This document shows, piece after piece, positions 1 through 42,254 of a DNA stretch of 42,254 nt. This DNA comes from Candidatus Omnitrophota bacterium (GTDB lineage Bacteria > Omnitrophota > Gorgyraeia > B26-G9), in the NCBI GenBank assembly GCA_016213925.1, contig JACQZH010000023.1, positions 1-42,254 on the forward strand, in the 5' to 3' direction. Position numbers and translations under genes: made by a program. The notes beneath the pieces are model-generated. The model searched no databases. It was not told the DNA's origin and saw only the letters and a program-made list of their open reading frames with translations. Every line of letters starts with the position of its first letter. Position 1 is the stretch's first letter.

Positions 1-891
1 CGGACCGGTACTATTATTTATCAGTATAATGCGAAAGATCAATTGAGCAAGATAGAAAATTATAACAGCGAAGGCGGCCTTACTTCAATTAGTACTCTAG
101 ATTCAAACGGTAAAGTAATGAGTCAGGAATTATACGGATTTAATGGCGCGAAGACAGGTACTGCTGTTTACCAGTATAATACTCAAGGTCAGTTAACTAG
201 CATTAGAAATTATAATAATAAAGGTGGGCTTATATCAGTTAGTACTCTAGATTCAAGTGGCAAAGTAACCTCTGCGGTTATGTATGGGGCTGATGGAACT
301 GAAACGGGCCACAGTATATACATATACAGAGATGACGGGACTCTGATGCAAGTGGACACTTATAATAATAATAATCAGTTAGTACAGTGTTCAATATTCG
401 ATGAGCAAGGAAATCCAACAGTTTCTTATTCGTATGGTTCTGATGGGAATGTATCAGGAATAACCGAGTATGATAGCTCTAGCTTGCCTGTAACTAGTGT
501 GAATAATGATAATAAAAAAATAGGCACTATGCTTTGTTCATATGGTTCAGATGATAAGTTAACTGAAATCAATGAGTATAATGATGCTGGAGTCCTTATT
601 GGAAAAACGATTTTCGACAGTTCCTTAAATTGTTACCGCTATGTCTCACTTGACGGTTTGGATTCAAACGGCAAACAACAGCGCCAGGTAATCTATGGAT
701 CTGACGGTAAAGAGATTGGTTATAGAATTTACTCGTATGATTCAAAGGGTAAATTAACAGAAATTAATGGTTATAATAATTCTGGGGTGCTTATAGGAAA
801 AACTTTTTTTGACAGTACAACAAATACTTATAAGCATGCCTCAATTTCCGAAGATGAACGCAACTATTTATATAGGCCTAATGCTATCTGA
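1..891 (+). CDS. 3' part of a tandem-repeat protein (50-residue YD/MORN-like repeats)
   Basis: The reading frame is open from base 1, so the true start lies outside the window. The TTG at 43 falls inside a repeat unit and is not the start. The visible 296 codons are mostly tandem repeats. Three consecutive 50-residue units start at the TGT/TGH residues (bases 10, 160 and 310), with the pattern TG..xYxYN..GQL..I.NYN..GGL..STLDS.GKV...YG.DG. More diverged copies follow. Each unit splits into two halves of about 25 residues built on Y-x-Y and G-x-L, reminiscent of YD/RHS or MORN-type beta-hairpin repeats. No toxin or RHS core domain is visible. The protein ends RPNAI, matching the Ala/Ser-Ile ending of the other giant proteins here. 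A strong terminator follows. The function is unknown; a surface or scaffold role is only a guess. Confidence 0.8.
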   Translation, partial: RTGTIIYQYNAKDQLSKIENYNSEGGLTSISTLDSNGKVMSQELYGFNGAKTGTAVYQYNTQGQLTSIRNYNNKGGLISVSTLDSSGKVTSAVMYGADGTETGHSIYIYRDDGTLMQVDTYNNNNQLVQCSIFDEQGNPTVSYSYGSDGNVSGITEYDSSSLPVTSVNNDNKKIGTMLCSYGSDDKLTEINEYNDAGVLIGKTIFDSSLNCYRYVSLDGLDSNGKQQRQVIYGSDGKEIGYRIYSYDSKGKLTEINGYNNSGVLIGKTFFDSTTNTYKHASISEDERNYLYRPNAI

Positions 892-946
892 CTTAAGGTA
901 AGGCTGTCCTAAAGTTTATATAGTATGGGGATTAGTAATCTGCAAA

Positions 947-985
947 GAAAACCCGCGAAAGATTAAATTTTCGCGGGTTTTCTTA
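947..985 (+). terminator. Rho-independent terminator of the repeat-protein gene
   Basis: A perfect 14-bp stem (947-960 with 969-982, core ACCCGCG/CGCGGGT) surrounds an 8-nt loop. The stem has A-rich 5' and T-rich 3' flanks, so it may work in both directions. It lies 56 bp after the stop codon. Confidence 0.85.
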
Positions 986-1090
986 TCTATGTTATTTTGG
1001 AATAAGTTACACTTAATTTCTAACTTTAGCTAACTCAAATTATCCCGGATTTTGCAGCACGAAAAGTCCGCCCGTAGGGGCGATAGTCTA

Positions 1091-1111
1091 CCTGTCTGCC
1101 GACTAGGCAGG
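1091..1111. repeat. 21-bp palindromic insertion 1 inside copy A
   Basis: An imperfect palindrome running from CCTGTCTG to TAGGCAGG lies exactly between GTCTA and AATCC, which are adjacent in copy B (24565-24574). It therefore looks like a precise insertion of a REP-like short palindrome. A related GCCAGCGGC...GCCGCTAGGC sequence is shared by both copies. Confidence 0.7.
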
Positions 1112-1259
1112 AATCCGTGTAGGATTTAGACTTGCCAGCGGCCTTGCCGCTAGGCAGGCTATCGAGGTATCCCAAAAATTGCCTGCATCTTTTTATGCAT
1201 GCCATTATTTTGCAACTGATTTTTTCGAAATAAGTTACCATAATTTTTGTTCTCCATTG

Positions 1260-1280
1260 CCTGTCTAGCCGCCAGGCAGG
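1260..1280. repeat. 21-bp palindromic insertion 2 inside copy A
   Basis: A second palindrome, CCTGTCTAG...CCAGGCAGG, interrupts ATTG/CAATTTTTGGGA, which is continuous in copy B at 24715-24729. It has the same length and consensus as the palindrome at 1091, so the two are two insertions of one small element. Confidence 0.7.
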
Positions 1281-1313
1281 CAATTTTTGGGATTATTGAA
1301 AAATATCGTTTGT

Positions 1314-1342
1314 TTGCAAATTTTCAGACCTCATGGTATACT
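1314..1342 (+). promoter_or_regulatory. Sigma-70-type promoter of the dikinase/enolase gene pair
   Basis: TTGCAA, a 17-bp spacer, then TATACT. The surrounding ATGGTATACTTTA is identical to the promoter at 24784-24811, which also follows a copy of the structured element. The start codon is about 95 nt downstream of the expected transcription start, giving a leader with no obvious hairpin. Confidence 0.6.
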
Positions 1343-1442
1343 TTAACGCATTTTTCAAACTGCAGGTTCAATTAATCAAAATCTAAGTTCAATTCTTTAA
1401 ATAAGCTGAGGCTATTTATTAATAGTTTTTAGGCGAAAAATT

Positions 1443-4400
1443 ATGCAGAAATCCGGAAAAATTTTTAATACGAATAAGATTATTTCTATAGCACTTGTGC
1501 AAGCGCTTTTGTTTGCCGTCCCCTTATGGGCGGAAAATTCCCTGATTGATGAAAAAGACGGATTATGTACCCTTTCTCCCGATATCCATTTAGAAGTCAA
1601 TGTATTTAAAGCTGTTTATCAGCAGGCTGTAAATTTACTGCGGAAAAAATCAATCGTAGAGCAGTTGTCAAAAGAATCTTTGTTTAGGGAAGCTATCCTT
1701 AAAAGCCGGGCCGATTCAGGAAGAGTAAAATTAGAAAGACTAGTTATTAAGTTATTTGCCCGGAAAGCTAATGCTGAAGAAGAGTCCATTCTTATTAAAA
1801 AAAACGAGGCGGCATCCTTGCTTGGGCGGCTCATGAAAAAAGAGATGATTACGAAGAAAGGGACCGTAATTTCGTTGAGCGATCTATTTAGAGCGGTCGC
1901 GGAATTAAGCGATAGTTATTCCCAGGATAAGAAAGATATGTTTTATTATCTTATCCGGACTCTGAACGAAAAGGAAATTTTCGATAATGAGTATACAGCT
2001 CTAGATATTTCCCGGATGCTCGTAAGTTTTTCTGGGCCGGAGCGTTTTGAAGCAGAGCAGGAGCTGGTAAATTTGATTATCTCTGTGGCTGAAGATAATT
2101 TAGCTGAAAATAAAATCGCTGATTTTTTGAATGAGGTTTTGCCTGCATATCGTTTATCAATAGAAAACGAAGAAAAGATTATTCGAATACTGAATTTAAA
2201 AGAAAGAGCAGCCCGGGAAGGAATTATAAAATCTGAAAATGGATTTGCGCAGGCCGTTTCTAGTTTGAGAAATTCTAATTTTTACTATGCTGGGGAGGCC
2301 CTTAAAAACATTATCGTTTACGCGAGAATAAATCCGCTTTTTGCCGAAAAAACATTAGATGATAAAAAAATGAGTAAACAGCGTATTTTGAAAGAGTCAA
2401 TACGTAATGTCATTTCTACTGTAAAGGGAAGTTATCGGTTGTACCCATTATTGCGTCAGACAGTAAAAGACACGTTTTATCTTTCGAGTTCGAAGATGGA
2501 GGAAATTGACAGGTTATGCCGTATTGCGGAACGCGAAGTAAATGTGAGTACGCATAAGGGGCAGGACTTATATAATCCATTGCATCTTTTGAGGATATTA
2601 AAAGATAATCACCAGCGCCGGGGCAATAGCCCAGAAGTAACCAAGGCGCTTAAGCGTTTACTGGAGATAACCCGGGAGTTATCAAACGAAAAAAAAGAGA
2701 TGATTTCAGAATCAGAGCTAGCTGGGGTTGCCGACAGTAAAATAAGAGATAGTATAAAACAAGCCAATGCGGATTTTAAAAAAGGCAGAAAATTAGAAGC
2801 AGTAGTGATGCTTACAAAATTACGGCAGCAGATATACTTAAAAATTATTTCCAAAATGCAGGAAGCGGAAAAGGCTAATTTTAAAGATATCCGCCGCTGG
2901 GGCACTCATATGGATAGAGCGGAGCAATCGTCTCAAACCGCGCTTACCTTGATGGAAATTGACCTGCTCCTTGAACAGAAGATTAATGACTATTCCGGTG
3001 ATTTATTGAAAGAAGTAACTGATAAGCTGGCAGCCAGCCAAAACGGGAGATTGATTTCTCAAGCTATGCTTGCGGTTTATGTTATCGCTAAAAACGCGGC
3101 CTTAAGCGGATTGGGAGATAAAGGGCTTTCTGTTTATGCAGACTATCTTCTAGTTATGTCTGAAGCTAATGGGTATGGCCAGCTTGATTTATGCAGAATT
3201 TACGGGTTTATTCATCAGATAAGGCTGCTTATAGAAAAAGAAATTGTAAGTTTATCCGAAGATTACACATGGAGGGTAGCGGCTTTAATATCGGATGAGC
3301 AGCAGGAAAATCCTCAAACTCTGGGTTTTGTGCAGGATTTTTTGACAGCAACTACTATCCGGCAGTTCGGAGAACGTATTATTATGAGTATAGAACAAAA
3401 CTTTAAAAACTTAATCGAAAAAGATGAGACAGTTTCCGGTTTTCAGCTTGATCCAGTAATGCTTGAACAAACCGCAGCGAGGATTGAGCCGCATTTTGGA
3501 AAAGAAAAAGGCGATGTTATTTGGCTGGAAGATGGCAAGGGAATAGATGTGAGCACAATTGGAGATAAAGCGGCCGGCTTAAGTATGATGCTCGGGAAAC
3601 ATTTTAATGTTCCGCCGGGATTTATCGTTATTGGAGATAAAAATGAAAAAAAATTACCAAAATATTTAAGTGATAAAATCAAGGCACAGATCCGCGTATT
3701 TGAGAAAAAAACCGGCAAAAAAATTAATGATTCTAAAAACCCCTTGATTTTGTCTTTGCGGGCTACTTTCCCTGTCCCAATGCCGGGGATATTCCCCACA
3801 GTTACTAATTTTGGGATGAATGATAAAACAATGGAGGCTTTGGCTAAACGCTATAACCGGAAATTCGCTTTAAGCTGTTATGTGCGGTTTTTAAGGAGTT
3901 ATTATGAAGCGATGGATGATAATTTTGATCAGCTGGATTATCCGTTTATCCCTAAGGATGCAAGCGTGCAAGAAATGGAAGAAATATTATTATTTTATAA
4001 AACTGCGGCGTTTTTAAATGGGATAAAAGTCCCGGATGATCCTTATGAACAGATTGAAAATATTATCAGTAAAATAACCTATCATCCCATGAGGGGTAAA
4101 GTTGCTTTAAGCTGCGCTTTGCACGGCATACCGTCAGATTGGTTAGTGAATGTTGTGGTTCAGGAGATGAAATTCGGCAACCTGGAAAATTCATATACTG
4201 CGGTTGTGCATACGAGAAATACTCTTGACGGAAGTCCGGAATTAGAGGCGAATGTACTCTACGGAGGCCAGGGAGAAGATTTAGTTACGCCAAAAGGAGA
4301 GGTTATAACTGAAAATGTTTTGCCGGTTGATGACGCTGTATTTTTAAAAAACGTAAGCGTTATATTAGAAAAAGAATTTCAAGGGCCGGTAGAACTAGAA

Positions 4401-5903
4401 ATAACTAACCAGGAAGGGGAAATATTTTTTTTACAGGCGAGAATTGCGAAGTTACATTCGCATGCTTCGAAAAGGGCATTATTAGATATGGCACAGGAAG
4501 GGATAATGAGCGAGGCAGAAGCCTTAAAGCGGATAAAGAAAGAGCAAACGGAAGAATTACCCGCGGTTTCTGCTAAAGAAAGGCATTTTGCAGAAGGCCT
4601 GGGTATTTCCGGAGGGGCGATCAGCGGGCCGATAGCGCTGACGATAGAGAAGGCCATGGAATTCACTAAGGCCGGAAGAAATTCTGTTCTTGTTTTAATG
4701 ACTACTCCGGCTAGAGATATCCAGGATAGATACGCTAAACAAATCGGCGTATTAACTGTTCATGGGACATCTTCAACCCATTATGCTGAATGGTGCCGGA
4801 AGCTGAATAGGCCGTATATCTCAATGGTTGAGATGAGTATAGATATTGATAAACGGACAATTAACCTCGGAGGAAAAATTTTAACAGAGGGAGATGTATT
4901 GACTATTGATGGGATAAACGGAAAAATTTTTGAAGGAGAGAAAGAGATTATTAATAAAGCCGGTATTCAAGGAGAAGGCGATTTTTCGGAACAGCCGGCG
5001 CATCTTCGAGATATTAATAAAGTAAAAGATAAAATAGTTGAGGTTCTTGGAAAGGATTATGAGGCTGATATTGATCATGGGGTAACACATGCCCAAGATC
5101 TTATTGAAAAGGCCGTAAATTTAGCGGGAAAATTGCAAGTGACGGACAAAATCGATTGGAAGGTATTGACCGCGGCTATTTGTTTACACGATATCGGTTC
5201 AGCCCAAGAGCTGCATGGGCAGGAGAGCGCGGCATTTGCTAAAGATTTATTAACCGAGATAGGTATTTTAGACAACGCTCAAATCCGCAAGGTGGAAGAG
5301 GCTATTATTCTTCATGAAATCAGAACTGATAACGCTAGCACCATGCGTAAGCAGGCCGGGCTCGAGGCGCAGTTTCTTTATGATATTGACGTTTGGGATG
5401 CGTTCGGAATAAAAGGCATATACCGCTATATAGCAATATATCTTAAGCGCGGCAAAGATTTAAATCATATTAAAGTTGAGGTTATAAAAAACGTGAAGAA
5501 ACGTTTTAAAACCATAACTTTCAAGCAAACGAAAAATTTAGCGCGGGATGATTTTAAAATTTCCCGTTCTTTTTTTGAGCAATTATCAAGGGAAAAGTAC
5601 AAGCAAGATTTTAGGCTTGGCGCTACAGGGGTGGTGTGTTATATCCGGCAATATCTTCAAGAGCATCCGGCATGGGCGGCTTATCAAGTCATTAGGCAGC
5701 TGGAATCAGAAGTCTCCGTAAAAGATAATCCGGCGTATAATTTTATTTATTATTACTTTAGAGATTTAGAAACAGCATACCGAGCTTCGCAGGTATTTTC
5801 TATTATGCCGGAGAGTTTTATAAAAGATAGAATACCCAAAATAGCGGCAGAGGCTAAAAAGCAAACAGCACTTAAATTAACTGTTATTGAAGAGGCAATT
5901 TAG
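1443..5903 (+). CDS. Exported PPDK/PEP-synthase-like dikinase fused to an HD domain (PEP barrel missing)
   Basis: 1486 residues. A signal peptide (about 1-30, ending LWA) is followed by the LSP motif (L44-S45-P46). Residues 60-690 are charged and mostly helical, with no family I recognise. Residues about 700-1025 match the nucleotide-binding part of pyruvate phosphate dikinase: IGDKAAGL at 706, LSLRATFPVPMPGIFPTV, HTRNT, GGQGEDLV and FFLQAR. Residues 1050-1150 match the swivelling phosphohistidine domain, with catalytic-type His1113 in TSSTHYAEWC. PPDK would continue into the pyruvate/PEP TIM barrel. Here residues 1200-1340 are instead an HD phosphohydrolase-type domain (H1212, H1216, H1249-D1250, then HE and DID). 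Autophosphorylation looks possible, but the acceptor is unknown. It ends EEAI. The next gene starts 41 bp later in the same transcript. The start ATG has no clear ribosome site but gives a good signal peptide. Confidence in the domains is high; in the reaction, low. Confidence 0.85.
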   Translation: MQKSGKIFNTNKIISIALVQALLFAVPLWAENSLIDEKDGLCTLSPDIHLEVNVFKAVYQQAVNLLRKKSIVEQLSKESLFREAILKSRADSGRVKLERLVIKLFARKANAEEESILIKKNEAASLLGRLMKKEMITKKGTVISLSDLFRAVAELSDSYSQDKKDMFYYLIRTLNEKEIFDNEYTALDISRMLVSFSGPERFEAEQELVNLIISVAEDNLAENKIADFLNEVLPAYRLSIENEEKIIRILNLKERAAREGIIKSENGFAQAVSSLRNSNFYYAGEALKNIIVYARINPLFAEKTLDDKKMSKQRILKESIRNVISTVKGSYRLYPLLRQTVKDTFYLSSSKMEEIDRLCRIAEREVNVSTHKGQDLYNPLHLLRILKDNHQRRGNSPEVTKALKRLLEITRELSNEKKEMISESELAGVADSKIRDSIKQANADFKKGRKLEAVVMLTKLRQQIYLKIISKMQEAEKANFKDIRRWGTHMDRAEQSSQTALTLMEIDLLLEQKINDYSGDLLKEVTDKLAASQNGRLISQAMLAVYVIAKNAALSGLGDKGLSVYADYLLVMSEANGYGQLDLCRIYGFIHQIRLLIEKEIVSLSEDYTWRVAALISDEQQENPQTLGFVQDFLTATTIRQFGERIIMSIEQNFKNLIEKDETVSGFQLDPVMLEQTAARIEPHFGKEKGDVIWLEDGKGIDVSTIGDKAAGLSMMLGKHFNVPPGFIVIGDKNEKKLPKYLSDKIKAQIRVFEKKTGKKINDSKNPLILSLRATFPVPMPGIFPTVTNFGMNDKTMEALAKRYNRKFALSCYVRFLRSYYEAMDDNFDQLDYPFIPKDASVQEMEEILLFYKTAAFLNGIKVPDDPYEQIENIISKITYHPMRGKVALSCALHGIPSDWLVNVVVQEMKFGNLENSYTAVVHTRNTLDGSPELEANVLYGGQGEDLVTPKGEVITENVLPVDDAVFLKNVSVILEKEFQGPVELEITNQEGEIFFLQARIAKLHSHASKRALLDMAQEGIMSEAEALKRIKKEQTEELPAVSAKERHFAEGLGISGGAISGPIALTIEKAMEFTKAGRNSVLVLMTTPARDIQDRYAKQIGVLTVHGTSSTHYAEWCRKLNRPYISMVEMSIDIDKRTINLGGKILTEGDVLTIDGINGKIFEGEKEIINKAGIQGEGDFSEQPAHLRDINKVKDKIVEVLGKDYEADIDHGVTHAQDLIEKAVNLAGKLQVTDKIDWKVLTAAICLHDIGSAQELHGQESAAFAKDLLTEIGILDNAQIRKVEEAIILHEIRTDNASTMRKQAGLEAQFLYDIDVWDAFGIKGIYRYIAIYLKRGKDLNHIKVEVIKNVKKRFKTITFKQTKNLARDDFKISRSFFEQLSREKYKQDFRLGATGVVCYIRQYLQEHPAWAAYQVIRQLESEVSVKDNPAYNFIYYYFRDLETAYRASQVFSIMPESFIKDRIPKIAAEAKKQTALKLTVIEEAI

Positions 5904-5944
5904 TAGAAAAAATTAATATTGGCTATGCTAGCTGTACTGCCGGG

Positions 5945-8900
5945 ATGGAAACTTTTTCGAATAATAGAGATAAATATTCTAATATGTCTCCGCAGGTTGC
6001 GTTAAGCCAAATGTCTATTCAGAATGCTTTTAGCGGCTTTCGTGTGGATTTTACTCATGCGGCAGTTAGTATGAGAGAAGGGATCCCTAGTATTAAAAAG
6101 CTTAGGGCAGAGTTTCCGCTGCAAGATTCCGCAAAAGGCCAAGGGGTTCCGGTAAATGAATTGAGCCTTAACTCTGAAGGGACTAATCAGACTGCTCCAG
6201 TTGAGCTGTCAATACCGCAGACATGGATGGGGAAGATCAAATCAGTGCTTAAAATGCCTTTGGAAGTAATTATTTCTACCGGGTATCAAATGATAGGGCG
6301 GCCGGCACCGTCAAAGATGAGCGCTGAACACGTTATCGCAGTAGCTATTTTAGTTTCAGTGCACGCTATTTTTATGACGGCTCCTCTTGCATTACCGCCG
6401 GAATTAAGATGGAAGATGATGGAGTTTATTTATTTTAGCTGGGAAACGATTATTTCACTTGTAGCAACATTTTTCGCTGCGCATACCCATATCTCCATTC
6501 ATGAAATGGGGCATTATTTGACCGCAGGAAAAATAAATGCCTTGCCGAAAAATTTACAAGCAGAATTCACGAAAAAAAATCAAGGAAGCTTAGGCAAAAA
6601 AATCTTGTGGTATTTGTCTATGTTTTTGAAAATACCTTACGGTAAATTTGAAGGAATAAAAAAGGAAGGTTTAGGGTATTATCTTAACGCTCCGTTTAAC
6701 CTAAGGGCTTCTGCTGCCGGACCTACTTGGAGTAGAAATTTAGCTTTAGTCGGACTTGCCGGAGCAGTATTGGTTTTAGCGCCGGGATTGATTCTTAATA
6801 TATTGCCGGCTATTTATGTTGGCCGAGTGTTTTTCTCTTTGATGGCTTCAGGATATTTAACTTTTAAATATGCTGATCCGGGCAGCTATCGTAAATTTAA
6901 GGAGCAGGAGGAATTAGCTGCTCAGCAGGCTGAAGAGGCGTTGAAGCGGATGGAAGTTCAAACCGGAGAAGAACAGCTGTGGCATTTAAAGGTTGCGGAA
7001 ATTACGCGAAAAGTAAGAGAAAATGCGATGAAGGTTTTTTATCATCCTATATACGGACGCGTAATTCGTCCTGATGAATGGCGTAATTCTTCTATGGGCG
7101 GAGAACATTTATCTAATGAATTTAAAGAATCAAATATCAGCGCTCAAGAAGGAATGTTCTTGATTATAGGAGCGGAAAACGGTAACCAAGCGCAGGAATG
7201 GACTGTAAAATTGCAAAATAGGCTTAGACAGATAATTGCTAATGCTGAAAACAGCAGTGTGTTAGGTGTTGGATTGGAAGGAGGGCTTGCTACTAATATT
7301 GCCAGGGGGGATTATCCTATTCCTGAGATTAAATCGTGGCTGATGATGACCCAGGCTATATTAGACTGTAATTTAATTCCTGGCAAGGATGTGGCGATTG
7401 CTTTTGACGTAGCGGCAAGTGAATTGTCGAATAATTTCCGGATAGAAAAAGAACAGGAAGATGCGGTAGGTATGTATTTGTTTTGGAAAGATGCGGCAAA
7501 AGTTGTAATGAACAACAAGGAATTACTGCAAGTATATAAAGATGTATATTATGGCAAGTACCAATTGGATTATAAAGGGAAAAAAGTTACTATTCCGCTG
7601 TTATCGCTTGAAGATGGTTTTGCAGAGGATGATTTTGATGGCTGGAAAATGGCTAAAAAAGAATTCGGAAAAGGTATATTTATTGTTGCAGATGATTTAG
7701 CAACCACAAATGACGCGATCGTAGAAAAGTTAGCTCGCGCAGGATTGGCGGATACTCTTTTAGTAAAAGCCAACCAAATTGGAACTTTATCGGAAACTAT
7801 GCTTGCTGTATCTGTGGCGATGGCACACTATTGGAAGTTAATTTCATCACATAGGTCGAAATCGCCGGTTAACCCTTTTGAAGCGCATGTTGCGATTGCT
7901 TACCGGGCAATGGGAGTAAAGGTTGGAGGGGGGCAAAATACAGAAAGAGTTTTAAAATATCACGAGTTAAATCTAATCGAACTCAAAGCGGAAGAATTTT
8001 TTAGAGAATTTATGAAGATAGTTATAGAAACAGTGCAGACAGAAGGGTTTGAAGCTTTAGAAAATATTGAGTTGATTTTAGATGAAAAACGCTCGACAGT
8101 GAGCGCGGAAACTATAGATTTAAGCAAGGCAAAAATAACCAATATGTTAGCTGTTGAAGAGCCGACTAATGCCGGTATTCCCACAGTGGGAGTTACGATA
8201 AATGCTGGATTTAAAAATTATCCGGATTTATTAACCGGAGAAGGTGCGACTCCTTTAGGCACATCTGCTGGCTCAAATGAAGCTATTCACCTGGTCGATT
8301 CAATGATTGAGTATAGCGAATACGGAAAATTAATTGACCAATATCCAGATTTATTTAAAGAACATAAACTTTTTAAGCGCGTATATAACTTCGCAAAAGA
8401 CGTAGATCCGGATAAAATTAATAAACAAAATAATAGTGAGTTAAAAACATTATGGGAAAGAGCCGGGCGTTATGCAGGCAAAGGAACTTTAAATGCAAGC
8501 GATAATGCTCAAACCTTGATAGCGGAACATCTGATCGGGAAAAGCCTTGCGGACTTTGACCTTTTGGATGTAGATAGATTCCTTCTTGATTTGGAAAAGG
8601 AAACTGCGAAAAAACGCGGCAAGCTAGATGCTGGCGCAAGTGCAGAAGAATTAATAAAAGTTATGCAGAGAAAACAAAATTTAGGGATGAATGCGATCTT
8701 GTCTACATCAATAGCTATGGGAGAAATAATAGCAAAATTTCAAAATAAAGAACTTTGGCAGATACTGGAAGAAGAATTTGATTATATGGTGGCGATGGCT
8801 ATGCTTGAGTCAGGGGTTATTGATGTTGATAAGGAATTTCCGGAATTAGCTGGCAAAGATGATGCGGCAAAAGTAAAGTGGTTGGTGGAAAACTTATTTT

Positions 8901-9121
8901 TTGAAGATCTCCTTGGATACCTTCAAAAGATAAACGATAACTTTGTTGAGCAAAACCGGCCGTTATATGAACTGCTTAGGAAAGTTACCCGGATATATTC
9001 TTACGAAGAGCATTCGAAGGATATACATAAGGAAATGCTTAATAATATTGCAACAAGTGTTAAATTGAAAAAATCAGCGCAGAAGATAGCGATTGAGTAT
9101 TTGATAGATAGGAGCATATAA
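5945..9121 (+). CDS. Membrane HExxH protease-like module fused to a circularly permuted enolase
   Basis: 1058 residues. The LSP-type motif (MSPQVALSQMSIQNAF) is at residues 14-29 with no signal peptide before it. Residues 125-305 hold hydrophobic segments with H186-E187-M-G-H190 and a later YADPG (D311), as in site-2-protease (M50-like) zinc peptidases. Residues about 380-685 are the enolase barrel: GGEH (H388), QEGM (E402), LEGG (E445), FDVAASE (D488), LEDGFAEDD (E556), ADDLATTN (D583/D584), VKANQIGT (K608), SHRS (636-638) and VKVGG (K659). The enolase N-terminal domain follows instead of preceding it: ITNMLAV...GIPTVGV at 731-755, GTSAGSNEA (S774), GKGTLNASDN, and LGMNAILSTSIA at 913. All main catalytic positions are present. 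A tail of about 110 residues ends DRSI. The start has no Shine-Dalgarno, so Met14 is an alternative start. Likely role: 2-phosphoglycerate/PEP interconversion at a membrane. Confidence 0.85.
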   Translation: METFSNNRDKYSNMSPQVALSQMSIQNAFSGFRVDFTHAAVSMREGIPSIKKLRAEFPLQDSAKGQGVPVNELSLNSEGTNQTAPVELSIPQTWMGKIKSVLKMPLEVIISTGYQMIGRPAPSKMSAEHVIAVAILVSVHAIFMTAPLALPPELRWKMMEFIYFSWETIISLVATFFAAHTHISIHEMGHYLTAGKINALPKNLQAEFTKKNQGSLGKKILWYLSMFLKIPYGKFEGIKKEGLGYYLNAPFNLRASAAGPTWSRNLALVGLAGAVLVLAPGLILNILPAIYVGRVFFSLMASGYLTFKYADPGSYRKFKEQEELAAQQAEEALKRMEVQTGEEQLWHLKVAEITRKVRENAMKVFYHPIYGRVIRPDEWRNSSMGGEHLSNEFKESNISAQEGMFLIIGAENGNQAQEWTVKLQNRLRQIIANAENSSVLGVGLEGGLATNIARGDYPIPEIKSWLMMTQAILDCNLIPGKDVAIAFDVAASELSNNFRIEKEQEDAVGMYLFWKDAAKVVMNNKELLQVYKDVYYGKYQLDYKGKKVTIPLLSLEDGFAEDDFDGWKMAKKEFGKGIFIVADDLATTNDAIVEKLARAGLADTLLVKANQIGTLSETMLAVSVAMAHYWKLISSHRSKSPVNPFEAHVAIAYRAMGVKVGGGQNTERVLKYHELNLIELKAEEFFREFMKIVIETVQTEGFEALENIELILDEKRSTVSAETIDLSKAKITNMLAVEEPTNAGIPTVGVTINAGFKNYPDLLTGEGATPLGTSAGSNEAIHLVDSMIEYSEYGKLIDQYPDLFKEHKLFKRVYNFAKDVDPDKINKQNNSELKTLWERAGRYAGKGTLNASDNAQTLIAEHLIGKSLADFDLLDVDRFLLDLEKETAKKRGKLDAGASAEELIKVMQRKQNLGMNAILSTSIAMGEIIAKFQNKELWQILEEEFDYMVAMAMLESGVIDVDKEFPELAGKDDAAKVKWLVENLFFEDLLGYLQKINDNFVEQNRPLYELLRKVTRIYSYEEHSKDIHKEMLNNIATSVKLKKSAQKIAIEYLIDRSI

Positions 9122-9142
9122 GAATTCGTAATTAAGAATAAA

Positions 9143-9179
9143 AAAAGAGGCATGTTTTTGAAACATGCCTCTTTTTTTT
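9143..9179 (+). terminator. Rho-independent terminator after the enolase fusion gene
   Basis: The stem AGAGGCATGTTT/AAACATGCCTCT is followed by eight T and preceded by an A run. It closes the two-gene unit 1443-9121. Confidence 0.9.
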
Positions 9180-9267
9180 AAGGAGTTAAGCACTTTTAAA
9201 AATAGTATTTCCCGATAATCCCAAAGGATATTGACTTATCTAAAAACTATGCCCTAATTAACGTTGT

Positions 9268-9295
9268 TTGAATATTTAGAATCAAGTTGTATAAT
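9268..9295 (+). promoter_or_regulatory. Promoter placing the start codon at the transcription start
   Basis: TTGAAT, a 16-bp spacer, then a perfect TATAAT. The ATG at 9303 is only 7 nt after the -10 box, so the mRNA is predicted to be leaderless or nearly so. No Shine-Dalgarno is present. Confidence 0.65.
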
Positions 9296-9302
9296 ATAAA
9301 GT

Positions 9303-10742
9303 ATGATGACAAATCTAAAATCCTTGCGTTGGATAGGGAGTATCTTTATCAGCTTAAGCATATGCCAATTAACTTTGGCTCTAACCGTAACCGCAGAAGA
9401 TAACAATCTTATAGATAAAAACTCACCTTTCGGCATCCATCCGGCTGTGCCTTATGATGAGGCACAGAATATGGGGGTTAAATGGACACGGGGGGGAGCA
9501 GGCGCTTATTTTTTTTGGTCTTTAGTAGATCCTGATATGGCCGGAGACCCTGCGCAGTTTAAGTGGCAAGGAGTTGCTTTTCGTCAGCAAGGCAAAGGGG
9601 TTAAATTTAATTATGATGAACTTTATAATACGCAGGAAGCGGGTTTTCAGATACTTTATAATATTGATATACAGCCGAAATTAGCAAGAGGGTATAGAAA
9701 AAATGATTCTTGGTTGCCGGTAGATGAAGATGCGTACAAAAATTTTGTAAAAGCAGTTGTCAGGCGCTATGCATTTGTACGCTATTGGCAAATCGGGAAC
9801 GAACCAACAGCCGATAAGATGCAGGATTATGGACGATTCATTTCTATTACTTATAACGCTATAAAAGAGGCTGATCCGGGCGCAAAAGTGCTTATCGGCG
9901 GAGTAAGCGGGATGAAAATGCCGCATACTATTTCTGAATACCGGTTAAATTTCAATAAGTTTTATCTGCCGCTTTTAGAAGATATCGCTAATCAGAATAA
10001 GCGCTGTTTTGATATTTTTGATTTTCATTTGTATGGAGATGTTAGTGGTGATTATCTTTTAAGCCGGGATATTTATAATTATATCTCTCGAATGATAAAT
10101 AAATTAGGCATTCCTGAACCGGAAGAATATTGGATTACTGAAATGGGTACCTATAGCGGTGACCCGGTGCAGGTTATCCGAGGAAGAAATAACACAAAGG
10201 ACTGGCCGTATCAGAGCGAAAAACAACAGGCAATAGATATTGTTAAAAGATATGTATATCCGCTTTCTTCCGGCATTAAAAAGATTTTTCTTGCTTGGGG
10301 GCTTAAAGAAGGCTTTAAAAATGACCAAGGCTATTTTGATTTTACCGGTTTAATTTATGATGGCAGATTTGAACATGATCAAGGCAGTGGAGTTAGGAAA
10401 CTTTCCTACTATACCTATAAAAAAATGGCGGAAGTTTTGGAAGGAAGCGATTGGAGTAATATTGAAATAGTCCAAGAATCAGAGGGGCTTTATATTTATA
10501 AATTTATAAAGCAAGAAAAACCTATCTGGGTTGCGTGGAATGACAGTGAGAATGAAAAACAAATTGTAATCTTTGATATAGCCGCAAAGCAAACCAAAAT
10601 TACTGAAGCAGTGCCAAAATACGAATTAGGCAAAAAGATAACAGATTATAACACTGCTTTTAATACCAGGATTATGCCTGCCAATGATAGTAAAATCAGC
10701 TTAATCTTAAAAGATATTCCGGTATTTATTGAATTGCAATAA
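9303..10742 (+). CDS. Secreted clan GH-A glycoside hydrolase (GH5/GH39-like)
   Basis: 479 residues. The signal peptide spans about 1-31 (IGSIFISLSICQLTLALTVTAE). The mature part is a TIM-barrel glycosidase of clan GH-A. The acid/base glutamate is E167 in WQIGNEP at the end of strand 4. The nucleophile candidate is E280 in WITEMG at strand 7, with HLYG and FLAWGL along the way. A small beta domain (about 410-479) closes the protein, as in GH39-type enzymes. The substrate cannot be read from sequence. The gene stands between a terminator and recQ with its own promoter, and it lacks both the LSP motif and the Ala/Ser-Ile ending (it ends IELQ). So it is probably an ordinary secreted enzyme rather than a member of the tagged set. 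Met2 (9306) is an equally possible start. Confidence 0.8.
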   Translation: MMTNLKSLRWIGSIFISLSICQLTLALTVTAEDNNLIDKNSPFGIHPAVPYDEAQNMGVKWTRGGAGAYFFWSLVDPDMAGDPAQFKWQGVAFRQQGKGVKFNYDELYNTQEAGFQILYNIDIQPKLARGYRKNDSWLPVDEDAYKNFVKAVVRRYAFVRYWQIGNEPTADKMQDYGRFISITYNAIKEADPGAKVLIGGVSGMKMPHTISEYRLNFNKFYLPLLEDIANQNKRCFDIFDFHLYGDVSGDYLLSRDIYNYISRMINKLGIPEPEEYWITEMGTYSGDPVQVIRGRNNTKDWPYQSEKQQAIDIVKRYVYPLSSGIKKIFLAWGLKEGFKNDQGYFDFTGLIYDGRFEHDQGSGVRKLSYYTYKKMAEVLEGSDWSNIEIVQESEGLYIYKFIKQEKPIWVAWNDSENEKQIVIFDIAAKQTKITEAVPKYELGKKITDYNTAFNTRIMPANDSKISLILKDIPVFIELQ

Positions 10743-10761
10743 CCTGGGGCCGCTTTTTTAA

Positions 10762-10789
10762 TTAGCAATTTCCTTATATTAATTATACA
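10762..10789 (+). promoter_or_regulatory. Possible weak promoter of recQ
   Basis: TTAGCA, a 16-bp spacer, then TATACA. The start codon is 10 nt after the -10 box and has no Shine-Dalgarno, so this transcript would also be close to leaderless. Both boxes are imperfect. Confidence 0.35.
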
Positions 10790-10799
10790 ATGATTCCTT

Positions 10800-12611
10800 A
10801 TGCAAGAAACAATTCATAAGATATTAACGCAGTTCTGGGGATATGAATCTTTTCTGCCATTGCAGGAAGAAACAATTTATTCCATATTCAAAAAAGAAGA
10901 TAGCCTGACGGTTTTACCGACCGGAGGGGGAAAGTCATTATGTTTTCAGTTGCCTGTCCTGGCCGGACCAGGAATGGCAGTAGTTATCTCCCCCTTAATC
11001 TCTCTGATGAAGGACCAGGTGGACAGCCTCAATGATATGGGCATTACCGCGGCATTTTTAAATTCAAGCCTGTCTTATGATCAGCAGGATACAGTAATCG
11101 ATCGTATCCGGCGCCATGAAATAAAGCTTTTGTATCTTTCCCCGGAACGGCTTCAGAACGAAGAAACGCTCTGCATGTTGAGAGATATAGGCGTTTCTTT
11201 TTTTGTTATTGATGAAGCGCATTGTATAAGCCATTGGGGGCATGATTTCCGGGCAGAATACCGGATGTTGGGGATGCTTAGAGATTTTTTTCCTTCAGCC
11301 GGTATCCATGCGTTTACAGCTACGGCAACCAAAGCAGTACAGGAAGATATTGTCAGCCAGCTGGAGTTATCAGAACCCGTGCTTCATATCGGATTGGTAG
11401 ACCGTCCAAATCTTACTTACCGGGTGATGCCTCGCCAACAGATTATTAAACAAGTTACCGAGGCCATAGAACGGCACGCTAATGAACCGGGGATTATTTA
11501 TTGCCTTCGGCGCAAAGATGTGGACAGTATGTCGAAGAGTTTGAAAAAATTGGGGTTTGATAATGTATCGTATCACGCCGGCATGACTGATAAACAGCGC
11601 CATGAAAATCAAGAACGTTTTGTCGGTGAAGACGTGAACATTATTGTAGCGACAGTAGCCTTTGGCATGGGGATTGACCGCTCGAATATCCGGTTTGTAA
11701 TTCACGCGGGTATGCCTAAAAGTATTGAGCATTATCAGCAGGAAACCGGGCGTGCCGGCAGAGACGGATTGCCGGCGTTCTGTTATTTGTTTTACAGCGG
11801 CGCTGATTATCAGCTTTGGAGCTATTTTGCCAAGAAATCTTCCGAAAACAGCGTGATAATGCAGAAGCTGGGATTAATGTACGATTTTTGCGCCCAGCCG
11901 CAATGCCGTCATAAAGTACTGGTAAATTATTTCGGCCAGCAGTATTTTGCAGGGTCGTGTAATGCCTGCGATTATTGTCTTGGGGAGTTGGATATGGTTG
12001 AAGATCCTTTGTCATTAGGAAAGGATATCATTTCCTGCGTGAACGGTGTGAAGCAAGGTGAGTACGGTTTTGGAGCGGGATATGTCGCTGATGTATTGAA
12101 AGGCACGGTAATTGATAAAATAACTAATCTGCGCCACCATGAGTTGCCGGTATTCGGAGCTATGAAAAATGAATCAACAGCTTATATCAGGTATATGATT
12201 GAACAGCTTATCGGCCAGGGGTTTTTACAGCGGCAGGAGGAGTACTCCACTTTGTCCGTGACCGTTAGGGGCAAACAACTGCTGGAAGGCAAAGCAGTGC
12301 CGGTTTTAGCAAAACCACTGATACGGGAAAAGAAAAAACAGATTGCCAAACAGCGCTTAGCACGCCGGAGCCAGGAGTGGCAAGGTATAGATGAAAGCCT
12401 GTTTCAAAGTTTGCGGGAGAAAAGAGCTGAACTTGCCCGCAAAAAGGGTGTGCCTGCGTATATTATATTCAGCGATAAAACGCTTAAGGATATGGCAGAG
12501 AAAAAACCACTTACAAAAAGCGCTTTTGCTAATATTTACGGGGTCGGTGAAATGAAATTGAAAGCATATGCGGATGTGTTTATCAGTGTGATTTTGGATA
12601 GGTCGGATTGA
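10800..12611 (+). CDS. recQ: ATP-dependent DNA helicase RecQ
   Basis: 603 residues, the usual length for bacterial RecQ. A 3'-5' helicase for recombination and fork repair. Walker A is TGGGKS (K45-S46) and Walker B/motif II is DEAH (starting D138). Motif III is FTATAT, motif V is ATVAFGMGIDRSNIRFVIH, and motif VI is YQQETGRAGRDG. The zinc-binding module holds four cysteines (CAQPQCRH...SCNACDYC). A winged-helix domain follows, and the C-terminus is an HRDC domain (about 525-600, with LREKRAELARKKGVPAYIIF). All core motifs are intact. The ATG at 10790 is out of frame and was not chosen. The terminal codons overlap the promoter of the next gene. Confidence 0.95.
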   Translation: MQETIHKILTQFWGYESFLPLQEETIYSIFKKEDSLTVLPTGGGKSLCFQLPVLAGPGMAVVISPLISLMKDQVDSLNDMGITAAFLNSSLSYDQQDTVIDRIRRHEIKLLYLSPERLQNEETLCMLRDIGVSFFVIDEAHCISHWGHDFRAEYRMLGMLRDFFPSAGIHAFTATATKAVQEDIVSQLELSEPVLHIGLVDRPNLTYRVMPRQQIIKQVTEAIERHANEPGIIYCLRRKDVDSMSKSLKKLGFDNVSYHAGMTDKQRHENQERFVGEDVNIIVATVAFGMGIDRSNIRFVIHAGMPKSIEHYQQETGRAGRDGLPAFCYLFYSGADYQLWSYFAKKSSENSVIMQKLGLMYDFCAQPQCRHKVLVNYFGQQYFAGSCNACDYCLGELDMVEDPLSLGKDIISCVNGVKQGEYGFGAGYVADVLKGTVIDKITNLRHHELPVFGAMKNESTAYIRYMIEQLIGQGFLQRQEEYSTLSVTVRGKQLLEGKAVPVLAKPLIREKKKQIAKQRLARRSQEWQGIDESLFQSLREKRAELARKKGVPAYIIFSDKTLKDMAEKKPLTKSAFANIYGVGEMKLKAYADVFISVILDRSD

Positions 12612-12636
12612 CTTTACTTATCTAACATGTTATAGT
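12608..12636 (+). promoter_or_regulatory. Sigma-70 promoter of the AEC permease gene
   Basis: TTGACT, a 17-bp spacer, then TATAGT, close to consensus. The -35 box overlaps the stop codon of recQ. The leader is about 24 nt, with AGGGGAAT ahead of the ATG. Confidence 0.7.
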
Positions 12637-12666
12637 AAAAAAAGTTATGAATAGGGGAATGATTTA

Positions 12667-13626
12667 ATGAGTTTTGCGGCAACTTTTCTTAATATTTTTT
12701 CCGGAATGGTTGAAATTGCGGCGATTGTAATAGCCGGGTTTATTTTTTTTAGAAGTAAACTTCTTACCAGCGAGGGGTTGCACGGGCTAACCAGCTTAAC
12801 GATCAATTTATTCTTACCTTGCCTTATCTTCAGCCATTTTGTAAAAAATTTTGATTTCAGCTCAACGGCGGATTGGTGGATATATCCGATCATAGGTATT
12901 GTTATTTCAGCTATCGGTGCTTTTGTCGGTAAAATCATGCTTTCTTTTAATAAAAATATAGGCAGGGAAAATGAATTTATCAGTCTGCTTGCTTACCAGA
13001 ATTGCGGTTATCTGCCGCTTGTGCTGGTTAAGTCTATTTTTCCTGAAATAGTGTCAGGAGTTCTTTTAGTATATATTTTTCTTTTTATGCAAGGTTATAA
13101 CCTGATTTTTTGGAGCGTGGGAATACAATACCTGACTAAGAAAAATTTATCACAAGTCAGCTTTAAGAAAGTGTTTAATCCGCCGTTTATTTCTTTACTG
13201 CTTAGCATATTTTTAGTGGGATTTAAGATTCACGGCTATATTCCAGCGCCTATAACAAGAGCTGTTACGCTTCTTGGAGATTGCACTCCTGCCGCAGCTT
13301 TGCTTACCTTAGGCGGGGTTCTTGCCGGATGCATTGGGCAGCTAAGAAGTTTTTCAAAAACATTCCTGCAGAATGTTGTTGCCGGAAAATTGATTATTCT
13401 ACCGGCAATTATTTTTTCATTATTATATTTGTTACATCTGCCGCGGCTTATGGCAATATTGATTATGATAGAAGCTGTAATGCCTTCGGCTATTAATTTA
13501 AGCGTAGTTTCTTTTAATAACAAACCTGAATGCAGCCTGGTAAGCCAAGGGGTTTTGATTACGCATATTTTATCTATTTTAACCATTCCTCTTTTTATGA
13601 GTATCTTTGCTTTTTTTGTAAAATAA
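12667..13626 (+). CDS. AEC-family (auxin efflux carrier/malate permease type) transporter
   Basis: 319 residues with about ten hydrophobic segments in the two-times-five arrangement of the AEC/BART superfamily. Family signals are SLTINLFLPCLIFSHF near residue 45, the polar break YQNCGYLPL in the middle of the chain, and the C-terminal AVMPSAINLSVVSF. The family exports or exchanges organic acids or amphipathic molecules across the cytoplasmic membrane; the substrate is not predictable here. It has its own promoter and a reasonable ribosome site. It is probably monocistronic, since a 130-bp gap follows. Confidence 0.8.
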   Translation: MSFAATFLNIFSGMVEIAAIVIAGFIFFRSKLLTSEGLHGLTSLTINLFLPCLIFSHFVKNFDFSSTADWWIYPIIGIVISAIGAFVGKIMLSFNKNIGRENEFISLLAYQNCGYLPLVLVKSIFPEIVSGVLLVYIFLFMQGYNLIFWSVGIQYLTKKNLSQVSFKKVFNPPFISLLLSIFLVGFKIHGYIPAPITRAVTLLGDCTPAAALLTLGGVLAGCIGQLRSFSKTFLQNVVAGKLIILPAIIFSLLYLLHLPRLMAILIMIEAVMPSAINLSVVSFNNKPECSLVSQGVLITHILSILTIPLFMSIFAFFVK

Positions 13627-13756
13627 AAAAACGGGAACTTTTTATCGTTTTATTTGTCAAAAGAAGGAGAAGACAAGACTTTGATAGAAATTGATTAACA
13701 CAGATAGAAAGAACAGATAAACACAGGTTATAAATTTGTAGAAAGGAGCGATTATT

Positions 13757-16555
13757 ATGAGAAAAATATTGTTAGTGCTGATGATGGTATTGAATGTTTT
13801 TTTGATTAACTGGAGTTTTGTCATCGCAGAGGAAGAGGCCCAGCCGGCAAAAGTTAATGTTCCTGCGTATGTTATTAGCGAGGCTGATTACAAGGGAGCG
13901 ATTAACGGGGATATAGTTCTTATTAACGCGGATTTTAAAATAGATATAATGCATGAGCATGCGATTAATATCCCTCTTTTCAGTAAAGAAGTTGCTATTG
14001 TAAAGAAAAACCTGCCTAAAGGAGTTTTATTGATTCAATCTCAAGACCGCTATGAGTTGTTTTTACCAGGTAAAGGCAGTTATTCAGTGCAAATGCAATT
14101 TACCGCTTTGGTTGAACAAAAAAGCGACCGCAAGATTTTAAAAATAGGGATTAATCCTGCCTCGGTTTCAAAACTTAGCCTGCTTTTCGCAGGGACGGAT
14201 TTGGATATTCAAACGCTTTCGTCTATAAGCGCACAAATAAAACCAAAGGGAAAAGAAACTGAATTCACCGCTTTTCTAGGGGCATCAAAATCAATTGAAG
14301 TAAGCTGGTTTGCCAAGCCCACTGCTTTGGCAAAAGCAGAACTGCTTTTTAATTCGGAAAATAATTCCCTGATAAATATTGCTCCGGGCCTTGTGCGCAC
14401 AAAGACATTTTTAAATTATAAAATTATCCAAGGCCGGCTTTCCCGCTTTAGCGTAAGCTTACCGCAGGATGTGAATTTATTGACTGTCCGGGGTGAAAAC
14501 CTGAAAAACTGGAATGTCAGAAAGGAAAAGAATAAACAGCTTTTAGATTTGGAGCTGACAAAGGAAGCAAATGATTCTTACCAGTTAGTTCTTGAGACAG
14601 AAGAGATCAAGGATAAGATTGAAAGTATTTATAATTATACCGTACCTGATATTGTTTCTCTGAATACTCAGCGGGAAAGCGGGAATTTCGCGGTTATGAT
14701 TAAGGATGATTTAAAAATCCGTTCGATATATAAGAGCGCAGGGCTTAGCCAGCTGGATGTTTCGGATTTACCCCAGCAGCTAAAAAAAGAAGCGCAAGAA
14801 GAAAATAATATCTCCCTCGCATACCGTTTTCTGCGCCAGGAGAAGGAATTAGCAGTTACTATTGAAAAGATCGAGCCGGAGATTAATGTCAGGAATAATT
14901 TATTTTTGGAGATCCAGGAAGAAACAATGAAATTAATTGCCCAGGTTGATTATACGATACTCAAGGCCGGAGTGTTTAATTTTAAGCTTAATCTGCCTGT
15001 TGGCATGGATGTTACCGGAGTTTCCGGTAATGATATTGAAAACTGGAAGGCGGCAGTTGTAAAGGGTCAGGATAATCGTGAAGTACAGGAGCTCCAAGTG
15101 CAGCTGCGCAGTAAGGCGATCGGTGAATATAGTTTAAAAGTGGAATTAGAAAAGCCGGTTAAAAATATATTGGATGATATTGTAATGCCGGAAATAAATG
15201 TTGCCGGTGCTAATAAAGTAACTGGATATGTCGGAGTAGGGTGCGATAGCAGTATCCGTCTTAAAACAAAGCAAAGAAATAAATTAACCGAAGTGGGTTT
15301 AAATGAATTAATTGGAGCCCCTCAAGGCTTAAAAACACAGCCTATCCTTGCCTATAAATATCTTATTCAGCCCTATGAATTGCTCTTAGCAGCGGAAAAG
15401 GTTGATTCCCGGGTTATGTCAGATGAATTATCTGATATTGAAGGAATAAGCCAGGTGGATGTTAAAGAATTGCCGCAGGATAAAATGACCGGTATTGATA
15501 TCCCGGTTTTGCACGCATTACAATATGTGCGTTATCCCTACAATATCATGCTAAACATCAAAAAACATGAGGATGTGTCTGTGCTTGTAGCGGTGGTTGA
15601 ATCTGCAACGATCAATACCGTATTAGGGCAGGATGGACAGGTGATTGTCAGCGCTGTTTACCAGATTAAAAATCGTTCGAAGCAGTATTTGGATTTAATA
15701 CTGCCTAAAGACGCGGCTATATGGAGCACGTTTGTTGACGGGAAACCGGTAAAGCCGGCAAAAACCGAAGACGGAAAAGTGCTTTTACCGCTGGTTAAAT
15801 ATGAAGAAAAAGACAAGAGCTTTCCTGTGGAAATTATATATGAAACAAAACGGTCAAAGATGTTTGCCTTCGGAGCGATCGGAGTTTCAGCTCCTGCATT
15901 TGATATTCCGCTGACAAATGTTGTATGGAATATTTATCTGCCGTATGAGTTTAATTATCATGGTTTTGGCGGGAATATGCAAAGAGGAATGCAGTTGGCT
16001 CCTCAATCGTATGGAGAAGGTTCATCATCAACAGTTAGATTAGGCACTGATTTGAGTGAGTCACCAGCGCCATCATTGGCTCCCCAGGAAGAAGCTGTTA
16101 GCAGAAGACTCGAATCAGCAAAAAAAAGCAAGGTTATGGTGGAATCTAAACTAAGAAGTGATGAGATAGGCGATTATGAAGCAGATAGATATAAAGGTGA
16201 TTATAATGCGCCTGCAAATATGGTAGGCGGAGAAAAGGAACTAAGTAAAGATCAGAGTTTCTTCTCAAATATTTCCTCGCAGGTAGCCAGGTATAATCAA
16301 CAGGTTGAGATGCCGAAGAAACAGGAAGTTCAGCAGGGCAGGCAAAAAGGGGTTCTTCCAATTCATGTTACTATTCCAACCGGAGGCAGGTTATTCACCT
16401 TCTCGAAATTAATCAGCAGGGAACCGCTTAAAATTCATGTTTTTTATACTAAAAAATCCGGGAAAATGTTTATGATTTTAATGATTATCGTTATTGCGTT
16501 TTTAATCAGCAAAAGAGGCAGTTTATTAGCAATATTTCGCGGGAATCGGACATAG
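13757..16555 (+). CDS. Large membrane-anchored extracytoplasmic beta-rich protein
   Basis: 932 residues. A signal peptide (1-25, ending FVIAEEE) precedes a long beta-rich exterior. A Gln/Lys/Ser-rich, low-complexity stretch spans about 765-870. One transmembrane helix lies near the C-terminus (about 900-920, FMILMIIVIAFLIS) with a short basic tail. Residues about 580-700 contain a block known from hypothetical surface proteins of Planctomycetes/Verrucomicrobia type (YPYNIMLNIKK...VVESATI..., QYLDLILPKDAAIWSTFVDG, VLLPLVKYE). A related block occurs at 370-460. The function is unknown. A good ribosome site (GAAAGGAG) supports the start. The preceding 130 bp (13627-13756) show only an AT-rich hairpin and no clear promoter. 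Confidence 0.75.
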   Translation: MRKILLVLMMVLNVFLINWSFVIAEEEAQPAKVNVPAYVISEADYKGAINGDIVLINADFKIDIMHEHAINIPLFSKEVAIVKKNLPKGVLLIQSQDRYELFLPGKGSYSVQMQFTALVEQKSDRKILKIGINPASVSKLSLLFAGTDLDIQTLSSISAQIKPKGKETEFTAFLGASKSIEVSWFAKPTALAKAELLFNSENNSLINIAPGLVRTKTFLNYKIIQGRLSRFSVSLPQDVNLLTVRGENLKNWNVRKEKNKQLLDLELTKEANDSYQLVLETEEIKDKIESIYNYTVPDIVSLNTQRESGNFAVMIKDDLKIRSIYKSAGLSQLDVSDLPQQLKKEAQEENNISLAYRFLRQEKELAVTIEKIEPEINVRNNLFLEIQEETMKLIAQVDYTILKAGVFNFKLNLPVGMDVTGVSGNDIENWKAAVVKGQDNREVQELQVQLRSKAIGEYSLKVELEKPVKNILDDIVMPEINVAGANKVTGYVGVGCDSSIRLKTKQRNKLTEVGLNELIGAPQGLKTQPILAYKYLIQPYELLLAAEKVDSRVMSDELSDIEGISQVDVKELPQDKMTGIDIPVLHALQYVRYPYNIMLNIKKHEDVSVLVAVVESATINTVLGQDGQVIVSAVYQIKNRSKQYLDLILPKDAAIWSTFVDGKPVKPAKTEDGKVLLPLVKYEEKDKSFPVEIIYETKRSKMFAFGAIGVSAPAFDIPLTNVVWNIYLPYEFNYHGFGGNMQRGMQLAPQSYGEGSSSTVRLGTDLSESPAPSLAPQEEAVSRRLESAKKSKVMVESKLRSDEIGDYEADRYKGDYNAPANMVGGEKELSKDQSFFSNISSQVARYNQQVEMPKKQEVQQGRQKGVLPIHVTIPTGGRLFTFSKLISREPLKIHVFYTKKSGKMFMILMIIVIAFLISKRGSLLAIFRGNRT

Positions 16556-16773
16556 AATTATAAACAGAGAGTAATGAGTAGCAAGCAGCAAGCAGAGAGA
16601 AAAACGAAGACAGATAGATGAAGTATGAGATATTGGCTCTTGAGTTCGTAAGCTTATGTACGACGAAAAAAGCGCAAGTTACAGGCTATGGGTTACTGGC
16701 TGATAGGAGAATTAGCATTATTTTGTTGATTAAGTTTTTATAAAGGAGTATTATTGAAATAAGGGAATTAAGT
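16556..16773. other. Non-coding spacer with degenerate purine-rich repeats
   Basis: No gene seen. It contains GCAAGCAGCAAGCAGAGAG (16581-16599) followed by AAAAACGAAGACAG. This resembles both the tail of the 209-bp repeat (35162, 42046) and the spacer at 38671-38682. Confidence 0.5.
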
Positions 16774-16806
16774 GATGCAATCACGGAGGTGATTGCATCT
16801 TTTTTG
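16774..16806 (+). terminator. Rho-independent terminator
   Basis: The perfect 11-bp stem GATGCAATCAC/GTGATTGCATC with a GGAG loop is followed by seven T. It probably ends the 13757-16555 transcript and insulates the next gene. Confidence 0.85.
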
Positions 16807-16840
16807 TTACAGTAAATTATAAATTATAAAGGAGGGTGTT

Positions 16841-17413
16841 ATGAAATATTTGATTATTTATGCGCATCCCAATCCGAAGAGTTTCAATCATGCGATCAAG
16901 GAGCAGGTCGAAACAGTATTAAAGAAACAGAAAAAGCAATATAGTGTGCGCGACCTATATATGATAAAATGGAATCCTGTATTAGGCGGAGCTGATTTTA
17001 AAGTTTCAGAGCAGGATAAAACACCTGAGGATATTAAAAAAGAGCAGCAGTTTATTAAAGAAGCTGATGTGCTTATTATTATTCATCCTATTTGGTGGTT
17101 TGGCATGCCGGCTGTTTTAAAAGGGTATATCGACCGGGTTTTTTCTGCCGGGTTCGCCTATCAATATGGCCCGGAGGGCATAAAAGGGCTTTTGTCCGGT
17201 AAAAGAGTGGTGATTATCAATACTACCGGAGGAACTCAAGAGGATTATTTAAAATTTGGATTTAAAGACGCGCTGATAAAGGTCTTCAAAGACGGTATAT
17301 ATGAATTTTGCGCGATGAAAATTATTCGGCATGTGTTTTTCTTTGCGGTGCCTTCTATATCCAAAGAAGCCAGGGAAAAGATGCTCGCGGAGATAGATGG
17401 CTTAGACTTTTAA
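16841..17413 (+). CDS. NAD(P)H oxidoreductase, flavodoxin-like fold (quinone reductase family)
   Basis: 190 residues, typical for the KefF/NQO1-like family of FMN- or FAD-dependent NAD(P)H:quinone reductases. The N-terminal beta-loop-helix reads YLIIYAHPNPKSFNHAI and holds the cofactor phosphate. The middle HPIWWFGMPAVLKGYIDRVFSAGFAY is the family signature, and VVIINTTGG is the third loop. It is cytoplasmic, with no signal peptide. A very strong Shine-Dalgarno (AAGGAGGGTG) sits just before the ATG. The neighbours give no hint of a specific substrate. Confidence 0.85.
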   Translation: MKYLIIYAHPNPKSFNHAIKEQVETVLKKQKKQYSVRDLYMIKWNPVLGGADFKVSEQDKTPEDIKKEQQFIKEADVLIIIHPIWWFGMPAVLKGYIDRVFSAGFAYQYGPEGIKGLLSGKRVVIINTTGGTQEDYLKFGFKDALIKVFKDGIYEFCAMKIIRHVFFFAVPSISKEAREKMLAEIDGLDF

Positions 17414-17469
17414 GTGAGCCCTGAACTATAAGAAAGAGAACGCTTTTAGTTCCAAAGGAAAACCTATAC

Positions 17470-18672
17470 ATGGTACGTGTGCCTGTATTTAATATAAATA
17501 GTATTGTATCTTTAACCGCAGTACGAAGAATAGTAAGTGTTGCGGTTATTTTATTTATGTTGCTATATATTGGGCAAAAAGATATGCATGTTTTTGCCCA
17601 AACAGCTGAAAAAGAACAAGGCGAAGCGTATGATGAGCAAGGCAGTTATAAATCCGACGAGCAATTAACGCCCGGAGAAACTCCTGCTGTAGCTGAACCA
17701 GAATTAATATCTGAAACAGTTGATCCTGATGCCCAATTATGGGAAAACGCGGAAAGATTTGTCGGGAAAATTGATTGGATACATGCGAATCTTTATAAAA
17801 CCGCGCAAGACCAGGTGCAGAAATTTGACTACTGGTTTAAGCCTCCGGCTGGTAAGGAGCGGATTATTGAGCAGTCGCGCTTCAGGGTCGGCATATTCGG
17901 CGAAGGAAAAATCAAGAAGCATGAGCAGTTAGAGTTAGATCCGTTGGTTGATTTTGACGCGGATATTGAACTGCCGAATATGAGGCGGCGTTTGAAGCTT
18001 GTTATTACGACGCTTGACCCTACAAAACTGCCGGGTAGGGATATAACAGAACAGCAGGATACGTACCTGCGTGCGGGTATTTCCCGGCAATGGTGGCCTA
18101 ATGTATCTTCGGATGTCGGCGTACGGGTGCGCTGGAAGCCGGAATTATTTGCCAATGCAGTCTGGGTTTCTACCTGGAAAAGGCAGGTCTGGACAGTGTA
18201 TCCGGAGCAAAGGTTTTATTGGGAAAATGATACAGGTTTTGGCGAGATATCTACGCTAGCTTTTGACCACTGGAAAAATCGCTGGAATACGCGGTTTTCT
18301 ACGTCGATTAAATGGAGCGAGCAGGATAGAGATGATGACCGTCAGAACAAATTTAAAGATGATGGGTTTCGCTGGTCGGAAGTGTTTATCTTCGGCTATG
18401 CCACGGAATTACTTGACGAGACACAGCTTGGCAGAATAATTTCCGGCGGAGATGTGGCGCGCGGATGGGGGATGAGGCTGGCTGTGTTTGGCAGGTTCCA
18501 TTTCGTTGACGAATACCGGGCTGGAGTATTTTATAGAGTTCCTTTGCATAAAAAATGGATGTATTTTATGATTGGCCCTGACGTTAACTGGATAAACGCA
18601 AATGATTGGGATCGTGAATGGACGATTAAATGCGGGATTGAGATGTTATTTTGGGGCGGCAAAGAACGTTAA
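17470..18672 (+). CDS. Outer-membrane beta-barrel protein candidate
   Basis: 400 residues. A signal peptide (about 1-44, hydrophobic IVSVAVILFMLLYIG then HVFAQ) is followed by an acidic, Pro/Glu-rich linker to about residue 95. From about 130 the chain alternates hydrophobic and polar residues, with many Trp/Tyr/Arg as girdle-like residues (RRRLKLVITTLDP, YLRAGISRQWWP, NRWNTRFSTSIKWSE, WGMRLAVFGRFHF, YRAGVFYRVPL, WTIKCGIEMLFWG). This resembles antiparallel strands of an outer-membrane barrel. I cannot assign a named family. It precedes the patatin/AsmA genes, consistent with an envelope cluster. Confidence 0.65.
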   Translation: MVRVPVFNINSIVSLTAVRRIVSVAVILFMLLYIGQKDMHVFAQTAEKEQGEAYDEQGSYKSDEQLTPGETPAVAEPELISETVDPDAQLWENAERFVGKIDWIHANLYKTAQDQVQKFDYWFKPPAGKERIIEQSRFRVGIFGEGKIKKHEQLELDPLVDFDADIELPNMRRRLKLVITTLDPTKLPGRDITEQQDTYLRAGISRQWWPNVSSDVGVRVRWKPELFANAVWVSTWKRQVWTVYPEQRFYWENDTGFGEISTLAFDHWKNRWNTRFSTSIKWSEQDRDDDRQNKFKDDGFRWSEVFIFGYATELLDETQLGRIISGGDVARGWGMRLAVFGRFHFVDEYRAGVFYRVPLHKKWMYFMIGPDVNWINANDWDREWTIKCGIEMLFWGGKER

Positions 18673-18774
18673 CCTGGACAAAAATTGCCGGACGATATAA
18701 AATATATATGTTTTTGTCTGAGTAAGGAAATAAAGTAAGGAAATAATAAATAGAAATGAAGGAGAACAGTTAAT

Positions 18775-19707
18775 ATGGGGAGAAGGCCTCTGAAAATAGC
18801 ATTAGCCCTGGGAGGTGGCGGTGTACGCGGTTTGGCGCATATCGGAATTATAAAAGAGCTGGAAAAAGATATACCGATTGATTTTATTTCCGGCACAAGC
18901 ATGGGGGCATTGGTTGGCGCGCATTACGCGTTGAATAAGAATATTGATTTATTAGAAAAGAAAGTATTAGGGATTTTAGAAAGGAAAGAAGTAAAAGATA
19001 TTGAAAAAGTAATCAGCGGGGATACTCTTGTAGAAGAAAAAAAGCTGATAATTCAAAACCTGATTATTCTGGCAAAAAAGATTTTCTTGCTTAATTTAAG
19101 GGCAATAAAGCGCTGGATGTTCAGCGGGAAAGAAATAGCCTGGATTTTTGATGAGCTGGGTTTTAATGTTGATTTTGGCAGGACGAAAATCCCGTTTTGC
19201 TGTCTAGGAGCTGATTTACGTACAGGCGAAGAAGTGATTATGAATACAGGCCGTATTAGAGATGCGGTGCTTGCGTCGTTATCTTTGCCCGGAGTATTTC
19301 CGCCGGTAAAAAGAGGAAGGCATTTGCTTGTTGACGGAGGAATAATCGGCAGTGTTCCTGTTGATGCCGCCAAAACCATGGGAGCGGATATAATCATTGC
19401 GGTGGGAGTTGAGGCGCAGGTTGATTATAATAGAAAACTGGGTAATGGATTAGATATCATGTTTCAGGCGGATGCGATACGTGCGTATAAATTATACGAG
19501 TTAAGGCTTAAAAATGCTGATTTAGTGATATATCCTGATGTCGCGCATATTACCTGGGCAAGTTTTTCCAGGGCTAAAGAATGCATAAACGAAGGAAGAA
19601 AAGCCGCGCAAAAGATGAAGCCGCAGATAGTGGATTTGATTAAACGCAAAAACAAGAGCAGATTTTGGAAAAGTGTATTTTTTTTAAACAGGGGTAAAGG
19701 GGATTAA
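18775..19707 (+). CDS. Patatin-like phospholipase (RssA type)
   Basis: 310 residues. The oxyanion-hole motif GGGGVRGLAHIG is near residue 13. The nucleophile elbow is GTSMG (Ser42) and the second dyad residue is Asp187 in VDGG, the complete catalytic set of bacterial patatins. The start is fixed by GGAG about 10 nt upstream. No signal peptide is visible, so it probably acts on lipids from the cytoplasm or membrane face. The AsmA-like gene begins 4 bp after its stop, so the two are co-translated. The 102-bp spacer before it has an 8-bp stem (GACAAAAA/TTTTTGTC) of uncertain meaning. Confidence 0.85.
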   Translation: MGRRPLKIALALGGGGVRGLAHIGIIKELEKDIPIDFISGTSMGALVGAHYALNKNIDLLEKKVLGILERKEVKDIEKVISGDTLVEEKKLIIQNLIILAKKIFLLNLRAIKRWMFSGKEIAWIFDELGFNVDFGRTKIPFCCLGADLRTGEEVIMNTGRIRDAVLASLSLPGVFPPVKRGRHLLVDGGIIGSVPVDAAKTMGADIIIAVGVEAQVDYNRKLGNGLDIMFQADAIRAYKLYELRLKNADLVIYPDVAHITWASFSRAKECINEGRKAAQKMKPQIVDLIKRKNKSRFWKSVFFLNRGKGD

Positions 19708-19711
19708 AATA

Positions 19712-21406
19712 ATGAAGAAAATTTTAATTGTTATTTCAATATTGATGGTATTGTTTATTGCGGTATTAGGTATTGGTTTTTATTATTTGAACAATATTTA
19801 TATACCGAAGAATCTAAAACCGATGGTTGTGGATATACTTAAAAAAACTTTACAAAAAGACGTCAACATAGCCCAGGCAAAATATTTTCCTTTTAGAGGG
19901 GTATTATTTTCCCAAATCAATATAATTAATCCTGATGGAAGCCTTTTTCTTTCGGTTGATACTGTGGATTTAGGGTTAAATTCTTTACCTGCGGTTAAGG
20001 GGGATGAAATTTCAGCAAAGGGAAAACTTTTAGTTAAAGGAATAGTTTTTGCGCAGGATAAAATTAGGGTTAACGGCAGCAGTACCGTGAATGTGGATGT
20101 CCAAACTCAGGGTAAAGAAAAAGTTAATTTTACCGCTGTGCTGGAATTAGATAATTTTGCGATAAACGGCCTTGCGCCTGTAGCGGACATTACCCAAATC
20201 AGAGGCAAGATCATTTGTACGCAGGATTCTTTTTCCAGTGAAAAATTACAGGCGTTGATAAGCGGGCAAACATTGGATATTAATATAAATGGTAAATACA
20301 GCCAGGCAGATATGCTGCTTGAAAATTTTTCGCTTAAATATGTAAATACAAAATTATCAGCAGAAGGCAAAGTTTTTGAATTTGAGAATCCCCAAGTGGA
20401 TTTAAAACTAAACGGGGTTATCGGGCTGGCGGATATTGCGAAGATAATTTGCGGAATTCCTTTGCCGTCTATATCAGGTGAATGCGTTATTAGAGCGGAT
20501 GCTCTAGGTAAAATCAGCGATCTTGCCGTTTTGAAAGCTTTTTTGAAAGCGGATATCGCTAACGGAGCAGTAGACAAGATTAAATTTTCCGATTTTAGCG
20601 CAGAGGTGAATTTAAAAGGAGGGGTTGTACATCTTACTCCTTTAAACTGTGATTTTTATCAAGGCAAGATCCAGGGGCAGGCTAAGGCAACGATTATTGA
20701 CCCCAAAATTCCGCTTGAATGTTCGATAGATATAGCGAATGTTAACTTTGCGCCTTTAGCGCAGGATTTTACTAGCCAGGATTTAGGTACGGGGCTATTC
20801 AACGCTAATATCGGAATTTCCGGCTCGGTAGTTGATCTAAATACGCTTACCGGTGCAGGCAGGGTGAAAGTGGTGGATGCCGGAATAAAGCCGCCTCCAC
20901 GGTTCAAAAATATTGCCGGCAGTTTAGGCGTTAGCGCTTTGGAGGGCATGCAGATAAATGAAATTTCAGCGACTTTATCAATAAGCGATGGCAAAATAGA
21001 CACACAGGATTTATTGGTGTTGGCGAAAGAGGCCACAATTACCGGAAAAGGTTATGTGAGCCTTGAACAGTATATAGATTTCGAATTAGCGTTTAAACTT
21101 AATCCTGAATTTGCTCAAAAAATCGGCGGCGGTTCTTTAATGCAATTTGCTTCCGGTGACGATGGAGTGCCTTTGGCAAAACGCAGAATTTACGGGACAT
21201 TGCCTGACAAAACCCGCTGGGATAAGATTGAAATTCCGGTAACAGAGATTATTAAAAATAAGGTGAAATCAGAGCTTGAAAATCAGGTAAAGAGTTTTTT
21301 AAATCAGGAGCAATCAGCGGATGATGGTTCTCCGGAGCAGTCAGATGTACCGGTTAATGAGCAGATAAAAGAAGGGTTGAAGAGCCTGAAAGGGCTGTTT
21401 AGATAA
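19712..21406 (+). CDS. AsmA-like envelope protein
   Basis: 564 residues. One N-terminal transmembrane helix (4-27, ILIVISILMVLFIAVLGIGFYYL) is followed by a periplasmic, repetitive beta-rich body of AsmA/TamB/DUF3971 style. Typical features are an early KKTLQKDVNIAQAKYFPFRG, GLFNANIGISGS and a late IYGTLPDKTRWDKI region with amphipathic helices at the end (KSELENQVKSFLNQE). AsmA-like proteins bridge the envelope and are tied to lipid transport or outer-membrane homeostasis, which fits the patatin gene immediately upstream. Family membership is read from architecture; the exact role is inferred. Confidence 0.7.
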   Translation: MKKILIVISILMVLFIAVLGIGFYYLNNIYIPKNLKPMVVDILKKTLQKDVNIAQAKYFPFRGVLFSQINIINPDGSLFLSVDTVDLGLNSLPAVKGDEISAKGKLLVKGIVFAQDKIRVNGSSTVNVDVQTQGKEKVNFTAVLELDNFAINGLAPVADITQIRGKIICTQDSFSSEKLQALISGQTLDININGKYSQADMLLENFSLKYVNTKLSAEGKVFEFENPQVDLKLNGVIGLADIAKIICGIPLPSISGECVIRADALGKISDLAVLKAFLKADIANGAVDKIKFSDFSAEVNLKGGVVHLTPLNCDFYQGKIQGQAKATIIDPKIPLECSIDIANVNFAPLAQDFTSQDLGTGLFNANIGISGSVVDLNTLTGAGRVKVVDAGIKPPPRFKNIAGSLGVSALEGMQINEISATLSISDGKIDTQDLLVLAKEATITGKGYVSLEQYIDFELAFKLNPEFAQKIGGGSLMQFASGDDGVPLAKRRIYGTLPDKTRWDKIEIPVTEIIKNKVKSELENQVKSFLNQEQSADDGSPEQSDVPVNEQIKEGLKSLKGLFR

Positions 21407-21409
21407 AAG

Positions 21410-22159
21410 ATGACATTGAAAAACCGCGGAAGATTGCTGATTTATAATGCGCGTTTAATTCTTGAAAATAGTATCAAAGATAATTCATGGGTATTAATTG
21501 ATAAAGGGAAAATAGGAGGTTTCGGCAGCGGGAAAAAGCCTTTATTGGACAAAGGAACTTTCCTGATTGACTGCCGGAATAATTATCTTAGCCCGGGGCT
21601 TATTGATCTGCATATACATGGCGATATAGAAAAAATTTCACAAACACAGGCTTGTTCCGGGACTACAGGTTTTCTTTTGAGTTTATACGCCGCAAATTTT
21701 GAAGACATCAGCAGAAAAATTATCCAGCTTAAAAATATGCCGCTTAAGGCCGCGCAATGTTTGGGTTTTCATTTGGAAGGGCCTTTTATCAGCAGGGAAA
21801 TGGCAGGGGCCCAGCCAAAAGAATTTATTAGTAACCCGAAGATAGTTTTATTTAAAAAACTATTGAAGAAAATAAAAGATGACATAAAGATCATTACATT
21901 TGCCTGCGAATTGCCAGGCAGCGGGAAGTTTTTAAAAGAACTAAAAAAAAATGATATAGTAGCGGCTCTTGGGCATACAAATGCTACTTTTGAGCAGGCA
22001 GAGAGAGCGGTTTCATCAGGAGCTTGTTATTCGACGCATATCTTTAACCGTATGAAAGGTAAGATAAAAAAAGGCTTTGACGCGGATATCCTCATTTTTG
22101 ACGAAAATTTTAAAGCAAAAATGACAATTGTCGGCGGTAAAGTAGTTTACAAAAAATAA
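21410..22159 (+). CDS. nagA: Internally deleted N-acetylglucosamine-6-phosphate deacetylase (NagA-derived)
   Basis: 249 residues against about 380 for NagA. The N-terminal part is good: LSPGLIDLHIHGD (metal-type HxH), SGTTGFLLS, LGFHLEGPFIS (metal-ligand Glu) and ALGHTNATFEQAERAVSSG. At THIFNRM the sequence jumps straight to KGKIKKGFDADILIFDE, which is the extreme C-terminal strand of NagA. About 110-130 residues are missing, including the DGxH segment and the catalytic aspartate region. The reading frame is intact and the gene sits 3 bp after the AsmA-like gene, with glmS next. It is either an in-frame deletion remnant or a protein with a new role. Normal deacetylase activity is unlikely. 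Confidence 0.75.
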   Translation: MTLKNRGRLLIYNARLILENSIKDNSWVLIDKGKIGGFGSGKKPLLDKGTFLIDCRNNYLSPGLIDLHIHGDIEKISQTQACSGTTGFLLSLYAANFEDISRKIIQLKNMPLKAAQCLGFHLEGPFISREMAGAQPKEFISNPKIVLFKKLLKKIKDDIKIITFACELPGSGKFLKELKKNDIVAALGHTNATFEQAERAVSSGACYSTHIFNRMKGKIKKGFDADILIFDENFKAKMTIVGGKVVYKK

Positions 22160-22185
22160 AAAATACAATGAGGTGGTGAAGGCTG

Positions 22186-22230
22186 CTGCTTTAAAAAATT
22201 AAAGAGAGCAACTTAATTAAGCAGTTTTTT
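22186..22230 (+). terminator. Possible terminator before glmS
   Basis: A CTGCTT...AAGCAG stem with a bulge and an AT-rich inner part is followed by six T. It is weaker than the other terminators here. The remaining bases to 22328 hold a GCAGCTTGCGGCCTGCAGCT palindrome-like stretch and the glmS ribosome site. Confidence 0.4.
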
Positions 22231-22328
22231 GTTTTGCAATTGTTGATTTTTTACTTTTTGCTTTTAATTTTTGGTTTTATTTTGCAGCTTGCGGCCTGCA
22301 GCTTGTGACGGAAAGAGGGGAGTTTATT

Positions 22329-24299
22329 ATGTGCGGAATAGTCGGGTATATCGGAGATAAAAACGCGGTACCGATTTTGCTCGAAGGATTGAAAAAACTG
22401 GAGTACAGAGGTTATGATTCTTCGGGTATCGCGGTTATAAATGATAAAAAAATTTCACTTTGGAAAAAAGAAGGCAAGCTTAGCAGCTTAATTAACAGAC
22501 TGTCAGGTTTTGAGGCCAAAGGGACTTTGGGTATAGGCCATACCAGATGGGCTACGCACGGCGAACCTAATGAAGTGAACGCGCATCCGCATTTTGGCTG
22601 CAATAAGGATTTTGTAATCGTACATAACGGGATCATTGAAAATCATCATGAATTAAAGGGTATGCTTATAAAAGAAGGCCACAAATTTTCTTCCCAGACT
22701 GACACGGAAGTTGTTGTGCATTTGATTGAAAAATTTTATAAAAATGATTTAACTAAGACGCTTATTTCTGTAATAAGGATGCTTAAAGGAAGTTTTGCCC
22801 TGGGAGTTATCAGTGCCCGCCAGCCGGATATCCTGGTCGCGGCAAGAAAAGACAGCCCTTTGATTATCGGACTGGGCGAGGGCGAAAATTTTATCGCCTC
22901 GGATGTGCCGGCAATACTGGAACTTACCCGCAATGTGATTTATCTGGATAATGACGAAATAGCCTGCCTGACGAAAAATGATGTAAAGGTCTATGATATT
23001 AAGGGTTGTATAGTTAAAAATAAGCACGCTGTAATCAAATGGAGCTCAGACAGCGCTCAAAAAGGCGGTTATCCTCATTTTATGCTCAAGGAGATTAATG
23101 AACAGCCGCAGGTTTTAGCGCAAATGCTTAAGAATAGGATAAAGAACAATCGTGTTGTTTTTGAACAGCTGAATATCCCAAAAAGCCGTTTGAAGAAAAT
23201 AGATAATATTCAGATTATTGCCTGCGGCACTGCTTATCATGCCGGGCTTTGCGGTAAATATATCCTGGAGAAAATGCTTGGCATACCTATAAATGTGGAT
23301 ACTTCAAGTGAATTCCGTTACCGCAGCCAGATCATTAAAAAGGCTAGGACATTGGTTATTCCGGTAAGCCAATCAGGAGAGACCGCAGATACTTTAGCCA
23401 GTTTAAGAGAAGCAAAGAAAAAAGGGGCGTTAATTCTTTCCATATGTAATGTTGTGGGCAGTTCAATCGCCAGGGAATCTGATGGGGTAATTTATACTCA
23501 TGCCGGTCTTGAGATTTCTGTTGCTTCAACGAAAGCGTATACCGCGCAGCTGGCAATTTTTTATCTTTTAGGAATGTATATGGGTGAGTTAAAAAAAGCG
23601 CTAGACGGCAAAAAAATAAAGAGGATGATTTGGGAGATGAAAAAAATTCCCGGATTAATGCAGGATGTACTTAAAGGCCATAACATAGTAAAAAATATCG
23701 CGAAAAAATATATTGAAAAATATGATTACCGCCTTGCGGAGCAGTTTAAATTTCTCGAAAATGAGATCGGCGTATTTAAAGATGATAAAAAAGCCCTTAA
23801 GTTTGCCAAGCAGTGCGCGGAAAAGTCGCATTCAGCTTATGGGAAAAGGTTCGGCGATTTTCCGTTCCTTTACTTGGGCAGAAATATTAATTATCCCAGC
23901 GCGCTGGAAGGTGCCCTGAAACTTAAAGAAATTACTTATATCAGCGCTGAAGGATACGCTGCCGGTGAAATGAAGCATGGCCCGATCGCTCTAATAGACG
24001 AATTCCCGCTGGTTGTGTGCATTGCCTGTAAATCCAAAGTGTATGATAAAATGCTTTCAAATATCCGCGAGATAAGAGCGCGAAAAGGAGTTGTCCTTGC
24101 GATAGCTACTAAAGGGGATAAGCAGATAAAGAAAAAAGAATATTCCGACTATAGCCTGGAAATTCCTGATATTGATGAATTTTACTCGCCATTACTGGTT
24201 GTTCTACCGCTTCAGCTTTTAGCTTATTATATCGCGGTCGGCCTTGGCTGCGATGTTGATCAGCCGAGAAACCTGGCAAAGAGCGTGACTGTGGAATAA
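22329..24299 (+). CDS. glmS: Glutamine--fructose-6-phosphate aminotransferase (isomerizing)
   Basis: Makes glucosamine-6-phosphate from fructose-6-phosphate and glutamine, the entry to UDP-GlcNAc. The start is set at the ATG giving MCGIVGYIG, so that Cys2 becomes the N-terminal nucleophile. A GTG 24 bp upstream would bury it. Residues 2-230 are the class II glutamine amidotransferase domain (LEYRGYDSSGIA, GHTRWATHG, HNGIIENH). Two SIS sugar-isomerase domains follow (ACGTAYHAG, SQSGETADT, EGALKLKEI, EMKHGPIAL), ending in the family hallmark DVDQPRNLAKSVTVE. At 656 residues it is about 47 longer than E. coli GlmS. The excess is one insertion at residues about 460-508, between the SIS domains. 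No glmS ribozyme-like leader is visible. Confidence 0.95.
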   Translation: MCGIVGYIGDKNAVPILLEGLKKLEYRGYDSSGIAVINDKKISLWKKEGKLSSLINRLSGFEAKGTLGIGHTRWATHGEPNEVNAHPHFGCNKDFVIVHNGIIENHHELKGMLIKEGHKFSSQTDTEVVVHLIEKFYKNDLTKTLISVIRMLKGSFALGVISARQPDILVAARKDSPLIIGLGEGENFIASDVPAILELTRNVIYLDNDEIACLTKNDVKVYDIKGCIVKNKHAVIKWSSDSAQKGGYPHFMLKEINEQPQVLAQMLKNRIKNNRVVFEQLNIPKSRLKKIDNIQIIACGTAYHAGLCGKYILEKMLGIPINVDTSSEFRYRSQIIKKARTLVIPVSQSGETADTLASLREAKKKGALILSICNVVGSSIARESDGVIYTHAGLEISVASTKAYTAQLAIFYLLGMYMGELKKALDGKKIKRMIWEMKKIPGLMQDVLKGHNIVKNIAKKYIEKYDYRLAEQFKFLENEIGVFKDDKKALKFAKQCAEKSHSAYGKRFGDFPFLYLGRNINYPSALEGALKLKEITYISAEGYAAGEMKHGPIALIDEFPLVVCIACKSKVYDKMLSNIREIRARKGVVLAIATKGDKQIKKKEYSDYSLEIPDIDEFYSPLLVVLPLQLLAYYIAVGLGCDVDQPRNLAKSVTVE

Positions 24300-24516
24300 C
24301 AGGTTTTATAAATTATTGCGGGGTTTTTCTATAACGCTTACCGAATTTTCTTTAAAATGTCTGGTGGATAACTTTCTGAATTTGCTGATTTTTATGGTGA
24401 ATCCCTGGCATATGCTTTGGCGGTGGTATCTAGAACCAAGATTGCCCGTAGTTAGTTGATGTTTCTCCTTACTGTTAAAGAAGTTAAGAAATCTTCGTAG
24501 TAGGTTCCCTTCAATT
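24300..24516. other. Non-coding spacer after glmS
   Basis: No gene or convincing terminator seen. This is simply the stretch between glmS and copy B of the structured element. Confidence 0.5.
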
Positions 24517-24734
24517 ATAATCCCGGATTTTGCAACAGGGAAAATCCGCCCAGCAGGGTCGATAGTCTAAATCCGTTTAGGATTTAGACTTGCCAGCGGC
24601 CTTGCCGCTAGGCAGGCTATCGAGGTAATCCCGAAAATTGCAAGCATCTTTTTATGCGAGACATTATTTTGCAACTGATTTTTTCGAAATAAGTTACCAT
24701 AATTCTTATTTTCTATTGCAATTTTTGGGATAAT
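24517..24734. mobile_element. Structured MITE-like intergenic element, copy B
   Basis: 218 bp homologous to 1039-1296. The terminal inverted repeats match at 14 of 19 positions (ATAATCCCGGATTTTGCAA at the left against the reversed right end). A three-way-junction fold can be drawn exactly. The closing helix CGATA/TATCG is 24560-24564 with 24618-24622. Perfect 10-bp stem 1 is 24565-24574 with 24580-24589. Stem 2 is TGCCAGCGGC 24591-24600 with 24604-24614, with one bulge. This copy lacks both 21-bp palindromes found in copy A. Confidence 0.7.
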
Positions 24735-24783
24735 GAGTTTACCAGACATTAAAAATCATAAAGGATAAAATTTTTGTTACCTC

Positions 24784-24811
24784 TTGAAATAATATAGACT
24801 TATGGTATACT
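24784..24811 (+). promoter_or_regulatory. Sigma-70-type promoter of the glucan gene cluster
   Basis: TTGAAA, a 16-bp spacer, then TATACT. The surrounding ATGGTATACTTTA matches the promoter at 1314-1342, and the position relative to the structured element also matches. The leader to the ATG at 24976 is about 160 nt. Confidence 0.65.
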
Positions 24812-24975
24812 TTACTGTCTTTTTTAACAGTATGTTTTTAATGGAAGATATACGGAGATATTTATGGCATTATGCCGGATAGGTAATTCAATATCTGGGG
24901 GTTGTCTTCGCGGTTATTAATGGTCTATAAGAATAGTGTTTTAAATGCCTGCATATGCGAGAAGGAACTTAAGGG

Positions 24976-27900
24976 ATGATTGTTTTTAAATATAAAATCT
25001 TAAATAGGTTAATTAGTTTTGTCCTCTTGCACTTTTTTTTAATTTTGAATATTTCTTTGACTTTCGGCATAGAATACGCTGACCGCGAGATTTATTCAAA
25101 AGACACTCTTTCTCCTGCGTTACAAATCAGCAATGAGTTCTTAAAAGTAATTTTTAATTCTGATCTTCAGGCTTTTACTCCTAAAGCAAAAAACAGCAGT
25201 TTGAACATATATAATAATATTGACCGGAATGCTGATATTAGGGTTTTGGCAACTGCAGAAGGGTACAGAATAGAGATTAAAGCATATAGTGAACAACCGC
25301 TTGTCCTACATTGGGGTGTTAATAATTGGCAGCGTCCTCCTGATGCACTCTTACCTCAAGGAGAAAATTATAAGACTTATTTTCATGAAGAAATCCGTGC
25401 TATGCGCACGGAAATTATTTCCCGGTCAGAAAAAGAAAAAGTATTCATTATTAATGTGCCGCAAAATTTGATCAATGAAATCAACATAGTTGATTTCATT
25501 TTCTTTAATCCTGTGACAAACTCCTATCTCAAGAACAAGGACGATAAGGATTACAGCGTTGCAATAAAAAATATTTTAGAAAATACAACAGTAACATTTC
25601 CTCTTGGCAAGCAGGAAAAAGAAGATTTGCTGCGCTTAATTAAAAAAAGGTTTGAGAAAGATACTTGGCTGTTGGCAAAAGAACCTCCGCTGCAGTATCA
25701 AATCATGGGCAATATTATCACGCAAACCGTAAAAACTAAAGATGGTTTAAGAGTTGACGTTTGGGTGGTCGCTAATAAGCGGCCGCATTTGTATTGGGGT
25801 ATCAATGGCTGGCAAACCCCGGAAGATTCGCTGCTGCCTAAAGAAACTAAAAAAAGTGAAGATTCCAGCGCTGTAGACTCTCCTCTAAGCTCGCTGTCTT
25901 CAGGTGGTTTATATGGCATTTCTTTGCATATACCGGATACTTTAGCCTCCAAAATCAAGGACATTGATTTTAATATCTTTTATCCGGAAAACGGATATTG
26001 GGATAATAATCAACACGGGAATTATACTATTCCTTTGCAAGGAAAAGAAATAGTTACAGGCTTACTTGCACAAGTAAAATCTCTTTACGGTTCAGCGCAT
26101 AAACAAAAAGAAGCGCGCGAATTATTAGTCAATGTGCTTTTTGCTTTAGCTGAAAGAATTGAGGACTCGCAGTTATGGGAAATTTTTAAGGCTAGTCAAA
26201 CGCTGAATGATCTCAAGCAAGAAGATGAAGACGTGCTGGGATTAATTCTTATAGTCAAGCTGCTTAACGAAGGCGCGGTATGGGATGACAATCAAGGCAA
26301 ATTCCTTATTAGCGGAAAAAAAATCTCGAGCACTATAGCGGAATTGAACGCTAAACTTGATCCGCTGGCTGTGCGTAAAACCCTATATTTATTCGGATTA
26401 TATGACCCTTCTTGGATCTCCAAGCTTACGCATCGTTTAGATTACCGGCAGATAAATCAAGAGGTGAATAACGGAAGAATCAACGATTTGCCTGCTTTTA
26501 TCCAAAAAATTATCGCTGAATATGATGACCAGGAAGGCGCTCCGCAAGTGCTTTGGGCGAAAAGCATTAATGAAACATGCCTCTTAATCAAACTGAAATT
26601 CGGAGAGCAAAGTATCACCACTAAATGGGGTTATCCAACTAAAAAAGAGACTTATTATTATAATGGCAGGATAATTGAACTAAGAGATTTTTGGGGCAAT
26701 GAGTTTTCCCGGACCGGACGAAAACTTTTGCGTTATCTGGATCAAAAGGATCTAGCGGATATTAAAAAAGAAATAATCGATGCCTACCAGCAGGGCAAAA
26801 AAGTCTGCGTAGACCAAATATCCTGGCAATCTCCTGAAACCCTTACCCCTGATAATTACATGTATTTCCACCATAAAATACTTGAACCAGGAGCGGATAT
26901 TGAGCATTTACTGCTTTCTTATTTTGATTCCACCACGATTTTAGATCTCCCCGAGGGGAGAAAAGCCTGGGTGTTTCACCGGCCGGAAAGTTCGGATCAA
27001 TTGGCTCCTATTCTAAAACCAGGCACTGCTGCCGCGGATTTTTGGAAAAATTATTGGCTGGACGATCTTAAACTTTTTATTGACGAGTTCGACGTTTGCG
27101 CATTCCGGGTGGATTTACCCGGAGAATTGCAGGATTACGGAAATTATTCTATTATCGAAAGCGTATGGTTTGAAGCCGTTGCTTATGCCCAAAGCAAAGG
27201 CAAAAAATTGTATTTTGTTTTGGAAACTTATAAAGCATATGAGGACAAATGGGGATGGGATGAGTTTTCCTCTTTAAATAACAACCCTGCGATAACGAAA
27301 TACGGGTATAAGCCTTTTCGCTGTTATTATAAACCGATTATGGAAAATATCGCATCTGGAAATGCCGCCGGGTTAGCGGGAACTTTTGCGTGGATAATAA
27401 AAGATATCCAGGAATTAATTATTTCCCTGACTAATTTTGACGAAAGACGTGTTCATGATCTTGTCCCTGAAGAGCAGCGTTTACAACTTTATTATGAATT
27501 ATTGTATTGTTTCGCTCGCGCCGGGTTTGACGTGTTGGTTTATTTGAGAGATCTTGGGGTAGGTGATATTGTTACTATGTGCGGCGGCAAGTGGGTTCAG
27601 TGGGCCGGTGAAGTAAAGCATGTCGAGCATCTTCCTGCTTTCCCCAGGCAATTCCGTCAAAGGTTGACGCAAAGCGCGGCAGAACTGCTTGAACAATCTC
27701 TCTTGTACCAAACTCTTAAAAATGCGCCGCAGGATCCGCTTTCTATGGTATTTTTACGCGGAAATAAAGTAGTTTTTTTCCGTCCCGGCCAAATACCGCA
27801 GGTTTTTGATTTAGATCAAATGTCTAAGCCGGCTCCTCCGGTGAAAGTTGTACACAGCGAATACGATGTAACTGCTTGGTTAAACCAATATGTGTATTCT

Positions 27901-30900
27901 TTAGATAAAATTAAAGATAACCAAGGCCAAGCATTGGGCAAGATTGAAGCAGTGGTGGCAGGCTTTCAGGATAACGGCGAAGCCGCAGACGCGCTTTATC
28001 AGGCAATTAATCATGACTCGAATAATTTTACGTTCTGGGATTGGGAAAAAAACAAAAATGAAACTTTATTTTTGCTTCCTCATCAAGCCTTAGCAGTGGA
28101 TAACAGCCGGCCGTTTTTGGTGGATATTAAGGAAAAAGGGCAGGAAAAATTCCGGCGCATCCCGGCTTTGCACATGGAAAAAAGCGGCAAATACATTGCG
28201 TTAGTATTAGGCCTGGCTCCCGGCAAATACACGATTAATTTTCTTTGGCCGGAAAAACATGCGAATGGAGGGTGGGAATCAGAATATGGCTTTGAAATAG
28301 AAGTGCTGCCTGAAGGATTGTCTGCGGAGGCTAAAGCTTACGCACAAATCAGCGGTGCCATTCCTAAATATTCGTATCGTTACGAAAGCTGGCAGCCGCC
28401 TCAAGAAAGGGAAAGAATTTCCCGTATTAAATACCATAGAGACAATCTGTTTGTAGTACAAATGCCGGTTTCCGCTTGCCGGCAAAAAACAGGCCGCAAT
28501 GCCGGTATAGGCAAATGGACGGATTATGCGGCTGCCTGCGAAAAATATTACCTGGCTACCGGAGCGAATGCTTTTCTTGATCAGCCGAATTATCCGGTGC
28601 TCAATGATGAACACAGCTGGTATGAGCCAATAAGCAAATTTGCTCTCAATGAAGTTAATAATGATTGGGATGCGGTTATTTCGGAATTTTTCCCGGATTT
28701 AAAGGAAAAAATTTTTTATTTGGAACAAAAAGGCGCGATTGATTTCAACAACGCGGAAAAACGCCAGGCTTTCTTAGCAGAATTGGTTTTCGCGGAAATT
28801 ACCCGGCAGGGAAAAGCCAGCGTTTTGGCAAAGCCTTTGCGGGAATTCAGCGAAAAGTTTTCCTGGTGGTTGGAAGACTATTGCCAATTCCGCGCTTTTT
28901 ACGATTTGCTCGGCCAAAGACCTTGGTGGGAATGGCCGGAACAGGAAATGCGGCAGCTGCGCGAAAAACCTGAATTCAGTCAAAGGAAAAAATTCTACGC
29001 TTTTAACCAATTTTTTGCCTTGCGCCAGCATCTGGCGAGAAAAGAAAGCTTGCATAGCTTGGGATTAACGCTGATCGGCGATGAGCCATATTATTTTGCC
29101 AAAAACAGTGTGGAAGTTTGGGTAAGTTTCCGGGATGATTTGGGTTATTTCTTCCATCCGCTGGAAAAATCTCCGGGCATCAAGAGTGTGGAGCCGGAGC
29201 CGCAAATCTATCAGACATTAGCAGCTTTCAGATATAAAAATCTGCGTGATAATGCGCCTAATAGGCGGCCATATGACCTTATTATAAAAAGCCATGAGTA
29301 TAAAGCGGATGTTTTAGGATATGACGGCATTCGGATTGATGCTGGCCACATGGCTTATCCTTGGACCGAAGAATGGCTAAGAAGCGGAGATGAGCCGGGA
29401 GATGAATTCCTGTTAGCCATTAAGCGCGTTTATGACCAACGCAATAAACCGCTGGTAATTGTGGAACAATTAGGCGCATGGCCGGAGACCATTCAAAAGA
29501 TTAAAGACCTGGGATTTATCACTATCGAGGTATTGAAATATTGCAATAAAACTCCGTCGGGAAATATTGAGGCCAGTCTGAATACGCACGATCATTCACG
29601 CGTGGGAGAATTTTATGAGGACAACAGCCCCAGAGGTTATGAAAAACAATTTCGTAATCTATTTAACATTGATGCCCGCTTAGTGCGGCTAACTGCCGGA
29701 GAGGAATATATGGATTCCAATCGTATAAACAATCCCTATTTGCGTGAAAAAGATGAACGGAAAGAAAAGAATTGGAGATATCTGCTTGTTCACCCTGCTG
29801 ATCCGGATTACAACAAAAGAGTCAGGATAGATTTTACTTCTTTAGTACGAAGCTTAGCCGCGGAATATTTAGGTGATTGGGACGAGCTTTTTTACCAGGG
29901 AATGGAGCAGGGGGAAAAGATGCAAATAAATATTTCGGCAGAAACATTTCAGTTGCTTAATCTTCGCGCTAAGTTTACGCTGCGCTACGCTAGCGGCGGT
30001 AAAGAAGTGTTGGCCGAAGTTTCCGGACCGCTTAAGGATATCTTCAAGCGTATCTATACTGAACTTGCGCAAAATTCAAACGGAGAAAACAGCCTGCTGC
30101 ACCACGAAAGTAACGGGGATTTTTTTACCTTTGTTGAACGTATGCTTGAAGGAATTCCCGGGTTGCGTAAGGACGAAGCGCCGGAGTTTTGGAAAGAGAT
30201 TAATTTGCTTAAGGAGAAGAAACTCCTAGAACACCAGCGTATCAGCCGCAACATCCGCTTGCTGGGACTTTTAACCGGCCTCTTTGAGCAAATAGAAAAA
30301 GCGGTTAAACAGGGAAACTCCGAGTTTTCCGCGGAGTTAAAACAGTTGACTCTTCCCGAATACACACAGCTTAAGGAGACTTTCAGCGGCCTTTTACGCA
30401 GTTCCAATAATTTCAGTTATTATGACAGGGAGATTGGCTGGAGCAATATTGCCGGAGAACCGCATTTTCACTCCTTAGGAGATTTAAGAAATTGGGGCAG
30501 GGATACCATGATTTCCATGTTTGAATACGCGGCCCACGGAAATCCTTTGTTCAAAGATACCATAAAAAATTACATGCGCTTTGTTAAAAACGGCTTGCTG
30601 CCTAATCATGTTAAAGACGGGAATAATCCCAGTTATACCTGCGTGGACGCGAGCATGTGGATGATGTATGCTCTGGGCTTGTATTTAAGAACCTCGGGAG
30701 ATTTTGCTTTCCTGGATGAAACTATTACAATGAAATTCCCTTATGAAGGAAAAACGCAATTAACCGTGCTGGAAATTATGGAAACAGTAATGAGCGCGTA
30801 TCGCAACGGAACAGCAAAATTTCAGTTTGATTACATGGGGCATGCAGCCATGGATACAAAAGACAAACTGATTGCTGCCGGCAATCCCGGCACTTATCTT

Positions 30901-32031
30901 ACCTGGAAAGACGGTAAAGCATGGGACACTGATCATCCCTATACTTCGCGCTGGGGCAAACCGGTGGAAGTGAATGCCTGTTGGTGTTATGCCTTATCTT
31001 TGATGGCGGAGATTTACGGCCAACGCAAAGAAAAAGAAAAAAATTCCTTATACGAAGGCTTAGCCAAGCAAGCCAAAACAGGATTTAAAAGATTTTGGGA
31101 TGAGGAAAAGCAATGTTTGCGCGACACCTTGGACGGAGATCCGATTGAAGGCCGGGTTATCCGCGATGATCAAGTCTGGGCAATCGCCTTAGGGCTTTTT
31201 GATGACGAGCCGAAGAAAGCCAAAGCAGCAATGGATGTGGTGGCCAACCAGCTCTTAACCGTTTACGGTTTACGCACGCGTTCGCCTCATGATCCCGGTT
31301 ATAAAGCGCGGCGTACCAGAGAATACTTAGACCCTGCTTATCACCAGGGTATAGTCTGGCCATGGACTATGGGCGGGTTTATTCAGGCAGCAATTAAAGT
31401 CTATGGCAGGGAAAAAACTATTGATATCTTAATGAAAGTGGGTTATTTCAACGGCCTGGCCAAACAGATCAAAGAACTTAAATCCATCGCGGAAGTTTTT
31501 AACGGCGATTGCGCTTTAGAAGACAAGTATAATGATACCGGCTGTCACTCCCAGTCCTGGAGTGTGCGCGAAACCTTACGCGGATTATCACTTTTGTTCC
31601 CCGGCATCTTCAATCACATCCTCAAAGAATACCGGCAGGAGCGGGAAAAAGATCCGGTTTGGACCTTTGACGAAAAAATTGCCTGGCTTGCGGAAGGTAA
31701 AAGTTTTAAAGTCCGGCATTTTGCTCCAGGGGTTGTGCATGCCGGAGTAATGGATTTTTTAACGGAAAAATGGAGTAATATCAGGGATATTCCTTTAGTT
31801 AATAAAGGCGATTATTGGGAAGCGGAAATCCCCGGTGATGTTAATGTCTTTACTTTTAAATGGCCTAATGGAGAAAATGAAAAGTTATTTTATGTGATTA
31901 AGAGGGAAAAAATTAAAGACAACAAAACAAAAATTACCAGCGCGGATTTAACCCTTGAAGATCTTTTAGGAAGTATTGCTCAAGAAAAAGTAATTATTAA
32001 TAGCGAAGAGCTTATTTTAGTTGCGATTTAG
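24976..32031 (+). CDS. Exported trifunctional alpha-glucan enzyme: CBM-CBM-GH13-GH77-GH133-CBM
   Basis: 2351 residues. A signal peptide (1 to about 31) precedes the LSP motif (L45-S46-P47). Two starch-binding modules of the CBM45/CBM53 type known from plant glucan water dikinase follow (LHWGVNNWQRPPDALLP with W113; LYWGINGWQTPEDSLLP with W274). Residues 560-960 are a GH13 barrel: FRVD (D713), FVLE (E750) and TNFDE (D822), the usual His before that Asp being Phe. Residues 1130-1640 are a GH77 4-alpha-glucanotransferase: GIRID (D1455), VEQLG (E1497), NTHD (D1539). Residues 1780-2230 are a GH133 amylo-alpha-1,6-glucosidase: NWGRDTMIS (D1843), YHQGIVWPW, GCHSQSWSVRETLR. A small C-terminal beta module (about 2245-2320) looks glucan-binding. 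It ends VAI. It should debranch and rearrange starch- or glycogen-like glucans. First gene of a four-gene run with short gaps. Confidence 0.9.
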   Translation: MIVFKYKILNRLISFVLLHFFLILNISLTFGIEYADREIYSKDTLSPALQISNEFLKVIFNSDLQAFTPKAKNSSLNIYNNIDRNADIRVLATAEGYRIEIKAYSEQPLVLHWGVNNWQRPPDALLPQGENYKTYFHEEIRAMRTEIISRSEKEKVFIINVPQNLINEINIVDFIFFNPVTNSYLKNKDDKDYSVAIKNILENTTVTFPLGKQEKEDLLRLIKKRFEKDTWLLAKEPPLQYQIMGNIITQTVKTKDGLRVDVWVVANKRPHLYWGINGWQTPEDSLLPKETKKSEDSSAVDSPLSSLSSGGLYGISLHIPDTLASKIKDIDFNIFYPENGYWDNNQHGNYTIPLQGKEIVTGLLAQVKSLYGSAHKQKEARELLVNVLFALAERIEDSQLWEIFKASQTLNDLKQEDEDVLGLILIVKLLNEGAVWDDNQGKFLISGKKISSTIAELNAKLDPLAVRKTLYLFGLYDPSWISKLTHRLDYRQINQEVNNGRINDLPAFIQKIIAEYDDQEGAPQVLWAKSINETCLLIKLKFGEQSITTKWGYPTKKETYYYNGRIIELRDFWGNEFSRTGRKLLRYLDQKDLADIKKEIIDAYQQGKKVCVDQISWQSPETLTPDNYMYFHHKILEPGADIEHLLLSYFDSTTILDLPEGRKAWVFHRPESSDQLAPILKPGTAAADFWKNYWLDDLKLFIDEFDVCAFRVDLPGELQDYGNYSIIESVWFEAVAYAQSKGKKLYFVLETYKAYEDKWGWDEFSSLNNNPAITKYGYKPFRCYYKPIMENIASGNAAGLAGTFAWIIKDIQELIISLTNFDERRVHDLVPEEQRLQLYYELLYCFARAGFDVLVYLRDLGVGDIVTMCGGKWVQWAGEVKHVEHLPAFPRQFRQRLTQSAAELLEQSLLYQTLKNAPQDPLSMVFLRGNKVVFFRPGQIPQVFDLDQMSKPAPPVKVVHSEYDVTAWLNQYVYSLDKIKDNQGQALGKIEAVVAGFQDNGEAADALYQAINHDSNNFTFWDWEKNKNETLFLLPHQALAVDNSRPFLVDIKEKGQEKFRRIPALHMEKSGKYIALVLGLAPGKYTINFLWPEKHANGGWESEYGFEIEVLPEGLSAEAKAYAQISGAIPKYSYRYESWQPPQERERISRIKYHRDNLFVVQMPVSACRQKTGRNAGIGKWTDYAAACEKYYLATGANAFLDQPNYPVLNDEHSWYEPISKFALNEVNNDWDAVISEFFPDLKEKIFYLEQKGAIDFNNAEKRQAFLAELVFAEITRQGKASVLAKPLREFSEKFSWWLEDYCQFRAFYDLLGQRPWWEWPEQEMRQLREKPEFSQRKKFYAFNQFFALRQHLARKESLHSLGLTLIGDEPYYFAKNSVEVWVSFRDDLGYFFHPLEKSPGIKSVEPEPQIYQTLAAFRYKNLRDNAPNRRPYDLIIKSHEYKADVLGYDGIRIDAGHMAYPWTEEWLRSGDEPGDEFLLAIKRVYDQRNKPLVIVEQLGAWPETIQKIKDLGFITIEVLKYCNKTPSGNIEASLNTHDHSRVGEFYEDNSPRGYEKQFRNLFNIDARLVRLTAGEEYMDSNRINNPYLREKDERKEKNWRYLLVHPADPDYNKRVRIDFTSLVRSLAAEYLGDWDELFYQGMEQGEKMQINISAETFQLLNLRAKFTLRYASGGKEVLAEVSGPLKDIFKRIYTELAQNSNGENSLLHHESNGDFFTFVERMLEGIPGLRKDEAPEFWKEINLLKEKKLLEHQRISRNIRLLGLLTGLFEQIEKAVKQGNSEFSAELKQLTLPEYTQLKETFSGLLRSSNNFSYYDREIGWSNIAGEPHFHSLGDLRNWGRDTMISMFEYAAHGNPLFKDTIKNYMRFVKNGLLPNHVKDGNNPSYTCVDASMWMMYALGLYLRTSGDFAFLDETITMKFPYEGKTQLTVLEIMETVMSAYRNGTAKFQFDYMGHAAMDTKDKLIAAGNPGTYLTWKDGKAWDTDHPYTSRWGKPVEVNACWCYALSLMAEIYGQRKEKEKNSLYEGLAKQAKTGFKRFWDEEKQCLRDTLDGDPIEGRVIRDDQVWAIALGLFDDEPKKAKAAMDVVANQLLTVYGLRTRSPHDPGYKARRTREYLDPAYHQGIVWPWTMGGFIQAAIKVYGREKTIDILMKVGYFNGLAKQIKELKSIAEVFNGDCALEDKYNDTGCHSQSWSVRETLRGLSLLFPGIFNHILKEYRQEREKDPVWTFDEKIAWLAEGKSFKVRHFAPGVVHAGVMDFLTEKWSNIRDIPLVNKGDYWEAEIPGDVNVFTFKWPNGENEKLFYVIKREKIKDNKTKITSADLTLEDLLGSIAQEKVIINSEELILVAI

Positions 32032-32107
32032 TAATATTCGAATTAGGAAGAATGAAGGCAGATATATAGAACGGGGATTTATCTGGATTTCTTAAGAAGG
32101 AGAAAAA

Positions 32108-35100
32108 ATGCGAAAAAAATTAATGGCGTTTATTGCACTGGTTACTTTAAGTTCGTTTATAAATACCGAACTTTTGCTAGCGGATGCTTTGGCCGGAGAA
32201 AATTTATGTTACGCTAAGAATTGCCTTTCTCCTCAAATTATTCTCAACAAAAACCTATCAGAGGTATTCAGGTCTAATGCTGACAAATTGTTTGCAGAGC
32301 AAGAAAGCCTGATTATTCCTCAAAGCCGGCCTACGGATAACGCGTTTAATCCGCGGACAGTGGCTTTTCTCGCTCCGCTCTATAGTTTGGGTAGATTAGG
32401 AAAAGATTCCCGTGATTTTGCCGATTCTCTGGCTCAATCAGGCGTTACAAAAAAAATGGATTTTCCGACAACCGCTTGTCAGGCACGGGCCGGCGATCCC
32501 AGCCCTTACGGAGTGGTTAGTGTTTTCGCCCGTGAAGCCTCCAAGATTGATCTCTGTGAAGTTTTTGAATTAAATCATTCTTCGTCGGGGAATCAGTGGC
32601 TTAAAGACAATCGCGGACGCTGGGAAGAACTGTTCAGGCGCAGTCCCGGGAAACGCCGTAACGGCCAAGCTATCGCGCAATTAGTGCATGAGGGATTGAA
32701 GGCAGGTTTTGAAGCGTTAGATGATTCGCGCAGGCAAGCGTTGAGAATCTTTAGGCAGGAAGAAAATAAAACCCGTAACTGGCTGGATAATTATGCCTTA
32801 TTCATGGCTATTAGCGATTATCACCGGCAAAAATGGCTTTCGGAAGGCAAAACACTATCTCCGTTTGAGCTTTCTCCTACTGCCTGGACACGCTGGGAAA
32901 AAGGATTTAAAGAAAAGGATCAAGCGGTATTGAAATCATTTAAAAAATCGCATGCGAAAGAAATAGAATTTTATTTCTATGAACAGTTTATTACTCATGA
33001 ATTTCTGCGTTCAGACGCGGATTACCATCACCGTTTAGGCATTAGCCTCATGGGAGATATGCCGATTTATGTTTCCATTAACAGCGTGGATGCCTGGTGG
33101 GAACGGGAAAAAATTTTTCTGGTGGATAAAGACGGCAACCCGCTTAAGCATCCGGGAGCAGCGCCGGATTATTTTTCCGAAGACGGACAAAACTGGGCGC
33201 TTTGCCTGCCAATTGCTACATATGATTTGAATCCGGAGTTTATGGACTGGATGCAAGCGCGGGTAAACAAAGAACTGCAATTTGTAGATGAACTGCGCAT
33301 AGATCACGCGCGCTGGTTTCAGGACCTTTGGCTGGTAAAGGTTGGAAAACGAGGCATTGAAGGTAAATGGACCGACGGGCTTTGGCTGGATTTTTTGAAA
33401 AAAATCAGTGATAACGCACAGAGATTGGGCAAACGCGTATTTGCCGAAGATTTAGGATCAAAAATCAATGCGGTAGTGGATTTGCTGAAAAAATGCGGTT
33501 TGCCTGGCATGAAGGTGCTTGTTTTTGCCGTTGACCAGGGAGATACTAAGGACATTACTAATAGCCAAAAAGCGGATCCACACCACCGCGAAAACTTTGG
33601 AGAATCTTTCCTGATGGTGGGCACACATGACACGCGTACCTGGAAAGGAGTTTGGCAATTAATGGACCACCGCGTGGTCAAAATCGAAAAAACACAAAAA
33701 TTAGAACCTTTTTATCAAGGCCAGCGTAAAGCTTTTATGCATTATCTCGCGCAGCAAACAGGACAAACTTTAGATGCGGATAAATTGGAAAAAGAACAGG
33801 AGCTTCCCTTTGAAATTCTAATTGCGCTGCTTGATATGGCGCTGGGTTCGAACGCGGAAACCGTAGTTATTCCTATCTGGGATATTCTGGGTTACGGAGA
33901 AGCAGATCGCATCAATGTTCCGGGTTTTGCCGGTGATTGGGGTTTGCTTCTTACTGAAAGCCCTGAACAATTAAAAGAGCGTTTTGGAGATGAAATTGCT
34001 AAGCGCCTGCAAATACTGCAAGAGCTTATTGCCAAGCATCAGCGCGGGCCAAAGCAATACCGCCAAACTGGTAAGCCGCAAATAGTCGGTACGTTGCCGA
34101 ATATTGCCAATCACGTACCGCAAACACAGCAGCAAGGTGAAGACTTCGAAATTTTTACGGCAATCCAAGGCAGCGAGCCAAGAGAGGTTTGGGCGATTAC
34201 CAATTTACCAGCGCAACCAGGTCAACGCGTGAGCGAACGCCGCGTGAAGATGCATTTTTTACAGGAACTTCCTTCCGGCGCCCGGCTTTATGGAGTAAAA
34301 ATCAAAGCCACCGAATCCGGGCCATGGTGGCTGAACTTTGAGGCCGATGGAATGCGCAGCGGAGAGCCGGGAGCTAATACCAGCCTTTTCGTTACCCGTG
34401 AAGTTAAGTACCAACATCGCTTTGCCGGCTCAAACCTGGCGGACAATGTGGGTTTAGTAGTTAACTGGAATGATACAGAAGGCCCCTTTGAAATTTACAT
34501 CAGTAATTATAACGAATACACTTTAAACAATGAGAGTCTGAATGCCGAGCGCAGCCGCCAGGGTTATCTGCATTTTCGCGCCGGAGATATAACCTTCAGC
34601 GAAGCGAATTTCACACATTTAAATCGCCATTATGATTTTCAACTTGAAACAGAAGATACCAATTTGCCTTATTCCGGAGTAAGGCTTGACCTGGCTAAAA
34701 CACTGGGAATTAACGGAAAAACGGAAGAATATTACGCTTTCATTGACCGTGTTAACGGTGAGATCTATTTACGCTCCGGTCAGGAATTACTGGAAAAAGG
34801 TTTATTCTTCTCTTTGCCGCCGGAAGGCAGCCACCGTTTTGTAGTACAGAAATTAAAACTTGATCTTGCTCCGGGTTTATATGGCGCTAAACTTTCATAT
34901 CTCTCTTACACTCATCGGATTCTGGAAGGAAAACCCGTAGAAAATTTGCGCGGTTTGGCAATTTTAATGAAATTTTTCGGCCTAAAGCTCGATGTTTTGA
35001 GTTACGGACAGATTTTAAGCTCCGCACATCTATTAAACCTCTTGCCTGACTTATCACTTTTGCTTTCTCAAAAACATTTGGATGAAATCCTTGACGCAAG

Positions 35101-35176
35101 GGAAATTTCCATTGCGAAGATTGGAGAAAAAGTACGCTTAAGCCAATTAGAGCAGGAAATCGAGCAGTCGATATAA
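32108..35176 (+). CDS. malQ: Exported 4-alpha-glucanotransferase (GH77) with C-terminal beta domains
   Basis: 1022 residues, about twice a normal MalQ. A signal peptide (1 to about 29) precedes the LSP motif (L40-S41-P42). Residues 110-650 are a canonical GH77 amylomaltase: SPYG, WLDNYALFMAI, LGISLMGDMPIYVSINSVDAWW, nucleophile ELRID (D399), acid/base FAEDLG (E447), VGTHDTRTWKGVW (D508), and PIWDILGYGEADRINVPG near the end. It transfers malto-oligosaccharide segments between alpha-1,4-glucans. Residues 650-900 are beta-rich. A late block (YYAFIDRVNGEIYLRSG) also occurs in the next gene. The last 100 residues are helical and end EQSI. A strong ribosome site (AAGAAGGAG) fixes the start. The final five codons belong to the 209-bp repeat. 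Confidence 0.9.
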   Translation: MRKKLMAFIALVTLSSFINTELLLADALAGENLCYAKNCLSPQIILNKNLSEVFRSNADKLFAEQESLIIPQSRPTDNAFNPRTVAFLAPLYSLGRLGKDSRDFADSLAQSGVTKKMDFPTTACQARAGDPSPYGVVSVFAREASKIDLCEVFELNHSSSGNQWLKDNRGRWEELFRRSPGKRRNGQAIAQLVHEGLKAGFEALDDSRRQALRIFRQEENKTRNWLDNYALFMAISDYHRQKWLSEGKTLSPFELSPTAWTRWEKGFKEKDQAVLKSFKKSHAKEIEFYFYEQFITHEFLRSDADYHHRLGISLMGDMPIYVSINSVDAWWEREKIFLVDKDGNPLKHPGAAPDYFSEDGQNWALCLPIATYDLNPEFMDWMQARVNKELQFVDELRIDHARWFQDLWLVKVGKRGIEGKWTDGLWLDFLKKISDNAQRLGKRVFAEDLGSKINAVVDLLKKCGLPGMKVLVFAVDQGDTKDITNSQKADPHHRENFGESFLMVGTHDTRTWKGVWQLMDHRVVKIEKTQKLEPFYQGQRKAFMHYLAQQTGQTLDADKLEKEQELPFEILIALLDMALGSNAETVVIPIWDILGYGEADRINVPGFAGDWGLLLTESPEQLKERFGDEIAKRLQILQELIAKHQRGPKQYRQTGKPQIVGTLPNIANHVPQTQQQGEDFEIFTAIQGSEPREVWAITNLPAQPGQRVSERRVKMHFLQELPSGARLYGVKIKATESGPWWLNFEADGMRSGEPGANTSLFVTREVKYQHRFAGSNLADNVGLVVNWNDTEGPFEIYISNYNEYTLNNESLNAERSRQGYLHFRAGDITFSEANFTHLNRHYDFQLETEDTNLPYSGVRLDLAKTLGINGKTEEYYAFIDRVNGEIYLRSGQELLEKGLFFSLPPEGSHRFVVQKLKLDLAPGLYGAKLSYLSYTHRILEGKPVENLRGLAILMKFFGLKLDVLSYGQILSSAHLLNLLPDLSLLLSQKHLDEILDAREISIAKIGEKVRLSQLEQEIEQSI

Positions 35177-35370
35177 CTAGACTCGTCAAAAGTAGAGAGT
35201 AGTCCGCCAATTTCTTCGATGGAATTTGACGAGATCTCGCCAAAATAGAATATTTTGGCGGACGAGGAGAGAGTAGAGAGAAAACACGAAATACGAAGGC
35301 AGAATGAGCTCATAAATAGAGAGTGAATATTTTTCTTGCTACTTTCTGCTTTCTACTTAAGTAAGTAAAA
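35162..35370. repeat. 209-bp repeat, copy 1
   Basis: Identical to 42046-42254 except at two bases (35168 T/G and 35229 A/G). It begins inside the upstream gene, covering the codons for Glu-Gln-(Ser/Ala)-Ile-stop, and ends at the A of an ATG. It contains a perfect hairpin (35238-35247 with 35251-35260, loop GAA). It also has an overlapping palindromic GAGATCTC core and a third imperfect hairpin upstream; these compete for pairing and resemble an attenuator. The tail is purine-rich (GTAGAGAGAAAACACG). Confidence 0.9.
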
Positions 35371-35434
35371 TGCAGTCAGTTATTTTTTAGCCCCTCATTT
35401 AAGTATTGATACGCAGTTTTTTGGGAAATTATTT

Positions 35435-38400
35435 TTGAAGCAAGCACCAAAAGCTGAAGAAGTTTTTGAAAAGACAGGCCTGGTTTCTCAAATTAAGGTT
35501 TTAACTTTTACGGAACTTTTAAAGCTCGCAGAGGTATTACCGGCTGAAAGCCTCTGGAAAATTGCGCAACCTAAAGGCCAGGATATTATTGCCGCCAATC
35601 AGGCGGTAACCGATAAACATCTTGTGGAGGACGGATTTTTAACCGGCCTGCACTGCCGTTTATATCCTTCATTTCAGGACATCGCCTTAAAAGTTATCCC
35701 GGAGTTAAAGTCCAAAGGAGCGAAAGATGTTTATCTTCTGGGAGCTTTCCAAAAAAGCCCTATTAGCCACAAAATAAATAAATTTTTGCCGGATGATAAA
35801 TTCCATCCTTTATTCTATTCCCGGAGTGAAAAAGACGGCAATAAAGTTACTTCTATTTTAAGATACGAGGAAGCTAGGGAAAATGCTAATCATGATTTTT
35901 GGGCATCTACTTTTTCTATTGTTGATTATGAGCCGGATCCGGAAATGGGAGGCTGGGAGGGTTTTGAGTTTCTCTTAGCCCGGGCAAATGAATGTGGAAT
36001 TAGGATTGTATTGGATATAGTAGCGCAAGGCACGGCTATTGAATTTCCTTGGCTGCAAAATGAAGAATTGCAAAAAGGGCCTGTTCATTGGAATGAAGAA
36101 AAAAAAATCTGGGAGGGTTATTATTATATTCATAAGACACTTCCGGAAGATGCGCAAAAAGAGTTATTAGCTTTGGATGATGCTAGAAACTTACCGGATG
36201 CGCAAAAAGAAGAGTTATGGACAGATGAGCAGAGATTATTTGTGCAGCTGGCTAATAATATTCTTGCCCAAAATCCCGGGCATGTACTTCATTATTCTCC
36301 TAAGCTTAAACAATGGGTATTGATTGCCAATGGCCAGGATTTTGATATGAAAAAGAATAATAAACAGCCCTGGCATGATATCTTACAGCTGGATTTGAGC
36401 AATCCTTTTGTGCGGGAAGCAATTTTTGAAAAAGCGGAAAAATTAATTAATGCAGGAGCCGCTGGTTTTAGGGCAGATTGCGCTATGGCTTCAGTTATGC
36501 ATGGTGAGTACGGATTCCTAGACACTTGGTACGATTATATCGGAGAAAGGGTTGTAGAAAAAGAATTTTGGACAGAACTGATTGAAAGATTAAGAAAAAT
36601 CAGGCAGGACGCGGTTTTTTATGCCGAGGCATATTGGCTTTTTGATGTTTTGGACAAATGCGGTTTTAATTATATTTTCCAGAAGTTTACCGGGGATAGT
36701 TTAGTGAGTAATAATATTCCCGGACTGCGGGGATATCTGATTAAAACTCCGATGCAGGAACAGTTTTCCCGGCTTCATGCCGTAAATAATCATGATGATG
36801 AACCATCTTATATTAGGGATATTGATACGGAGCATTTTAAGGAGGCTCCGGAATTAACAGCAAGATTATTATTCAGGGATTTGTTAAATATCGCTGCTTT
36901 GCCTGGTAAACCGCAGATACAGGCAGAACAATTATTAGGCGGTTATTTTGCTAGGGGTACGGCGCGCTGGCATAGTTTAGATACGGTGGATGAGCCGCAT
37001 GAAATAGTTAAGATGATGGCTGCAAAAGCAGCCCAAATTAGCCGTGATGAATTGTTCAGAAAAGGGAATTTATATGTGCTGAATAACTGGTCAGGCGTAA
37101 TTTTTGGATTCCTGCGGTATCATAACAACCGCCAGGCGTTAATCGTGAGCAATAGTAATAATGAGTACTCAAATTATTATGAGCAGATATCTATTAAAGA
37201 AGCCGCGCCTTTAATGGGTATTTCCCAGCAGCCTGGGGTTTTTTATGCCCTGGTTAACCGGCTTAATGGAGAGGTTTGTTTAGTCAGCGGCGAGCAATTG
37301 TATAACAAATTGTTGAATGCGTATTTACCCGAACAAGCGCAAGTGCAGATATATATGTTTGAAGAACTTAAAGATGATAGCGGTGTTTTAAGAAAACTGT
37401 CCAAAAGAAATGAACTTCGCTGGGATCCTCCGTATATTGATTTAAAAACATTAACTTTGGAAGATGTTTGTTTGCTGGTAAATGATTTTGGGCTGAAAAT
37501 TGATTATCCCTGTGATGGGAAAATAAGCAAGGCTTTGGCATTAAAATATCTTTTAGATAAATTAACCCCAAAAGAGATTTATCAAAATTTAATCCAGAAT
37601 AATAACATTGAGATTGTTGAGTTTGCCAGCGAAGAAGAAATGATCAAAGAACAAATTAACCAATTAAGGCAAAAATTTTCCGGTAATGAAAAAATAATTT
37701 CTTTATGCCTGGCTTTGGAAATGCTAAATCAAAAAGGGCAGTTGAATAAAAAGAAGTTTCTCTGGGCGGAATCCGCAGGAAAAACCGAGATAAAAGTAAA
37801 AGATAATATGATATGTATTGCGCAAGGTGATTCTGGAATTTTGTATCCTGATACGCGGGAAGGAAAACAAAAAATTAGAGCCTGCGTAGATACTGTGGAG
37901 GGAATGATTTCCAGAAAAAATTTTAGGTCCTATGGCATTGAAGAAGAAATTACGAAATTTATTGAAGCTTATTTAATGCTTTCGGATAGAGAGATTTATA
38001 ATTTAATGATTGAATTAGCGGGTGTTTTGCCTGAAGCTTGCGATATGATCGAAGAACACGCAGAAAATATTTCCGGCAATGAGTGGCGTAGAAAGGTGGT
38101 TGATATTTTTGAAAGCGCAAATCCCAATCGGTTTATTGCTCGAGTGTGGATGAATTATTTTTGCAGAAGAGTTCCTTTGATAGAATGGTTTAATCATGAA
38201 AGTTTTGGTAAGTTTTTCGCGCATTATTTAAGCAGTAGAGGAGAAATTGATACTATATGTTCTTTTATTGAAGCAGGGTTAAAGAGGGAGAAAATTGATA
38301 CTTATTACCACTGTTTATTCTTTGAACCCTTTGTGATACAGGCATTAGCAATACATAACGAGCAAGTTGATAGGTTATTTGTGGAATTTTTGGAAAGCCC

Positions 38401-38602
38401 GCAGGAAGGCCTAGAAGAAGCGGATAGACTTAAAAGGTTTATTATCTGGGCAATGAAAAAAGCGGAAAGATTTGATTTGAAAATAAAGGATGTCCCCTTA
38501 AAAGAAATTTTATCAATTTTAGAAGCCGCGGATAAGCCTTTATCTGTCCTTGAGGCAGTTGATTTTACCCTAAATGTACAACTGTTCGAATTATCAATCT
38601 AA
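35435..38602 (+). CDS. GH13 (alpha-amylase family) enzyme with long helical C-terminus; 5' end disturbed
   Basis: 1055 residues from a TTG. GH13 catalytic signals are intact: region I IVLDIVAQGT, region II AGFRADC (nucleophile D348), region III FYAEAYW (E398) and region IV NNHDDE (D454). An amylase-C-like beta domain follows at about 570-655 (FYALVNRLNGEVCLVSG), shared with the preceding gene product. The last 370 residues are helical and unrecognised, ending ELSI. The TTG is a poor start with no ribosome site or signal peptide. The frame stays open upstream to 35369 and encodes LAPHLSIDTQFFGKLF, a good match to the N-terminal motif of the sister proteins. An ATG at 35370 reaches that frame only through a -1 shift in the T run at 35383-35388. 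The 5' end may be decayed, frameshifted or mis-sequenced. Hydrolase or transferase on alpha-glucans; exact specificity unknown. Confidence 0.8.
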   Translation: MKQAPKAEEVFEKTGLVSQIKVLTFTELLKLAEVLPAESLWKIAQPKGQDIIAANQAVTDKHLVEDGFLTGLHCRLYPSFQDIALKVIPELKSKGAKDVYLLGAFQKSPISHKINKFLPDDKFHPLFYSRSEKDGNKVTSILRYEEARENANHDFWASTFSIVDYEPDPEMGGWEGFEFLLARANECGIRIVLDIVAQGTAIEFPWLQNEELQKGPVHWNEEKKIWEGYYYIHKTLPEDAQKELLALDDARNLPDAQKEELWTDEQRLFVQLANNILAQNPGHVLHYSPKLKQWVLIANGQDFDMKKNNKQPWHDILQLDLSNPFVREAIFEKAEKLINAGAAGFRADCAMASVMHGEYGFLDTWYDYIGERVVEKEFWTELIERLRKIRQDAVFYAEAYWLFDVLDKCGFNYIFQKFTGDSLVSNNIPGLRGYLIKTPMQEQFSRLHAVNNHDDEPSYIRDIDTEHFKEAPELTARLLFRDLLNIAALPGKPQIQAEQLLGGYFARGTARWHSLDTVDEPHEIVKMMAAKAAQISRDELFRKGNLYVLNNWSGVIFGFLRYHNNRQALIVSNSNNEYSNYYEQISIKEAAPLMGISQQPGVFYALVNRLNGEVCLVSGEQLYNKLLNAYLPEQAQVQIYMFEELKDDSGVLRKLSKRNELRWDPPYIDLKTLTLEDVCLLVNDFGLKIDYPCDGKISKALALKYLLDKLTPKEIYQNLIQNNNIEIVEFASEEEMIKEQINQLRQKFSGNEKIISLCLALEMLNQKGQLNKKKFLWAESAGKTEIKVKDNMICIAQGDSGILYPDTREGKQKIRACVDTVEGMISRKNFRSYGIEEEITKFIEAYLMLSDREIYNLMIELAGVLPEACDMIEEHAENISGNEWRRKVVDIFESANPNRFIARVWMNYFCRRVPLIEWFNHESFGKFFAHYLSSRGEIDTICSFIEAGLKREKIDTYYHCLFFEPFVIQALAIHNEQVDRLFVEFLESPQEGLEEADRLKRFIIWAMKKAERFDLKIKDVPLKEILSILEAADKPLSVLEAVDFTLNVQLFELSI

Positions 38603-38700
38603 TGGTTTGGCTCATTAGTTCATTAGCTCATGAGTTCATGAGATCATGAAGAAGCAGAGAGTTGAGAGAAGCAAGCAGAGAGACTCTAAGCCTGAACTTT

Positions 38701-38740
38701 AAGAAACCTCAAGAAACATTAAGGAACCTTAAGCAACATT
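38701..38740. repeat. Four tandem 10-bp repeats directly before a start codon
   Basis: AAGAAACCTC, AAGAAACATT, AAGGAACCTT and AAGCAACATT follow each other without gaps, consensus AAGNAACMTT. They end 2 bp before the ATG at 38743. A 10-bp period puts each copy on the same face of the helix. The spacer before them (38603-38700) has only short CTCATGAG-type palindromes. Confidence 0.7.
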
Positions 38741-38742
38741 TT

Positions 38743-41700
38743 ATGAAAATACTATTAAAAATAATCTCAATATTGTTGATCCAAGTGTTTATGCTCTTGC
38801 CAACCAGCGGACTTATTGCGCATCCGTTGCCAGAGACAGAGGATTTACTCTCACCTGCGATTTGTATTGATATCGCGCAATTACAGCAGGTATTTCAGCA
38901 GGGCGTGGATAAAATAATGAAACCTGCAGAACCGGATATTCCCATGGTTACTGCTGCTCCGGAAATACTCATACAAAAGCGCTGTGTAGCGTCTGTAACC
39001 GGATATTTAAACGGGAATAATTGGACAAGTTTGGAGCAGAAAAGCCGGATCAATAATTTGCTTTACGAGTTTTCTCCGTTTATTATTACCAGTTATGGCC
39101 AAGAAATCGGCAGAGCTCAACCAGGGCTTTGCGGTTTGCTCGTAGAGTTATTGCTATCGGCAAATAGGGTTAGAAATTACGTGGCAGCGTTGAATTATCA
39201 TAAAACAGAAGGGCATTTTATTCAATACGCGATTAGCGCTTTTCAGGGTGCCGGAATATATAGCGCGGTAGAAGACCTGGAATGGCTGCAGGCAACTTTG
39301 CGGGATCAGCCTGATAAATGTTACCCGCTTTTTATTAATTATTTGAGCGGTTGGATTACTGCCTTGGGTTTTACAGACACGCAAATTATGGCGAAAAACC
39401 TCCGTTTGTTTAAAGGCAGGAGCCATAATGGATTTCAAAGTAAAGATTGGAACAAACGGCATTTATTCTGGATGGAAAAAATACTGTCCCTGATGCCGCA
39501 AGGCCAAGAGAAATATTTATTCTTTAATCAAGTTTGTGATAACTTTTTTGCCGAAATTACGGATTTGTCGAGGAGAGATAATATCCTGGTAATAGAGGAG
39601 ATCGGGACGTTCTGGGCAAAGTCCGGATTAAAAGAGAATTGTGAATATTTGTTAGGCAAAATCATTAATTTATATCAGCTAGCGCAGTGGGAGTGGGATT
39701 ATTCTTTTTTGGACGAAACTATCATGCGCTTGGCGCAAACAGCGGCAATCCCGGAAGAAAAATTTTCGCCGCTGATTCCTGGAGGAAGATTTCTGCCTTT
39801 ACTGGTGAATAAGGATAAACAGCAAACGGGCGCGCTTAAAACGCGGATAATTACCAAAGCCCTTGCCGCTGATTTCGGGGCATTTTTTGTTAAGGACGGA
39901 CAATTGATTAAAAAGATGGAGGATGTTTTAGTAAATGCTTCAGCGTGGGGTTCTCTGCAGAGACGGGGATATGATAAAGAAGATTATAGAAGTTATAGAA
40001 TCAGAGAAAGAAATTTGCTAAAGCAGGTTTTAACTGCGCTTAATCAATCGGGACAGGAATTCGGCGCAGCGGCTAAGGAGGTGGAATTTTTAGGCCGTAG
40101 AGGGGAAACAGAATTGCTCAGCGAATATCTGGAAGCGTTAAAAACATATTTGCAAATACAATTATTATTATACGGAAAATATCAGAAAACATCTTTCAGT
40201 GATGTGATTAACCCCTGGCTTGCGCATTTTTATCAGGATGACAATTTTAAGCCGCTGATTAATCTGCTGATGGAAAAGATTGTTCAAGAATATCAGCAGG
40301 ATGGGCGTTTGGAAGAACTGGAGCAATGCGGACCTGCTCTTGCCCGTATTTCTCCGGAAATAGCTGGGATTCTTAAACGATTATGTTTCGATTTGGATAA
40401 CTCATTTACAGACCAAGAAAAACGATTAATTATTGGCCTTAATCAGCAGCAGGCGGTATTGTCCCCGGCGCAGGCACGGGAATTGAAAAAAAACTTTCCC
40501 GAACCGAGTAGTTTCCGCGGCGCTTTAGATATAATTACCTTATTCCCGGAATTTTTTAATTACCCTGCCAGTGATGTCAGTGCGGTTTTGCGGTTAACAG
40601 GTAGTTACCAGTTGGGCTCAAACGTGTCCGGGCTTAGGCAGAAAGCAATCAGGGAATTATTGAGCTCTCTGCGCGAAGTGTATCTTAAAAAAAATTATTT
40701 AGAAAGGCCATGTTTCCAATCCTGGGCCAGGCTGCTATTTTTCAAGGTTCTCGCGGCTTTTACTGAATTTTGCACGAACGAAAATATTTTTCTGCAAATC
40801 GTAGAGCTGGAAAAACGCTACGCGCGGCTTTTTTCCGCGGAAATTGTTACGGCGCTTTCCGAACAAAACTATCAAAGAAACGCTGCTGAGAGCCTTGGCC
40901 GCTGGGCAGGGCATTTTGGCGTAGCAGAAGCCGGAGATTTGGGCCAAGAGACGCAGGATGCCCTGCTGGCTTTAGTGAAATTAACTAGAAGCGATGAAGA
41001 AAAACAGGAGTATATCTCTTTTTTAGACCTCATGCTCGCTAATCGGTTTGACCCGCATGTATTTTTGAATACACTTTGGGAGTTAGATAGGCAAGGGATT
41101 ATAGACGCAGGGCAATCTGCGCAATCTATATTAGCTATGAGCCATACGTTTGTTCGCGAAAAAGTTAATCCGCAGATATTTTTCAGCGCTGTCCCCTTTC
41201 TGCTTAAACAAGGTTTTACCGCTAATGACATCTTTGCTGACTTAGGAAGCGCTGAATTACTGGCGCAATACTTGAGCCTGATGGATGAAAATTTGACTTC
41301 AGAGGAGGACATTTACCGCTATGTATTTGTGATGCATTTTGCGCTGGCTTTATTTAAAGCGCATCCGGAATGGGCGGATGAGCAACAGATAAAGAGCATT
41401 GTCCGCGGTATTGTCCGGCATTATCATCCGGATTTGGCTCCTGTGGCTATACATAAGCAGAGTTGTTCCTGCCACAGCTGTACCAACCGAGGAAATATGC
41501 CAGGGATAATGAACATGATTGAAAGTTTAATTGAGCAGCTATATCCCGGCTTGCAGAGGGAAAAAGCAACATCCGATAATATCGCAGGCATGATCATAAA
41601 CGGAAAAAAAATAGTAGAGGAAATCGTCTTGCAATCAAGACGGTTATTTAGTATTGGAAATGACGCGGTTGGTGATTTGGCGCAAATAAGAGAGGCCTAT

Positions 41701-42060
41701 CGTTCCACAGTTTTTTATGATTTCTTCCGGGCTCTTGAAATATACGCGCGCGAGTGTCCTGAAGATTTACACTATGTGGAAATTACCATTGATGAACTGC
41801 TGCGGCGGATCTGTGTAAAAAAAGACGGTAAGAAGTTTATTTTTAATACCGGCTCTGACTGCTCTGTTCTTGAGTCCTATGTAATGATCAGGAATAAGCT
41901 GGGGCCGAAATTACTGACCCAGGGGGCTGTTGATATTGATTTCTTTGGCAATAGAAAAGGATTGCCAAGTGAGGAAGGGCAATATGCGTTGCCGGATTTA
42001 ATAGAAAGGGGAAAAATCGGTTCTCCTGCGTATTTTCAATTTGTTGAGCAGGCGATATAA
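38743..42060 (+). CDS. Exported 1105-residue helical protein of the tagged set, function unknown
   Basis: I place the start at the ATG 38743, which gives a clean signal peptide (MKILLKIISILLIQVFMLLPTSG). The longer TTG start at 38662 would put 27 charged residues before it. The LSP motif is at L36-S37-P38, followed by IAQLQQVFQQGVDKI. The rest is almost wholly alpha-helical with no enzyme motif I recognise; a helical-repeat scaffold is possible. Near the C-terminus are a YHPDL (H895-P896-D897) and a tight cysteine cluster CSCHSC (C908, C910, C913), which may bind metal. The last 130 residues (DGKKFIFNTGSDCS..., VDIDFFGNRKG) look like a small separate domain. It ends EQAI, and the last five codons lie in the 209-bp repeat. 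Last gene of the glucan run, so it may organise or regulate the enzymes. Confidence 0.75.
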   Translation: MKILLKIISILLIQVFMLLPTSGLIAHPLPETEDLLSPAICIDIAQLQQVFQQGVDKIMKPAEPDIPMVTAAPEILIQKRCVASVTGYLNGNNWTSLEQKSRINNLLYEFSPFIITSYGQEIGRAQPGLCGLLVELLLSANRVRNYVAALNYHKTEGHFIQYAISAFQGAGIYSAVEDLEWLQATLRDQPDKCYPLFINYLSGWITALGFTDTQIMAKNLRLFKGRSHNGFQSKDWNKRHLFWMEKILSLMPQGQEKYLFFNQVCDNFFAEITDLSRRDNILVIEEIGTFWAKSGLKENCEYLLGKIINLYQLAQWEWDYSFLDETIMRLAQTAAIPEEKFSPLIPGGRFLPLLVNKDKQQTGALKTRIITKALAADFGAFFVKDGQLIKKMEDVLVNASAWGSLQRRGYDKEDYRSYRIRERNLLKQVLTALNQSGQEFGAAAKEVEFLGRRGETELLSEYLEALKTYLQIQLLLYGKYQKTSFSDVINPWLAHFYQDDNFKPLINLLMEKIVQEYQQDGRLEELEQCGPALARISPEIAGILKRLCFDLDNSFTDQEKRLIIGLNQQQAVLSPAQARELKKNFPEPSSFRGALDIITLFPEFFNYPASDVSAVLRLTGSYQLGSNVSGLRQKAIRELLSSLREVYLKKNYLERPCFQSWARLLFFKVLAAFTEFCTNENIFLQIVELEKRYARLFSAEIVTALSEQNYQRNAAESLGRWAGHFGVAEAGDLGQETQDALLALVKLTRSDEEKQEYISFLDLMLANRFDPHVFLNTLWELDRQGIIDAGQSAQSILAMSHTFVREKVNPQIFFSAVPFLLKQGFTANDIFADLGSAELLAQYLSLMDENLTSEEDIYRYVFVMHFALALFKAHPEWADEQQIKSIVRGIVRHYHPDLAPVAIHKQSCSCHSCTNRGNMPGIMNMIESLIEQLYPGLQREKATSDNIAGMIINGKKIVEEIVLQSRRLFSIGNDAVGDLAQIREAYRSTVFYDFFRALEIYARECPEDLHYVEITIDELLRRICVKKDGKKFIFNTGSDCSVLESYVMIRNKLGPKLLTQGAVDIDFFGNRKGLPSEEGQYALPDLIERGKIGSPAYFQFVEQAI

Positions 42061-42254
42061 CTAGACTCGTCAAAAGTAGAGAGTAGTCCGCCAATTTCTT
42101 CGATGGAATTTGGCGAGATCTCGCCAAAATAGAATATTTTGGCGGACGAGGAGAGAGTAGAGAGAAAACACGAAATACGAAGGCAGAATGAGCTCATAAA
42201 TAGAGAGTGAATATTTTTCTTGCTACTTTCTGCTTTCTACTTAAGTAAGTAAAA
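42046..42254. repeat. 209-bp repeat, copy 2, reaching the window end
   Basis: Same as copy 1 at 35162-35370 with two differences. One of them (G at 42113) makes GGCGAGATCTCGCC a perfect 14-bp palindrome. The hairpin is at 42122-42144. Homology runs to the last base of the window, so its true right border is not visible. Confidence 0.9.

Follow-up and report, generated by a model that had tools for sequence, protein, structure and literature searches.

A short element near the N-terminus and a hexapeptide at the extreme C-terminus are paired, nearly one to one, on proteins with unrelated bodies in the family (f1) of the genome analysed here, a Candidatus Omnitrophota bacterium. The pairing points to an undescribed protein-sorting system that would mark dozens of large exported proteins in this family. 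A sequence-only reading of the window, the whole 42,254-nucleotide stretch of DNA that was analysed, had noticed the shared ends and suggested that they are a two-ended code for sorting or assembly; the observation is confirmed and is stronger than first claimed.

Tagged proteins in the window

Six giant proteins, all encoded on the forward strand, share a near-N-terminal [LM][SA]P motif, whose position is given here as its first residue in each listed ORF. The motif is preceded by a signal peptide in four of them, as had been claimed. The first of these four (1443–5903, 1486 amino acids) carries LSPDIHLEVNVFKAVY at residues 44–59 (1572–1619; front-profile match 7.2e-16), PPDK-like ATP-binding and PEP-utilising regions and an HD region, and ends in the tail VIEEAI (5883–5900). 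The protein at 24976–32031 (2351 amino acids) has LSPALQISNEFLKVIF at residues 45–60 (25108–25155), followed by starch-binding-like modules, a GH77-like region, an amylo-alpha-1,6-glucosidase region (GDE_C) and the tail LILVAI (32011–32028). Its orthologues in L023 and L024 carry both ends, and two named contigs that bear the tagged GDE protein are assigned to Candidatus Omnitrophota bacterium. Downstream, a 4-alpha-glucanotransferase (GH77; 32108–35176, 1022 amino acids) has LSPQIILNKNLSEVF from residue 40 (32225–32269) and the tail EIEQSI (35156–35173), and a tagged homologue in genome G002 is 49% identical to it. In the last of the four (38743–42060), for which no Pfam family was found, the signal peptide starts from an ATG at 38743 within an ORF listed from 38662; the motif lies at residue 63 of that ORF, or at residue 36 if the internal ATG is the start (LSPAICIDIAQLQQVF, 38848–38895), and the tail is FVEQAI (42040–42057).

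The remaining two proteins lack a signal peptide. One (5945–9121, 1058 amino acids) has MSPQVALSQMSIQNAF at residues 14–29 (5984–6031), an HEMGH sequence in a hydrophobic region that by eye looks M50-like, an enolase with reversed domain order (C-domain 385–679, N-domain 744–941) and the tail LIDRSI (9101–9118). The other (35387–38602) begins with LAPHLSIDTQFFGKLF (35387–35434), in frame and immediately 5' of the listed TTG start of ORF 35435–38602, which contains a GH13-like region and ends in LFELSI (38582–38599). The stretch preceding this protein is a 195-bp repeat.

All six proteins end in AI or SI, as does the partial gene at 1–891, also on the forward strand, which is the 3' part of an RHS/DUF2963-like repeat ORF whose N-terminus lies outside the window (it ends RPNAI, last two codons GCT ATC). 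The seven endings use seven codon pairs, while the ordinary genes end otherwise (LQ, SD, VK, RT, DF, ER, GD, FR, KK and VE). The seven endings reported in the sequence-only reading are thus real, but the signal is a hexapeptide rather than the dipeptide it had described.

Definition of the motifs and constraint on the protein

The front consensus consists of a Sec-type signal peptide with an "LIQAFL"-like core, followed by [TC]-L-[SA]-P-x-[LIV]-[NQ]-[IL]-[ND]-x3-[FL]-Q-x2-[FY]; the tail consensus is L-[IV]-E-Q-[AS]-I, its final residue abutting the stop codon. Both motifs are sharply bounded. Information in the tail is confined to positions -6 to -1, with 0.35 bits or less at positions -12 to -7, and in the front to about -2 to +15 around LSP. 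Hydrophobic residues alternate at +4 and +6 of the front, and L, I, A and I occupy positions -6, -5, -2 and -1 of the tail. The DNA is conserved only as far as the stop codon, each of the three stop codons occurs and the tail codons vary, so the constraint acts on the protein, in agreement with the protein-level selection originally proposed. The tail codons are nevertheless skewed, ATA making up 50 of 91 terminal Ile codons versus a background of 32%. Comparison of the front profile with solved structures gave no match at E up to 1, and an AlphaFold2 model of the protein at 32108–35176, built from three alignment rows, had a mean pLDDT of 35 and no usable fold.

Pairing of front and tail

Across the genome, [AS]I endings are strongly over-represented in LSP proteins, as the sequence-only reading anticipated. 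Among 518 ORFs from 645,418 bases of the window's genome, window included, 12 have a hydrophobic start plus the motif, 24 end in [AS][IV] and 10 have both (Fisher 3.5e-13). A front profile was then applied to eight f1 genomes; it was built from the N-terminus alone, using 23 training rows, and the relatives' stretches were selected from front matches, blind to tails. Endings in [AS][IV] were found in 96 of 106 front-profile matches versus 36 of the 1079 remaining ORFs, a pool produced by a greedy ORF caller, with some spurious ORFs among them. Three of the 23 training rows had been picked through their tails (L048:2731, L048:5191 and L051:7352); the count without training rows, in which 74 of 83 front matches end in [AS][IV], avoids this bias.

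Outside the front-profile matches, 18 ORFs have a strong tail score; each is a cut gene, the downstream part of a split gene or a protein with a weak front motif. Ten front-motif proteins in all lack the tail, four of them without explanation; a further f1 protein (L210, G004) ends in GGSA. Among the homologues compared, those that lack both ends are all cytosolic-type paralogues, likewise without a signal peptide: MalQ of the window's genome and nine MalQ-like ORFs of relatives carry neither end, whereas the tagged homologues in G002, G006 and G011 carry both. The pairing statistics and the homologue check together support a two-ended code at the protein level. Artefact or chance is ruled out by the own-genome Fisher test, the eight-genome pairing and the end of conservation at the stop codon.

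Spread across families

The front motif was present in all 12 f1 genomes examined, with 8–48 matches each, and both motifs are kept across at least eight f1 genera, as the genera are labelled in the taxonomy. Tagged genes also occur in tandem clusters (L103, L140 and L141). In a second family, f29, all five proteins with TLAP fronts end in [AS]A, versus 4 of 128 others; the pattern TLA(x)P was fixed after some of the ends had been seen and rests on five proteins, so the corresponding p-value is optimistic. Three more f29 fronts (L223, L224 and L225) have no stop within their stretch and were left out of the count. Endings in [AS]A occur in only 3 of 935 f1 ORFs. Judged by these endings, the tail is lineage-specific and co-varies with the family. 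The reading made from the window, correct as to the paired ends, had overlooked this tail swap in a second family, as well as the distinctive signal peptide, the fact that the tail is a hexapeptide and the family-wide and partly class-wide spread of the code.

Export and properties of the tagged proteins

The 23-row alignment and a hydropathy rule revealed the features of Sec signal peptides, namely a basic n-region, a hydrophobic core and small residues at the cleavage site; the proteins at 5945–9121 and 35387–38602 are without them. The hydrophobic core contains Gln in 77 of 101 tagged proteins, versus 24 of 243 other signal- or TM-like starts. Cysteine content was 0.52% in 96 tagged proteins, 0.66% in 66 untagged signal-peptide proteins and 1.42% in 282 cytosol-like proteins; the tagged proteins differ from the cytosol-like ones (p 5e-23) and not from the untagged exported ones (p 0.58). 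These data support the view that tagged proteins probably live outside the cytoplasm. Their bodies are, by sequence comparison, unrelated to each other: 124 tagged proteins fell into 89 BLAST components, 72 of them singletons. The median length was 945 amino acids (n = 96), and the largest cargo reaches about 9,600 amino acids (G002 C31). A crude measure detects one or more TM-like stretches in the mature part of 30 of the 96 tagged proteins.

Many of the tagged proteins resemble cytoplasmic enzymes. The tagged set of the window's genome includes GH77, debranching, PGI, PGM-like and ROK-like regions, FBPase GlpX, class II aldolase, a TIM fragment, enolase, pyruvate kinase, PPDK and an NDK-like protein; a canonical cytosolic enolase, besides the tagged one at 5945–9121, and a canonical pyruvate kinase are also encoded elsewhere in this genome. 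Many other tagged proteins are helicases, methyltransferases or kinases, or are without assignment. PADLOC matches among tagged proteins were only to helicase parts. The tagged enzyme repertoire differs between genera, with tagged enolase in 1 of 12 f1 genomes and tagged GH77 in few. Catalytic-region motifs of GH77 and enolase align with solved enzymes; radical-SAM CxxxCxxC was present in all three tagged proteins inspected, and GGDEF and deaminase motifs are present. In the tagged pyruvate kinase, several residues near the presumed active site are substituted, and a simple regex search missed the NDK histidine, PGM serine and ROK motifs in tagged proteins. Some of the cargo thus appears not to be catalytically competent.

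A possible sorting route and its alternatives

We give about an even chance to the proposal that front and tail together make up an address for a dedicated sorting route outside the cytoplasm. The Sec-type signal peptide, with its polar Gln in the core, would carry the protein across the inner membrane, and envelope machinery would recognise the LSP element close to the newly formed N-terminus together with the LIEQAI hexapeptide at the C-terminus and carry or dock the protein at its destination, the body being irrelevant for recognition. A machine reading both ends would accept only complete polypeptides; we infer this completeness check, as we do the reader and the destination. Since the cargo enzymes need cytoplasm-type substrates (ATP, SAM and sugar phosphates), the destination would most likely be the cell exterior or the interior of a partner or prey cell attached to it. 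The Omnitrophota are described, in the part of the source available, as a host-dependent phylum (PMC10066038), and a related predator as making open cytoplasmic contact with its victim (PMC13153191, likewise in part). Against such a route, cargo of up to about 9,600 amino acids would burden any translocon, and the proteins at 5945–9121 and 35387–38602 are tagged yet have no signal peptide. The TM-like stretches in mature parts, the cargo of doubtful catalytic competence, the four unexplained front-motif proteins without a tail, the f1 protein ending in GGSA and the small number of f29 proteins also count against it. Exosortase is disfavoured as the reader, since PF09721, found in 9 of 12 f1 genomes (drafts), is missing from three code-bearing ones (G001, G003 and G009, with 30, 48 and 11 front matches; G009 is 69% complete). 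The tagged protein L069:5531-8944 was rejected as a core component shared by all code-bearing genomes; it has matches in 10 of 58 genomes overall, several by the front end only, and its long matches are confined to a part of the f1 genomes.

It is also possible, if clearly less probable, that the ends serve as tags for assembly or encapsulation, which would gather exported proteins on a periplasmic or surface scaffold or shell to form an extracytoplasmic glycogen-to-pyruvate body. Short terminal peptides do serve encapsulation, and the tagged set of the window's genome spans GH77 to pyruvate kinase, PPDK and NDK-like proteins, beside cytosolic enolase and pyruvate kinase. However, the cargo varies by genus, includes the many helicases, methyltransferases, kinases and unassigned proteins noted above, and has no evident nucleotide supply, ATP/ADP translocase (PF03219) having been rejected as a candidate on its absence from all 12 f1 genomes. 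A mutual-binding arrangement, in which an N-terminal strand and a C-terminal helix bind each other or a neighbour's end and so clamp or polymerise a coat without a separate sorting machine, seems unlikely. Nearly all members do carry both ends together, the front looks strand-like and the tail like a helix face, and the giant-protein coat proposed for V. archaeovorus would fit (PMC10066038, in the portion seen); the one structural model, of the protein at 32108–35176, is of low confidence and lends it no support.

We regard as quite improbable that a periplasmic factor, either a tail-specific (PDZ) protease or one for quality control, recognises the tail, with the front merely marking signal-peptidase processing. 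Tail-specific proteases are known to bind small hydrophobic C-termini, but the tail is retained by dozens of proteins in each genome and matched precisely to the front, and f29 pairs a similar front with a different tail. Plain shared ancestry, by which the ends of an ancestral gene survive on recombined bodies with no present function, is hardly credible: the skewed tail codons and the tandem clusters fit copying of ends, but no conservation extends past the stop codon, for which each of the three triplets is used, and persistence of the motifs across at least eight f1 genera needs selection.

Returning to the sorting route, we tentatively suggest, as a specific form that we consider rather doubtful, a lineage-specific zip code (TL[SA]P with [E][Q][AS]I, or TLAP with [AS]A) and a co-evolving receptor. 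The cargo would be giant, cysteine-poor and rapidly exchanged versions of enzymes of the cytoplasm, reaching almost the full path from glycogen to pyruvate, and these would run metabolism at the place of delivery, either outside the cell or inside a partner or prey cell. If true, bacteria would have a protein-sorting system in which cargo is read at both ends, and it would occur in a phylum with giant exported proteins of no known function. The cargo of any such genome could then be listed by a simple test on sequence, so that the question of what Omnitrophota export would narrow to a defined set of 8–48 front-motif proteins in each genome examined. It would be unexpected in itself for a second set of glycolytic enzymes, diverged and tagged, to lie outside the cytoplasm, and the tail swap between f1 and f29 would offer a natural handle for finding the receptor through co-evolution.

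Comparison with known systems

The sequence-only reading did not recognise the code from the literature, and a search of the open-licence PMC literature, beyond which lie subscription papers and preprints, likewise yielded no account of a two-ended code. The giant ORFs of Omnitrophota belong to the same phylum and encode large exported proteins without known function; the part of that report available describes no terminal motifs, and the term 'C-terminal' is absent from its main text (PMC10066038). Most tagged proteins are far smaller than these giants.

The PEP-CTERM/exosortase and GlyGly-CTERM/rhombosortase systems are alike in placing a short C-terminal segment on many unrelated signal-peptide proteins, and they too were found by comparative genomics (PMC3237569, PMC1569441; both as far as available). 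As described in the accessible part of one of these sources, GlyGly-CTERM has up to 13 members per genome, and such tags combine a motif, a transmembrane helix and a basic cluster (PMC3237569). The C-terminal tag here, in contrast, comprises six residues ending at the stop codon, without a transmembrane helix or basic cluster, and is paired with a front motif. Only the last six residues are conserved, with no basic cluster after them as in PEP-CTERM, and the tail consensus LIEQAI is not Gly-rich as in GlyGly-CTERM. Type IX secretion similarly requires a C-terminal signal for a second translocation step after Sec export, but that signal is, in the portion of the source seen, a folded immunoglobulin-like beta-sandwich (PMC11285876), whereas the code uses a hexapeptide. 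The Pfam tables of 63 tagged proteins, the 1–891 fragment included, contain no T9SS C-terminal domain. Encapsulation peptides and the peroxisomal signals PTS1 and PTS2 are short terminal peptides that bring unrelated metabolic enzymes together within a compartment, and glycosomes hold glycolysis; the proteins that such tags direct are cytosolic, and a single marked end suffices. The code differs from these tags in having a Sec-type signal peptide first and in marking both ends of the protein.

Results

Pairing of the two ends

The sequence-only reading had claimed that the giant proteins of the window share an N-terminal [LM][SA]P motif and end in AI or SI, and it called for a genome-wide excess of such ends among motif-bearing proteins. 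Among the 17 main ORFs of the window, the motif was indeed present in six large ones, that of 35387–38602 lying only in frame upstream of the listed start, and seven ORFs ended in AI or SI with the codons described. The excess was also found in a 645,418-base subset of G000, the window's genome (a draft of 2,270,590 bases in 81 contigs): under a simple rule, 12 of 518 ORFs had a hydrophobic start plus motif, 24 had an [AS][IV] end and 10 had both.

A profile of the front (a Sec-type signal peptide followed by the LSP motif) was built from 23 aligned front ends (alignment A1) and searched, with E below 1e-3, against 1185 ORFs of at least 60 residues with their own stop codon from eight genomes of f1, the window's family. 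An [AS][IV] tail was carried by 96/106 front-profile matches versus 36/1079 other ORFs; the fraction was 74/83 outside the training rows and 22/23 inside. By genome, the counts were 30/34 (G000), 6/6 (G001), 5/5 (G002), 17/18 (G003), 11/12 (G006), 5/5 (G008), 12/12 (G010) and 10/14 (G011). Seven of eight further f1 ends were tagged (stretches L199, L200, L201 and L208, and three in L204), the miss being L210 of G004, which ends GGSA.

Ten front-profile matches lacked the tail. Two end in the near-variants KPII and GRGI; three (L147, L130, L114) are probably split genes, since the next same-strand ORF bears the tail; L107:355 enters undetermined bases, and the second ORF after it bears a tail; and four (two in L143, one each in L152 and L119) have no explanation. 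Eighteen of the 1079 ORFs without a front-profile match had a tail score of at least 7: nine are cut 5' by the stretch boundary, three are downstream pieces (L130, L147, L107) and six, including window ORF 5945–9121, have a recognizable sub-threshold front. The sub-threshold front in L117 reads LSA instead of LSP.

Composition of the ends

In the tail hexapeptide (consensus LIEQAI, n = 106), −6 is L in 48, −5 I in 50 or V in 31, −4 E in 46, −3 Q in 55, −2 A in 67 or S in 29, and −1 I in 93 or V in 6; positions upstream carry little information. At the DNA level, conservation is confined to a stretch that starts roughly seven codons upstream of the stop and does not continue past it. Tail codons of 96 tagged genes are skewed relative to background, with ATA for 50 of 91 Ile and a preference for GCG/GCA and TCG/TCA. 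Across 101 aligned fronts, T or C precedes L-[SA]-P, the motif starts at a median of residue 43, and [LIV] +4, [IL] +6, [ND] +7, [FL] +11, Q +12 and [FY] +15 follow. Gln occurs in the signal-peptide core of 77/101 tagged proteins versus 24/243 other signal- or TM-like starts.

A 195-bp repeat, present in the window at 35176–35370 and 42060–42254 with one mismatch, begins in each case at the final stop-codon base of a tagged gene (32108–35176 and 38662–42060); the first copy occupies the expected signal-peptide place of the next tagged gene.

Bodies and cargo

The tagged ends are modules rather than a remnant of one protein family, because 124 tagged or fragmentary proteins, trimmed of their ends, split into 89 BLAST components (E 1e-6), 72 of them singletons. 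Pfam tables for 63 such proteins, together with NCBIfam, gave GH77, debranching enzyme, GH13-like, CBM, PPDK, domain-swapped enolase, pyruvate kinase, GlpX, class II aldolase, TIM fragment, PGI, PGM-like, ROK-like, NDK-like, NTP transferase, radical SAM/B12, methyltransferase, SF1 helicase, histidine-kinase ATPase, GGDEF, HD, deaminase, CYTH, uridine-kinase-like, DHH, GT9, SLT and trypsin-like assignments, as well as HEAT and TPR repeats. Many tagged proteins had no family match in these tables. G000 also encodes canonical enolase and pyruvate kinase elsewhere. ORF 5945–9121 is a single protein with a HEMGH-bearing hydrophobic region followed by enolase in reversed domain order (C-domain before N-domain).

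Distribution within the phylum

With A1 (E up to 0.01), all 12 f1 genomes gave 8–48 matches each. Of 46 non-f1 genomes of the same class, 22 had 1–6 weak matches (best 7.8e-7) and 24 had none at this threshold. Across 237 genomes of the phylum (E up to 1e-5, up to 26 candidates per genome), the matches listed came from at least 10 genomes, at least five of them f1. Many non-f1 matches span only the signal-peptide half, on giant ORFs, so this signal-peptide type is more widespread than the two-ended code. A LIQAFL-type signal peptide is found on giant ORFs lacking LSP in several other families of the class (L171–L187). Where a stop was present (5/10 stretches), such ORFs end QYSV, QQV, SGL, QAA and QAA; QYSV formally matches [AS]V, and one QAA ORF is from G039, a member of family f29.

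In f29 (G039, G075, G079, G122), an [AS]A tail was found in 5/5 ORFs with a hydrophobic start and TLA(x)P versus 4/128 other ORFs (Fisher 3.9e-7), although these counts are small and the pattern is partly post hoc. [AS]A ends 3/935 ORFs in f1; in other families of the class the sole TLAP protein (L229) ends TAL, and 6/222 others end [AS]A. Even so, a retained front with an altered tail is the outcome expected from a co-evolving reader. In family f3, two large ORFs with unrelated bodies, enolase-like L211 (G013:C53) and MalQ-like L212:1679–5932 (G013:C14), have a common post-signal-peptide motif, PTLxxLxxxPxNP...F..D.G, and end YKK and LTN; these are perhaps a third code.

Discussion

Cysteine makes up 0.52% of tagged mature bodies (n = 96), 0.66% of untagged signal-peptide proteins (n = 66) and 1.42% of cytosol-like proteins (n = 282; tagged versus cytosol-like p = 5e-23, versus untagged exported p = 0.58). 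Tagged bodies thus have an exported-type composition, yet cytoplasmic folds; by a crude measure, 30/96 contain a TM-like stretch. Taken together, the signal peptide, the low cysteine content and the kind of cargo suggest that tagged proteins work outside the cytoplasm. Because the bodies are unrelated and the ends sharp, we propose that some factor would recognize both ends of the protein.

The evidence does not decide whether tagged proteins are exported beyond the cell or assembled in the envelope. Tagged enolase occurs in 1 of 12 f1 genomes and tagged GH77 homologues in some f1 genomes only. Cargo that varies in this way is closer to a set of effectors than to a fixed pathway, whereas the wide coverage of glycolysis in G000 speaks for a fixed pathway. 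In four genera a tagged protein lies between two PilZ proteins (L051:263–6986, L069:3133–9334, L119:3038–6285, L141:3570–10048), followed by a PAS/HD-GYP-type protein in L051, L069 and L141, with none between the genes in L119; this arrangement hints at c-di-GMP control.

G000 contains exosortase (PF09721) matches at C46:36757–37518 and C77:2059–2412, and a separate PEP-CTERM-like system may therefore coexist. At the coarsest level the two-ended code is a sorting signal. To our knowledge no known system uses a two-ended, membrane-free code, and no description of one was found in the open-licence PMC literature. Known C-terminal sorting tags comprise a transmembrane helix plus basic tail (PMC3237569) or a folded domain (PMC11285876). 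The tail found here differs from both as there described, being neither a helix with a basic tail nor a folded domain.
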